From positions 11,233,601 through 11,297,600 of the forward strand of contig CM073322.1 of the NCBI GenBank assembly GCA_037043015.1: DNA of 64,000 bases, in the 5' to 3' direction. Made by a program: the position numbers and the translations under genes. Below the pieces are notes generated by a model. That model saw nothing but the letters and a program-made list of their open reading frames with translations, made no database searches and was not told the DNA's origin. This stretch comes from Bryum argenteum (taxonomy: Eukaryota > Streptophyta > Bryopsida > Bryales > Bryaceae). Shown here piece after piece: positions 1-64,000 of this stretch. Each line of letters starts with the position of its first letter. Within the stretch, counting starts at the first letter, position 1.

Positions 1-745
1 CTCCTTGATCACATTATTTCAATGGTTTAATATGTTTTCTTCAAAGAGGCCTCTCTCCGCCATATCAAATTATCTTTGACACACTAGTCATTCCCAAACC
101 TTGTTGAGTTTAGGATGTCTAATCATATTTAAATACTTGTATATGCTTCCTATTTACGATGTCGTTTAGGAATTAAACGGTTGAATTTGCTCCAAGTTGC
201 AGTAACTTAATCCAATTTCAGCTGAATTCATGTGAAGGCAAAGATGCCGTTCTCATGATTCAAATCCATGAATCACTTGACCATTCATGAGACATGATAT
301 TGAGTATTTCTTTCAATAATAGGAGATCTCCCACAACTTGAGAAATTTGCATTGAGGAATATTTCGATTAACAAAACAAGTACTAACCCCAAAAAGCCCA
401 AGGGTTTTGGAGAAAAAATTAGATGTGTTACGAAATGTGCATTCGTTAAGTCTTATGTTGGTTTGCACCAAAATTAGTATAAAGATCTTGATGCTTAAAA
501 ATGATCACTGTGGTTGGATTTCTTAGATTAGTAACTATTCATTTTGTAATAAATTAAAGAGACTGAAATTCTTAAAATTGATACGAATTAGAGTTTCCGT
601 AATTAGTATTTGAAGATTAATATCGTCGACAAAAAATTTATGTTCCATGAGAATGAAAAAAGACCACTAATAAGCTAAGAGGAGTACTATTAGTTTCCCA
701 ATAAAGTAAGATTTCAAAGACTAAGAAAACCTTACCATGTTTGTG
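1..745. other. AT-rich intergenic DNA, no gene seen
   Basis: No convincing open frame, splice-consistent exon or inverted repeat is visible. The sequence is AT-rich spacer ending where a TTAA-bounded transposon begins. Confidence 0.6.
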
Positions 746-1334
746 TTAACCCCTAAATCTCCTTGGTGTTTTTTGGGAGCTTGAAATCTCAAAACTGCGA
801 TTCTCTACCTCTAAGCACTCGTGGGGGTGTGAACCAATTTTTTTTCCCTTTTTTTAAAACGTCCAACCGTAAGATCTTGTACCTAAGCCAATTTTCAGTA
901 TCTGATTTTAAAATTGACCGTTGGATGTTTACCATTTGAGAGATTGTAACATCCAAAGTTTGTCTACCAAGTTTTTTTGGGCATTGCGAAAAATTGGTTT
1001 TGAAATTTTTGGAGGCTACCCTTGTAAAACTGGTAAACTTTTTGACTTGAATCACTTTGAAATTTGAGTAGTGATTTAGTAATATACATGTTTCAGTAAA
1101 AAAAATTTAAAAAATTTACTTTTTTAAGCTGCCCCATCTCGGCTCGCAACCCAAGGATTGTCCTAGACGACTCAAAAATTGGAATTTGACATTGCAAATT
1201 TTACCACATACACTTTGCAGTATAAGGAGGACCCAATAAAACTCTTAGGCAAAAATATTACTTCTAACCCCTTCATCTAGGCTGCCCGAAATTGCAAAAA
1301 CCCATTTCAGGCTTCAAGGAGAGTTAGGGGTTAA
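746..1334. mobile_element. TTAA-bounded TIR element, family I
   Basis: The element begins TTAACCCCTAAAT and ends TTAGGGGTTAA, giving terminal inverted repeats inside a TTAA on both sides. It is about 590 bp and has no transposase frame. The start (gggagcttgaaatctcaaaa) recurs at 30607 and, in reverse, at the right end of 15359-15948, so it belongs to a repeated family. Apparent short frames inside it are not genes. Confidence 0.75.
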
Positions 1335-2167
1335 CACACACGGTTGTTTATTCTGAAGTGTTCTGACAAAGGTGGAATACATATCCTCTTATGTAGGGCT
1401 AGTGGTTATAGTGAGTGTGGCATTTTTTTATTAAGCACCGGTGGAGCTCGGGTGTAGTGTGCCACGACCGGTCTACCCATGGGGTGAACGTGGACCATGT
1501 TACCACTAGTGAAAAATCTCAAAAAAGTCCTCATTTTGAACTTTTGTTCAATCGCTTATCACATTCAATGTATGTTGGTGGGACCCCAACTTTTGATAGT
1601 TTTATTTTGAAGCATCCCGAGTCACTTGTTTTGAAGGTGAACACATTCCATATGTTTATACATACGGAAACAAACAAATGAATATTCCAAATGAATATTC
1701 ATTTGTTTATTCCAAATGCATTTTGTAAGTATCCATTTGTTTGTTTCTGTACGATTCTTTTGGGTGTGCATGAAAGTGATTTCTCGTTTCTTTCTCTAGA
1801 GAGTGTGCCAAGATTTCGTTACAGGGAGCGTAGAGGAAGCTGAGACAGCTCGGCATGGATGGAGACTCGCCCTTAGAAGGCAGATCGTTACTCCGGGTAT
1901 ATAAGGATATTCCTTTTCACTTCACATGGTGCCTAATCGAATATGTCCACCAGTCCGTCTCAAGTCCAGTCCGTTCTAATGGAGTATGAAGTCCACATTC
2001 ATTGGCTGACAGTCGGAGTGTCTGACGTGAGAATCCCGAAGTGAGAATTGGCAACTGCTGGAAGCAGACAAGCACCACCGAGATTCCGTCCGGGCTAACT
2101 TTCTTCCACCACTCTGGTGAAGCCCTTTTCCGAGCGATTTGGCAGGACATTCCCCCAAGCTGGCACG
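1335..2167. other. Intergenic DNA
   Basis: Spacer with a short palindromic run around 1675-1710 (repeated aatattc/atttg motifs). No supported gene; overlapping frames on both strands near 1917-2250 lack any recognisable motif. Confidence 0.5.
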
Positions 2168-2838
2168 GACTTACCAGCGACCCTACCTCCTGCCCCCCAA
2201 ATCTTGCCCGGTCAAATAAAATTTTGGGAGTAAATTTGCCCCCTATTTTTTAATTGTTGATGTCACACATGGTACTATGGTAGGGTTTCATGGCCCATTC
2301 ACACCAGCCATCGAACATACGTTCAGTCATGCGTTGGCTTGTTGTATCCTGAACGCTCAACGCACCGCCTGGCCTCAACATATGTTGCCCCACCGCATCT
2401 TTTCAAGAGTCCGGCAGACGCGTTGCCGCAACCTTCTCAACCCGACGCATGTTTTAGCCAATCACAAGTGTGCATTTCAATTCTTATCATATATACTACT
2501 GTACTCTCAAATTTCATGGGCAGCCCAAAACGAGTGGCCTTTTGAAAGAAATGTTTTTTTTTTGTTAATTCCACGTGAGGCAACGGACTCGTTGCTTTGG
2601 CTTCACTGTGAACGATAATGTGGTGACCGCATGCGTTGCCGCACAACTACCACCGGACGTATGTTGGCTGTGGCAGGTGTGAACGGGCCATCACTAAAGT
2701 ACAACGGGGTCTTAGATCCCATTTCCAAACTCAAAATTCCAAAAAAAGTAGTTCAAGGCCTCAAAAAATGAAAAATAAAATAAAATTGCCGTTTTTTGGC
2801 TGGGCAGGGAGTATGGGCGGGCAGGCGCTGGGTAAGTC
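2168..2838. mobile_element. TIR element with GACTTACCAGCG ends, containing a nested insertion
   Basis: The left end GACTTACCAGCG is mirrored by CGCTGGGTAAGTC at 2826-2838. The ends and subterminal sequence (ttgggagtaaatttgccccct; ggctgggcagggagtatgggcgggcagg) recur at 37035-37333, which is only about 300 bp. The extra 370 bp here (about 2290-2690) is therefore probably a nested insertion. No coding capacity is evident. Confidence 0.6.
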
Positions 2839-3092
2839 TGTCCACGCCTTTTCCCCGAGGAGATTGAGAAAGTAAGTAACCAACAAGAGGTAGCAAAATA
2901 ATTCCTAGAATTATTTGCTGGAGCAGGAGAGCTCTGTCTGGTGAGACGACCATGGACTTTTCCACTCAGTCCTCGTCGTGCTTGCCCAATCCCGATGATC
3001 CGCAACTGTTTCGGCTTTCCTTCAGCCTCTTAACGGCTCATCTTGCCGACCGGTTCATCCAGTCTCCACACTCCCCAGACCTCCTCCCTCCC

Positions 3093-3120
3093 TATAAATT
3101 CACCCTTTCAGCTATGGACC
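3093..3120 (+). promoter_or_regulatory. Type A core promoter: TATA box and conserved ATGG site
   Basis: TATAAAT at 3093-3099 is followed 21 nt later by a conserved CAGCTATGGA at the place where transcription would start. The same pairing occurs at 12527/12548 and 19562/19583. The ATG opens a 22-codon upstream frame ending at 3182, but given the distance to the TATA box it may lie at or before the start site. Confidence 0.6.
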
Positions 3121-3260
3121 CTCACAGCTTCTCCTTCGCCCCAGTTCAGTATTACTCCTTCACTCGAAAGGAGAAATATTGAACCTGCTTGCTAGGAGAT
3201 TTTATTTCAGACGTGCATATATCAGATTTTGGGTGCCGTTTTGTACTTGTGTAACCCACT

Positions 3261-3763
3261 ATGGTAGCCAACGGGTAGTGTACCACAACTTCCTGCTCAA
3301 TCACCCGTTGTGCCAGCTCTCATTGCCAGATTCACTAGTAGCTTAGAATGCAATCCTCGTATGCTAAATTGCAATTAAGGAAAGAGGTTCAGTCTATGAG
3401 ATTGCAGACTTGTTATCTTTCAAGAAGAATTATTCATAAGAATCCTCCTAGGCTGTATTCAGTCACATCCGAGCGACCATTGCCATGGTTGGATTACTAA
3501 TCATGAATCGCATGGTACACGGTTCAAGAGATGATCCAGGATTGCATCGATGGATAGAACCTATCTGAGTTTAATTTGTGGCCTGCAGGAACATTGCGAA
3601 CAACGGTGGGGTACGTCCTCGTCCACCTCCACCAGCGCAGCAGAATGTGCAACTACTGCAAGCCCCGATGGATCTCGCACTAGACTGGCTGTGCGATGTT
3701 CCTGAACCGAGAAAAAGCGTGACCGAGTCAGTAATCTGGCCCAAGCTTCCCAGCTCCGACTGA
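3261..3763 (+). CDS. DVPEP-family microprotein, copy 1 (type A)
   Basis: The function is unknown and I do not recognise the family. Exon 1 is 3261-3274 (ATG GTA GCC AAC GG), followed by a GT-AG intron 3275-3588, and exon 2 is 3589-3763; the product is 62 aa. Residues 1-11 are Asn/Gly-rich (MVANGNIANNG), then a short PRPPPPAQQN linker, then the conserved block LALDWLCDVPEP and RKSVTESVIWPKL, ending PSSD. There is no signal peptide or membrane segment. The exon choice is supported because the same phase-2 junction joins frames in six other copies. A second intron begins at 3769, 6 nt past the stop; the conserved untranslated exon follows (about 3890-4120) with AATAAA at 4117-4122. The Trp/Leu/Asp-rich tail could be a short binding or activation motif; that is inference only. 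Confidence 0.75.
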
Positions 3764-4254
3764 TCAAGGTAGGAACACCCAGTCTCCTCATAATTGCTCC
3801 TGCTCCCTATACTTCTTTTCGCAGTGGCCAAGAACTTTCTTTAAAACTCGTTGTAAATGCTCTGAACTTCGACCTTGTTCTTGTGCTGATAGCTGGAGAA
3901 CATCATGGGGTCTTTTGCAGACTTTGATTGCCATGATTGTGCAGCCACTCGAAGTGGAAGCTACCTGGGAGTATGGAGGAGCTAGCGAGTGGCTTTCTGA
4001 GACGAAGTGTGATCACATAGGCAATATTGATAGGTCCAAAGCATGCTTGTTTTCGAACTGCTTGGTTGATGCCAGAAGCTTAATTTGAAATCTTCTGTGC
4101 ATACGGTTTGATAAGCAATAAAAAAAGAAAGTGAATAATTTGGATCCATTTTCTTACTGGTGCTTACAGCGACACGAATACAAACGTGAAGCTTGTGGCG
4201 CAAGTCTCGTCACTGGTATATATATGACTACTATCCCGGTCCATAACGCAAGTT

Positions 4255-4340
4255 CTGAGATAGTTTGAAGTTTTGTTTTGAGATAGTTTTGAGTTGGTTT
4301 TGAGATAGTTTTGAGTTAGTTTTGAGATAATTTTGAGGGA
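4255..4340. repeat. Short tandem repeat (ttttgagatagttttgagtt)
   Basis: About four imperfect copies of a 20-24 bp unit containing ttttgagatag lie in the spacer behind copy 1. Confidence 0.7.
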
Positions 4341-4544
4341 GTGAGGGACGTCAAGGCAGCCCGAAAGTTCACAGTAATCTACCAGTCCTGAAATAGCCCA
4401 ATCATGCACTCCTTGTGAATGGCGACGGCACTACAGGAGGTGAAAGTCGGCATCAGAGCGAGCTCAACCTTGTCGAGCTCCGCGAGGCGTTGGGGTGAAT
4501 TTTTTAATCCTTTTTCTGCCATGGTCTTAACTCCTTAACGTTCT

Positions 4545-4892
4545 GTGACTTCTATGATGTCTATCTTCTCGCAGGATCTCTGCACAGCTGCAGGCCTCGT
4601 GTGCATGAACTTCTCGAAGCAACAACACGAGCAGCGGCGAATCATCTTCAAACCGCCACCAGGAGCCCAAACATCCGGGGAGCTACTTCTCGGGGAAGCC
4701 GTTTCTTGGCTGTCGACAACGATTCACGAGGGTGAGTCGTTTCTGTTCGTGGAGCGTGCGAATGGTCGTCTAGAGAACACTGCCAGGTTGATAGCACTCA
4801 ACATTTGGATCGATTCCGAAAGCTTCGTGGATGTGGTGACGAGGATCAGAAGGGGCGGAGGGAGTCTTCTGGTGTATCCCGAATTATCGTGA
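4545..4892 (+). CDS. Hypothetical protein, possible exon of an unrecognised gene
   Basis: I do not recognise this protein. A 115-codon frame runs across a good splice acceptor (ttctcgcag at about 4575), so the first codons may be intron. The central part, LVCMNFSKQQHEQRR then IIFKPPPGAQTSGELLLGEA, is followed by GESFLFVERANGRLEN and IDSESFVDVVTRIRRGGG. A diverged second version occurs at 5391-5771, broken by a frameshift near 5485, and the LVCMNFSK-encoding start is repeated in tandem at 5041-5390. Retention of FLFVER and WIDSESF in both versions suggests former or present coding function. It lies between microprotein copies 1 and 2 and is not related to them. Confidence 0.35.
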   Translation: MTSMMSIFSQDLCTAAGLVCMNFSKQQHEQRRIIFKPPPGAQTSGELLLGEAVSWLSTTIHEGESFLFVERANGRLENTARLIALNIWIDSESFVDVVTRIRRGGGSLLVYPELS

Positions 4893-5040
4893 ATTTGCTC
4901 TGCCTCCGTTGGGCGAGGATTGTGTGTGTTTTATCTGGAATTTGCTTTGGCTGCGTTGGGCGAGGAACGCGTGTGTTTGCTTGACACCGTTGATCACACC
5001 GTGAACCCTCAAACCCTATGACGTTCATGCCCACAGGTTG

Positions 5041-5400
5041 CGGCAGGCCTCGTGTGCATGAATTTCTCGATGCTACAACACAAGCAGCGCCTGGTCATTT
5101 TCAATCCACTATCTTAGACTTCCCGTCAAGTTCGAAGGGTTCCTGCTCTGCACAGCTGCAGGCCTCCTGTGCATGAACTTCTCGAAGCTACAACACCAGC
5201 AGCTGCTGGTCATCTACAATCCACTATCTTCGACTTCCCGTCAAGTTCAAAGGGTTCCTGGTCTGCACAGCTGCAGGCCTCGTGTGCATCAAGTTCTCGA
5301 AGCTACAACACGAGCAGTGGCTGGTCATCTTCAATCCACTATCTTAGACTTCCCGTCAAGTTCAAAGGGTTCCACAACTCGTGTGCATGAACTCTTGGTC
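5041..5400. repeat. About 115-bp tandem repeat derived from the hypothetical gene
   Basis: Units starting near 5041, 5158, 5273 and 5383 each begin with gcaggcctcgtgtgcatgaa or a variant, and the first three run to aaagggttcc. The unit is the start of the exon at 4575, so the gene's 5' part has been amplified locally. Confidence 0.8.
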
Positions 5401-5771
5401 GCTACAACACGAGCAGCGGCTAGTCATCTTCAAACTGCTTCCGGGAGCTCAAACTTCCCGGGAGCTACTTTCGGGGAAGCCTTTATTGGCTCTCGCACCT
5501 GATTGAAAACGACGGGGAATTGTTCCTGTTCGTGGAGCGTGAGAATAGTCGTCTTATTGAGCACTGGGTTGATAGCACTCAATGGATCGATTCCGAAAGC
5601 TTTATGAATGTAGTGACGAGGATCAGAAGAGGCGGAGGGAGTCTTGACAGAGGTTTATCCGGAATCTGCTTTGGCTCCGTTACTCCGTTGGGCGAGGGTC
5701 GCGTGTGTTTGCTTGACACCGTTGATCATACTGGAGGGGTCGTCGATGTTAGGGATCAACTGAGAAGTTAA
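5391..5771 (+). pseudogene. Second, frameshifted copy of the hypothetical gene at 4545
   Basis: The segment matches 4600-4860. It reads QRLVIFKLLPGAQTSRELLSGK in one frame and LIENDGELFLFVERENSRLIEH plus WIDSESFMNVVTRIRRGGG in the next, so a frameshift near 5485 separates the halves. The second half stays open to 5771, ending VVDVRDQLRS just before a TTAA element at 5768. Confidence 0.4.
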
Positions 5772-6166
5772 CCCTTAAACGCCTAGCTATACGGTTTTGG
5801 GCAGCCCAGTATTGGATCACAGCATCTTTTGCACTTGGGCATCATGAATAGTGCACTTTTTGAACTTGGGCATCATGAATAGTGCACTTTTTGAACTTGG
5901 GCATCATGAATGATCCAATCAATGATGAGCTTGCAACCTCCTACAAGTATTGTACAACCCCAACCTACCTACCACAATTCTTTCAAAGCACAAAATCACT
6001 CATACAAATTGTGATTCGAATTGTAAAATTTCACTTTTTGAATGCATCGGAAGAAGGTGACCAGTTTGACATCAAAATATAAGTGAAAAGTTGAGTACAT
6101 TGAGAGCTACAGAGGAGATTCTGTTGGAATATGACCCTCGGATCACCTTCGGCGTTTAAGGGTTAA
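5768..6166. mobile_element. TTAA-bounded TIR element, family II
   Basis: It begins TTAACCCTTAAACGCC and ends GGCGTTTAAGGGTTAA. The interior (gggcagcccagtattggatc; cttgggcatcatgaat, tandemly repeated here; caatcaatgatgagcttg) is shared with 14993-15362 and, inverted, with 25702-26070. No transposase is encoded. Confidence 0.8.
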
Positions 6167-6169
6167 GCT

Positions 6170-6720
6170 CTCCCGGCTTTGCCTGAACGTGGGTTTAGGG
6201 AAGAGAAACTCTCAATGTCTTCATATTCATGGTCCATATCCATCTCAGTTCTTGCATGTTCTCAGATAGTTAGCGAGTGGGTTCCTGTGTTGGAGAGTGC
6301 TCACATGGCATTTTGGATAGGTGCAAAGCATGCTTGCTTTAGAACTGCTCCGTTGATGGTAGAAACTTAACCCCTAAAGGAGAAGCAGTGACCTCTAATA
6401 CGGCCATATCTGTAATTCGTGAGCAAAACATTTTTTGAATTGGATTTTGAGGAATCTAAAATTGTAGGGCCTTGTTCCTAATTGTACAGTTAGATTATCC
6501 ACCAATTTTTATCAATTTTCATTGTACGGATCTTAAGTTATATTAAGTCAAAGTTTTAGTTTCTGCAAAATAAAGTTTTATTTTATGCAATTTTTTATTT
6601 ACTTCGACTTTAATTACCTAGGGGTTAACTGAACTTTTATGTGCGTTCAGTTTGAGGAGCAATAGAAAAGAAAGCAAACATTTGGTTTACTTTCCTTTCT
6701 GCTTCCCCTCTAATTTAGAC
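6170..6720 (+). pseudogene. 3'-end remnant of a DVPEP-family gene, split by a transposon
   Basis: The stretch 6230-6366 (tagcgagtgggt, gtgctcacatgg, gcatgcttg, gatggtagaaac) and 6629-6720 (gagcaatagaaaagaaagc) matches the 3' untranslated exon and poly(A) region of the array genes. The two parts are separated by the TTAA element 6367-6628. No coding exon precedes it. Confidence 0.6.
6367..6628. mobile_element. TTAA-bounded TIR element, family IV
   Basis: Ends are TTAACCCCTAAAGG and CCTAGGGGTTAA. Subterminal sequence (gtgacctctaatacggccatatctg) recurs in reverse at the right end of 48925-49183 and near 36940-36985. It sits inside the 3' exon remnant of an array gene. Confidence 0.75.
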
Positions 6721-8084
6721 ATGTATAAGTCACTCTTCTCTATGATTGTAATGATGCTGACTATGGCCATTTGTGTGTAGACCGAGTTTAGTGTAAGGCT
6801 AACCGACTATGCAACTTGTATCGCAACACATTGCTCATGTTGTATGATAGCTTCTTCGTTATGATGAATCAAGTCTCTCGTTTATTCACTTTTGTTGTGG
6901 ATGTTAATACGTGTGCTGTTACTAGTTATGGTGTTTCATTTAGTTTTGAGATAAAATAAGCCATGACTTATGACATCTGAATGCTCTATTTAAATTGTCA
7001 TGTTGCAATAAGATGTGTAGACATGGAAGACGGTTTTGTGTACCTAGCTAACTATTGTATACTCTCATTATCTTTATGCCAAAGAGATAATTTTACACTA
7101 TTGGAAATAATTGTATTTAGTGTGAGATCTTGAATTGAGTGAATTGCACTATATATGTGATGTTACTTCCACTTAAAATCTAATAAAAGGTGTAAAATGT
7201 TCTTGTCATTGTTGCTGAAGCTTTGGGTTTAGGACTTGTTATTTGCAAATATTTCAGTGAAAAAGAGCAACATTGACTAGCTTAATGCTTAACCCCTAAG
7301 CATTCTTGGGTCCAAAAAGTAAACTGGAAAATTGTGTGGTCCTTGAGGAATTTTATCTCCTAGAATTCCAATTTGCATCTACTTTCTCTCATAGAAACTT
7401 GAATTTGATTGAAGAAATTTTGAAGATTGGAACATAATATAGTGCAAGGGGTTTACCTTTGAACAAATTTCCCTTTCGTAAAGTTTGGGGCATTTTCATT
7501 ATTGCAATGTTATTATTTTAGGCAATGATTTTTCTAGTAATGTTTATTTTGGATCTAGAGTGTCACTCAAATGAAGGTGAACAACTTTCTAGTTGATGGT
7601 CTCCTTTAAGTATTCTAGGTACCTTACATTCATTGCTTAGAACTTGGTGTTAATTTTAACTACACTAAAATGTCTAAATAGTGTCCGCAACATTAAACAC
7701 AAACAACAATCCCACCAATGCTCAACAAGGAAAGAATTGTAGCAACTCTAAGTGTCAATTGCAACACCAATTGTGAACAACAATAAATTTTAAAGAAAAG
7801 GAGAATTAGAACGATAATATTTAGGCTTAGATTTCAATTGAAGATATACGAGTACACATTTGTGAAACTGTGGGAAACTGCAATTGGGTTGGACATGTGG
7901 GGACCTATTGTGGAGGGTCCTTGGACCTTGTTGTATAGGTACATTAAATCCCTTTGGCGGGATACTATGTCATGTATCTTCTTGAAAGGCACTATTAACT
8001 AGCTAAAAACTAATAATTAGTCTTAGAATTCAAACTACTCCTGCATTCCTCTCAATTGGAATTGTCCTTGTACCAGCGATTTGT
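6720..8084. other. Duplicated 3' flank of the array unit plus transposon fragments
   Basis: Sequence at 6740-7270 (tgattgtaatgatgctgact, gttatggtgtttca, cctagctaactatt) recurs behind other copies (8990-9480, 20590-21010, 26120-26400). A CCCCTAAG terminus at 7289 marks the start of a TTAA element whose other end I cannot find. At 7895-7965 a SINE fragment is visible (ggaccttgttgtataggtac). No gene is supported. Confidence 0.55.
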
Positions 8085-8575
8085 TGCCAACTATGGCAAC
8101 TAAGAGGTACTAGTGTTACACAACATGTTAACTTCTCAATCACTCTTTGTTCCAGCTCGCATTAGTAGAAGATTCACTAGGAGCATGAAAGGCAATCATG
8201 GTGTACAAAATTGCATGTCAGGAAAGAGGTTCAGTTTGTGACCATAGGCTCATGACATCGCACAGGCAGAACTCTCTGTATCTCACAAGAGAATCATGAA
8301 TCACTCCTAGATTCTACTCAGTCTATGGGTTGCGATCATAGTTGGGAGTATTGATCGTACTCTACCGAGCAAGTATCAATCCTTGTTGGATTTAATTTGT
8401 GGATTCAAGAACAACAACGGCGGGGTCCCTCTTCCTCCACCACCAGATTGCTCAACAATTGCAAGCTTCGGTTAATCTCGTACTTGACTGGCTGGGGGTC
8501 GTTCTCGAACCGAGACAGATTGTGCCCGAGTCAGTGACATGAGAGCTTTGACTAATCACGGTAGAAACACCCAAT
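8085..8575 (+). pseudogene. DVPEP-family pseudogene, copy 2 (type A)
   Basis: The exon-1 equivalent at about 8089 reads ATGGCAACTAAGAG in place of ATGGCAGCCAACGG, and the exon-2 acceptor is AAG rather than CAG (about 8409). Exon 2 starts NNNGGVPLPPPP, but deletions shift the frame and a TAA follows within about 20 codons. The DNA of the C-terminal motif (cttgactggctgg ... gttctcgaaccgag) is still recognisable but out of frame, and the conserved 3' exon is missing. This is a dead copy. Confidence 0.7.
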
Positions 8576-10359
8576 CTTAGGGCCATAACACATGGGAGGA
8601 AAGGCAGTGAGATGGAAGAATCGTATTGGTTCTAATTAGCAAGTGGTTGCCACATGAGAGGAAGTAGGGAGAGTGGCAAGAGTGACATGGAGCAACTTTG
8701 TAACTTTGGGGTTTGCTTTGAATGTTGCTTTGGGATCTACATGGCAATGACATGGCACATGGGAGGCACTTGAAAACTATCAGGCACTAGTGCCTGAAAG
8801 CCGACCGGCAATTGAAGAAAAGTGGAGAAAATTCAGGAGCAGTGGCAGCAGGCAGGGGCGGCCTGCCGATGGTGTGGTATGGCCCTTATTATAGTTATGG
8901 TCTATAACCTGGGAGTGAAGAGGGGCAAGTGGTTACAACGATTCTAGTGTCCACTTTAACTACTCTTGTTATGGATGATACTTATGGCTCATGGTGTATG
9001 ATAGTCGGTTTTGGTCATGATAGTTCTAATGTTTACTTTATTCACTCTTGTTATCGATGTAACTTGTGGTGTTATTGGTTAGGGTGTTTTTTGAATTTGA
9101 AATGATATACATCATGACTTCTTATTAATGTTTTATTGTTTTGTTAAGACAAGATGCGAAGACGTGGAGTATGGTTCTCTGCACCTAGCTAACTATTATA
9201 TAGTCTCATTCTATTTATATTTTACACCATAGACATATTCTACACTATATGAGATGAGTTTGTCATGACTTCTTATACATGCCTAATTGTCATGTTGAGA
9301 CAAGACGAGAAGACATGGAGGACGGTCTGTACTTTGTACCTAGCTAATTATTATATACTCTCATTCTATTTATGTTTCATACCATAGACATATTCTACAC
9401 AATATGAAATAAGTTTATTTCATGTACTATTATATGATGTTATTTTAACTTATATGATAAAGGGTAATGTTCTTGGCATTGTTGCGAAAGCTTTCGATAC
9501 ACGACTTGTCATTTGTAAACATTTCATCAAAAAAAAAATCCTTTAGCTTAACTTTAGCTTAAATGGGTATAAAGATTTAGAGCTTAGAAACAAAGATAGA
9601 AATGAAGTTGAGCTATCGGGCAATGGTAAGCTTGGGGTATCACTTTTTGGACACACTAATTAGGTTATTTTATTGAAAGCCTCCAAAGTTTGTCTAATTT
9701 AGTCATTTTAATCAAGTAAAAAGACCCTAAAATAGAAAATAAAATATCATGCACCTCACTGAAATCAAAGTATATATGCCTATAGATTTTCTTTTAGATT
9801 TTTTATTTTTTTTGGATCCATTCATAGATGAGGGAAAAAGTGCTGAATTTGGGGATTTGCAGGCATTATAGTGCACAATGAATTAAATTTTTTATTATTA
9901 AATAAATTATTTTGTATTCTATACAAGAAGATGTAGGTCATATTCAAAAATTATATTAAAATAAAAATGGTTGATATTCCATTTGCTTGATTCAATGGAT
10001 TTTAGATTATTGGGACATGACTTACTTTTTCAACTAAAAAATCAAATAAAATTACTTCAAAATATTTTTTTTATTTCTTAATTTTTTTTCTTGATACATT
10101 ATAAGTATAGACAACTAAAACTACATCTAATGAAGTCTTATTGTATTACAGTTTAAAAATGGATATGTTTGTCACACCAGCATAGAGTGCAATTGTTCAT
10201 GGGACAACCTTTTTGGGTACCCCAACCAGACTATCACCCTATCCACATCTCAACCGTACTAATTTGTAATATACTTGTTATAGATTACTTATATCAAACC
10301 CTGAGTTGGCAAGCCCCATAGATTGCAAGATTGTAACACATTCATCCCTAAAGCTACGA
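8576..10359. other. Repeat-rich spacer with two 3'-flank copies
   Basis: Two related blocks at about 8990-9230 and 9250-9480 (caagacgagaagacatggagg, cctagctaattattatatac) repeat the array unit's 3' flank. The remainder is AT-rich with no supported gene. Confidence 0.55.
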
Positions 10360-11560
10360 GAGTTGTTTTCAACACTTTACCCCCAAATTTGCCCTCTTTC
10401 AATGCAAGCTAAGATTTTTCACTTAGGAAGGAAATTTCTAGATTGTAACCTTAGGATCTAGTACCTAACTTGTTCATGATCATATAGACCAAATCTCCAA
10501 CTAAAAATCCACACCATTTGTGAGATTGTAATGTCTGAAGGTGAGAAAAAGAAAAAAACTTTATTGTCTTGTACTCAAAAGAGAAATCACTTCTTTGGGG
10601 CTCATAAAAAAAGTGTTTCAAAAGTAACTTTGATCTTAGCCTCTTCAAATTCTTATTCCTAAGCAAGTTAGATGCATATTCATATGATTTGTACCCTCGT
10701 GCGACATAAAAGACATTGAGAAGAGTTCGATTTTCCACATGGACGTATGCTGAAGTTCAAATACAAACATAAGGTTTATTTTTGACGTTTAAAAAGGCAG
10801 GAGAAGAATTATCATATATTATGAATTCAAATGGTGAGAACATACCTAGGGTACCTTCTTAACACACACACAATAATAATTTGAAAAAAAAGCAAAATCT
10901 CAAGTTCTGGAGAATTTTTTTAGTAACTAGTGCAATCTAATTGTTGTTGGTCAGACTTTTGAGAATACAGAGGAATATATTGCACATTTGGGCAAACTTC
11001 AGCATGCCCTAGAAGTGTTCTCAAACTTTGAGAGTGAGGTCCCTCCTAAACTATGAAGAATTTTAAGGCTTGAATAGTCTTGTTGAGAAGATTTGAGAAA
11101 ATTCGAGGATTCGCAAAAGGTTAAAGGTTTGAACTGCAACAGAGCTTTATATGGTAAGAAAGAGGCTCACTAAAGTCAAAGCGGCCATATTTTTGCCTCC
11201 GAAGATTTCAGACGTTAATACTGAAAAAATTCCCAAAATTGCATTATCTTTACTATGAAGTGAAATTGGTACCAATAGACTTATTACTAAAGTAAGATGA
11301 TCATATAGAAAATTGTTTATCTTCATTTCAATAACACTCTTGAACCAAAAGACTCACAAAAAAGAAATTATTTGCTCAGAAAAGAGCCTTTCAATGGTCA
11401 AAACTACCCCAACATTTACACGTGAAGAAAATAAAATGGTCCAAAACTAAGCCCCTTGCACTAAAATGCATGCCATGTCTTCTTCACATCTTAGATGGAA
11501 TCAAGGCTTCTACCATATGAACTAGGTCTTAATTGGAATCCAATCATAACAAAGTTGAAA
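10360..11560. mobile_element. Degenerate element of the TTAA-TIR superfamily (approximate ends)
   Basis: Internal sequence such as gtaaccttaggatctagtac and catttgtgagattgtaatgt matches the element at about 33930-34640. The usual CCCCTAAA termini are not recognisable, so the limits are estimates. A 95-codon minus-strand frame inside has no known motif and is probably not a gene. Confidence 0.45.
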
Positions 11561-12460
11561 TCCAATGCAGAAGAAGAAAAATCCAATGAATGAAGGAGAA
11601 ACAAATTTCCAAAAAGCTTCAATTTTTATAGTTTTTTAATATAGAAAGTGTACTGCAAATCCAATACCATAATTATTTGAATAAAAAAATCTTACTAAAT
11701 ATAAATTTAAAAAAAGCTCATCTTGTTGAGAAGACTAAAGGCTACCCAAACGGGCCCCTGTATTTCAGTGCTACGCGCGTTTCTCAGAGCCCCATCAGCC
11801 AATCCGATTTTTTCTTCAAAATTTGTGGAATTCTCCATTTGGACCCCCCGACAGCCGTTTGTGGTAATTTTGAATTCGAATTCGAGGTTTGCGACCCCAA
11901 ATTACACTTGGAAGCCCTCTCCTTGGCATTTAATGCCTGTACATCAACAAATTAGGGGGCTTATTACCCATCCCCCTCCCTGGGCTCCAAGCACTGAAAT
12001 TCGGTGATCCTACCCACACCTCTTCGTGCTTTCCATCGAAAGACCCGGACTGGATTCCTGGATTCTGTCATTCTGTGTTCATTTAGACCCCCGGCCAGGG
12101 TTCGGGGAATTTTTTAATTTTACTGACTAATAACCGGCATTTCCCACACCTAATCGGTTTCTCACAAATCTCTTCTGGCAATTTTCTTATTTTACATTGA
12201 GAATAGAAGTTTATTTGTAATTTTCATCGGTTTTTAGCCGGTGGTTTCGTAAATGGACCGGCCAGTGAGCTAAATCCATCGGCTGATAATACACTAGCCG
12301 TCGGTTTTTCCCGATCATTGCCCCCGCCCAAGTATCGTCGGCTTTTCCAGATCATGCCCCCGTCAAGGCATCCCGGCACGCGCCCAAGTATCGTCGGTTT
12401 TTCCAGATCATGCCCCCGCCAAGGTATCCAGGATACACGGCGCATATCGACGGTTCATCT
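11561..12460. other. Spacer upstream of copy 3, with a direct repeat
   Basis: No gene is supported. Around 12310-12430 the phrase aagtatcgtcggtttttcca followed by gatcatgcccccgc is repeated about 70 bp apart; it resembles duplicated regulatory DNA rather than coding sequence. Confidence 0.5.
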
Positions 12461-12526
12461 TGACGGATGATCCGGTCCTCCACATTACGTTACATGGAGC
12501 CGATATCACGTCTCTTCTTCCCTCGC

Positions 12527-12555
12527 TATAGAACCCCCCATTCAGCCATGGAGTA
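12527..12555 (+). promoter_or_regulatory. Type A core promoter of copy 3
   Basis: TATAGAA at 12527-12533 precedes the conserved CAGCCATGGA (ATG at 12548) by 21 nt, the same spacing as in copies 1 and 5. Confidence 0.55.
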
Positions 12556-12691
12556 TCTCAGCTTCTCCTTGTCCCAGTTCAACATTACTCCTTCACTTCG
12601 AAGTGAACCTCCTAGCTATGAGATTTTAGTCCAGACCTGCATTTATCAGATTTTGGGTGCCGTTTTGTGTTTTGTACTCGTGTAACCCACT

Positions 12692-13205
12692 ATGGCAGCC
12701 AACGGGTAGTGTCCCACAACTTCTTGCTTAACCACCCGTTGTGCCATCTCGCATTGCCAGGTTCACTAGGAGCTTAGAATGCAATCCTAGTGTGCTAAAT
12801 TGCATCTTACGAGAGTTTCAGTCTATGAGATGGCACACTTTCTATCTTAGTTCCAAGTAGAACCATACGAATCCTCCTAGTTTGTTTTCAGTCACTTACG
12901 AGCGACCATTGCCATGGTTGGAGTACTAACCATGAATCGTATGCATGGTACACGGTTCAAGAGATGATCCAGGATTGCATCGATGGATAGATCCTAATTG
13001 AGTTTGATTTGTGGCCTGCAGGAACATTGGGAACAACGGTGGGGTACCCCCTCCTCCACCTCCACCAGCGCAGCAGAATGCTCAACAAGTGCATGCTCCC
13101 GTAGCGCAGGCGGATCTCGCTCTAAGCTGGCTGTGGGACGTTCCGGAACCGAGAAAAAGCGTGACCGAGTCAGTAATCTGGCCAAAGCTTGAGAGCTTTG
13201 ACTGA
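12692..13205 (+). CDS. DVPEP-family microprotein, copy 3 (type A)
   Basis: An unrecognised family member of 65 aa. Exon 1 is 12692-12705 (ATG GCA GCC AAC GG), the intron is 12706-13021, and exon 2 is 13022-13205. The protein runs MAANGNIGNNGGV, a seven-proline stretch, AQQNAQQVHAPVAQ, then ADLALSWLWDVPEP and RKSVTESVIWPKL, ending ESFD. Splice sites are GT...CAG and the junction is in phase 2, as in copies 1 and 5. A 3' untranslated intron starts at about 13211, only 6 nt past the stop, and ends at a tgacaacag acceptor near 13341. AATAAA lies at 13512-13517. The Pro/Gln linker varies between copies while the last 30 residues do not, so the tail is the likely functional part. Confidence 0.8.
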
Positions 13206-13559
13206 TCAAAGTAATAACACCCAATCCTCATGGTCCATAATTATCTTTCTTACTCTGGCATGTTCTCATTTAGGTCCGGACTTAGATCGCAGTACGCGTG
13301 GAAATATTCTGAACTTGCTGCTTGTTCTTGTTGACAACAGGCATAGTCGATGGAGGAGTCTTTTGTGCACAGCATTTGGAGTTTTGGACTGAAGCCACTC
13401 AAATTGGAAGCTACCTTGGAGTACCGAGGAGCTTACGAGTGGGAGTGTGCTACATGGGCATGTGATGGTAGAAGCAGATATACACGTTGTTCTGTGTTTC
13501 GTTTGATGAGCAATAAAAGTGATAGCGAACCTTTGGTCTGCTTTCCTTACTGATTCTCG

Positions 13560-14335
13560 TCAATTTCAAACATGCCTTTTATTTTCCTGTGATTGTAAAG
13601 AATGATGCTCCTCTAGGCTAACTGTGATTGTGATTGCTCCTAGCTAACTGCCATTTACTCCAGTGAGTCAGTTAAGAGTTGATAAGTATTTCTACATTAT
13701 TTGGGATGGTTGTATTTGATTTGAGGAAAATGCACTTCTTTATGATGTTACTTTTACTTGTTTGATGGTTGACTATCATGGAATTGGATAAAATCTTGAC
13801 AATGTTGTTGAATTCTTGAATGTGTTCATGACTTGTGATGTACAAAGATTTCTCTGACAAAAGCAGCATTTACTTGCTCAAAGATTGAGAAATTGATTTT
13901 ATCTCATCAAAATAATGATTTCTTGGTGCAAAACGTACCTAGGAGTTTTACGATATTACAAATTTTGATTACAATCTCCTTTGTCGAATTTCACTTGAGT
14001 ACAAAGGCTGAGGTATATTCAAATTCTTTACTTCATGAATAGTTGAGATAATCTTCAAAATCAAGTCACAATCAAGAATTCCTTATATCGAAAAGACATT
14101 CAAAAAGTGATACTGAGAATGGCGCTTTACTTACAGAGCTATGAACAATGAACAAGAACTTCAGTTTATTGCTTAAAATATCATGAAAAAGATGGCGACC
14201 AAGTGCGAATTATATAATATGGCTTGGAAGTTGGAGGTCAACATGGTGGAATGCAACAACAGTAATTCCGACTGACTGTGCCTCGTTGCATCAAACGTAG
14301 AGCCACTACTTAAAACCGCCCTGTCTGCCCCCCTC
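13560..14335. other. 3' flank of the array unit
   Basis: The sequence parallels the flank of other units, including gcaacaacagtaattccgac at about 14250, which matches 21260 and 32580. There is no gene. Confidence 0.5.
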
Positions 14336-14520
14336 ATCCATCACCCCCTCATCCATCACCCCCTCATCCATCACCTCCTCATCCATCACCCCCTCACCCA
14401 TCACCCCCCTCACCCATCACCCCCTCATCCATCACCCCCTCATCCATCACCCCCCTCATCCATCACCCCCCTCATCCATCATCCCCCTCATCCTCACCCC
14501 CGTCTCACCCCCACCTCCCC
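14336..14520. repeat. 15-bp minisatellite (catccatcaccccct)
   Basis: About ten near-identical units of catccatcacccccTc, followed by a 45-bp doublet (ctcaccccc/acctcccccctcaaggcctcaacccc). C/T-rich tandem DNA occupies the same relative place in the units at 21.3 and 33.0 kb. Confidence 0.9.
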
Positions 14521-14992
14521 CCCTCAAGGCCTCAACCCCGTCTCACCCCCACCTCCCCCCTCAAGGCCTCAACCCCTGCAATATATTGTTTTCTTGTTGG
14601 TAAGGTAACATACCTAGAAACCCGAAACCAATCAAATTTCAGCTTAACAAGTTCCTCATGGAGTGTTTAAAGAACTTCATGTGAGAGAATGTGCAAATTG
14701 TTGAAGAGCATTCATGACGTAATAAAAACGAATAATTTTTTTTTATATTTAGTTATGGACTTTGGAAGGTGATGTCATAGGTCTCACTAGTACATATGTA
14801 GTTTGAGACTTTGAGTATACAAGACAAGTCTACCCCAAGCGACACAGTAGAAGCGAACTGAGATTACATATGCACGAGTGTGTTTCTTAAATCAATCATG
14901 GTGTGCTATACATTTGAGGGTGAATCCGATGGCAAGAATCTTCTTTTTGAGTGCAGAGATTCTAGTCTTGCTCAATTCACAAGCAAGTTACC

Positions 14993-15362
14993 TTAACTCT
15001 TAAACGCCCATGGGGTGTGAAATGGGCAGCCCAAAATTGGATCACAACATCCTTTGGACTTGGGCATCATCAATAGTGCACTTTTTGAACAAGGGCATCA
15101 TGAATGCACCAATCAATGATGAGCTTGCAACCTCCTACAAGGTTATGTACAACCCCAACCTCGCTACCACAATCCTTTCAAAGCACAAAATCACTCATAC
15201 AAATTGTGATTTGAATCGTAATATTTCACTTTTTGAATGCATCACAAAAAGGTGACCAGTTTGACATCAAAATATAAGTGAAAAGTTGAGAACAATGAGA
15301 GCTACAGAGAAGATTCTGTTGGAAGGTGACCCCTCGGGTCACCTTGGGCGTTTAAGGGATAA
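14993..15362. mobile_element. TTAA-bounded TIR element, family II
   Basis: It begins TTAACTCTTAAACGCCC and ends GGGCGTTTAAGGGATAA. The interior matches 5768-6166. Its right end abuts the next element at 15359 so closely that they share the junction, suggesting one inserted at the terminus of the other. Confidence 0.8.
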
Positions 15363-15948
15363 CCCCTAACCGTCCTTGAAACCGGAAATGGGTTATTGCA
15401 ATTTCGGGCAGCCTAGATGAAGGTGTTAAAAGCAATATTTTTTGCCTAAATTTTTATTGGGTGTTCCTTATACTCCGAAAAGTATGTGGTAAAATTTGCA
15501 AAGCCAAATTCCAGTTTTAAAACCTCCATCTAGAAATTTAAGGTTTGAAGTCTAAAAAGGGCAATTCAAAATTAGTCTTTTTTTGAATTTATTTTTTTGG
15601 AAATATGTTCATAAACAAATCACTAAGTACTTGAGTTCCAAAGCGACACAAGTCAAAACGTTTACCAATTTTACAAGGGCAGTCTTTAAAAATTCTAAAA
15701 ACAATCTTCAAAATGCCCAAAAAACTTGGGAGACAAACTTGGAATGTTACGATCTCTCAAATGGTAAACATCCAACGGTCAATTTTTGAAACAGTAACTA
15801 AAAATAGTCTTAGGTACAAGATCTTACAATTAGAAGTTTTAAAAGGTGGAAAAAATTTGGTTCAGACCACCGGGAGTGCACAGAGGTAGAAATTCGTAGT
15901 TTTAAGGTTTTGAGCTTCCGAAACCACACATGGACGTCTAGGGGTTAA
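15359..15948. mobile_element. TTAA-bounded TIR element, family I (inverted)
   Basis: The left end ATAACCCCTAAC and right end TCTAGGGGTTAA enclose about 590 bp, which is the reverse of 746-1334 (gcagcctagatgaag at left, gttttgagcttccgaaa at right). No transposase. Confidence 0.75.
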
Positions 15949-16142
15949 TTAATTGTCCTTAGGTAACAAAAGTACAAAGAGTTTCCAGTACTTCTATCAT
16001 AAATATGTCTTTCTTCATCCTTTTTAAGTTTTTTACAACCTCTGAGATTATGGGTATTTGAGCATGAATACGTATTCTAGATTTGAGCATGAATGCGTAT
16101 TCTAGACTCGAGACCGTACACAGCACGAGACCATTCTGCGTA

Positions 16143-16260
16143 CTCCAGTAACCATGAAGATAAGTATGATCTGAGCTGGTATTACCCTCCCCTGACCGAA
16201 GTGAAATGAATGAACAAACCGACGGGTCCGCACCCCTCTCCCTTTCGTACCGTAACACCA
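16143..16260 (+). promoter_or_regulatory. Conserved distal promoter block of type B genes (copy 4)
   Basis: The block gataagtatgatctgagctg-gtatt, then c/t-rich sequence and aatgaatgaacaaaccgacg, recurs upstream of copies 6 (24390-24460), 7 (28163-28230) and, weaker, 12 (49439-49485). In each case it precedes the C/T tract and TATA elements. Here it is separated from its gene by the transposon at 16275-16543. Confidence 0.5.
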
Positions 16261-16274
16261 TAGCTGGTTTGTTC

Positions 16275-16543
16275 TTGACCCCTAAACGACCACGGTCACC
16301 GATTCGGCTTTTACGGTCAAGGCCAAAAAAAATTTACAGTCAACTTCAAATGTTATGATCTCACATCCAGTGATGATCCAACGGTTGAAAATTTTCACAC
16401 TACTACCTATGGTAGTCTACTTCAAGATCCTACGGTTGAAGTTATCAAAAAATTTCAAAAATATTGGACGTACCCGCATTAGTACATGGTGGTCAGTGTT
16501 GGGATTTCAAGCTCCCAAAACATTGTGGATCTTTAGGGGTTAA
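16275..16543. mobile_element. TTAA-bounded TIR element (short)
   Basis: It begins TTGACCCCTAAACG and ends CTTTAGGGGTTAA; the left TTAA has decayed to TTGA. It lies between the distal promoter block and the core promoter of copy 4, and so lengthens that promoter by about 270 bp. Confidence 0.7.
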
Positions 16544-16977
16544 ATAATTCCAAAAATAACAAACGAAAAAAAACGGAAATTCCATGCCTTCAAGAACGAA
16601 TTTCAGGAAAATAATCTCTATATAAACCGAAAATTGAGAAGATAGAGTATAATGATTCTAGAGGATTGTGGACTTATTCTGCCGCCCTTCAAAAACGGAT
16701 AAATGACGAAACTATGCGCTGGCCCCACTGATGTAGCTGCCAAATTTACTGATTTCAAGTCTTGTCATTATGAAGCTCCATCCACAAATAAACCCCCTTC
16801 TCTTCCCCGATTTTTTTTTTTTTTTCTCTAAAAATATAGAGACGAATTTTTAAAAAATCGATTAGGGAGAAATGAACCTTATTTTTTCAAAAAAAATAAT
16901 TATTCGTTCGGCAGAGAACGAACCAGCTGTGGTGTTACGGTAGTCATTTCTCCCTACCCCCGTTCCTCCTCCCAATT

Positions 16978-17120
16978 TATAAATTTCTCCCTTCAGGATG
17001 CAGGCACCCCCCTCTTCCCCCTGACCCCCTCCACTGACATTCTGTCCTTCTCCCTCTCGTTCACTCCCCTTTCCTCTCCCCATGCCCCCCTCGCCTACAC
17101 CTTTCCGTCAAGCCATGGCT
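16978..17120 (+). promoter_or_regulatory. Type B promoter of copy 4: TATA box and C/T tract
   Basis: TATAAAT at 16978-16984, followed 20 nt later by CAGGATGC, resembles the type A core promoter. A 100-bp C/T-rich tract follows, ending at the conserved ATGGCTCCTCAC (17115). Unlike copies 6, 7, 9 and 12, no clear second TATA box precedes that ATG. Confidence 0.45.
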
Positions 17121-17161
17121 CCTCACAGATTCTCACTTTCATTCCACTCATTTTCTCCACC

Positions 17162-17649
17162 ATGGCGAGCAACGGGACGGTATGCCACTCATTTTCTACC
17201 TTGTCCGCTTTCTCTTGGTGTGCATGCTCTTTTGTTGACTTTGAAATTGCATAGAGTTCTAGCAACACAGTAGTGCAAGGAGTGATCACAGAAACACTTT
17301 TAGAGGCTGGGGAGTGGTATTTGTTTGGATTCTCCAACCTCGTTTGACATCACTCTGCGTTCTGCCATTGGGACGGAAGAGTAGTCTCAATTGTCGTGAG
17401 ATAGGACCACGACTTACATCAGAATCAGCACTTCGGGTCGGCGAAATTGCATCATCAGATCAGTAGACTAATAAAATTCACTTCGTGGCTTCTCAGAAGC
17501 AATGGCGGGATTCTACCGCCACCGCAGCAAATTGGTCAACAAGTACTACCACAACCACCGCAGTAAATGAACCCACACTGGACTGGCTGTTGGACGCTCG
17601 TGAACCACGAAGAAGCGTGGCCGAGTCGGGAATTTGGCCCGAGCTCTGA
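17162..17649 (+). CDS. DVPEP-family microprotein, copy 4, with altered splice phase (type B)
   Basis: An unrecognised family member, predicted at 56 aa. Exon 1 is 17162-17179: four extra bases (GACG) sit before the only available GT, so the exon is 18 nt and phase 0, not 14 nt and phase 2. Exon 2 is 17497-17649. In the new phase the linker reads as a Ser/Thr/Ala-rich stretch (KQWRDSTATAANWSTSTTTT) in place of Pro/Gln. A deletion before the conserved block then brings the family tail into frame: TLDWLLDAREP, RRSVAESGIWPEL, stop. In the ancestral phase the frame would stop at a TAA in the linker. Either two changes compensate each other, or this is a pseudogene whose tail is open by chance. DVP is changed to DAR, a weakening of the motif. 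Confidence 0.5.
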
Positions 17650-18742
17650 CTGAAATAGGAAGTCCCAATCTCTTCAATATTCATGAGAAATCACGAAGCT
17701 AGTCGTAAATGCCCCAATCTTTCTTCTCGTTCTTGTTCTGACAGCTGCAGGGCAAGGGGTCTTTTGCAAGATTTGTGTACACGTTATTGTGCGCAGCCTT
17801 TGGAATGCAGTTACTCGACGTGGGAACTACGTGGGAGTATTCAGAGGAGCTAGAGAGCAGGGTGTGATCACATGGGCATGGTCGATGTGCTACACTTGTT
17901 TCTAGACTCATGCTTGTTCAGAAAACACTTGATGATTGGCTGATGATGGAAGCATGCCTACAAGTCTTTTGTATACCATTTACTGAGCAGTAAAAAAGAA
18001 AGCAAGAGCTGGAATGTGTTGTGATTTTGGTATTTGATGTATGCTAGGTGCCTTTGATTGTTTCACTCTTGTCTAGAATTTGAGGGGGTTTGCAACATTT
18101 TTTTCTCAAATAGTCAAACCGGCTGGGCAGAGGAACTTGCGCGTGAAATTTCTTCCCGAACCTTGGTCGTGCAGTGGCCACGGACTCGGCATCGTAACAT
18201 TTTGAATCACCTGACGATAAATTACTTACTCACTACATCATAAAATATATACAATCCCCAGAAGCGGCAGTAAGTGAGCTGCAAGTTAGATTCTTGTAAT
18301 ATTCTGCACAATGGCATCGAAGCCGATTCGTGATTTCTCGGGCTATCCAAGGTAGCTATACTTGGCCGACTTCAGTTATTCTCGATTGTTCAATCAATGG
18401 TTACTCGTGGAAGAGACAAGAATGAGTGTGGGATTGAATTTCCACAGCAGATACCCTCAGCGAGAGAACCGGGGGTGGCTGCACCGTCGAAGCGGTGTGA
18501 ACATTGAATAACTGTCTCAGCCATTGAACTACGTCATTGAATCAATGTTTGCCGACTGCAGAAGCTGCAGACATTTCGGAGACACTTCGGATGTTCTGTA
18601 ACGTGCTATAAGTCGTCGTGGTGGCAAATGGATCGATCATCAGCAGGAATCGGAACATATCGGGCGGTTCTGCAAAGTATCGAAAGATTCAGGTTCGAAA
18701 ACGTCTACTTTGCCCGCCCGTACTAGCTTCTGTGGATGTTAC

Positions 18743-19141
18743 TTACACATTGACTACTCTACCACGGAAAGGGATTTGCAAGGAATGAAGAGCTTGCATT
18801 AGCAGCACAGTAGCTTTGTCTTTGAACCATTGACAGGAATCCGGTGATGGTCGGGCATCAGTTCCGGAAGCCGGAGATGTAGGAATGAAGAGCGTGCAGT
18901 AGCAGCCGAGAGCTTTGTCGTTGAACCAATACTTTGAGTTTCTGACAAAAAGCGACTTACCGTAAACCAACACTTTGACTTTCCTTCCTTTTCCTCCGAC
19001 CCTTGATCCTGGAACGGCTGGAAGCCGTCCTCGTTGTTGCGGGAGCGGCGTCTCGGAGCCTGTGAAGAACGGAAGTGCCCATTCGCATGTGAGGAGAGTC
19101 CCCATGATTCCATCGTAGAAATCCTTGAAAAATATGCTCAA
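18743..19141 (-). CDS. Hypothetical minus-strand gene, start and frame uncertain
   Basis: I do not recognise a product. On the minus strand a TATA box (TATATA, 19194-19199) precedes ATG codons in three frames (19151, 19141, 19113). The frame from 19141 is open for 132 codons; the one from 19113 (MESWGLSSHANGHF, then a basic Arg/Ser stretch and GFQPFQDQGSEEKEGKSK) runs to a plausible GTAAGT donor near 18961. A direct repeat of about 45 bp (gaatgaagagcgtgcagtag at 18891 and its variant at 18785) follows. It lies between copies 4 and 5 and is unrelated to them. Confidence 0.3.
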   Translation of the reverse strand: MSIFFKDFYDGIMGTLLTCEWALPFFTGSETPLPQQRGRLPAVPGSRVGGKGRKVKVLVYGKSLFVRNSKYWFNDKALGCYCTLFIPTSPASGTDARPSPDSCQWFKDKATVLLMQALHSLQIPFRGRVVNV

Positions 19142-19202
19142 AAAAGCACATACAAGAGGACGAAGACTCTCAAATTCTCTCTATGGTCCTAAGTATATAA
19201 AG

Positions 19203-19237
19203 GGGTGGGGTGGGGTGGGGTGGGGTGGGGTGGGGTC
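19203..19237. repeat. (GGGGT)n microsatellite
   Basis: Seven perfect units of a 5-bp repeat next to the minus-strand TATA box at 19194-19199. Confidence 0.95.
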
Positions 19238-19479
19238 ACTTCAGGACATTCACCAGTAAAAATAAAAAAATCTCCCCGATCGCTGCGCAAGTGTGCGAAT
19301 TGGGAAGTGGGAACCTCCTTGAAGGCTGGAATTGTAGACAAGCACCACCAAGATCCCACCCTTTTCACCCCTCTTCGTGCTTCCCGAAGGACACCTCAGA
19401 CGACCCGCACTAGATTCTGCGTTCATTATACCCCTTGCACACTTTCGCCCTGGCGCATGATGACGCTGCCTCCACCCCC

Positions 19480-19590
19480 GTCTTACTCCCACTCTCTGTA
19501 CTTCGCTCGCCCATAAATCCCTCCCTTCAGTCTTACTCCCACTCTCTGTACTTCGCTCGCCCATAAATCCCTCCCTTCAGCTATGGATCC
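19480..19590 (+). promoter_or_regulatory. Copy 5 core promoter with perfect 50-bp tandem duplication
   Basis: The 50-bp segment 19480-19529 is repeated exactly at 19530-19579. Each unit contains CATAAAT and the pyrimidine-rich start region, so the TATA-like box is doubled. The conserved ATGG site (19583) follows only the second unit. Confidence 0.8.
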
Positions 19591-19720
19591 TCACAGCTTT
19601 TCCTTTGTCCGAGTTCAGTACCACTCCTTGAGGTCAGACAGTACCTGCTTGCCACGAGATTTTAGTCCAAGCGGGCTAATATCAGATTGTGGGTGGCGTT
19701 GTGTACTCGTGTAACCAACT

Positions 19721-20159
19721 ATGGCAGCTAACGGGTATTGTTACTCAACATCATGCTTTATTACCAGCCCGCATTGCCAGGTTCACTAGGAACTTCGTAT
19801 GCAATCCGGGTGTGCTAAATTGCATTTCAGGAAAGAGGTTCACTTCAATTCGTGACCGTAGCTTTTGTAAGCGAATCATAAGTTTGGTTTCAGTCACTAA
19901 TTGCGTGCTACCATTGTGCTGGTTGGGAGTACTGATCGCATTTATAGATCCTAATTGGATTCAATTAGTGGCTTACAGGAACAGTAATAACGGTGCTGTA
20001 CCTCCACCACTACCACCAGTGCAGCAGAACGGTCAACAGTTACAAGCTCCCGTAGCAGCGCAGGCGGATGTCGCACTAGGCTGGTTGTGGGACGATCCGG
20101 AACCGAGAAAAAGCGTGCCTGAGTCAGTGATCTGGCCAAAGCTTCAGAGCTTTGAGTGA
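19721..20159 (+). CDS. DVPEP-family microprotein, copy 5 (type A)
   Basis: An unrecognised family member of 64 aa. Exon 1 is 19721-19734 (ATG GCA GCT AAC GG), the intron 19735-19978 is the shortest of the set (244 nt), and exon 2 is 19979-20159. The product begins MAANGNSNNGAVPPPLPPV, continues QQNGQQLQAPVAAQAD, then VALGWLWDDPEP and RKSVPESVIWPKL, ending QSFE. DVPEP is DDPEP here. The 3' untranslated intron opens at about 20165 and closes at tgacaacag near 20295. The poly(A) signal is degenerate (gcaatgaaaa, about 20512). The upstream core promoter is duplicated. Confidence 0.8.
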
Positions 20160-20639
20160 TCCAGGTAGGAACACCCAATCTCGTCATAGTCATAGTCCAT
20201 ATCCTCGAATGAATCCGGACGCAAAAAGTACGAGGGATCACAATACTACTGGGAATATTCTGAACTTGCTTTTCTGTTCTTGTTGTGACAACAGGTAAAT
20301 ATCGATCGAAGAGTCTCTTGTACAACTTACGTGCCCATTATTGTGCACAGCTTTCGGAATGAAGCCACTCGAATTAGTGAGGAGCTAGCGAGTGGGAGTG
20401 TGCTCACATAGCAGGGCATTTTGAATGGGTCGAGAGCATGCTTGTTTTGAGAAACTTTCTTGGTGATGGTAGAAGCATATTTATACGTGTTATGCATTCT
20501 GTTTTTATGAGCAATGAAAAGGAACCGACTATTCGGTTTGAAGTCCATGTTGGTTCTTGTTGAATTCAGATATGCCTTTATTCTGTGATTGTAATGATGC
20601 TGATATGGCCACAATGCTCGAGTTCATGTGTGCAGGAAG

Positions 20640-20915
20640 AGCCTTGTGTTTGGTTTGTGCACAGGTGCAACTTCTTCACATGGCTCAGTGTATGATAGCT
20701 CAATTTTGATGATGATGGTTTTAGTGATTTTGATGATGATGGTTTTAGTGATTTTGATGATGATGGTTTTAGTGATTTTGATGATGATGGTTTTAGTGAG
20801 TCCAGTTCTGTTCACTTTGTCGTGAATGGTACTTTTTGTGTTATTAGTTATGGTATAAATTTTTTGATGCTGGGATGTTCTTTAGGCTTTGAAATCATAC
20901 ATCTCATGAATTTTA

Positions 20916-20957
<42 letters not shown>

Positions 20958-21720
20958 AGTGTTATGTTGAGATGTGGTCAAAAGACATGGATGATGCTTT
21001 TTTTAACTGGTAAATCTCTTTTCGGTCAATTTTTTGATTACAAATCATTCTATGTAAAATTTCAATTTGAGTATGAAGCGAAGTGAAGGTGTCATTCATG
21101 TCATTTAAATCCATTGCCCCTGTAATAGTTGAAATCATATACTGTACAAGTCAAATTCAAGTGTATCTCAGCATACAACACATGCAACTATTGATATCAA
21201 TAATATTTCCATTTTCCTTAAACTTTATATTTTTGCATGAATATGTATTATAAATGCATCAACAGTAATGCCGACTGAGAGTGACCCACTTCGTTCCATC
21301 AAAAGTAGCGCCAATATCCCTACTGATAATCCCCTGCTTGCCTCCCACTCCATATCTCAGCCCCCTTTTCTCCCTCCACCTCCCCCTCGTGTCCTCGACC
21401 CCCGCAATACTGTTCTCTCGTTATTATTTTAGCTTCCTCAGCAATACACGGAAGACAATGGCAGGAGTTGTTCATACAAAATCATGAGTTTCCCCCACTG
21501 GTTACCAGAATACAAGAATATTCCTGCAATTTCAGTTTTAGTATACAGACATATGCTTGAAAGCTGGAGTTGAGCATACACTACACAAGTCAGAGTTGTT
21601 GATAAGTGTTACTTTATTTTTTAAGATTTGAGAATGCTATACATTCTTACTCTTTACACGATCATTTAAAAAGTTAGAGTATTGAATACAATTTAATTGA
21701 AAGATATAATTTTATTTCCA
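20640..21720. repeat. 3' flank of copy 5, one arm of a large inverted duplication
   Basis: This flank is present in reverse orientation at 34951-36000 (tgtgcaggaagagcc..., tcagtgtatgatagctcaat, caacagtaatgccgactgag, gataagtgttactttatttt). It contains a four-unit 24-bp minisatellite (gattttgatgatgatggttt-tagt, 20701-20800) and a poly(T) run (about 20925-20953) absent from the other arm. Confidence 0.8.
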
Positions 21721-21722
21721 TT

Positions 21723-22400
21723 TTAACCCCTAAAGTATCATGAGGCCCCCCTAAAGTATCATGAGACCCGTTTTGGGCTGATTTGGCTCAGGTCAGCCTC
21801 TTTATTAGTATTTTTTAGTATACATGAATTTGGAACCTTTAGCACGTTGTAGAGTTCTCCCATACATTTCCAAAAAGTAATTTTGAGCTTCAAAATTTCT
21901 CATACCTTAGGAGACATTCATGGATAAGGTTTGAAATTCGCCCAAAACTACGCTTACATACTTCAAAATACACCACAAAATGAAAATTCTCACCTTGCAT
22001 TGAAAGAGGGCATATTTGAGAGCAAACATGTGAATAGTGATTTCTTGTCCGGCCTCAGGAGGCCCGACAAGAAATCAATGTTATGGAGAAGCACTTTAGC
22101 AAAAAGTACCGCCACCTAAGCCGCCATGTCATTTTTTCATCCGTGACAAAATTTCACCACCTTTAATTTTTTCACCAAGTGTAAACACCCATTGGTCAAG
22201 AATGGCATTTTCGACCAATCACAATGGGAAAACGCCCTTTTTCTCTTGACCGGTGGACTTCTCCACTACGGTGTAAACTCAAAATAGATCTCAGATATGA
22301 CTTTCTAAAACTTAAGGTATAAGCGTCAAGGATTGAACTTTGAACCTCATGCCTACTAATCAAGGCCACTTAAGGTAGCCATCCATCTCCACCTTCTCCT
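21723..22400. mobile_element. TTAA-TIR element, family V, right end not found
   Basis: It starts TTAACCCCTAAAGTATCATG, with the first 25 bp partly duplicated. The inverted homologue ends at about 34640. Interior sequence (cagcctctttattag, catgaatttggaacct) is shared with that copy. The right terminus is not recognisable. Confidence 0.5.
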
Positions 22401-22978
22401 TGGATACTTCATCTCTTGGGATTGTATATATACACTTCTTACTCCAGCTCCACATGTTGTAGTAAAGTTTTCAAAGCCATTTTGAAGACTTAGAGCTCAT
22501 TTTTTCGGCATTTTATCATCTTCTTGAGTACATTAGTAAGTAAAATACTAAAATTGATATTTATTTGGTGTTGATATATGGGTTTGACTTTAAGCACAAA
22601 TGATAGTGGCTATTTTTGGATTTTCATGGACAAGAGAGGCATGTCGAAAAAAATTTGAGATAATTTTCAAGCATTACAAGTAGGGAAAACTTGCTAACTT
22701 GATTACATGAAATGACCACCATGAATGTAAGTTTTATGATTTGATTGATGATCGGTGGCATCAAGCTAGTTTTGTAATGAAACACGTCAGTGGACAACAC
22801 TAGTGTGGGAGGATAAGAAAATTTAACAAATGCTAATGAAGATGAAATTCAACCGGACACTACCATTCAATCTTCATCATCAAGTGCCTCAAAGAAGAAT
22901 AAGTTTCAAAACCAAGCTCTACATTACTATTTTGAATAACATTAAACATAATATGACCATGACATGTTTTTCTATCAC

Positions 22979-23957
22979 TTAACCCCTAAACGTCCCTGGG
23001 GTATTTTTAGCCAAAAACCCATTTTCAAAATAATTGATATAGATGAAAATAAAGATAAGCTATTCAAATCTCAACCGTACAAACTTGTAATAGACTTGTA
23101 GTAGATCATGTGGACCAAAACTTGACTCATGGGACCTCATGGATTGCGAGATCATAACATATTAGTGCGCAAAACAGGCTACAAAATACCCTCATTTTCA
23201 CTTTGAAGTGAAAATACTACCAACATGAAATTTGCAATCAAAAAATCAGCAACTAGAAAGTTGTTCATCTTCATCTCAAAGACACTCTTGTATCAAAAAA
23301 AATTATCAAAAAAAAGTCTTGGCTCAAATAGAACCCTTGTAGTCGTGAAAACTGCCAAAAATTTTACAAAGGAAAAATAGTCCAAAACTAGACCCCTCGC
23401 ACTCAAATCCATGCCTTCTCTTCAATATATCCTTGATTGGGTCAAAGTTTCTACCACTAAAAATAGACTATAATTGGAATCCATCCCAAAAAATAAATTC
23501 AAAATCTAACAGTGGATGAAGGAGATCAAGCTCTTCGGAAATCATCCATTTTTTCACTTTTTCCATCATAGAAACATCATTGCAAAGCCAATACCAAAGT
23601 TATCTAGATCAAAAAACTCTCAACTACAAAGTTGTTGGGGTGCATTCAAATATCAAACCTATGAAAAAAATTTCATGAAAAAGTATTTTAGATTTCACAT
23701 AATTGGCTTGCAATGGTAAAACATGCCAAATGTTTGAAAACCCAAAAACAAAAGCTGCCATCACTAAAATCCACGCCATTTATTCATAATTTATTTTATG
23801 AGTCTGCAATTTTTACCACATAAACTAGACTTGATTTTTGACCTAACACAAGTGATTTCGTCAAAAGCGGAGTTTGGATGAAGAAGTTATGGCTCTTCAA
23901 AGTTTCTGCCCTTCATCCAAAATGTCGTTTTCGACACTAGGGACGTATAGGGGTTAA
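22979..23957. mobile_element. TTAA-bounded TIR element, family III (979 bp)
   Basis: Begins TTAACCCCTAAACGTCCCTGG and ends CTAGGGACGTATAGGGGTTAA; the terminal inverted repeat extends about 20 bp. A second, 5'-truncated copy lies at about 40953-41819. No transposase frame is present. Confidence 0.8.
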
Positions 23958-24389
23958 AGTAAAAAAGAACCAAGAAAATGATGAGTCTATCGCACAAGTT
24001 GATAATCAAATTAATTTGAAGTTTACTCAATTTGCCATACATATGCATATTGATTTTTATGAAAAGAAAAATTTGTTGACGTATTTTCATACAATGTGAA
24101 TGTAGAGAAATATGATTTTTTATCACAAAAAGTCTTAACCATTAGGTGAACTTTTTTTCACTAGTGTACTTCTTCCGTGGACATCACTGCTAAACTTCTC
24201 CTCTAAGTGTTTAGATTACAACCGGTATAGACTCCTTAAGAAATTTTTTATTGTATTTAATTCTTCTCCGACACATCCACCATTTGCCTCATATAACCAT
24301 GTCGTGGTCAAGCATTCTTGACCATCCAGAGGCCTTCTACACAGTAGTGTAAACCGGCCCTGAGATTCAAAGGAGTTATACAGTCCTAA

Positions 24390-24685
24390 GATAAGCATGA
24401 TCTGAGCTGGTATTTAGCTCCCCTCAACGATGTGAAACGAATAAACAAAGCGACTGGTCCACACCCGTCAATCCTTCGTCATTCTCCCCTACCCCCCCTT
24501 CTCCTCCCACCAGAATGCAAATACCCCCTGCCTCCCCCCTCTCGCTCACTCCCCTTCCTTCCCCCTCCCCTCCCCTTGTGTCCTCCTCCCTCATCACTCA
24601 CTCGGCTTCCTCTCCGCTCCCCTCCGCTCCCCCTCCCCCCTCGCCTTCCAAAGCATAAAAATCCCATCTTCAAACCATGGCTCAA
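24390..24685 (+). promoter_or_regulatory. Type B promoter of copy 6
   Basis: The conserved block gataagcatgatctgagctg and aataaacaaagcgactggtc (24390-24460) is followed by a 130-bp C/T-rich tract. CATAAAA at 24654-24660 then precedes the conserved ATGG (24677) by about 22 nt. Confidence 0.55.
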
Positions 24686-24723
24686 CACAGAGTCTCACTT
24701 TCACTGCACTTGTTTTCTCCACC

Positions 24724-25281
24724 ATGGCAAGCAACGGGTATGGCACTCAATCTTCAGTCTGATGAAAGCCGCCTTCTCTTGCTGTGGGCTCTTCTGTAAC
24801 TCTGAAATTGAATCGTTAGGCCAGATCACACATTCCTCCTGTTGAAATGCACAATTTTCTAGCGATCAGTAGTGTGCGGAGTGATCACAGAGAGACTTTT
24901 CTCGGTGTGCGGATGCAGACGGAAGTAAATTCTGTTCGAACTCTGTGTTCAGCCATTGTGGTGGAGGGAAGAGTATAGAATTTGACATGAGAGGCATCTA
25001 CGATTCAGCAGTTCATTTGCATATGGGGTAGGCGAGATTGCTTCATTCTATCAACACGTTTAATTGTTGAAGACTAATCAAATTCACTTGGCGGGTTTTT
25101 CAGAAGCAATGGCGGAGGTCCTCCTCAAGGACGACAACCACCGCAGCAGAATGTTCAGCAAAGACGACCACCACCACCCCAACAATTGAACCCGCAGGCG
25201 GATCCTGCTTTGGACTGGCTGTTGGATGTTCCTGAACCACGAAGAAACCTGCCCGAGTCGGTAATCTGGCCCGAGCTCTGA
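24724..25281 (+). CDS. DVPEP-family microprotein, copy 6 (type B)
   Basis: An unrecognised family member of 63 aa. Exon 1 is 24724-24737 (ATG GCA AGC AAC GG), the intron is 24738-25103, and exon 2 is 25104-25281. The protein runs MASNGSNGGGPPQGRQPPQ, then QNVQQRRPPPPQQLNPQAD, then PALDWLLDVPEP and RRNLPESVIWPEL with an immediate stop. Compared with type A the linker is richer in Arg and Gln, and the tail ends directly at WPEL. The 3' intron begins at about 25288, and a tgacaacag acceptor ends near 25432. AATAAA is at 25682-25687. A family II TTAA element (25702) sits 15 nt behind that signal. Confidence 0.8.
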
Positions 25282-25701
25282 GTGAGGTAGGAACACTCAG
25301 TCCCTTAAAATCTGCTCATGTTCCATATTCTCCTCTCGTGGCCAAGTACTCGTATATTTCCAAGTGGATTCGGCACAAAATGCACAAAACTCGTCGTAAA
25401 TGCTCTGAACTTTGTTCTGGTTGTGACAACAGGTATATATCGATGAAGGGGTCTTTTGCAAGATCTTGGGGGTGCCAATTATTGTGCACAGCTTTTGGAA
25501 TGCGGCCACTCGAATTGGGAGCTACCTACCTGGGAGTGTAGAGGTGCAAGCGAGTCGGTTTTGTGGTGGAGTGTGCTCACATGGGCATTTTTGATGAGTC
25601 CAGAGCATGCTTGTTTTAGAACTGTTTGAAAAACATTTCTTGCAGGATGGTAATCATTTATCGGTATTTCGTTTGATGAGCAATAAAAATGATAGCAAAC
25701 C

Positions 25702-26070
25702 TTAACTCTTAAACGTCCAAGGTGACCCGAGGGGTCCTTTTCCAACAAAATCTCCTCTGTAACTCTCAATGTACTCAACTTTTCACTTATATTTTGATGT
25801 CAAACTTGTCATCTTCTTCTGATGCATTCAAAAAGTGAAATTTTAGAATTCAAATCACAATTTGTATGAGTGATTTTGTGCTTTGAAAGGATTGTGGTAG
25901 GTAGGTTGGGGTTGTACAGTACTTGTAGGAGGTTGCAAGCTCATCATTGATTGGATCATTCATGATGCCCAAGTTCAAAAAGTGCACTATTCATGATGCC
26001 CGAGTTCAAAAAATGCTGTGATCCAATACTGGGCTGCCCAAATCCGTATAGCCTGACGTTTAAGGGTTAA
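25702..26070. mobile_element. TTAA-bounded TIR element, family II (inverted)
   Basis: Begins TTAACTCTTAAACGTCC and ends GACGTTTAAGGGTTAA; the interior is the reverse of 5768-6166. It splits the 3' flank of copy 6: gatagcaaacc before it and gtttggtctgattt after it are joined as gatagcgaacctttggtctg at 13520. Confidence 0.85.
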
Positions 26071-27239
26071 GTTTGGTCTGATTTCTTTGCTGGTTCTCGT
26101 CAATACCAAACGTGCCTTTTCTTTGTGATTGTAGTGATGCTGATTGTGACCATGATGGTTAGATCGATGTGTTGACTTAGCCTTGTGTTTGACTTGTGGG
26201 ATCACTTCATATGCCTCATGGTGTAAGATTTCTTGTGTTGATGGTTCTAGTGAGTTAGTTTGATCACTTTGTTGCGGATATTACTTTTGGTGTTATTAAT
26301 TGTGGAATTTTTAGGTTTTGAAAAAGTATAGCTCATGAATTTTGATGGATGGTTTGTTTCCAAATGTCATGTTTGAGATATGGTCAAAAGATATATATAA
26401 TGCTTTTTGTACTTGGTTGAGTATCACACTCTTATCACTAGATTTATTAATATTTGCCAAGTTGACATTCACTTACCACTAACCAAAATAATGCAAAAAA
26501 AGTGACGTCCAAAAGACAAGAATTTCTATCATTTTGGTTGTCACTTGTCTCAAGTGGCGATTTGTAGAAATATATTCCATGATTTAGTAGCATTTGATGA
26601 TTTGATGATTGAACTCGTGTCCAAGCAATGCTAAGTCTAGTCCTTGAAGTTTTAAAACATTAGAGCCAAGTCTCCGACCAAAAAATGCAGTTGAGGAAGA
26701 AGAGGATTTTGATTTGGTTTGGTTGTTTAAATTAGACAACAATGATTTTGCTTACAAGCTGAGAGTAGGTAACAAGTGACAACTTTGCAGTATATGGAGA
26801 TTCACAGTATCAAAACATTATAGGGTGTAAAATAAGGGCACCATTCTAGGAACACCTATATATCCAACTTCAAAAATTCACAACAGATCAAAAATAATGA
26901 ATCCATTCTGAATATCCTTCCACTTACTTCTCCCATGCATGAATATTGCTAACAATGTTTTTTTCACAATAGATTTCCTAATATGAAATTTGAGCCATTA
27001 TTGAGCCCTTATACCAACCAATGCAACAAAAGTGGCAATTTACAAAGTGGGTTTAGATTACCATTATTAGGTGTACTGGCTCATCTGCTCAAATTCACTT
27101 TTCAATTACTGCCGTGCTTCCTAGTCAATGCACAGAAGAGCGATGGAGTTGTTCTACAAAGTTATGAGTTTTCTGAATAAGTATGAGAGTTACAAGAGTA
27201 TGAATAAACTCACGTATTTTCAGAATTCAAATACGTACA
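26071..27239. other. 3' flank of copy 6 and AT-rich spacer
   Basis: The first 350 bp continue the array 3' flank (tgtgattgtagtgatgctga, gttattaattgtggaatttt). The rest is AT-rich with no supported gene. Confidence 0.5.
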
Positions 27240-27691
27240 GGGCCCCTTTACACTATGGACCAAGAGCCATGACCAAAAAAAATTTAAAATCATTTTCATG
27301 GTCATGGCTCTTGGTCAAGAGTTGTGACCATGATAAATCAAAAATGGATATTTGAGTGGCTTGGTCACTCTTGTAGTGTAAAATGGATTTGGACCAGGAC
27401 AAGTTTAAGCTCAATTTTCTAATATAAATCCTCATCTTTTTCCCTCTTACCCTCCCCTTTTTCTTCCTTTCTTTTTAAATAATTGAACACTAGCCAATCA
27501 ATGATTTTTGAGCCTCATGGTCTCCTTGAAATCTTGTAGTTGAGTTGAGGTATTTGCTTCGACTCGACTACAATCAAGGAGACCATGGAAACATTATCCA
27601 CAATGCAAAATATAGCATACATTGGGGATGTCAAAGTTAGTGGGCATTCTCCTTTTTTCAAGGTAGTGTAAAGCCAAATGGGACCAAGAGC

Positions 27692-27724
<33 letters not shown>

Positions 27725-28027
27725 ACACAAATGAAAGTACTTTCATTGCATGAGAAAGAATACAACCCCAGCCACAAGTGGCCTGGGAAAAAAAGCAAAA
27801 AAGGAGTTAGTAGCCTCTAAGCCTATGACTTTCTAAAAGACGGACTGAGCCACAACAAGGACACGCTCTGCAAATTACAGAATGCCCATACGCCCCGTCC
27901 CGCCTGCTCAATGCGGTTCAAAGACAAATCCTGCAATCGGTCAATCGGACCAAGAGCACTTTACTCTTCAATCATGAGTTTTAGAAGGCCATGGTCAATC
28001 TTCATGGTACATAGTGTAAAGGGACCC
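27240..28027. mobile_element. TIR element with GGGCCCCTTTACACTATG ends
   Basis: The left end GGGCCCCTTTACACTATG (27240-27257) is mirrored by CATAGTGTAAAGGGACCC (28010-28027). Internal palindromes (ggaccaagagccatgacc ... ggtcatggctcttggtc) give it a foldback character. It has been split by a retro-insertion at 27697-27946. No transposase frame. Confidence 0.65.
27697..27946 (-). mobile_element. Short retrotransposed insertion with poly(A) tail and 16-bp target duplication
   Basis: GGACCAAGAGCACTTT occurs at 27681-27696 and again at 27947-27962, flanking the insert. The insert starts with a poly(T) run, so it was integrated with its poly(A) tail on the minus strand. It carries aatgaaagtactttcattgc, as expected for the 3' end of a LINE-type element. 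At about 250 bp it is a severely 5'-truncated LINE or a LINE-mobilised short element. Confidence 0.7.
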
Positions 28028-28162
28028 ACAAATATTCACAATCAAATTATTTTTAAGACTTCAAAAAGTACAAAGTGAAAAAAGTAGGTATGTGAATTTT
28101 TTTGACATATAAGTACGGAATCTTCCTATCCAAAAGATTGAGTCAAAGTGGTCAGACATTCC

Positions 28163-28530
28163 TAAGATAAATATGATCTGGACTAGTATTCACCTCCCCT
28201 CATTAATAAGAATAAACAAAGCAACTGCCCCCCTCCCCTGTCATTCCTTTGTCGTCATTCTCCCTACCCCCGTTTTTCCTCCAACTTATAAACCCCTCCC
28301 CCCAGGATGCCGGCACACCCCTCTACCCTCTACCCCCCTCCCCTCCCCCTCCCCCCTCTCCCCTCCCCTCCCCCTCCCCCCTCTCCCCTCCCCCCTCTCC
28401 CTTCCCCTCCCCTTCTGTCCTCCCCCCTCTCATTCACTCCCCTTCCTCTCCTCTCTCCTCCCCATCCCCATCCCCCTCCCCCCTCGCCTTCCGGAGCTTT
28501 AAATCCTCCTCCTTCACAAACCATGGCTCC
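28163..28530 (+). promoter_or_regulatory. Type B promoter of copy 7, two candidate TATA boxes
   Basis: The conserved block (gataaatatgatctggact, aataaacaaagcaactgccc) is followed by TATAAAC (28287) with CAGGATGC 20 nt on. A 180-bp C/T tract and TTTAAAT (28498-28504) come next, with the conserved ATGG at 28523. Long proline- or serine-rich frames across the C/T tract are composition artefacts. Confidence 0.55.
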
Positions 28531-28569
28531 TCACAAACTCTCAAATTTACTTCATTCATTTTTTCCACC

Positions 28570-29065
28570 ATGTCAAGCAACGGGTATGGCACTCAGTCTC
28601 TTGTCCATATGGATGCGGCTTCTCTTGCTAATTATGTACACCCTGAAATTGCACAATCCTCCTAGCAAAAAGTAGTGTAGGAAGTGATCGCAGCAATATT
28701 TGTAGGTGGAGCGGATTTTGTTTGATCGAATTCCCCAGACCCCTCTCGTTTACTATGTCTGTGTGTCGTGGACGGAAGAGTAGTCTCAATTGTCAGCACG
28801 ACTAGCATCAGCATCAGCAGTTTCTTTGCACTTCGGGTAAACGAAGTTGCATCATTAGATTGATAGACTAATCAGATTCACTTCGTGGCTTTTCAGAGGC
28901 AATGGCGGGGTTCCACCACCACCGCAGCAAAATGGTCAACAAGTACTACCACCACCACCACCGCAACAAGTGAACCCGCGGACGGATCCCGCACTGGACT
29001 GGCTGATGGACGTTCCTGAGCCACGACGAAGCGTAGCCGAGTCGGTAATCTGGCCCGCGCTCTGA
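28570..29065 (+). CDS. DVPEP-family microprotein, copy 7 (type B)
   Basis: An unrecognised family member of 60 aa and a good type B reference. Exon 1 is 28570-28583 (ATG TCA AGC AAC GG), the intron is 28584-28896, and exon 2 is 28897-29065. The product runs MSSNGGNGGVPPPPQQNG, QQVLPPPPPQQVNPRTD, then PALDWLMDVPEP and RRSVAESVIWPAL with the stop directly after. The 3' intron starts at 29071, 5 nt after the stop, and its acceptor (tgacaatag) ends at 29203. The untranslated exon keeps the family sequence gcccattattgtgcacagct. The poly(A) signal is degenerate (gagcaattgagaag, about 29433). There is no signal peptide, so a cytosolic or nuclear product is expected. Confidence 0.82.
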
Positions 29066-29938
29066 CTGAGGTAGGAACACCGAATCTCTTCAAAATTGCT
29101 CATGTTCCCCTGATTTTCTTTTCACAGTGGCCAGCCACTCGTATATTTTGTATGAGAACTCACCATATTCTGTAATTGCTGCTTGTTCTTGTTGTGACAA
29201 TAGGCATATATCGATCAACGGGGTCTTATGCGAAATTTTGGGGTGCCCATTATTGTGCACAGCTTGTGGAATGCAGCCACTCGACTAGCCTGGATGCTAC
29301 CTGGGAGTATAGATCAGCTAGCGAGTAGGCATCTGTGATGAATTGTGCTCACACGGGCATGGTTGATTGATTTCTGGACCCATGCTTGTTCAGGAAGAAG
29401 CATTTATTGTAGACTTATTGTGATCCATTTTTATGAGCAATTGAGAAGAAAAGGAAGAATGATCGGTTTTGCCTTGGAAGATGTATGTGTTGTGATTGTT
29501 ATGATGCTGACTGTACCCACAATAATCAAACTGATACATTGTAGACTGAGTTTGAGTATGATAGCTTTTTGATGATGTTCGATTTGATAAGTTCAGTTCA
29601 ATTTTGCTGCTAGGAGTTTTATGGTATTGTTGATGTCAGTGTGGTGGTTATGTTTCCTTTGACTTTGAATCAGTTTACCCACGATGAAAAGGAATGTCAT
29701 GTTATCATTCTTGCAGTAGTTTCACCCTCGTTAGAGACAAGAATATGAGCCTCTTATGCACCAGTGTGAGTTGGTACAATTGAATCTCACACTATCAATC
29801 TGTACAGTTGCAATTGCACAAAGTCAGATATTTGATCGTTTTGACTTTGGTGATGTTTCATATTTTACGATATGGAGTTGAAAGCTCTTGAAGATTGTAA
29901 AGGTTTCCTACACCTTTCGTACAAGACCATTCATGCTA

Positions 29939-30296
29939 GATAGATAGAAACTCCGGTCCCTTTCTAAGGGGCCGGCGTGAATGAAGTGTCCGTTCGTAAT
30001 GCTAATATCCCGATGGCCACCAGACAAGGGGAAATTGGAACAATAGTACTTCCCCCTCTCGAGGGTGGACACTATAACTACGCTAGTTTCTAGCCTAGTT
30101 ACAAGTGCCTTGAAGATACTTGACATAGTATCTCCCCAAAGGACTTTGAGGTACCCATACAACAAGGTCCAAGGACCCCCCCACAATAGTTGGGTGTACT
30201 ATAGTGATGAGCACCACGCCGGCATGGGGAATGGAACCCACAACCTCCTCATTGGAGGCCTAAGCCCTAACCACCAAGCCAAGGCTTGTGGTGCCT
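29939..30296 (-). mobile_element. tRNA-derived SINE with 12-bp target duplication
   Basis: CCATTCATGCTA at 29927-29938 and 30297-30308 flanks the insert. On the minus strand the element begins near a pol III A-box-like TGGCTTGGTGGTTAGGGC and a B-box-like GGGTTCCATTCC, spaced as in tRNA genes, and ends in a TATC repeat tail (GTTTCTATCTATC). Related copies are at 47567-47830 and 56966-57069, with fragments at 7895 and 57440. Confidence 0.8.
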
Positions 30297-30606
30297 CCAT
30301 TCATGCTACAATATACATGCTTTAGAAGTTACTCTCTCAACGTTTAAAAGTGTAGTCAAGGTAGGCCAAAATGTTCCCTAAGTTGTAGTATATCCTCATA
30401 GATTCTCAAAAAAATTCCCAAAAACAAATTAGTTTCTGAAATTTGAAATTCATTTTTATCACTATCTTGCATTGGAAGAGGGCAATTTTGAGAATGAAAC
30501 ACGGAATACAAGACTTGAGAATATCATAATTAGCTTCTAAAGTTGTAAAGAGTCCATCTATGGTCGTATTGCTTTCAATCAAGCTCACATTTACTCAATG
30601 ATTGAG

Positions 30607-31540
30607 TTAAACCCTAGATTCCTCGTGTTTTTGCGAGCTTGAAAGCTCAAAAGTGCAATTTTCAACCTCTATGGACTCCTAGGAGTATGAAATAATTTTT
30701 TACTATTTTTCAACTTCCAACCATAAGATCTTGTACCTAACCCTAGTTTTAGGTACTTTTCCAAAAAATGACCGCTGGATGTTTATCATTTGTGAGATTA
30801 TAATTTTCAAAGTTGGAGCTTAAGTTTCTATGGACATTGCACGAGATGTGCGTTTTTGATGGTGCAAAGAGCAAATTGATGATTGTTACCTCAAACATTT
30901 TTCTCATATTTTTTTCTGTGTGGGTAACTAAGTTTAGTATGCGCGTGCAAAAACTTAGGATTCCTCCATGTTCCTAAGGCAAAAACTAAAATGTTTCTTA
31001 CGGGGAGGTCATATTTCACCTTGAATGTGCAAAATTGGCAAATTAAATATTGTGGAATGACAATTCTTAATAACAGTGAATGATGATCAGGTGCCTTTAA
31101 GAATTTATGATTTTTAAGTAAATTTTTCTTTCGGAAAGTTCTAAAATCTCAACTTCCAAGAAACTTCCAAGAAAATCTCAACTAAAAACTATACATAATT
31201 TTTTTTATAATTTTTGGAGGCTGCCCTTGTAGAACTAGTAAACTTTTTGACTAGTTGAATTGGTCACTTTGGAATTTGGGTAGTCACTTGGTAATGATAA
31301 TATTTCAAAAGAAAAGCTAAATCTAAACAATCGCATTCCAAGAATTGCCCCGCAAGACTCAACTTAGTTACCCACACAGAAATGTGTGGATTTTTTCTTT
31401 GTAATTTGTTGCACACACACACCTTGTAGAGTAAGGAACACCCAGTAAAAATCTTAGTCAAAAATATTAATTTTAACCCAAAAACCTAGGTTGCCCGACA
31501 TAGCAAAAGATTGATTCAGTCTTTAAGGATGGTAAAGGGT
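30607..31540. mobile_element. TTAA-TIR element, family I, enlarged by an internal insertion
   Basis: Starts TTAAACCCTAGATTCC, followed by the family I motif gcgagcttgaaagctcaaaa. The right end is decayed (aggatggtaaagggtcac). About 300 bp near 30835-31140 has no counterpart in 746-1334 and is probably nested. Confidence 0.6.
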
Positions 31541-33049
31541 CACGAAACTATACATATTGAAGATCATTCAATTCTCCCGTGTCTTTATATCAACCTTAAC
31601 GCCGAGGTGGCCTTAAGTGGGTCGATTCACATGCTTTAACTCAATTCTCATGAAATCCATTGCGAATAGACCTTTGAGTGAATATTTAAGAAGTTCATAC
31701 AAAGAGTCCTCAACAATCTGATCATATTTTGGAGTTGTGTAATTCTTAAGATTGTTAAAAATACACCTCAAGATACATCAAATACCCTAAAATATAGTGA
31801 ATACCATGCAACATACTTAGTTTGTTGTATTTCACACACATTTACATTGATTTGAGCTTAAATTTTTTATCGGAATTTGTTTGCAATACATTCTTTATTG
31901 TTTGTTGAGTCTAGAATTCTCTCTTCACATTCAGAAATTCCTATGTAATTGTATAATTCTTGTAACAATTTTCTATATTTTCAAGTACAAAATGTAAAAT
32001 AGTCCTACTTGATTGTGTATGAAGATTTTTTTCTCATGTGATGTATCAATGCAAAACTATTGACGAAGCCACATGTGAACAAACTTCATTATAGATAAGT
32101 TTATTCTTGCCACAATGGTTAAAGTAGTACATCCTCCAAAATTCACAAGTTTCACTATCAAAATAAGGCCACTTCAAACATTATAATATTTTTTATTAAT
32201 TGTTGGAGGTTTGTGCAACTTCTAGCAACGATTGTAGTCGGGATTTGAGTTGACTTTTGTAAGGTTGGATTCTAAAATGAGGTATTCAAATTTTGTCAAA
32301 ATCCATTCGAAGGGAAGATCATTAGAAAACTGGTTTCGATCGAACACACCTCTCGGCGATAAAGGGTTAAAACCACTTTTCCACAACAATTAAATCACAT
32401 AAACTTAAAAAACCCACCAAACATTACGACTTTACTTTTCTTTCAAAGTCTAAACATTATGATGTTTTATCCAAGTCATATATACTTTTGAACATTTTTC
32501 AAGATATAATTGATTAGCTTGCCAACTACCCAGTGTATGGCTTTGGAGATGGAACTTGTCCTCTGAATTCCCAATGCAACAGTAAATAATGCCGAATGGC
32601 GGTGGCTACCTCCATGCATCAAAAGTCCTGCACTATCCTCGCTCAAATCCTCCTCTGCTTGCTTACTAATAAAAAATTGACTTTAGAATACCATGTATTA
32701 TACCAACTAGTACACCACATGTGGTGATTTACACCCAAGGTGGGTGTAGAACGCCTCCCACACATTATATTAGGGTGCATTCATGTAGTTGACTCAAGCC
32801 ACTTTTCTACTACACTAAAATTTCTATCTAGTATTGTCTGCACTAATTGATATATAACCACTATAACTTTTTACTTTTTATCAAAGAATTTAATAACTAT
32901 GTTCACTATTGCCTTTCTTCTAGTACTATATGTAGTCATTTGCTGAGTGAAAAATTCATCAGAAGTAAAAAGTTATAGCAAACCCTAATTGTTAAATGTG
33001 GCTACACAAAACATAATTTTTATTGTCATGGCTCCTCTATCTGTCATCC
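31541..33049. other. AT-rich spacer and part of an array 3' flank
   Basis: No gene is supported. Sequence at 32570-32650 (caacagtaaataatgccgaatgg) matches the flank at 21260, so a partial array unit without its coding exons lies here. Confidence 0.5.
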
Positions 33050-33405
33050 CCTCTCTTCCTCCTTCCTCCTTCCTCCTTTCTCCTTCCTCCTTTCTCCTTC
33101 CTCCTTTCTCCTTCCTCCTTTCTCCTTCCTCCTTTCTCCTTCCTCCTTTCTCCTTCCTCCTTTCTCCTTCCTCCTTTCTCCTGCCTCCTTTCTCCTTCCT
33201 CCTTTCTCCTTCCTCCTTTCTCCTTCCTCCTTTCTCCTTCCTCCTTTCTCCTTCCTCCTTTCTCCAATCTCCTTTCTCCTTCCTCCTTTCTCCATCCTCC
33301 TTTCTCCTTCCTCCTTTCTCCTTCCTCCTTTCTCCTTCTTCCTTTCTCCTTCCTCCTTTCTCCTTGCTCCTTCCTCCCTCCTCCTTGCTCCTTTCTCCCT
33401 CCTCC
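33050..33405. repeat. 14-bp minisatellite (ctccttcctccttt)
   Basis: About 25 near-perfect units of ctccttcctccttt, degenerating at the right. Because 14 is not a multiple of 3, all frames over it give long repetitive peptides (FLLPPFS on one strand, RRKEEGE on the other). These are artefacts, not genes. Confidence 0.95.
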
Positions 33406-33929
33406 TTGCTAATTTTAGCGTCGGAAGCAACCTTGAGAAGGAGCAGTGAAGCTATTCTACGAGTTTTATGGGTTTTCTGAGGAATAATTGTATAAAATTT
33501 GTCCAAAACAGTAACAGCTTTACAATCAGGTTCATTGAAGTCCATCTTACAGTATTTTGTGTCATATTTTCCTCTGCAGTTGACCAATGTACTTGCCAAT
33601 CAGTTTGTGAGGATGATTAGAGTGAGGATAAGTAGAGTGGATACCATATTCAATAATTGGCTTGAGTACCTTAACTTCTAAGTGGGCTGACTTTTTAAAT
33701 CAGGACAGTAAACAAAATTTTAGTAACTAAAGTTTACAATCTTCTTTCAACCTTTTCCATTCACTTAAATGTGTTGTATGAGGCACTTCAGATATAACAT
33801 CGTGGGAAACAACATACGTAGCAATTGAAGGCCTACTATGAAGTTAATTTATTTTTTTATTACACTTAGTGATCCAAACCTGAGACAAAACTTTAGACTT
33901 TCTTTAAAGTGGGCATATTGAGCTGATAA

Positions 33930-34640
33930 ATTTCTACATGTGAGCAGCCTCATAACAGCCAAAAACCCTCAAAATTGCCCTCTTTTGGTGCAAAATGTAA
34001 GTTTTTGAATTTTGACAAGTTTTGAAGTATGTAACCTTAGGATCTTGTATATAACTTGTACATGAACATGTAGAGCAAATCCTGAGTCCATTACCATTTG
34101 TGAGATCGTAACGTTTGAAATTGAAAAGGTTTTTTTGCATGTTGTAGAATGGCATAGTAAAGTTTTGGGGGCTAGAAAAATGGTTGTTGAAAAGAAATTC
34201 GACATGAGGCTCTTCAAATTCTTCTTCCTAAGTGAGTAAGGAATATGTCTATGTAATTTTTACCCTCATAGGACCTATAGAATTTCAAGAAATGCTTGGT
34301 CTTTCACATGGAGGCAAACTTGCCTTAGTACCTATTTTACATGCAAAATAACAAAAATTTGGAAAAACTTATTTAAAAGCTCAATTTTTGGTGAATGTTT
34401 GAAGTTTCTATGTTTTAATCAATTTCGGGCAGATTTCAAATAGTGTTTTCAAATCTTGACAATGAATATCTCCTAATGTATGCGGAATTTTGAGGCTCAA
34501 AATGACTTTGAGGAAATGTATGGAAAAAACTCTACTACTTGCAACAGGTTCCAAATTCATGCAAACTAAATTACTTATTAAGAGGCTGACTAGAGCCAAA
34601 TGGGCCCAAAACATGCTTGAGGCCTGATACTTTAGGGGTC
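33930..34640. mobile_element. TTAA-TIR element, family V (inverted, left end uncertain)
   Basis: The right end reads gatactttaggggtcaa, the reverse of the 21723 terminus with TTAA decayed to TCAA. The interior is shared with 10360-11560. The left limit is an estimate. Confidence 0.5.
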
Positions 34641-34681
34641 AAGATGAGGATCTTTCAATAATATTTTATTCAATACTCTTG

Positions 34682-34950
34682 TTAACCCCAAAAGGTTCTT
34701 GATGCGAAATTGTTTAAATCATGAAAATAGACATTCCCCTACTTCAGGCCTTAAAACTCTCAATCTAAGCATTATTTGGAAGATCCAACCGTAGGCTCTT
34801 AAAGTTAACTTACCCATTCCACTCACTGGCCAAAATTGAACTGTTGATTCTTCTTCATTTGTGAGATTATAATGATCAAAGTTGGCTGAATTTTCTCCCT
34901 GCGGAAATTCCAAAAAGCGATTTCCGCTTTCTTGGACCTTTAGGGGTTAA
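34682..34950. mobile_element. TTAA-bounded TIR element with a paralogous empty site
   Basis: Begins TTAACCCCAAAAGG and ends CCTTTAGGGGTTAA. It interrupts the inverted duplicate of the copy 5 flank. The uninterrupted partner reads cgatcatTTAAaaagttaga (about 21660) with one TTAA, while here TTAA is present at both borders. This supports TTAA as the duplicated target. Confidence 0.85.
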
Positions 34951-36000
34951 ATAATCATGTAAAGAGTAAGAATGTATAGCATTCTCAAATCTTAAAAAAT
35001 AAAGTAACACTTATCAACAACTCTGACTTGTGTAGTGTATACTCAACTCTAGATTTCAAGCACATGTATGTATATTAAAACTGAAATTGCACGAGTATTG
35101 CACGACTATTCTTGTCTTCTGGTGCGAGAAACTCATGGTTTTGTATGAACAACTCCGTGGTGTTTCTTGTATTGCTGAGGAAGCTAAAATGATAGCGAGA
35201 GAACAGTATTGCGGGGTCAAGGATTCTAGGGCTGAGATTTGCGGGGTCAAGGATTCAAGGGGAAAAAGGGGGCTCAGATATAATGGGGGCTGAGATATAA
35301 TGGGGGCTAAGATATTATGGGGGCTGAGATATAATGGGAGCTGAGATATAATGGGGCAGGCAGGCATGCAGGGGAGTATCCTTAACGAAGGGGGTCCCTC
35401 TCAGTCGGCACCACTGTTGATGCATAATATATATGCATGCAATAAAATAAAGTTTAAGGAAAATGGAATTATTATTGATAACAATTATAGTTGCATGTGT
35501 TGTATGTTGAGAAACTCTTGAATTTGACTTGTAAAATATATAATTTCAACTATTAGAGGGGCAATGGATTTATATGACATGAATGACACCGTCAGTTGGC
35601 CTTCATACTCAGATGAAATTTTACAAAGATGTTGTAATAAAAAAGAGATTTACCAGTTACAAAAAGCATCATCCATGTCTTTTGACCACATCTCAACATG
35701 GCACTCAAAACAAAAATCATTCATTGAAATTCATGAGGTATGTGATTTCAAAGCCAAAAGAACATCCCAACATCAAAAAAATTACCATAAGTAATAACAC
35801 AAAAGGTAACATTCACAACAATGTGAACAGAACTTGTTAGAACAGAACTCACTAAAACCATCAATCATCATCAAAATTGAGCTATCATACACTGAGCCAT
35901 GAGAACTAAGTTGCACAGCACAAACCAAACACAAGGCTCTTACTGCACACATGAACTCAGACATTAAAATATGTTTTACTCGACATCAGGTATGCTAAAA
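34951..36000. repeat. Inverted duplicate of the copy 5 3' flank
   Basis: Reverse of 20640-21720, for example tgaaatttta/gagctatcatacactgagcc and cagtcggcaccactgttgat. It includes its own 17-bp tandem repeat (gctgagatataatgggg, five units, 35270-35360). No coding exon accompanies it, so the source gene of this arm is missing or was never copied. Confidence 0.75.
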
Positions 36001-37034
36001 TTCAAATACAACAATCCAATTTCAACAATTAAAAAGGCATGTAAAAGATTATTGAATTGAAAGTCCAAAAGGTTGGATTATGTCTTACGATCTTTTCTAC
36101 ATGTGAAGATAAGAAAACTTGAACAAAAGTAGAATGTCAATTTCTGAAGTTTTTGCAATTTAATAGATTTTGGGCAAATTTTGAGAATAAATGAGCATAT
36201 ACCGTAGTTTGGGCAATCTTGGGCAGTCAAATAGTGTGAATATCTCCTAAAGTACGAGGAGTTTTAGAGCATGAAATGACTTTCCACAAAGCTATGAAAA
36301 AAATCTACAACATGCAAAATGTGTCAACTTCATTGGAGTTAAAAATAGTAATACAAATGTTGACGAAAGTCGAATTGACCGGATTCGGGTCTCATACACA
36401 CGACCACACTTAGGGGTTAAGGTAGACAACTCATATTCTGAGCAGCACCACACACCGAGCAACCTACTACTCTTCCCATGAGTCCCCAAGTTCATTCTCA
36501 ATTGTACACGAGAGCTTGACCGGATAAAGGAATACCTATTACATCATCTTCCAAAATTCATAAACAAATAAAGGAAGGTTAAAAAAATTTGATTTCTTCA
36601 TCAATGCTCTTTTACAAACTTTGCACATTTCCCCCCAAAATTCCTTTGACAATTCTAGGAGGACTTGCTAAGCTAAAATTTGCTTGGCTTCTAAGCATGT
36701 CACCTTCGGTGCAAACAACTTATTAACCCCTAAAGCCAAAACCGACCACATTGTGTTCCATTTCCTTAAGCAAGATTTGCTATTTTTGAGATCTGAAACT
36801 TTTAGTCACTATATTTTACGATCTGTACCGTGAAATTTGATAATTATTGGTGGGTAGACTAATTAGACAGACAGTTACAAACAAGACCCTCCAATTGGCT
36901 TCCTCAAACTCAAACTCACAAATAAAAAAATTGTTCACAGAGATACGACCGTATGGAGATGCACTGCAGAGCTTCTCCTAAAGGGGTGAAATCAATGATT
37001 TCAACCGATTTGATGTCGTACGTCATACTGGGGG
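36001..37034. mobile_element. Two TTAA-TIR elements with poorly preserved ends
   Basis: One ends cacttaggggttaagg at about 36421 (left end unclear). Another begins TTAACCCCTAAAGCC at 36723 and ends about 36990 (ctcctaaaggggtgaa); its right part is the reverse of the family IV start at 6367. No gene is seen in the intervals. Confidence 0.5.
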
Positions 37035-37333
37035 GACTTACCAGCGTCCTTGCCTCCTTGCCTCCTTGCCCAGCCATATAAAAATTTGGGAGTAGATTTT
37101 CCCCCTATTTTTAATTGTTGATGTCATTCATGATACCATGCTGAGAATACAATGGGGTCTTAGATCCCATTTCGAAACTCAAGATTTCAAAAAAAAAGTA
37201 GTTGAAGGCCTCAATTTTTTTTTAAAATTTATTTTATTATCATTTTTATTTTTTATTTTTTTTCTTCTTCTGGCTGGGCAGGGAGTATGGGCGGGCAGGG
37301 AGTATGGGCGGGCAGGGGGCGCTCGCGTAAGTC
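37035..37333. mobile_element. TIR element with GACTTACCAGCG ends (short form)
   Basis: Left GACTTACCAGCG, right CGCGTAAGTC, interior as in 2168-2838 but without the nested block. It includes a duplicated gggagtatgggcgggcag. Confidence 0.65.
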
Positions 37334-37647
37334 CGAGCTTGAGGGATGTGCCAGATGTCCTGTGCACGTACGCCGATTTCACTGACGCTCGTTGAAATCA
37401 ATAAACAATGAGACTGGCCCCCACATACAGAACGCAAATGAACTGCTGTAATCTCCCAATGGTTCACTCTTCGTTAGTACCCGCCTTCGTCAGCTGTTTC
37501 TTCCCTGAGCACTGTTGTGGAGTGGTGGCGCGTGGCTGCTTGTGGGATCCGCTCCCAGAACGAGTTTTCACTAAAATGAATAAACAATGCGACTGGCCCC
37601 CACATAGCGACTCGGTCAAACCTCTGGCCTCGTTTGCGTCCTCGGCG

Positions 37648-38010
37648 TTAAGGTAGCGACACCCATTCCCGTGGCTTTAAGCTAATTATCATACTTCTGA
37701 ATGAGGAGTATGAGAAATTATTATACCACGGGAAAGGCAATTAGATTTTAATCTGAAATGTATCGAAAAAGTCATGTTATTGGAAAATTTGTGTTCGTTC
37801 TTGATAATCAAAGTCAAAAATTGATTTGCACATTTTGACTGTGTCTAAATGGCCTTGATTCCGTGACTTGGAGAAGCAAATTCTGCCACTATACTTTTAC
37901 TGCATTTAGTAATATTTGTTCTCAACAAATGATCAAAGTCACTCAGATTGAGGTGCCCTGTATGCTGACGCAAATGGGTACAGTAACGGGAATGGGTGTC
38001 GCTACCTTAA
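37648..38010. mobile_element. TTAA-bounded TIR element with GGTAGCGACACCC ends
   Basis: TTAAGGTAGCGACACCCATT at the left is mirrored by aatgggtgtcgctaccTTAA at the right, a near-perfect inverted repeat of about 22 bp. The ends differ from the CCCCTAAA group but the TTAA border is the same. The 360-bp element has no transposase frame. Confidence 0.8.
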
Positions 38011-38249
38011 TTCTCGGACCTCAAGATTCATACAAGCCCCTCTTCTGTCTGTCTCCGGACCTCCCCTTTCCATTGTACCGTCCTTACATGCACCGACCTT
38101 CTCCTTGTTTCCCTCCCCTCTAACCTGTCTTGTAAAGCTTAAATCTCTGTTCCGAGCCATAATCTCATAATCTCTGTAATCTCATTTCTGTTCTCTACAC
38201 ATTTTCCTTCGTCTCCCTTTGATTCACTTCAGTTCTTCTTTCCTCCACC

Positions 38250-38866
38250 ATGTCAAACAGCGGGTACATGGCATTCTACCTCTTTCCTGGTCGCAATGAA
38301 TGCAGCTTCTCTTTCTGTAGACTCGTACGTTTCTGTTGGAAATCGCATTGCCAGGCTTGGTCACACAATCCTCCTGTTTTTAGCAATTCAGTAGTGTGGA
38401 GAGTGATGTTAGGACTATTAGAGTAGAGTATACAATTGCAGCGGGGAGCGTGTTTTGTTCGGATTCCCCAACCCTTCCCCTCGTTTATTCTCAGTCAGTA
38501 TGCCGTCATTGTGGGTGCCGGGGAGGATCGATCCATTTGAATTGAGAGACGCCTACGACTTAGATTAGCACAGCAGTTCATTTGCGTTCTGTGGAGGCGA
38601 TTTTTGCATAGATCTATTGTTAGAAATTGATCAAATTCTGTTCTTGGCTTTTCAGAAGCAATGGCGGGGTTCCTCCTCGAGGACGACCACCACCCCCGCC
38701 GCCGCCTCCACCACCACCCCCGCCGCCGCCGCCACCACCACCCCCGCCTCCGCCGCCGCCACCACCACCGCAAGTGGATCTCGCACTAAGTTGGCTGGGG
38801 GACGTTCCCGAACCAACAAAAAGCGTGATCGAGTCAGTGATCTGGCCCCGAGTTCCAGAGCTCTAA
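38250..38866 (+). CDS. DVPEP-family microprotein, copy 8, with a long polyproline tract (type B)
   Basis: An unrecognised family member of 74 aa. Exon 1 is 38250-38263 (ATG TCA AAC AGC GG), the intron is 38264-38655, and exon 2 is 38656-38866. After MSNSGSNGGVPPRGR comes an uninterrupted run of 28 prolines, then QVDLALSWLGDVPEP, TKSVIESVIWP and a slightly extended end RVPEL. The run is encoded by mixed CCA/CCG/CCC/CCT codons in a 36-bp-like pattern, pointing to repeat expansion followed by point mutation. The Gln residues normally in the linker have been replaced. The 3' untranslated exon follows an acceptor at about 39019, and AATAAA is at 39247-39252. Polyproline II structure is expected for the linker. 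Confidence 0.8.
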
Positions 38867-39764
38867 CTGAGGTAGGAGCTCCGAATCTCTTATCGTTTGC
38901 TTATGGCCCATATTCTTATGGTACACTGGCCAATGACTTGTAGGTTGTCAAGAGGATTTATGCTCGCAATACTCTTGAAGATATTCTGACCTTGCTGCTT
39001 GCTCTTGTTGTCACAACAGGTATATATCGATCAACGAGTTTATTGCAAGATTTTGAGTGCCCATTATTGTGCACAGCTTTTGGAATGCAGCCACTCGAAT
39101 TGAGATCTTCCTGGGAGTGTAGAGGAGCTACAATAGCGAGTAGCTATTAGTGATGGATTGCACATGCTCACATGCGCGTGGTTGATGTGCAGCATTTGTT
39201 TCTGGACCCATGCTTGTTTAAGAGCTTTTTTTAAAGCTGATGATAGAATAAAAGCATATATATTCAGTAGTTAGCCGATCTCTGCTGAAAGATTGTTGCC
39301 TTGGGTTTTGTATTGATTTCTCTTGTTCTATTATAATCAAGAAAGGAATATTGACAGAATGAAAGTGAAAGAAAGTGGAGCTGTTCGGGGAAGATGTGTT
39401 GTGATTTCGGCACTGCAGTGAGTAAATGGAAGATGCCTGGGATTGTGATGATGCTCATTGTGGCCATAACTTCAAATTGATGTGTATACGAAGTCTTGTA
39501 AATGACTTGTTGCTTTACAGCATGGCTTGTGGTGTATGGAAGCCTTTTGGTGATGATTGGTTGAGTGCACTTTGATATGTGTATTGCTGGGATCTTGAAG
39601 TAGATGAAAGAAAACGAATCAACGTCACAGAGTGTTGCGTTGTGGGACCGGCAAAGTGTCCACGAGGCTACTCGAGGAAAGCGCCATTGAATCCTCCCAA
39701 TTCCTGCCCTGCCTGTCTAGCCTTGTGGGCCCTGGTTGACTGCAGCCTTTCTCTAGGGATCTGC

Positions 39765-40071
39765 TTAAAGTTGGCCAGCAAGCTGGTCACGGAGCCTCTA
39801 GTCGGGCAAATAATCCGTGCCCCCAAATAAAAATTGGGGTATATTTGCCCCCTAATTTTTTAATGGTTGATGTCACCCATAGCTTCATAGACACTCCCCA
39901 GGGTAAAATGGGGTTGTAGACCCCACTTCTAAACTCAAATTTTAAAAAAAAAAACACAAGAGGGCATTCCAAAATGCAAAAAACAAAAAAATGGATTTTC
40001 TGGCCGGGCAGGAGATCGGGCGGGCAGGTAGGGTCGACGGGCTCCGTGACCAGCTCGCTGGCCAGCTTTAA
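39765..40071. mobile_element. TTAA-bounded TIR element with long inverted repeats
   Basis: Inside TTAA, the left arm agttggccagcaagctggtc-acggagcc is matched by ggctccgtgaccagctcgct-ggccagct at the right, about 28 bp with one or two mismatches. The interior (tatttgccccctaatttttt, gccgggcaggagatcgggcg) is related to the GACTTACC elements at 2168 and 37035 although the ends differ. Confidence 0.75.
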
Positions 40072-40809
40072 GTTCACCCCTTTCTCCAGGTCTTTGTCAT
40101 CGTCAATGTGTTGCCAGCAAGCCATTGCAGTGCCGCAAAAGCTAATATGTACTGTAATCAAGTCAGAAATATATTATTTAGTGAGATAATACAATGGAAG
40201 ATACAAAGTGTTTGGAGTAAAGATCTTCATCTTAACTTTGAAGGCTACCCTTTAAAGCAATAACGTATGGAAATTATGCAATTTGGGTAAAGATGTTCAG
40301 AACCCTCTCAAGTAAAAATCTAATAATTTTGACCCTGCTAGTATGACAAAATCTCCCTACTGGGGCAGAAAAATAAACTGTAAATCACATCACAGCAAGT
40401 GAGTTGTCATGGAACACTCAAGTGGTTTTTACTGTGTAGTGAGATAATAAAATGTATATTACTTCTTGTAATTGAAGGGTAGTCTGAGGATGTCTAGTAG
40501 AGCAGACTGAAACCATTTACTAAACAAACAAAAGGATGGATGACATGGCAAGTTCCCTCCACAATGTAGTGGATAAGATGGTGAACATCCAGTTTTGTCC
40601 ACCTCCACTGGACGTCCCAGTCTCAACCAGGCCTTAGTGTCCTTGGCTCCCTACATGCGCTTGTACCGAAAATGACGAGTGTTCCTTCTCCTTCCTTTCT
40701 AAGACTTTAAACTTCCCACCATTCTCAAGCACCATGATTACCGTCCCTCTTCCTTTTCTAAACTTCTCTTTACCACTCCTCCATGTCTTCTTCATGAAAA
40801 TGATTAAAC
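40072..40809. other. Spacer, no gene seen
   Basis: Unique-looking sequence of moderate AT content with no supported coding or repeat structure. Confidence 0.45.
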
Positions 40810-40952
40810 TAAAATCTTATACAAAATTCGTATTAATTTGTCAAACACAATTTAGATGAGATGTACATTTGATACATTGATGACGGCTTAGATGATTGTA
40901 CATCTCACTAAATTGTGTTTAACAAATGAATAGGAATTTTGTGTGATAAGAC
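40810..40952. mobile_element. Foldback (hairpin) element
   Basis: Arms at about 40815-40868 and 40895-40952 are inverted copies (acacaatttagatgagatgt / acatctcactaaattgtgt; further out aaaatcttatacaaaatt / aattttgtgtgataaga) around a 25-bp loop. It abuts the truncated left side of the family III element behind it. Confidence 0.7.
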
Positions 40953-41819
40953 AACTTCAATTAGCTATTTGAATCTCAACGGTACAAACTTGTCATAGAT
41001 CATGTGGACCAAAACTTGACTCATGGACCTCATACATTGCAAGATCATAACATATTAGTGCGCAAAACATGCTACAAAATACCAACATTTTCACTTTGAA
41101 GTGAAAATACTACCAACATGAAATTTGCAATTAAAAAGCCACCAACTAGGAAGTTGTTCAACTTCATCTTCAAGAAACTTTTGCACCATAAAAGTTAATC
41201 ATAAATTTATCGTGGCTCAAATAGTAGCCTTGCAATGGTGAAAACTGCCAAAAATTTTACAAAGGAAAAATAGTCAAAAATTATACCCCTTGCACTCAAA
41301 TCCATGCTTTATTTGTAGGAATATTCTTGATCGGGTCAAGGTTTCTACCACTAAATTAGACTCTAATTGGAATTTATCCCAAAAAATAAAGTCAAAATCT
41401 AATCGTAGATAAAGGAGATAGCTCTTCAAAAATCATCAATTTTTTCACTTTCTTCATCATAGGAACATCATTGCAAAACCAATACCAACGTTGTTAGGAT
41501 GCACCTAAAGATTACACCTATGCAAAAGAAATTCAAGAAGAACTCTTTTTGATTTCACATAATTGGCTTGCAATAATAAAACATGCCAAATGTTAAAAAA
41601 ACCAAAAGACAAAAGCTGTCTTCAATAAAATGCATGACACTTATACATACTTCATTGTATGGCCCAACAAATCTAACCACACAATGTAGACTTGATTTAT
41701 GACCCAACCCAAGTGATTTTGTCCAAAACGGAGTCAAGATGAAGAAGTTACAGCCCTCAAAGGTTTATGCCCTTCATCCAAAATGTAATTTTTCGACACT
41801 AGGGACGTATAGAGGTTAA
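40953..41819. mobile_element. 5'-truncated family III TTAA element
   Basis: The sequence matches 23040-23957 and ends CTAGGGACGTATAGAGGTTAA. The left end is missing where the foldback element begins. Confidence 0.7.
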
Positions 41820-41998
41820 GCAAGGTACAGAAGGAAGTTCGACGCTATTGTACAAAAATTATGATTTTTCTGAGGAAGAATGTTTTAGTTCTATTCAAAA
41901 ACAGTAAGATCTCTAGAATCAATCCACTGAACTCCATATTTTTTTCTGTACACGCGCACACCTTGTCAGTCATGAGTCAACGATTCCAGTGGTCCTAC

Positions 41999-42295
41999 CC
42001 GATTTCTCTCCCCTCCTCCCCCCTTCCATCTTCTCCCCTCCTCCCCTCTCCCCCCTCCCATCTTCTCCCCTCCTCCCCCCTCCCCCCTCCCATCTTCTCC
42101 CCTCCTCCCCCCTCCCCCCTCCCATCTTCTCTCCCCTCCTCTCCCCTCCTCTCCGCTCCTCTCCCCTCCTCTTCCCCTCTTCCCCTTTTCTCCTCCCTCA
42201 GACTTGCTTGTCGCTCACCGCGAGCTCCTCTCCCCCTCCCCTTCCCCCCCGCCTCCCACTGTTTAAAACTCCCTGCTACGAACAATGGCTCTTCA
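41999..42295 (+). promoter_or_regulatory. Type B promoter of copy 9: C/T minisatellite and TATA-like box
   Basis: A 190-bp C/T tract made of units such as ctcccctcctccccc-tcccatctt leads to TTTAAAA at 42262-42268. The conserved ATGG is at 42285, 23 nt on. The distal gataagtatgatctgagctg block is absent here, replaced by a truncated transposon flank. Repetitive frames over the tract are artefacts. Confidence 0.5.
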
Positions 42296-42340
42296 CAAAT
42301 TTTCCTTCGTCTTCCTTTCACTTCACTCATTTTCTCCACC

Positions 42341-42845
42341 ATGTCAAGCAGCGGGTATGGCATCCATTCTCATCCTGTATTGCTTGAAATTACATTCTGA
42401 GGCCAGATCACACAATCCTCCTGATGCTAGAAATAGTAGTGTGGGGAGTGATCACAGGAAAATTAGACTAGAGTCTACGATTACAGCGGGAAGGGTGTTT
42501 TGTTTGGATCATTCAACACTCTCGTTTATTCTCCGTCAGGAATAATCGAGTTGAGAACTTGAGATTAATATCCACTCGAAACGAGAGTAGATTAGCATCA
42601 GCAGTTGCAATCGCATTCTGGGTATGCTCAGTTGCATCAGTAGATCAGCACTAATCAAGTTCAATTTGTGGCTTTTCAGAAGCAATGGCGGGGTTCCTCC
42701 CCAACGAGATGGACCACCTCCTCCACGACCACCCACGCCGCCTCCTCCTCCACCTCCACCAGCGGATCCGGCACTAGGCTGGCTGGAGGACGTTCCCCAA
42801 CCGAGGAATAGCGCGGCCGCGTCAACGGTTTGGCCCAAGTTCTAG
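42341..42845 (+). CDS. DVPEP-family microprotein, copy 9 (type B, diverged tail)
   Basis: An unrecognised family member of 59 aa. Exon 1 is 42341-42354 (ATG TCA AGC AGC GG), the intron is 42355-42679, and exon 2 is 42680-42845. The protein reads MSSSGSNGGVPPQRDG, a proline-rich linker (PPPPRPPTPPPPPPPP), then ADPALGWLEDVPQP, RNSAAASTVWPKF. The tail is the most diverged of the intact copies: EP is QP, and SVAESVI is SAAASTV. The Trp residues, DVP and the terminal WPKF remain. The 3' intron starts near 42859 and its acceptor (tgacaacag) ends about 42998. The poly(A) signal is degenerate (gagcaattcttag, about 43231). Confidence 0.78.
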
Positions 42846-43239
42846 AGCTCTCACGAAGGTAGGAGCATCAAACCTATTCATGTTTGCTCATGGTCCATGT
42901 CTTCGATACACTAGACAGAGACTTGTATGTTTCGAACAATGTACAATACTCGTGGAAATATTCTGAACTTGCTGCTTGTTCTTGTTTGTGACAACAGGTT
43001 TGTATCGATCAAGGGGTCTTTTGCAAGATTTTGGAGTGCCCAATATTGTGCACAGCTTTTGGAATGAAGCCACTCGAATTGGGAGCTACCTGGGAGTGTA
43101 GAGCAGCTGCGATGGATTGTGCTCACATGGGCATGGTTGATGTGCAGCATTAGTTTCTTGACCCACGGAACCGGTGCGAAAACTTTCCTGGCAGATTTTA
43201 GAACCATAATTATTCAAATGTTTTATTTGATGAGCAATT

Positions 43240-44320
43240 CTTAGAAATCGAAGAGCGGTTACGAGAAGTGTTGTGATTTTGAATTTCATGTGATGTGTAG
43301 ACTAAGCCTTGCTGTGACTTTTCGCTTTGCATCTCGTATCACCCCACAGGATTCATGGTGTATGCAAGCTTTTTGTTGGTTCAGTCCCGCTCAGTAAACT
43401 CTGCTGCTTGGATTTTCAAAGTCTTCTGGATGTTGCTGTGGTATGGATTAACTTTCAAAGCGTTAAAGCCATGATCTTTAGGGAATAATTTGTTGAAAAT
43501 GCTCTGTTTAGGTTAGTGCTATGTTTATTTTTCTTGTACTAGGTAACATATCCAATGGCAAGTCTAACTCTTATGCGCAAATAATGGAATAGAATGACTA
43601 GACCATGTGCCTTACTGTGACAGAGTTGACCTAATTTTTAATTTTGTCTGTTTTTCAGAATATTCGTTTACTATCAAATCACAATGTCATAAAATGTTCT
43701 TTACTGTTTATTAATAAAAGCTTGTCACAAATAAGTGAAAAACTTAATATCACATTTAGAAGAACTGGTTTGATGTTCAATTTGTCAAAAGGATAAGCAG
43801 CCAACTTCATAAGGACATTTTGATGTTTGTGACTCATCATTATATGAAGGCTCAAAGGCAAAATTAATTGATCAATGTCACATCATTTGGAATCCCTTTG
43901 TCACACCATTTGTCACACTTTGACATTAAAAAAAAAGTTCGAAGATGATTAAGACAAACTCAAAGTGCATAGGGACAAACACACATATGATTTGTCACTT
44001 TGCAAATATTTCATTGGAAAAAGTGCATTGATCACTTATTTATTCTAGAATGGTGAATTTGTTTTCTTGTATTGAGTTAAAGAATTCTCGATGCAAGAAT
44101 CACCTATTACACATTCAACTAATTTTGGATCACGCAAAGTTTGAAGTAAGCAAAAACAAATTAATCAAAATCTAGGTTTTGTAGAAATATTCCTTCAATA
44201 TGTAGATTTCATAGGGATTCCCATGTAAAAATATCCAAATTTACTTAACCTCTAAACATCACAACCTATATTTCGCAACACATCAAACAAACAAACACAT
44301 CACATCGCTAGCTCCTCTAT
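43240..44320. other. 3' flanks of copies 9 and 10, facing each other
   Basis: No coding region. The plus-strand flank of copy 9 and the downstream side of minus-strand copy 10 meet here; the middle is AT-rich. Confidence 0.5.
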
Positions 44321-44616
44321 CTATGTATGATCCGAGGTAGCTTCAAACTCGAGTGGCAGCAATCTAGAAGCTGTGCACAGTACGTAAGGGCACTCAAATT
44401 TCGCAAAAGACCCCTTGATCGCTATATATCTGTTGTCACAACAAGAACAAGCAGCAAGCTCAGAATATGTCCACGAGTATTCTTAGCTCTCATAAAGTAC
44501 ACGTTCAAATCCTCTTGAAAACATACATGTGGTTGACCAGTCTACCAAGAAAATCATTGGAACATGAGCAAACATGAAGTCAGAGGTTTGGTACTCCTAG
44601 TACCTCAATCAAAGCT

Positions 44617-45211
44617 CTAGAACTTGGGCCAAACCACTGACTCAGCCACGCTATTTCTCGGTTGGGGAACGTCCCACAGCCAGCCTAATGCGGGATCCAC
44701 CTGCACTACGGGAGCTTGAGCATTCTGCTGCGCTGGTGGAGGTGGAGGAGGCGGCTGTGGTGGTGGACCTTGCATGAGGAGGAACCCCGCCATTGCTTCT
44801 GCAAAGCCACGCAGTGTGCATTTGATTAGTCTACAACGAGTTGATCTGATAATGCAACTTCGCCTACCCGAACTGCTAATGGTAGTCTTCCTCATTGTCC
44901 TCTCTCATGACAATTGGGACTTACTGCGCTTTCCTCTACCACAGAGACTGAGATTTATCTAGAGGCGTTGGGAATCCAAACAGAACCTAAAGGTCACTCC
45001 CTACACTACAGAATCGCTGGAAAAATATGCATTTCAACAGAAGGATTGTGTGATCTGGCCTAGCATTGCAGTTTCAGAGTGTCCATAAGAGCTCACAGCA
45101 GGAGAAGCGGCATCCATGTGGAGAAGAGAGAGAGAGAGAGAGAGCCGTACCCGCTGCTTGACATGGTGGAGAAAATGAGTTTCGTGAAAGTGAGGATTTC
45201 TGAGAAGCCAT
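44617..45211 (-). CDS. DVPEP-family microprotein, copy 10, read from the upstream ATG (type B, minus strand)
   Basis: An unrecognised family member, the only one on this strand. The usual start (ATG at 45164, exon 1 45151-45164) spliced to exon 2 (44798-44617) puts the conserved tail out of frame and stops at a TAG inside it. Read from the conserved upstream ATG at 45211, exon 1 is 45151-45211 (61 nt) and the junction reads in frame through the whole tail, giving 80 aa: MASQKSSLSRNSFSPPCQAA, EAMAGFLLMQG, a proline run, AQQNAQAPVVQV, then DPALGWLWDVPQP, RNSVAESVVWPKF. A TATA-like CTATAAT (45227-45233) lies only about 20 nt upstream of this ATG, so whether the codon is transcribed is uncertain. 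Otherwise the copy is a frameshift pseudogene. The conserved 3' exon is recognisable at 44330-44430. Confidence 0.5.
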
Positions 45212-45469
45212 GGGGGGAAGGAAGAGATTATAGCTTTGGAAGGGGGGTGGGAGCGGCAGACATTGGTGGTGTTCTTTCTTGCAAATGCGCAGGGTGTTTT
45301 TTATATACACGAGGAAAGCGGAGAAAAGGTAAGTGGGAGTTTACACGTGCGACTCTGTTTCACAGCAGTGAGGGAGGTGGATTCCAGCTCAAAATAGGAC
45401 TGTCGTACGTAAGGTGCTCATAGTGGTGCACATTCCAGCATGGAAAATTCATAGAAGATTCGTAGTAAA

Positions 45470-45720
45470 GTGAGCTGCGCGGAGTTGTCTTCTTCGCCGG
45501 TGGCCCTTTGCTCGACCCTCGGTCGCCCCCACACATTCGACCGAGCGTGTGGGGCAAGCGGAGGTAGCCTAACGGCGCTGGAGCGAGGCTGGCTGCGGGA
45601 TGTTCCCGAACCAAGATGTAGCGTGGCTGAATCAATGGTTTGGCAAGACTCTAGAGCTCTGACTAAGGTAGGAGCACCAATTCCCTTACAATTTGCTCAT
45701 GATCCATATTCTCGGCAGAC
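45470..45720 (+). pseudogene. DVPEP-family copy 11, 5' end replaced
   Basis: No exon 1, acceptor or Pro/Gln linker is present. The tail motif GWLRDVPEP, RCSVAESMVW is in frame with unrelated sequence from 45470 (MSCAELSSSPVALCSTLGRP...), so the recombination point is near 45570. WPKF-stop is lost and the frame runs on. Downstream, the 3' intron acceptor (tgacaacag, about 45819), conserved 3' exon and AATAAA (about 46077) are intact. The copy lies head-to-head with minus-strand copy 10, so inversion or unequal exchange probably removed its 5' end. Confidence 0.6.
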
Positions 45721-46099
45721 TTGTCAACGACATGTATGTTCGAACGCATAGTTTATGAGAGCTTAGAATACTCCCGGACATATTCGGAGTTTGCTGCTTT
45801 TTCATGTTGTGACAACAGGTATATATCAATCAAGAGGACTTGTGCAAAATTTGAGTGTCCTAACGTACTGTGCACAGCTTCTAGAATGCAGCCACTGGAA
45901 TTGGAAGCTACCTCGGATCGTATGTAGATAGAGGAGCTAGGTAAGCGATGTGATGGGTTGTGCTCATATGGGCAATGTATAAATGTGTAGCATTCGGTCG
46001 TTTCTGGACCCATACTTGTTCTAGATTGGCTCAAAATTTTCTGAGCTGATGGTAGAAACCTTTGTTTTCGATGAGCAATAAAAAAGAAAGGGAAACCTT

Positions 46100-47232
46100 G
46101 CGGTTTTGGAAGTGTTGTGATTTGGAAATTCCGAGATTCTGTCTTCCTGTGATTGTGATGATGTGACTGTGGCCGTAATGAACACCTTGATGTGTATACT
46201 TAGTCTTGTATGTGACTTTTTGCTTTGCAGATTATCACCTCGTAGGTTTATGGTATATGAAAAAGCTTTTTGTTCATTATCGCTTTAGTACGTTTAGTCA
46301 AATCTTGTTAAATCAAAGTTCGGTCCAATCAAAGTTTAGTCAAATCTTGATAAATCGAAGTTCGGTCCAATCAAAGTTTAGTCAAATCTTGATAAATCGA
46401 AGTTCGGTCCAATCAAAGTTCAGTCCAGTTAAAGTTCCTCCACCATCAAGTTCACAATTTCACAAAAGTAACACAATGTCCATTAGTAATATTTACTAGG
46501 AATTGAGCACGAGTATGTAAATCAATTTGTATTGGTATTAAGATGACTAGACTTGATGTTCAGTGTCGACAAAATAACTATGAATAATTTCACAATGTGC
46601 ACATTGTATTTGAACAAGATACACTTTATGATGTTTTCGACTATTGACTCATTGGAATGTGAAAGCCTGAGTGGCTAAATTCATTGATATTATGATAATT
46701 ATTCACATCATTTGGAATACTTTGACCCATGGTCAAACTATGAACATAATTGGAATAAGTTCAGTGACTCATCATTACAACAAACTCAAAGTCTATCAAA
46801 ACAAAGGTTCACACATAATTTTCTGATTTGCATTAACTTCTATGTGAGAACTCCATCAAGCAAGCTTACTTTAAAATTGCAAATTCATTACCCGCTCACT
46901 ATTGTAAATTCATTGATCTCTTAATGAAGTGATGATTTATTTACGCACTAACCACCTTGAAGTCTTACTATCTTGCAATTTTTAGTTTTTGTACGTATGA
47001 TGGCTGAGCTTTCATTCCTAACCTCTTATACCATTGATGAGTGATGACTTGATCATAAGATAATTTATTTATCCCTATTAATGGTTAAAATCCAAAAACT
47101 CAAAAGATGTTTAAGAGATTATTAGTCTACAAAATGAAGCATCCAAATGTCATTTGTGTACCTATTTTTGAAAGTATTATCTCTGGGGTAGTAAATAAAT
47201 CATAACACAAGTGTAGTAATCCCTTCTTGTGC
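46100..47232. other. 3' flank of copy 11 with tandem repeats
   Basis: At 46290-46430 a unit of about 42 bp (gttcggtccaatcaaagttt, agtcaaatcttgataaatcg) is repeated about three times. The remainder is AT-rich with no gene. Confidence 0.55.
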
Positions 47233-47566
47233 TTAACCCCTATAGATGCATGAGGCCATTTTCTCACTTATTTGACTTTGGTCAACCTTTGATTTACTAT
47301 ATTTAAATCATACCTTCTCAACAAACCCATCTATGCTTCAAAATTCCTTAAACTTTAGAAGGTATTCAGTTTACTCTCAAAATTTGGCAATGCTATTAGG
47401 GCATGCTAAATTCCACCCAAAAGTGTAGCACATCTTGAGTTCATATATTCTCAAAATTTTGCCCAAAAACAATTAGATTGCGTAAATATCAAAATCCATC
47501 AAAAATTAAGAATCTGTTTTCTTTCAAGTTTGTTTTGAGTATGAGTAAAGAAGGTACAAAGACATA
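47233..47566. mobile_element. TTAA-TIR element, family V, left end only
   Basis: TTAACCCCTATAGATGCATGAGG at 47233 begins an element resembling 21723. Its right end is not found; a SINE follows. Confidence 0.45.
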
Positions 47567-47830
47567 AAGGCACCAAAAGCCTTGGCTTGGTAGTTAGGGC
47601 TCATGGCCCCCAACAAGGAGGTCGTGGGTTCTACTCCACATGGGGGCGTGGTGCTCACCATCGTAGTCCACCCAACTATGGTGGGGGGTTTTGGACTTCG
47701 TCGTGGGGGTACCTTAAAGACTTTTGTGGGATACCATGTGTGGTATCTCCAAGGCAATAGTGGCTAGGTAGGAACTAGCATAGTGTTCACCCCGAGAGGG
47801 ATTGGTAGTCCTGCCATTGGTGTAATGACC
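47567..47830 (+). mobile_element. tRNA-derived SINE, plus orientation, diverged
   Basis: The sequence agccttggcttggtagttag then ggaggtcgtgggttctactc carries A- and B-box-like motifs at tRNA spacing and matches the SINE at 29939-30296. The 3' half and tail are diverged, and I see no clear target duplication. Confidence 0.6.
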
Positions 47831-48067
47831 AAGGCATATATCCAAGGATAGGTTGGACCAACACTCTCGGGAACACTCTATTCAAACCAGCTTCTATATA
47901 GGTTGGAGTCTATCTTCTCTTCTACCAAGACATGTACTCACTATTTGAATTTGAATTTTCTACATGATAATTTTTCACATGTCTTTTTGAAGTAACAAAC
48001 GGGAATTTTAATTGAAATTCCACATACGCCTTTATGAAAAATCAAGCTTTTCTCTAGGTTTTGCATG

Positions 48068-48503
48068 TAACCTCAATTCCGTTAATTTGGCAATATTCTG
48101 GTAAAATGGCACGATTTAAGGTGGAAAAAATGAAAAAAACAACACTCGTTTTTGTCATTTTTTGACATAATAGAGCAAATTTTTCTGAGCGGCCGCTCAA
48201 AACCAGAGATATTTCTGAGCGGCCGTTGAGAAAAAACTGCCCTTCGACTGAATTTGAAGGTCAAAATTCATCAAATAGTGTGATATTATGGAATTTTTGA
48301 TGATATTACAGAAATTTGTTGATATAATGGAAGATGTGGGTGATATAAAAAAACGTGCCATTTTGCAAGCATAAATCTTTGAGATTTTGAGTTCAAAAAT
48401 ATGCCGGTAAAATGGCACGTTTCAGAAACGCGACCAAATTGGCACAACATGGCTTTGGCAATATGGCACAAGGAATTGTGCCAATTTAACGGAATTGAGG
48501 TTA
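48068..48503. mobile_element. TIR element with TAACCTCAATTCCGTTAA ends
   Basis: Left TAACCTCAATTCCGTTAA-TTTGGCA is mirrored by TGCCAAT-TTAACGGAATTGAGGTTA, about 25 bp each. Inside are multiple short repeats of taaaatggcacg and gagcggccg. No transposase frame. Confidence 0.75.
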
Positions 48504-48924
48504 TGTTCTATGAGGGTGAATATTACATAAACATGTACTTGTCTTAATTGCTTAAGATCAAGGATTTGAAAGGTCATAAATCAAATCTAATTCGAAAAAT
48601 GGATTCTTTGGGCTCTTAAACACTATATTTTCTTTTGTAATAGGGAAAGGAACTTCTCTTTGGACTTCGAATGTTATTGGCTCACAAATAGTGAGGAAAT
48701 AGTCTAAGATTTGATGTATATGATTGTGTACAAGTTGAAAATTAGATCTTATCATTGCTATCCTCATAGTATGTTATAAAATGCACAATTTCAACTTGGC
48801 TCCATTGAAAGAGGGTACTTTTGTTCGTGAAGTGTTGAAATAACGCCTTTGTAGCTCAAGGGGTCAAGGCTAGTGGTCTTTCTAGAAATGTGGCGCTACA
48901 ACTAACGGACCCTCATTTTGTTGT
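48504..48924. other. AT-rich spacer
   Basis: No supported gene or repeat. Confidence 0.45.
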
Positions 48925-49183
48925 TTAACCCCTAATGCTCCAAAGTGCCATGAAGTGCCCATTTGGACATGTTGTTTTCAGAAATAGTTAAAATTTGACT
49001 CAATACATCTCAAGATCCAGAAGGTGAAATATGACAAAACTAGCGCAGAAACTAACTAGACAATCATAAACAAGATCATATGGTTCAATTACTTAGAACC
49101 AAAAAAGAAAAAAAGAAAAAAATCCACGGATATCAGATATGGCCATCTGGAGGTCACCGTAGAGCTGGAGCATTAGGGGTTAA
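48925..49183. mobile_element. TTAA-bounded TIR element, family IV (inverted)
   Basis: Begins TTAACCCCTAATGCTCCA and ends TGGAGCATTAGGGGTTAA; the reverse of the right part matches the left part of 6367-6628. Confidence 0.8.
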
Positions 49184-49438
49184 CAATATTGAAGGGAAGG
49201 CGCATCAGCTGAGGAGCCACCAAGTGTATGGGTGGAAACTTCCCCTTAAGAGTCTGTAACGAGATGCCCCCACCGACACAGGGGTATACCCCCTGCCTCC
49301 CCCCTCACCCCCTCCCCTCCCCCTCCACTTCCACCCTCACAAATTATTTTAATACTTTAGAGTCCTACAGTGGGAGGAAAAGCTATCCAAAGGAATGAGA
49401 CGTTTAGGAGTTGATCTACCCAAACTAAGTTAACATGA

Positions 49439-49745
49439 CCATAAGCTGGTATTGACTTTCATTCAATGAATAACAAGGCGATTATTCCCCCACCCGGCAC
49501 TGTTCCCTAGTCATTCCCCCTATAACCCCTTTCCCTCCTCCCCCTTTATAAGTGGGCTCCCTCCAGTGAAGGATGCAAACACCCCCCTCTTCAATTCCTG
49601 CTACCCCCTCCCCTCCCCTCCTCTTGGCTCCCTCCTCTCCCTCCCCCTCCCCTCCTCTTGTCTCCCTCCTCTCACTCCCCCTCCCCTCCCATTTTCTCCC
49701 CCCTTCTTCCAAGTATAAAAAATCTCGTCTTCGAGCAATGGCTCC
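49439..49745 (+). promoter_or_regulatory. Type B promoter of copy 12, two candidate TATA boxes
   Basis: A weak version of the distal block (accataagctggtattgact, aatgaataacaaggcgatta) is followed by a TTTATAAG (about 49545) with AAGGATGC near 49570. A C/T tract and TATAAAA (49714-49720) come next, with the conserved ATGG at 49738. Confidence 0.55.
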
Positions 49746-49817
49746 TCGCATTTTGTTCTTCGTTTCAGCTTCAAATCACTGCTTCATTCCGCTTTCAAAT
49801 CACTACTTCACTCCACC

Positions 49818-50829
49818 ATGAACGGGTATGAAACCCATCATCGTGCCAATTCTCGTCGTCTAGATTCTTGTTTCTTGTCACTTATTCCATTGCCGATCAT
49901 GTACGATCCTCTCAGTGTTGAAACGCGTACTTTGCAACCGATTCAGTAGTACAGGACGAGTGGGAAGTGTCTCGTGATGATAGGAAATGCGAATGTTTGG
50001 GTAGTGGATTCACAAGTAATCTCTTTAAATTGTTCGCAGTCGCCATTGTGAGGTGGGCGGGGTGTGGTAGAATTAAATTAGCATCAGTAGCTCAGGTAGG
50101 CTAGTTTGCATCAGTAGATCAGTTCGTTTTATTGTGGAAGACTAATCAAATTCACTTCCTGGGCTTTTCAGAAGCAATGGCGGGGGGCGACCACCACAGC
50201 AGCAGAATGCTCCGCAAGGGCACCAGCGGAACGCTCCTCCGCAAGGGCACCAGCAGAACGCTCCTCCGCACGCGCACCAGCAGAACGCTCCTCCGCACGC
50301 GCACCAGCAGAACGCTCCTCCGCCAGGGCACCAGCCGAATGCTCAACAAGGCCAGCAGCAGAATGCTCAACAATTGAACCCGAGTCTCGCACTGAGCTGG
50401 TTGTCGGACCAGCCCGAACCAGGAAGAAACGTGTCCGTATCAATGATCTGGTCTAAACTCGACGAAGGTTTAGACTCTCCCAATACCTTCATTTCTTTTC
50501 ATGGCACGTTATGGAATGACATTGTGATTCATACTGGACAATGTATCTTGTCAAAATCTGCTCAGACAATACCTATGAGTTTGACAGTTTTAACGTTAGA
50601 AATTCAACGCTGTCAGCAAGATCTGTTGATGGTGTTTAATTTTGAGTTTGAGTTTCACGATTGTGTGCAAGATCTGTTGATGATTTTTCCTTTTTTTCCT
50701 TGTGATTTTTCGAGAAACGAAAGAGTATTCTGATGCATTAGGCAGAGGGAATCTGACGTATTTATATTAGAGTGATGATATCAGTGCTAAATTTTGCTTT
50801 CATTTTGTGACAAAACAGGTGCAGCATGA
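49818..50829 (+). CDS. DVPEP-family protein, copy 12, three coding exons and an expanded repeat linker
   Basis: The most divergent intact member, predicted at 104 aa. Exon 1 is only 8 nt (ATG AAC GG, 49818-49825), the intron is 49826-50171, and exon 2 is 50172-50467. The linker is made of 9-residue repeats (NAPPHAHQQ and variants) encoded by a 27-bp tandem repeat, then QQLNPSLALSWLSDQPEP, GRNVSVSMIWSKL. DVPEP is DQPEP and WPKL is WSKL. The usual stop after the tail is missing; the frame reaches GACGAAG|GT, the position of the 3' untranslated intron in other copies. Splicing to the conserved acceptor (acaaaacag, exon 3 from 50819) adds Gly-Ala-Ala and stops at 50827-50829. Unspliced, the frame would continue to 50733. 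AATAAA-like signals lie near 51035-51047. Confidence 0.65.
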
Positions 50830-51625
50830 GGGATGAAGGGGGTGCATGTGGATTCTTGCAATTTCGGAGTGCAAGCCCTCGAAGTTTTGAAGTAGTTGGA
50901 ATCACAGAGTTGTACAAAAGGTTTTATGTTTGAGGTGTGATGTGTTGTACGCACATGACTACATGTGATAGGTAGCTAGTACTTCTATAGAAAAAGGAAA
51001 AAAAATTGGGAAAAATAAGAGAAATACAAAAGAAAATAAAAATAAAGGTTTGGTTTGGGTGTGTAAGTGATGGCTTTTTGTTAATGAGTTCTGAAAGTTT
51101 GATCGTGTAGCTTATCTATTTCTCTTCAGTAGCTTGGACGATGTTCATGGTATTCTGGTCCTTCTCTTAGTATTGTGGCATGATTATGTATGCTTTCTTC
51201 CAGTTTTAAATGAGAAACAAAGTAAACTTTCTGATGGATGAGTCGAACAAGAAGGGTCACTGAAATTTACAGCATGCAAAAATTCCGTGCATTTTATTCA
51301 CTTAAACAATGGCATGCGTTGAAAGAACAGATCACTCACATTTTGTTAAATATTTCATTGGATTATGACTCAATTGATGTTTTACATCCTACTACATTGA
51401 TTTCAGAGAATCTTAACCTTCATAAAGTCCAACATCCCAATTACGTTAATAGCAGGGCTGTCTTATTATGTTGTTTTCACGTCACTGTTAGGTGACAGAA
51501 TCTGCAGCAAATTTGACGAATTCAACTAGGGTGCTGATTTTGTCGCTATTAACGCTATCAACGCTTGAGATTCTGCTCATTCTGCTTGAGGGTGCTGATT
51601 CTGCCCTGCTATTAACGCTTGAGAG
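50830..51625. other. 3' flank of copy 12, right edge of the array
   Basis: No gene is supported. The region marks the end of recognisable array sequence before the aquaporin gene. Confidence 0.45.
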
Positions 51626-51735
51626 GGGGCAGGGAGTTGCATGTTCTGCCGCGCACGCGGCTACAGGTCTCGCCGTGCCGGGCTCGTCCTAGAGCCGCTT
51701 GCGTGGCAAAACAGGCAACTCCCTACCCGCTCTCT
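51626..51735. mobile_element. Foldback element
   Basis: gagggggcagggagttgcat-gttctgccgcgc is followed about 20 bp later by its inverted copy gcgtggcaaaacaggcaact-ccctacccgctctc. A near-tandem pair (ggtgctgattttgtcgctattaacgct / ggtgctgattctgccctgctattaacgct) precedes it at 51530-51620. Confidence 0.6.
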
Positions 51736-52197
51736 AGTACAATGAAACTCCTCTTCACAAATAATATTACGTATTCCACATGCTATAGTAACTACAAACT
51801 CATGCATGAACATCAATTCTAGATTCCACCTTTCACCATTTACAAAATTACAAAAAATCATAACTTACCGAAGTACAAAACAAATGAAATGAAAACTACT
51901 CACACATTTGTAGGGAACACCACATTCAAAAGACTCTGTATAAGCACAACATTCAAAAAGAATCAATCGATCCAGTGCCTAATATTCTTCAACAAGAGAT
52001 AATCACATTAATCAGCTCAAAAACATTTAACACCACTGATCTGAAGTCCATCTCAAGACTTACATAATTTGTACATCTTTAGAGTATGTCCCACATACAG
52101 TTACAATCACCCCAAATAAAAAAGCATAATAATATCATACTACTACACAAAATCAAATACCTCTCAATACTACACAAAACAGTCATGCAAATCGGCC

Positions 52198-54567
52198 TCA
52201 ACGGCGATTCTTGGTGAATGGGATAGCCCGAATGACCAAGACGTGATACATGGCTGCAAGGGTGGCTCCGATCATGGGGCCGACCCAGAAGATCCACTGC
52301 ACAAGAACATACCCACATAATCAATCACTGCGCAAAAATATACACACACAATCAATTTGTATACCAAAAAGCACGTCGGTATCAATTCATATGATAAAAA
52401 ACCATGTCGGTGATAGAAAAGGTGAATGATTGAGATGAACTTACATGGTCGTTCCAGGTGTGGTCTCGGTTGTAGATAATAGCGGCTCCAAGACTACGAG
52501 CGGGATTGATGCTTGTGCCTGTGATGGGGATGGTCGCCAAGTGTACCAAGAACACTGCGAATCCAATGGGAAGAGGCGCTAGCAACTGCAAAATTACAAC
52601 AAAGCTCGCTTTTCAGTAACACTTCCTCTATCAATAAATGTTCATAATTAGTGAGTGAGCTTCTTCTGAGCTCCGAGAGTGAGCAACCAGAATATGCAGA
52701 TTGAAGCATCCAAGAGTTAACGTTACCTGAGTTATCCTTCAATAGAGCAGCATAGTCTCAAACAGCATTATTATAGAACTGATGATTTCAGCCCAGATAA
52801 ATTTACCACATATTTTATCGAAGGACTATGTTAGGAGTTTGATGTCGAAGAACCTTCTTGACTCTTAGAGGTATCGAAGGACTATGTTAGGAGTTTGATG
52901 TCGAAGAACCTTCCTGACTCTCGGAGGTATATACACCATAGCTCGTCAGTTAGAGTGATGCGATGCGTACGAGATTAGAACTTTTCTTGAGTCTCCAGCA
53001 AGAAAGCGATCCATTATAAGAAGATTTCGCCGTTTATTGCATTTTATTCTACAGCAGAAAGTGGATGCTTTCGATACCTGGCTTAAGAATTGCATCGCGA
53101 GAGGGAATGTGTACTGTACTTGGTGCATCTCTTCTAAGTTGGTGCATACCTTGTATTTTCAAGTATTGGCACACCACATACAGGTGTGCCCATCTTCTAT
53201 TGTTTCATTCATTGGCTATGGAAGTGGAGGGAGGAAGCTAAGACTTACAGGAACATGAGAGTCGCGGGCATTGCGCTTGGCGTCGGTAGCAGAGAAGACG
53301 GTGTACACCAGCACGAAGGTGCCCACAATCTCCGCGCCCAGTCCGTCGCCTTTGGTGTAGCCATGCGCCACACTGTTGGCACCGCCGCCCACGCTCTGGT
53401 AGAATTCTGGTTGAAACCCTTTCACCACCCCTGCGCCACAGATCGCGCCCAAGCACTGGCACACTATGTAGAGCACTGTTCGTGGAAATGTCACCTTTCT
53501 GGCTAGGAACAAGCCGAATGTCACCGCCGGGTTGATGTGTCCTCCTGTCAAACACAAGTCAAAGCACCCTTACTGCTGAGTCCAAACACCAACACAGCAT
53601 AAACGAGCGGAGTGAGTCCAAACACTACCTCACACTAGCACAAAACTGCGGTTGAAAACATTGTGGAGACTCTCAAACACTAACTAGTAATGTCTGTACC
53701 ATTACTTATCGCTAGTGTACAGCAGCATGAAAAGCAGACACACACTTGGTGCAGAAGCATGGACATTTTTAAAGACTGCTCTTCTACTACTCAAAGCTTG
53801 TTGCCAAACACTACCCCAGACTAGTGCGAAATCGTGATCGAAACACTATGGAGACTCTCGAACACAAGTAGAGACAATGTTTGAACTATTTTTAACCACT
53901 ACTCTAAGAAGTAGACACCACAGTTACTCTGCGGAAACATGGACATTGTTGACACCACACTTACTCTACGGAAACATGGACGTTGTCATCTCGAAGACTG
54001 CATTTTTGTGAATCAGAGCATGCTGAGTCTAAACACTACCACACTAGTGCAAAACCACTGTGGAGACTTTCAGACACTAGTGGAGACGATGTTTTGAGCC
54101 ATTCTTTCGCACTAGTGACAGCAGATACCTCCATTACTGTAAAAACATAGAACTTTTTGACTTCTCAACGACCGCTTATCTCTTATGTTTCTTGCCGTTA
54201 CAGCAAACAATGTGCAGAGGAGCTTCGATCGGGAGGTACCTGAGATACCAGCGGTGCAGTAAACAAGGGCGAAGATCATGCCACCGAAAGCCCAAGCAAT
54301 GCCTTGAATACCAACACCAAGACAGTCACCGCTCCTCACATGCCCCATCACAGTCTGAATGGTGATATACAGAAACAAGAAGCTAGCAATAAACTCCGCG
54401 ATCCCGGCACGCCAGAACGACCATCGTCCAAGTTCTCGGGCATCGAAGAAAGGGCTGTTATCCGGCTCCGTGTAGTCCTTCTCTCTCGTCTGCGCAGTGG
54501 TGCCCAGCGGGTTGCGCTCCCCATATCTCGTCGCTCCCACAGCAACGTCGTCCCCCTTGTCCGCCAT
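52198..54567 (-). CDS. PIP1: Plasma-membrane intrinsic protein, PIP1-type aquaporin
   Basis: Water channel of the plasma membrane (MIP superfamily), acting as a tetramer and often together with PIP2 partners. Four exons: 54567-54240, 53544-53249, 52585-52445 and 52296-52198, all with GT-AG introns; total 287 aa. It has six membrane helices and both NPA loops ([10 protein letters not shown] at residues about 109-118; INPARS in loop E). Selectivity-filter residues match PIPs: Phe in WAFGGMIF, His in FLVHLATIP, Thr before INPAR, and its Arg. The N-terminal acidic gating region (KDYTEP), loop B Ser and loop D His (RDSHVP) are present. The long N-terminus and short tail ending IPFTKNRR without the PIP2 phosphoserine tail point to PIP1. 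An in-frame ATG 29 codons upstream exists, but MADKGDDV matches PIP starts. Oddity: GTSINPARS where PIPs usually have GTGINPARS. Intron positions agree with coding-frame joins and known PIP sequence. Confidence 0.96.
52815..52930. repeat. Tandem duplication in PIP1 intron 2
   Basis: ggtatcgaaggactatgtta ... ttgactcttagaggtat is repeated once with three changes; the unit is about 57 bp. Confidence 0.85.
53615..54100. repeat. Imperfect tandem repeats in PIP1 intron 1
   Basis: Three units of roughly 190-220 bp, starting near 53620, 53810 and 54030, share aaacactacc, actagtgcaaaa and gtggagactctcaaacac. A smaller doublet of about 45 bp (gacaccacacttactctacg-gaaacatgga) lies at 53920-53985. Confidence 0.65.
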
Positions 54568-54639
54568 AGCTGAGTGAGCTCGAACTCTTTGCAAGGAGTC
54601 TGAGTGTGAGTAAGGAGCCGGATCTTGTTGATGAATTGG

Positions 54640-56965
54640 GTGATGAGCTTGCAAGTTAGAATATAACTTATCTTGCAGTTAGTGCTGCCGCCTGGCCTGC
54701 AGAAGCATCTTGTCCAAAGTTGCTGTGCACAGTCATAATTGTTGCCGAAAGTACTGTCGCTTCCTGCCTGCAGATCAGACGCCTACATGCCTGCCAGCCA
54801 ACAGATGCTGATTTTATTACTGTACCTGGTGCCGTTGCTTTAGTGCGATCAGTACCCGATATGGCTCTGATAGTCATCACCGTTTGATCTTTCATAGTAC
54901 TCACCAACTCTCGATCGTATGTATGCTTTCCTTATAATGTTTTGATCCGTTAGAGAATTTAAGAAGATAAATTTTTTAAATGCGAGGGTTGAAGTATGTC
55001 ATGGAGATTCTTTGATAATTTCTTCTCCAAAGAAAAAGGATCCTACTTTGCATATGATTTCAATTCTCTTGAACGTTACTTGAATTACACAGGCGTTGAT
55101 GTTTATAACAATCAGAGACATGTATTGAGACATTCTAATACCAGAATTTGATGTCCAATCAATACTCAGACAAAAGCCGTGCACATATAATGTGTGTTCA
55201 CGAAGAGAAGTGCATATTGACTTGAACGATGACTTTGTTGACTCCTTGATAGAGAATTTGATTGCTTCTCAATTTGGAAAGGTCTTACTTCTGGATTTTT
55301 TCATGTCACCTCCAATAAACACTTTCAACACGCCAAATTTTGTTGCCGGATATCGCATCATGTATTATAAAGCCTTGAAACCTCTGTAAACAGATCTTGG
55401 GTTTTATGACTAATCTGCAATTTAGTGTAACTTTCGATTTCGCTTTTTTGACTGAGTGGGAGAAAGGTCTTACTAACTTCATCCAGTACCTGTGGTGACT
55501 GTTACTAACGGGTACCTTACAATACAGCACCCTTTGTTGTGGTGTGCACTTCTTAGAGTTGGTTACCAGAAATGGGCTTTGAAAAGTTCCACCAAATTAA
55601 ATGTCACTGCATGGAGTAGGTGAAGAAATCCCCAATTGGCTCCCCGTGACTTGTCAATTTCCTATTGTCTTTGCATGGGCAGATGCAACAAACAATTGTG
55701 TACCATGCCCTAAACCCACCATAGAAACAAACTGCTCAACAAACATTGACATGGAAAATTAGGGTGTGGCTGTACTGGGAAGGTATTTGCTGCTTGAATG
55801 TCACTGGAAGTACGTGGTTGGTAATATATACACTCACGCAGAATTGACTGGCTAAACTTTTGGTTGGACACAAATATTGTGTGAAAGTGGAAAGCATGGC
55901 TGTCACATTGTACAATTTTCTATTCATCACATTGAATACTTTGGACGACTTTATATCTTGTCCTTATGATCGGGTCAATCTAATAGTGATAAACAGAACT
56001 TGTCCAATGTGTGCAATGTGATGAATAGTAACTTGTCCAATGTGACAACACTAGTGGGCCATGTCATTCAAAAATCTCAAATTGAAAGGAAGTTGGAGAG
56101 AAACCACTAGTTTAGAAGTGTGGTATTTCCATCAAGTTGAACGACTCATTCCACAGGAAGTTTCACTAGACTTGGTGAATTGAGACATTCTCGGTGGAAA
56201 TACCACACGTCTTTCCGATGGAGTTGTTTGAGATGAACAATCCACGTCTTTCCGATAGAGTTGTTTGAAATGAACAATCCAAATAATACAAGCCTATTGT
56301 AGATTTCGTGTACTAGCCACTTCAGTGGTACTTGTGGTTATTTCGATACAAAACCATTTGAAAAGTGATACTTAAATCTTAATGAAAACAGACTTCACAA
56401 GTTGTTAGTAGCTTCCAAGTGCACAAGTATCATGCATAATTTCATTGCTTAAAGTGCTGTACAGTACAATGCACGCTAAATCACATTGGATTCCGGTTTT
56501 CACTTTTTTCCATATGGACAAAACTGATGTCTTTATGTTGGAACAACTGAAGGGGAACATGTGGTAGAATGATGGATATAAAGACATTGCTCATGGAATG
56601 GGGATAAGCACATACAAAGGGAAGGGCCGTTGTGGGATAATATGAGACAGATAATTTTGCAGGTGCATGTGCTTCTGCAAGCGCCAGCACATTCTCAAGG
56701 ACAAGGCCTGTGATTGCGGGTGACAGAAAGACACCTCCCCCTCCCCCTCGGTCAGGCAGGCACCTCCCTTCCCCCTCACATTACACCTCTGTAAAGTAAC
56801 CGGGGGTAGTAGTACGTACGTCCGTCTGCACCCCCCCACCCTAGTGCCCCCGCCGGCCAGCCAATGATCCCGGAGTGTTACTTCTCGTCTACTTATGGTG
56901 TACAGCGTGAGCTTTTCTCATGTTGATCAGAGACCATGTCCTGGAGTATTCAGTGGTACAACACT
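54640..56965. other. PIP1 upstream region and AT-rich spacer
   Basis: On the minus strand GTTATATTC at about 54660 is a weak TATA candidate about 95 nt before the PIP1 ATG. Farther out I see no supported gene; 56210-56280 has a short direct repeat (ccgatggagttgtttgag-atgaacaatcc). Confidence 0.4.
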
Positions 56966-57069
56966 ACAATTTCCCCTTGTCCTGTGGCCATCGGGATATT
57001 AGCATTACAAACGGACACTTCATTCACGCCGGCCCCTTAATAAGGGACCGTAGTTTCTATCTATTTATC
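56966..57069 (+). mobile_element. 5'-truncated SINE with 12-bp target duplication
   Basis: TGGTACAACACT at 56954-56965 and 57070-57081 flanks a 104-bp piece identical in most positions to the 3' third of the SINE at 29939-30296 (tggccatcgggatattagca), with the tail tttctatctatttatc. Confidence 0.8.
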
Positions 57070-57081
57070 TGGTACAACACT

Positions 57082-59688
57082 TGGAAATAGAGATGATATC
57101 TTTTGAAATATGGTGAACCCACCTATTGTCATGCACCTAAGGGAAAGTGAGGGATCCTACATACTTGGAGTGAGAAATGAGCGGCTTACTGTTTTTCAGG
57201 GATAAGGAATAGGAAAAGACGGACTTTCCCTATTTTTGTGGTTTTTTAAAACACATACATAGTTGAATACAAATTTAAGGAATAGAAGCCTAAAGGCCAG
57301 CACCCTAGATATGTACGCATGAGGTACATGGAAGGGAGGTCAGATCCTTATGATGGCAAGAATCTTGAGTGAGCGACTTTAGGTGGTTTCACCATAGTCT
57401 TCACAAGAGCTAATCACAAGTTTCTCTACACTGTTTTTGTAATTGTGACTAATAGGAATTAGCATAGTGTTCACTTTGAGAGGGGTTAATAATTTGGCCA
57501 TCGAAAGCTTTAGGTAGCTTTAGGTATTAGTAGCCTTTTCACTTCATGCTGAAAATGATGAAATTTTGTGATGGTTTTTTAGTGTTTCATATGTTAAAAG
57601 TCTTGCAATCTATGAGGCCTCATGACTCAAATTTTGACCCACATTATGTACAAAATTATCTATCTACTAGAAGATTGTACAGTTGAGAATTGAAGAGCTC
57701 ACCTTTGTTTCCATCTATGAGAGTTGTTTTGAGAGTGTGTTGTTTTTGTTACAAATGAGTCAAACTATTTAGGGGTTAGGCAGCTGCTAAGATGTGAGCC
57801 ATGAGCAGCAAGCAGCGAGCGACGAGTAGGCTCACCGATTTAACTTTATGGGGAAAAGAAGAAATCAGTCTTGGCCAAATGTTCCTATGACCGTGGAATT
57901 TTGCAACGTTATAGATTATTATTGAAAGATTTTGGTTATATTTGGGTAGACTAAATCTGAAAATGGAGTGAAGTAAAGATAATAACACCTATTACCGTGG
58001 ACAGTAGTAAGAATATAAAACGACAAAATTATCATAACACTGTATTGTCGAGTAAAATGATGCAAGAAGTGTGTAGAGCAAAGATTGTAGCGATATGTAA
58101 TCCAATCAAATCAAATGAATACAACAGAAGTTCGAAACGTCGTACAAACTCAAGATACTCTATAATCGCTACTTTCACTATCTAATTTGGAGGACTCAGA
58201 ATCTCCTACTACAGCCTCTGCATTCATAAATACAAGGGCCTTGGATCACAACTGGTAACTCAAATAGGAACATATCTAAAATACATGGGTTTTGGCTAAA
58301 TATACCTTGAGACATTTAGGGGTTAAACCTCTTACTCTATAATAGAGCCTAATTTCCATCACATTTAAGATTGAACTAAGAATTCTCTTAATAAATTGTA
58401 TTTGATTCGAATGTCAATCCAACAAACAAAGGTTGAGTTTGAACGCCGGACGGAAATACAAGTGAATATTTAGTTCTTTAAATATAAAAGCATAATTGCA
58501 GATTTATTGATAGTCAAAATATTCCAACTAGAAATTTGTTGGACTTTATCGTAACTCTTATTCGTCCCAATTGTCGAGATTCAACAATTTGGATGAATGG
58601 CTCAAACTTTAAAGAGCCATGACTTCTTCATCTAATACCTAAATTTTATTTACTTTGTTGGCTTAGAAGCCAAGTCAAGTCTTATTAATTTTGTGGAAAT
58701 TGCAAATCTACTCAAGTTAATATGAGTCTACAAGCTCATGCATTTTCATAAAGGCATTGTCGACAATTTTTACTTCAAGGCTATCAATTCAAGCCAAAAA
58801 GAAATTCAACGATGTTTGTAAGTACAAGATATTTTAGCCTTGTGTGCCATAAGGCAAAAGTACTATTGCAATATCTATATTCATGGGTTTTGTCCCGAAG
58901 AGCATGATTGGTTGAACATGTATATAATATAGAATATAAAATTGTACTATACGATTTCAATATAATGAAATGTTGAATAAAGTCTAAATGATATGATAGA
59001 AAAGTTGTAGTCTGCAAGGTATCCTAGAAATAAGGAAAATATAGAGAAAAAGTAAATAGTATCCATTAGGAGATAAAAGAATTTCAAAGTAAATTTATCT
59101 AAATCATTTTAAGTATAGAACCAATTATTATAAATTAAATAATTTTTAATTTATTTATTTTTAAAATTAATTTATTTTTAATAATTGAAGCCAAAGTGAC
59201 TTCAGTAGTTTATAATGTGTTGTACATCTTTTAGCCCCCACTTTCATTGATATTGTAAAACTTTGACATACGGTGACTTCAAATGTGTATTATTACCAAA
59301 AAGATTAACAACAAACTCTTCACATTTCTATTTTTAGATGGAAGTGCTACTAACAAACATTCTCCAAATAAAAAATCTCAAACTAGGAAGTTGTTCATTT
59401 TCATCTAAAATCACTCTCATACAAATAAAAAGAATAATAATTCTATTGTATTTTAAAAATCTTGGCGCAAATAATAGTCTTTTAGTGTTGAAACCAGTCC
59501 AAATTTTTAGTAGGGAAATTGGGTCCAAGATCAAACACCTCACTCTCAATGAATGCCATGCTTTTAGGACATCTTGGATTGAGCTCCCGTATTCTAGAAG
59601 TAAACTAAATTCAAATTGGAATTGGAATCCAACCCAACAAATGAAGTTTAATTCCTATACCAAATAAAAAAATTACAACCTCTAAGAA

Positions 59689-59690
<2 letters not shown>
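57082..59690. other. AT-rich transposon debris
   Basis: Includes a SINE fragment (about 57440-57500, ggaattagcatagtgttcac) and TTTAGGGGTTA ends at about 57768-57778 and 58313-58326 from TTAA elements whose left ends are lost. Sequence at 59330-59640 resembles family III interiors (caaactaggaagttgttcat). No gene is supported. Confidence 0.5.

Positions 59691-59691
<1 letters not shown>

Positions 59692-59742
<51 letters not shown>
59692..59742. repeat. (AT)n microsatellite
   Basis: About 25 perfect AT units, followed by an A/T-rich run. Confidence 0.98.
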
Positions 59743-59746
<4 letters not shown>

Positions 59747-60106
59747 TTATTTTTATTTTTTTTTTTATAAAAAACTTATTGTAAATCCATTACCAAAATT
59801 ATTCGAAAATCCCTCGCTCCCCACCGCCGCTGTCGGAGCACACAGCGGTGTGGGAGGATGTGGGAAGGTCACGTCCAAGCGATGTGCATGCAACCCTTCA
59901 TGATCTCCTCCAAACCAACTGCATCCTTTGATCCTCGTCTTGCTTTCGTACTTTCTTTCTTCAACGGGTCTTCCTACAGCTTCCTCATATATCATTTCTT
60001 GCGGGCTTGTCCATGAACGATTAGAAGCTTTCTTCACCTTTGCAATAGCAGGCGGCTTGATTGGTGCTGGGCGATTGTGTCGGATCCAATGGGGAAGGTT
60101 ACTTAC

Positions 60107-60885
60107 TCGTTGTCGCCGTGCCATCAATACATATGGCGCGGCATTCTCCATGACTTCAGCTACAAGACCAAGTAGCGCTTCAATGACAATTGAGTCTCTG
60201 CTCTCTGGTTGTGGGTGCCCGTCTTTGGCAGTACGTTCCTTTCTTGCAATCTCTCTCTACCTCTACATCTCATTGAATTGGATGGTCGGTCCTCTAATCC
60301 TTATAACCAAAATTTACTTCAGTCTCAAGAACATCGATATTCCATTTAAATAGGTTGAACAGGCCTCCACTTGCACGCTTTGCCTTCCCCTCAGCAGCCT
60401 CACTCATGCTTTCAGAGCCGTCTAAGGTACGAAGTCCTCGCAAATCGGTTCTCAATATCTGTTGCAACCACAAAACGAACGAGATTAAGATTCTCATTTC
60501 GTCATATTCAGTAGTGTGGATACAAAGAAATAGCAAGGCGTAGCAAATGGAAGAGAAAATCTTACATGTTGTAACCTAAACAGCATTCGCTGCTCGTTTT
60601 AACAAAGGATCACAGACAAGTCTTTCAACATCTGCGTCCTGCGGATACGTGCGGCGGTATCTACAACGGTGCCATCGTCGGACTCCTCGTTAGCCTGAAG
60701 AAGAATTTCACATTAAACCGTGTTTTATCGAACCCCAGACAATTTAAGTTGATATCAGTTTCTGAAGTACGGGGTAAAATCTTCATGGTACTTGCTGCTC
60801 TCCAGCTCACCTTCAAGAATTTGGCGTACTCCGACATAGCATTCTCACAAAAGGCCAGTACTCGCTCGTGAGCACTAGTTTCTTC
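60107..60885 (-). pseudogene. Remnant of an unrecognised multi-exon gene
   Basis: Minus-strand exons join in frame at standard splice sites, but I cannot name the protein. Exon A 60885-60811: EETSAHERVLAFCENAMSEY, AKFLK. Exon B 60694-60566: ANEESDDGTVVDTAARIRRT, QMLKDLSVILC, a TAA stop, then NEQRMLFRLQH. Exon C 60458-60318: ILRTDLRGLRTLDGSESMSE, AAEGKAKRASGGLFNLFKWN, IDVLETE. Exon D, starting near 60260 and ending 60107: ERTAKDGHPQPESRDS, IVIEALLGLVAEVMENAAPY, VLMARRQR before GTAAGT. All junctions are phase 0, and the lengths of A, B and C (75, 129, 141 nt) are multiples of three, which is unlikely by chance. The in-frame TAA in exon B argues for a pseudogene, or for a short extra intron or a sequence error. 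No start or 3' end was found; a hairpin repeat follows at about 59815-59860. Confidence 0.5.
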
Positions 60886-61009
60886 CTAGAGGAAATCATG
60901 GCCTCCACATTAGAAGAGTCATTTGCCGTTGCTTTGGTTTCTGTGGCTGCTCGAGCAATCTATCTGGGTAGATGAACAATCAGGGGATGCCCTCCCGCTG
61001 CGGCTGCAC

Positions 61010-61965
61010 ATCGGACTCCCCCAAAATCTCTTGCTCCCCACCGCCGCTGTCGGAGCAGACAGCGGTGTGGGAGGATGTGGGAAGAGGCACTCCCACCTCA
61101 CTTGAATCTACCTGGCCGCGGCGAGGCTCCTTGCGCTGCCTCGGCCGCGCCCTCGTGACTCCCATGCCGCGGTTGGACACCTCTCTCCCGCGCCTTCCGC
61201 GCCTTCGTGACTCCGATGCCGCGGCTAGACACCTCTTTCCCGCGCCCTCGTGACTCCGATGCCGCGGCTGCACACCTCTCTCCCCCAAAACTCTTGCTTC
61301 CCCACAGCCGCTGTCGGAGCAGATAGTGGTGTAGGAGGAGCCGCTGTCGGAGCAGACATCGGTGTGGAGGACGTGGGAGGAGGATCTCCCCAAAAGTCTT
61401 GCTCCCCTACAGCCGCTGTCAGAGCAGACAGTGGTGTGGGAGACAGTGGTGTGGGAGGAGCCGCTGTCGAAGCAGATAGTGGTGAGGAGGACGTGGGAGG
61501 AGCCGCTGTCGGAGCAGATAGTGGTGAGGAGGACGTGGGAGGAGGGTCTCCCCCAAAACTCTCTCTCCCTCACATCCGCTTTCGGAGCAGACAGTGGTGT
61601 GGGAGGAGCCGCTGTCGGAGCAGACAGCGGTGTGGAGGACGTGGGAGGAGGGTCTCCCCAAAACTCTCGCTTCCCATAGCCGCTTTCGGAGCAGACAGTG
61701 GTGTGGGAGGAGCCGCTGTCGGAGCAGATAGCGGTGAGGAGGACGTGGGAGGAGGGTCTCCCCCAAAACTCTCGCTCCCTCACATCCGCTTTCGGAGCAG
61801 ACAGTGGTGTGGGAGGAGCCGCTGTCGGAGCAGATAGCGGTGAGGAGGACATGGGAGGAGGGTCTCCCCCAAAACTCTTGCTCCCCCATAGCGGCTTTCG
61901 AAGCAGATAGTGGTGTGAGAGGAGGGCTCCGCTGTCGGAGCAGACAACGGTGTCTCGAAGATATT
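61010..61965. repeat. Field of hairpin repeats (CCGCTGTC-loop-GACAGCGG)
   Basis: A 22-bp hairpin, CCGCTGTC GGAGCA GACAGCGG and variants, occurs about a dozen times, spaced by gtgtgggagga and tctccccaaaactctcgctc. Longer units of about 130-200 bp are tandemly arranged at 61300-61960. Single copies also sit at about 59825-59850 and 62295-62320. Long frames on both strands here (up to 290 codons) arise from the repeat and are not genes. Confidence 0.85.
61140..61275. repeat. GC-rich tandem repeat
   Basis: Units of about 50 bp containing cgcgccctcgtgactccgat and gccgcggctagacacctctc are repeated nearly three times beside the hairpin field. Confidence 0.8.
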
Positions 61966-62336
61966 AATTCGTCGACAGCATATGTAATTCCAAGCTTTGG
62001 AATCGAAGTGCGTGAAAACGTCCTGCACAGATGGACAGATCATCGGTAACTGAAAGGCAGTGGAGTTCCCGATTGATCGCAACCTCTCAACTTCATTCGA
62101 CGAAGGTGAGCAATTCTTTTACATTCTGGTTCTTGATTCAGAACAGCAACTGGATGGCGCACCCTATAATTCTGGTAGTTTTGAGATATTAAACCAGTTT
62201 AGCGACTTGCTAGATGTCCTGATCATTTCGACATGCCGTAGTAACTATCTTAAGAGCCGATTCGGTAACTGTGGTGCCTTGAATTTCGGTCCCCCACAAC
62301 CGCTGTCGGAGCAGACAACGGTGTGGAGGACGGTCT

Positions 62337-63198
62337 GGATTCGCCCCAGAAGAAGAGCCAGCGGCCGGCTAGACAATCCCAAGCCTCCTGCGCTTGGAAG
62401 ATGTGAAAGGTGCAGTGCGCGGAGTAGGACCAACTCATGCTCTCTAACTTTGCGACATCGCCAGAGCACCAAGTGCTCGAAATCCTAGAAAAGCAATGAG
62501 AATATCTCCCGTCGGAGTCTGCAGTGCAGGAATCGTTCGCCAGCTGTCGGGTCCATCGCCCACACCACTCGCGCCGCCGAAAGTCACTCGATCTGCACCG
62601 CTCTAAGCTCATCGACTCATTACCATTTCTCACGAAGTTGATGCTGAATGAGACTGTGCGTTCCAGTATACTTCATTTTGTTCCGTCGTAAGCGAGGCCG
62701 TGATTTGCATCGAAGACAAGGATAGCAGAGAAATTGTAAGTGCCAGCGAACTCGTTGGGGGACCATCAGCTCCACAGAGTAAGTCCCATTCCCCAGATCC
62801 TCGCTTGGTGGGCGCGATCTCCACAACGGACTCGAGAGCTCCAGCTCGTAGTAATCCCCACCTGCACATCGAAGCTCGCCTTCTCGCGTGTAAGTGTGCA
62901 ACCAAAACCTGTGTACTTGATCGGTGGCGAAAGTGAGCTCGTCACTCAATCCGATCACCTTCGTGTAATTCGTATGCTGCTCGTAACAGGGCCCAGTCCC
63001 GTTTCTGGCCAGCTCGTCGACGAGATTGCCTGTGATGTTTTCAAACCGTATCAATGGAGCTTCAATTTTGTCAACAAAAAACTGATTGCCAGAAACCCAT
63101 TCTAGATTCATAAACATATGCATCATCGTCATTCCTACCAGCAGAGAGCCTGCAATCACCTGTGGTCCTGTCATCCATGCCCATCTTGCAAACTTCAT
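62337..63198 (-). pseudogene. Broken filamin-like/PC-esterase (NXPE-like) membrane protein gene
   Basis: Reading from ATG 63198: a short cytoplasmic start and membrane anchor (MTGPQVIAGSLLVGMTMMHM), then a lumenal Ig/filamin-type region with CAGGDYYELELSSPLWRSRP and DLGNGTYSVELMVP. At a run of five G (62757-62761) the frame shifts by one base; the next frame continues the same domain (EFAGTYNFSAILVFDANHG). A TGA at 62675-62673 interrupts it, and the frame then goes on through SFSINFVRNGNESM and CRSSDFRRREWCGRWTR to FHIFQAQEAWDCLAGRWLFF and WGES, where PC-esterase/GDSL-like proteins have the catalytic GDS. Just after this motif a hairpin repeat replaces the sequence. The remaining esterase domain is not found. 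Proteins of this layout are typically Golgi-type II membrane proteins; the family call rests on motif memory. The Asp of GDS is Glu here. Confidence 0.6.
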
Positions 63199-63235
63199 GT
63201 ATAGGGGGAGCCCCTCTCAAAAGGGCCTCCCCCGG

Positions 63236-63384
63236 CGTAAAAACCCACGGGCAGCCCGGAAAACAAGCCTCACAGGGAGCCTCACAGGGATGCCTCACAG
63301 GGATCCCTGTGAGGTTATGGGAGGGACCTCACGGGTGTGAGGCTCCCTCAAATTCTATTGCATCCTTGCCCGTGGGTTTTTACG
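63236..63384. mobile_element. 149-bp MITE with CGTAAAAACCCACGGGCA ends
   Basis: CGTAAAAACCCACGGGCA (63236-63253) is repeated inverted at 63367-63384 without mismatch. The interior carries a nested palindromic motif (ctcacagggatccctgtgag). It lies 37 bp upstream of the start codon of the broken esterase gene. Confidence 0.9.
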
Positions 63385-64000
63385 ACTGGCTATGGAGACG
63401 ATGACTGCTCCCTTACAAGCAATGATTGATGTTTTTACATGGAGAAGATGACGAGCAAATTTTTCTTAGAAACCATCGAGTTAACTTTCTTATCAATGTC
63501 TTCTATTGAAAAAAAATAGGAGCGCTTCGGAAAAGGCAAGAAAGAAAAGGCAGAACTTAGGATATTCAGTCCGTTGCATTAGGGAATGTGCACTCTGTAC
63601 ACCGTCACCCACTCGTGCTCACGGTGTTACATTACCACAACAGTTGTTCCATATAAGGTGACCATGAATTAAAGAAAGCACACAGAAACCATGGTAGAGC
63701 TGCCGAATCCTTTCATTGTTTCACCATGCCGACTGTTGAAGAATAGAAACCATGCCGAGGAATACTTCACCACATCAACCTTTGTTGAGAGAAAGAAATC
63801 ATGGCAGAAGTTCTTAGCATTGTCAACCTCTTTCATTGAAGGAAGTATGTACAGTGGTTACAGAAGTGTGTTCTGACGGAACGATTCCTCTTCCAATATA
63901 GCTAATTTCCCTACATAACTCACAATCAAGTTGTGAAATTTAAACATACAACAACCATGTAACATAACATTCATAATGAAAAATGTCAATAAAAAAATCA
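63385..64000. other. No gene seen
   Basis: A short imperfect repeat (aaccatggtagagctgccga / aaccatgccgaggaatact / aatcatggcagaagttctt, 63685-63820) is the only structure noticed. Confidence 0.4.

What the first reader, a model, noticed from the sequence alone, without database searches (positions are those of the whole stretch)
3261..50829. An undescribed amplified family of two-exon microproteins with a conserved ALxWLxDVPEP...SVxESVIWPxL tail
Seen directly: twelve copies in 48 kb share a tiny first exon, a phase-2 intron, a variable Pro/Gln linker and a nearly invariant C-terminal block of about 28 residues ending at or close to the stop. The linker varies freely (PPPP-QQN types, 28 prolines, 9-residue repeats) while the tail changes little. 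This suggests selection on a short binding motif at a free C-terminus. The Trp/Leu/Asp/Glu-rich tail after a Pro/Gln-rich linker resembles transcription activation or adaptor peptides. I recognise no named family. Local amplification of a short gene also fits clusters found on sex chromosomes or at rapidly evolving loci; this is inference.
Basis: partly seen in the sequence, partly recalled or inferred. Interest (0 to 1): 0.92.

Follow-up and report, generated by a model that had tools for sequence, protein, structure and literature searches.

The report
Moss two-exon microprotein gene family
A probable moss genome carries a multi-copy family of very short genes whose proteins differ in a floppy middle but share one conserved tail; a second moss has relatives, so this looks like a real unnamed gene family rather than a chance pattern or a jumping gene, and what it does is not yet known.

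Summary
A profile of the tail DNA finds 12 copies in the window. Eight give a full model: tiny exon 1, GT-AG phase-2 intron, Pro/Gln-rich linker, conserved tail; four are decayed or out of frame with exon 1. The array continues upstream (14 copies, ~61 kb) and the genome holds at least 27 loci on five contigs, 17 with full models that keep the intron. Three 'hypothetical proteins' of the moss Ceratodon purpureus are homologues, so the host is most likely a moss. The tail is under purifying selection (omega 0.40, 2dlnL 25.5 against omega = 1), and its key sites break mainly in broken copies. No significant Pfam or PDB match was found, nor the motif strings in held papers. Best reading: a moss-restricted birth-and-death family of disordered intracellular adaptor microproteins docking through the tail. 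Genes and selection are shown; transcription, moss restriction and the adaptor role are inferred. Sex linkage is not supported: members lie on five contigs.

The parts
3261..3274 (+). c1 exon 1 (MVANG..., phase 2, GT donor)
   Evidence: donor GTAGTG, intron 314 nt
3589..3763 (+). c1 exon 2: linker and tail, to stop
8466..8557 (+). c8 decayed copy (tail remnant, stop inside)
12692..12705 (+). c13 exon 1
13022..13205 (+). c13 exon 2
17561..17659 (+). c17 decayed copy (linker frame stops; donor displaced; exon-1-like ATG at 17162)
19721..19734 (+). c20 exon 1
19979..20159 (+). c20 exon 2
24724..24737 (+). c25 exon 1
25104..25281 (+). c25 exon 2
25433..25610 (+). c25 conserved 3' non-coding segment, probably a 3'UTR exon after a 3' intron (one example of 10 copies aligned)
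   Evidence: no structure support
28570..28583 (+). c29 exon 1
28897..29065 (+). c29 exon 2
38250..38263 (+). c38 exon 1
38656..38866 (+). c38 exon 2 (28-proline run)
42341..42354 (+). c42 exon 1
42680..42845 (+). c42 exon 2
44601..44798 (-). c44 exon 2, inverted copy; tail open but out of frame with its exon 1 (ATG at 45164); in frame with an upstream ATG at 45211
45586..45672 (+). c45 tail remnant; exon 1 and linker not found
49818..49825 (+). c50 exon 1 (MNG)
50172..50733 (+). c50 exon 2; 27-nt minisatellite linker; frame runs 90 residues past the tail motif

Best explanation
Each intact copy is a small protein-coding gene: a first exon of a few codons, a phase-2 intron, and a second exon encoding a Pro/Gln/Asn-rich linker and a tail of about 26-36 residues (roughly LQAPVAxxDxVLSWLxDLPEARxxVPEAVIWPKL). 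In the C2 array an intron probably follows the stop. The family, found only in mosses so far, evolves by DNA-level duplication, dispersal and decay. SHOWN: the exon and splice-site pattern, at least 27 loci, homologues in a second moss, purifying selection on the tail. INFERRED: it is transcribed and translated; the protein is intracellular and largely disordered; it works as an adaptor or competitor. Its tail would dock on a conserved partner through a short helix around LSWLxDL and an IWPxL hook, with the linker as spacer. Copy number would then set dose and linker form would set reach or avidity.
For: Structure: (17 of 27 loci give GT-AG phase-2 models). Homologues with the same tail; P0001-P0003 also keep the N-R residues that straddle the exon junction, but their DNA was not seen. 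P0001 reads MANR-NNGN with nothing between, as a spliced transcript would (inference). Selection: 19 tails omega 0.396, 2dlnL 25.5; 10 C2 tails 0.407, 13.7; deep set of four: tail 0.26, 2dlnL 9.8; N-terminal part plus linker 0.78, 2dlnL 0.95; conserved sites broken in 9 of 24 cells in c8, c17, c45 against 1 of 72 in nine intact C2 copies. Helix: (low confidence; one short helix at the start of the tail).
Against: No transcript or protein evidence for this genome. No partner, domain or solved relative. AlphaFold confidence is low (mean pLDDT 60.1 and 67.3, pTM 0.18). In the C6 cluster the tail alone does not reject omega = 1 (2dlnL 1.3; 0.9). Among close paralogues the linker is as constrained as the tail (U0, c1, c13, c20: 0.41 vs 0.385; C6: 0.47 vs 0.53). 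The tail of c44 keeps all eight sites although its frame does not join exon 1. c50 and C7 extend past the tail.
Confidence: 0.45

Rival explanations
1. The copies are a non-autonomous transposable element or a transposon-encoded peptide.
For: Dispersed to five contigs; other repeats lie between copies; some dispersed copies are fragments with no exon 1 found.
Against: At least 27 loci, 14 of them in one array, from 6-22 first-look candidates per family search (all counts are lower bounds), while a true element in the same window has 40 near-full-length places at 94-100% identity and 7029 candidates. The ORF is under purifying selection and conserved in Ceratodon. No transposon domain.
Confidence: 0.04
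2. The transcript acts as a non-coding or regulatory RNA and the short ORF is incidental.
For: Introns and the 3' segment are about as conserved between sister copies as the coding part; the 3' segment is shared by 11 C2 copies.
Against: omega 0.40 with omega = 1 rejected; tail kept in Ceratodon at protein level; tail sites break where the frame is broken, though not in c44; no Rfam family at gathering score; the 3' alignment has no covariation support (term +0.93, 2 of 24 pairs compensatory).
Confidence: 0.07
3. The tail is an acidic-hydrophobic transcription-activation or coactivator-binding peptide (a nuclear competitor microprotein), a specific form of the adaptor reading.
For: Trp/Leu/Asp-rich short helix followed by Pro-Glu, after a Pro/Gln linker; predicted short helix, low confidence. 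The resemblance to activation peptides is recalled, not tested.
Against: No copy found is fused to a DNA-binding domain (open frames at the matched loci are 29-195 aa); no sequence match to solved peptides.
Confidence: 0.2
4. An autophagy (ATG8-binding) adaptor through the WPxL core, which fits the W-x-x-L pattern (pattern recalled).
For: W-P-x-[LVFI] follows an acidic residue a few places upstream in most tails.
Against: Pro right after the Trp is disfavoured in such motifs (recalled); P0001 has WTDV; F is at the last place in c42 and c44.
Confidence: 0.08
5. A fast-evolving conflict or defence family (decoy for pathogen effectors, or selfish gametophyte locus).
For: Birth-and-death clusters with decayed copies, variable linkers and repeats.
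Against: Purifying rather than diversifying selection over the tail as a whole; sites were not tested one by one.
Confidence: 0.12

Closest known systems
Ceratodon purpureus hypothetical proteins M758_1G099500, M758_1G099700, M758_1G099800 (P0003, P0002, P0004)
   Same: 68-71 aa, N-rich start, linker, tail of the form VLS[WF]LS[DN]LPE..xVxxxVIWPxx; three closely numbered locus tags, so probably also clustered
   Different: Longer first part like the C4/C6/C9 copies, no polyproline expansion; tail ends in FC[DH]
Hybrid proline-rich proteins (HyPRPs) of plants (PMC2216038; only the start of the abstract seen, in the listing)
   Same: Proline-rich variable N-terminal part, conserved C-terminal part, fast diversification
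   Different: No eight-cysteine domain: 15 of 17 models have no cysteine at all; no Pfam match above cut-off; no signal peptide seen by eye (no predictor run)
Motif-only adaptor or competitor microproteins (recalled class)
   Same: Short, probably disordered, one conserved motif
   Different: Partner unknown; no parent domain protein found in this genome

Membership tests
Moss two-exon tail family (described here, with Ceratodon members) | Conserved tail L-x-W-L-x-[DE]-x-P ... W-P-x-hydrophobic | tested here: met
   single departures occur (for example P0003 F for the first W, P0004 N for D, P0001 T for P, c50 S for P)
Moss two-exon tail family (described here, with Ceratodon members) | Phase-2 GT-AG intron after a short first exon | tested here: met
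   17 of 27 loci give full models; broken, shifted or not found in the others. Gene structure in Ceratodon not seen
Moss two-exon tail family (described here, with Ceratodon members) | Transcribed and spliced in this genome | not testable with these tools
   no RNA data held; P0001 looks spliced (inference)
Hybrid proline-rich proteins | Eight-cysteine motif at the C-terminus | tested here: not met
   15 of 17 models have no cysteine; no Pfam match above cut-off
Transposable element or its protein | High-copy dispersed repeat or transposon domain | tested here: not met
   27 loci, half in one array; no domain; contrast. Termini and target-site duplications not looked for
ATG8-interacting (AIM) proteins | W/F/Y-x-x-L/I/V core that binds ATG8 | tested here: inconclusive
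   core pattern present by eye; Pro after Trp; binding not testable here
Transcription-activation peptides | Activates transcription or binds a coactivator | not testable with these tools
   composition only

The most novel reading that the evidence does not exclude
Mosses evolved a private family of motif-only microproteins that dial one conserved cellular hub by dose: many copies share a single docking tail, while the linker is a naturally varied ruler (short Pro/Gln stretches, a 28-proline rod, 9- and 20-residue repeats), a natural library of linkers on one binding motif. The partner would be a conserved hub, such as a coactivator or a target of pathogen effectors.
Probability: 0.15. Interest if true: 0.72.

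Novelty: new member of a known kind. Interest (0 to 1): 0.45.

Why it matters
Lineage-restricted short proteins are hard to call and mostly go unnamed. This one has independent support from gene structure, a second moss and codon-level selection, and it gives a defined ~30-residue motif to use as bait. One tail carried on many linkers is a ready experiment on how disordered linkers affect function. It may also help annotation, since first exons of 8-14 coding bases are easily missed.

Tried and rejected
Single-sequence protein search with the c25 protein: 2 candidates, no hit; an alignment with dispersed members was needed. Structured RNA or 3'UTR element: no support (all 13 weak hits are below gathering scores). 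TATA-like boxes as promoter evidence: 16 of 19 upstream regions have one within 260 nt, but so do 1045 of 2000 random 260-nt stretches of the window, and the copies are not independent, so this is weak; the even spacing of 21-25 nt from such a site to an upstream ATG in eight C2 copies (c1, c13, c20, c25, c29, c42, c44, c50) is the better sign. Upstream ATG as the true start: rejected as default because it is out of frame with exon 1 in c17, c25, c29 and c44 (47 nt away) and probably lies at or before the transcription start (inference); in c44 it was checked and reaches the tail in frame, so that copy may use it. Block 23055-23957 as a mark of the duplication unit: rejected, it is a high-copy element. 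Structure search not run because both models were low-confidence. Weak Pfam hits, none significant: WDR62-MABP1_CC E 0.09 and CR_prot_dom_plant E 0.074, both below the curated cut-off; CR_prot_dom_plant in 2 of 18 members (best 0.062) and Androgen_recep in 1 (0.14). Species not identified: abstracts of PMC12873536 and PMC11704416, passages of PMC10619864 and the listings gave no match to 258.8 Mb. Literature: listings showed no description of the family; one search searched five motif strings and found 0 papers. That covers open-licence PMC papers only.

Controls and limits: the omega = 1 fits kept the tree and kappa of the free fit, so significance is approximate; gene conversion was not modelled. 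Of 27 loci, 19 tails went into; the 8 left out are U-1, c8, c17, c45, the two C6 copies at 9.29 and 9.30 Mb and the C4 copies at 18.87 and 19.516 Mb; c44 and the C4 copy at 19.530 Mb were kept although no exon 1 is in frame or found. The eight sites were picked after seeing the alignments and scored by eye. The count was run with U-1 left out, counted intact and counted decayed (p 8.5e-6, 6.6e-5, 5.5e-6); c44, with no broken site, was left out there, and adding it to the decayed group gives p 8.0e-5.
Full report
OBSERVATION. A profile built from eight tails finds 12 copies in the window; the next hit has E 0.16. The window is G000:C2:11233601-11297600 of a 258.8 Mb, 25-contig genome. Splicing exon 1 to exon 2 by GT-AG gives eight complete models in the window, all with the intron in phase 2. 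The four others are damaged or out of frame with exon 1: c8, c17, c44, c45. The array extends upstream by two copies, U0 (intact) and U-1 (open frame, but its sequence after the tail is not that of the other copies).

FAMILY SIZE. Searches of the whole genome give at least 27 loci: 14 in the C2 array, 7 on C6 (five in 32 kb at 14.40-14.43 Mb), 4 on C4, 1 on C7, 1 on C9 (c8 only). A query from the second moss found no further locus (18 matches, all among the 27). Seventeen of 27 give full two-exon models. In two of them (C6c, C6e) the usual donor is lost and a GT 15 nt further keeps the frame; that is suggestive but unproven. The C4 and C9 copies have longer first exons (MAAAASREDEAPGANR, MTTTAAPVTGGGELEANR) and no long polyproline run (longest 2). 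Like the Ceratodon proteins they may be closest to the ancestral form (inference).

HOMOLOGUES. With alignments, the 5.8-billion-protein set gives five proteins: three hypothetical proteins of Ceratodon purpureus (1G099500, 1G099700, 1G099800), one from a 1,090-nt contig (P0001) and one decayed protein from a 312-kb contig (P0005). No other named plant appeared; that search needs shared 5-residue words, so absence elsewhere is weak evidence. The host is therefore most likely a moss (inference); an aquaporin gene in the window matches aquaporin entries including PIP2-4. No Pfam match is significant (weak hits are listed under Tried and rejected), and no solved structure matches.

SELECTION. For 19 tails omega is 0.396 and omega = 1 is worse by 2dlnL 25.5; for 10 C2 tails 0.407 (13.7); for a mixed set of 11, 0.287 (26.8); for five C6 tails 0.444 (1.3, not significant). 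In the deep set C9, C4, C6a, C6c the tail has 0.26 (9.8) and the N-terminal part plus linker 0.78 (0.95, not different from 1). In U0, c1, c13, c20 it is 0.385 (4.3) for the tail and 0.41 (5.0) for the rest; in C6 0.53 (0.9) and 0.47 (5.1). So the contrast of free linker and fixed tail holds over long distance but not within close paralogues, where the whole protein is constrained. Raw identity alone does not show it: introns of sister copies are 76-89% identical, tails 71-95%. At eight positions shared by C4 and C9, nine intact C2 copies break 1 of 72 and c8, c17, c45 break 9 of 24. c44, out of frame with exon 1, breaks none; counting it as decayed still gives p 8.0e-5.

ANATOMY. TATA-like hexamers lie within 260 nt of exon 1 in 16 of 19 copies, but also in 1045 of 2000 random stretches, so the count is weak. 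In eight C2 copies such a site stands 21-25 nt before an upstream ATG. After the stop, seven of the eight copies examined (U0, c1, c13, c20, c25, c29, c38, c42) have GGTAGGA; c13 has AGTAATA. In six of eight an ACAAYAG acceptor follows 132-152 nt on; the pattern was not found in c1 and fell at a doubtful place in c38. A conserved segment of about 150 nt follows. This reads as a 3'UTR intron and exon (inference) and has no RNA-structure support. In c50 and C7 the frame reads through the matching GT (by eye), so their C-termini are uncertain. Linkers vary by simple means: a 27-nt tandem repeat in c50, a 20-residue repeat in C7 (by eye), 28 prolines in c38.

MECHANISM. No signal peptide is apparent by eye (no predictor was run), and both AlphaFold models are low-confidence with one short helix at the start of the tail. 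The most likely mode is an intracellular, largely disordered adaptor or competitor that binds a conserved partner through the tail. The partner is unknown; an activation-type peptide is the most plausible specific form, an autophagy motif less so. Amplification may tune dose. These steps are inference.

NOVELTY. The family has no name in the collections searched, and five motif strings occur in no held paper. As a kind, lineage-restricted short proteins in birth-and-death clusters are known (recalled), so I file it as a new member of a known kind with a new motif. Sex linkage is not supported: five contigs carry members, and the Ceratodon tags begin with 1G, read here as chromosome 1 (inference; the Ceratodon genome paper was not held). 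It was not tested directly.

Noticed in passing
52380-54680 (minus): Plant-type aquaporin gene (MIP domain in frames 54112-54678 and 53216-53569).
   Followed up: partly
23055-23957 and 40960-41819: High-copy mobile-element sequence: 40 near-full-length places at 94-100% identity to 23055-23957 genome-wide, a lower bound; the second stretch is 80% like the first.
   Followed up: partly
62620-63216 (minus): Open frame with a GPQVIAGSLLVGMTMMHMFMNLEW stretch and no Pfam family above cut-off.
   Followed up: no
33055-33407: 14-nt tandem repeat (about 25 copies) that leaves long open frames on both strands; probably a simple-sequence artefact.
   Followed up: no
61493-61952: Tandem array of 106/210-nt units with long open frames; not analysed.
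   Followed up: no
5765-6167, 15023-15362, 25701-26073: Repeat shared in both orientations by three places between family copies (87-91% identity); looks like a short mobile element.
   Followed up: no
L063, L067 (C6 copies): Usual splice donor lost, yet a GT 15 nt downstream keeps the phase; possible compensated splice-site shift.
   Followed up: partly
44798-45211 (minus, c44): The tail is out of frame with exon 1 but in frame with an upstream ATG across the same intron; possible switch of start codon.
   Followed up: partly
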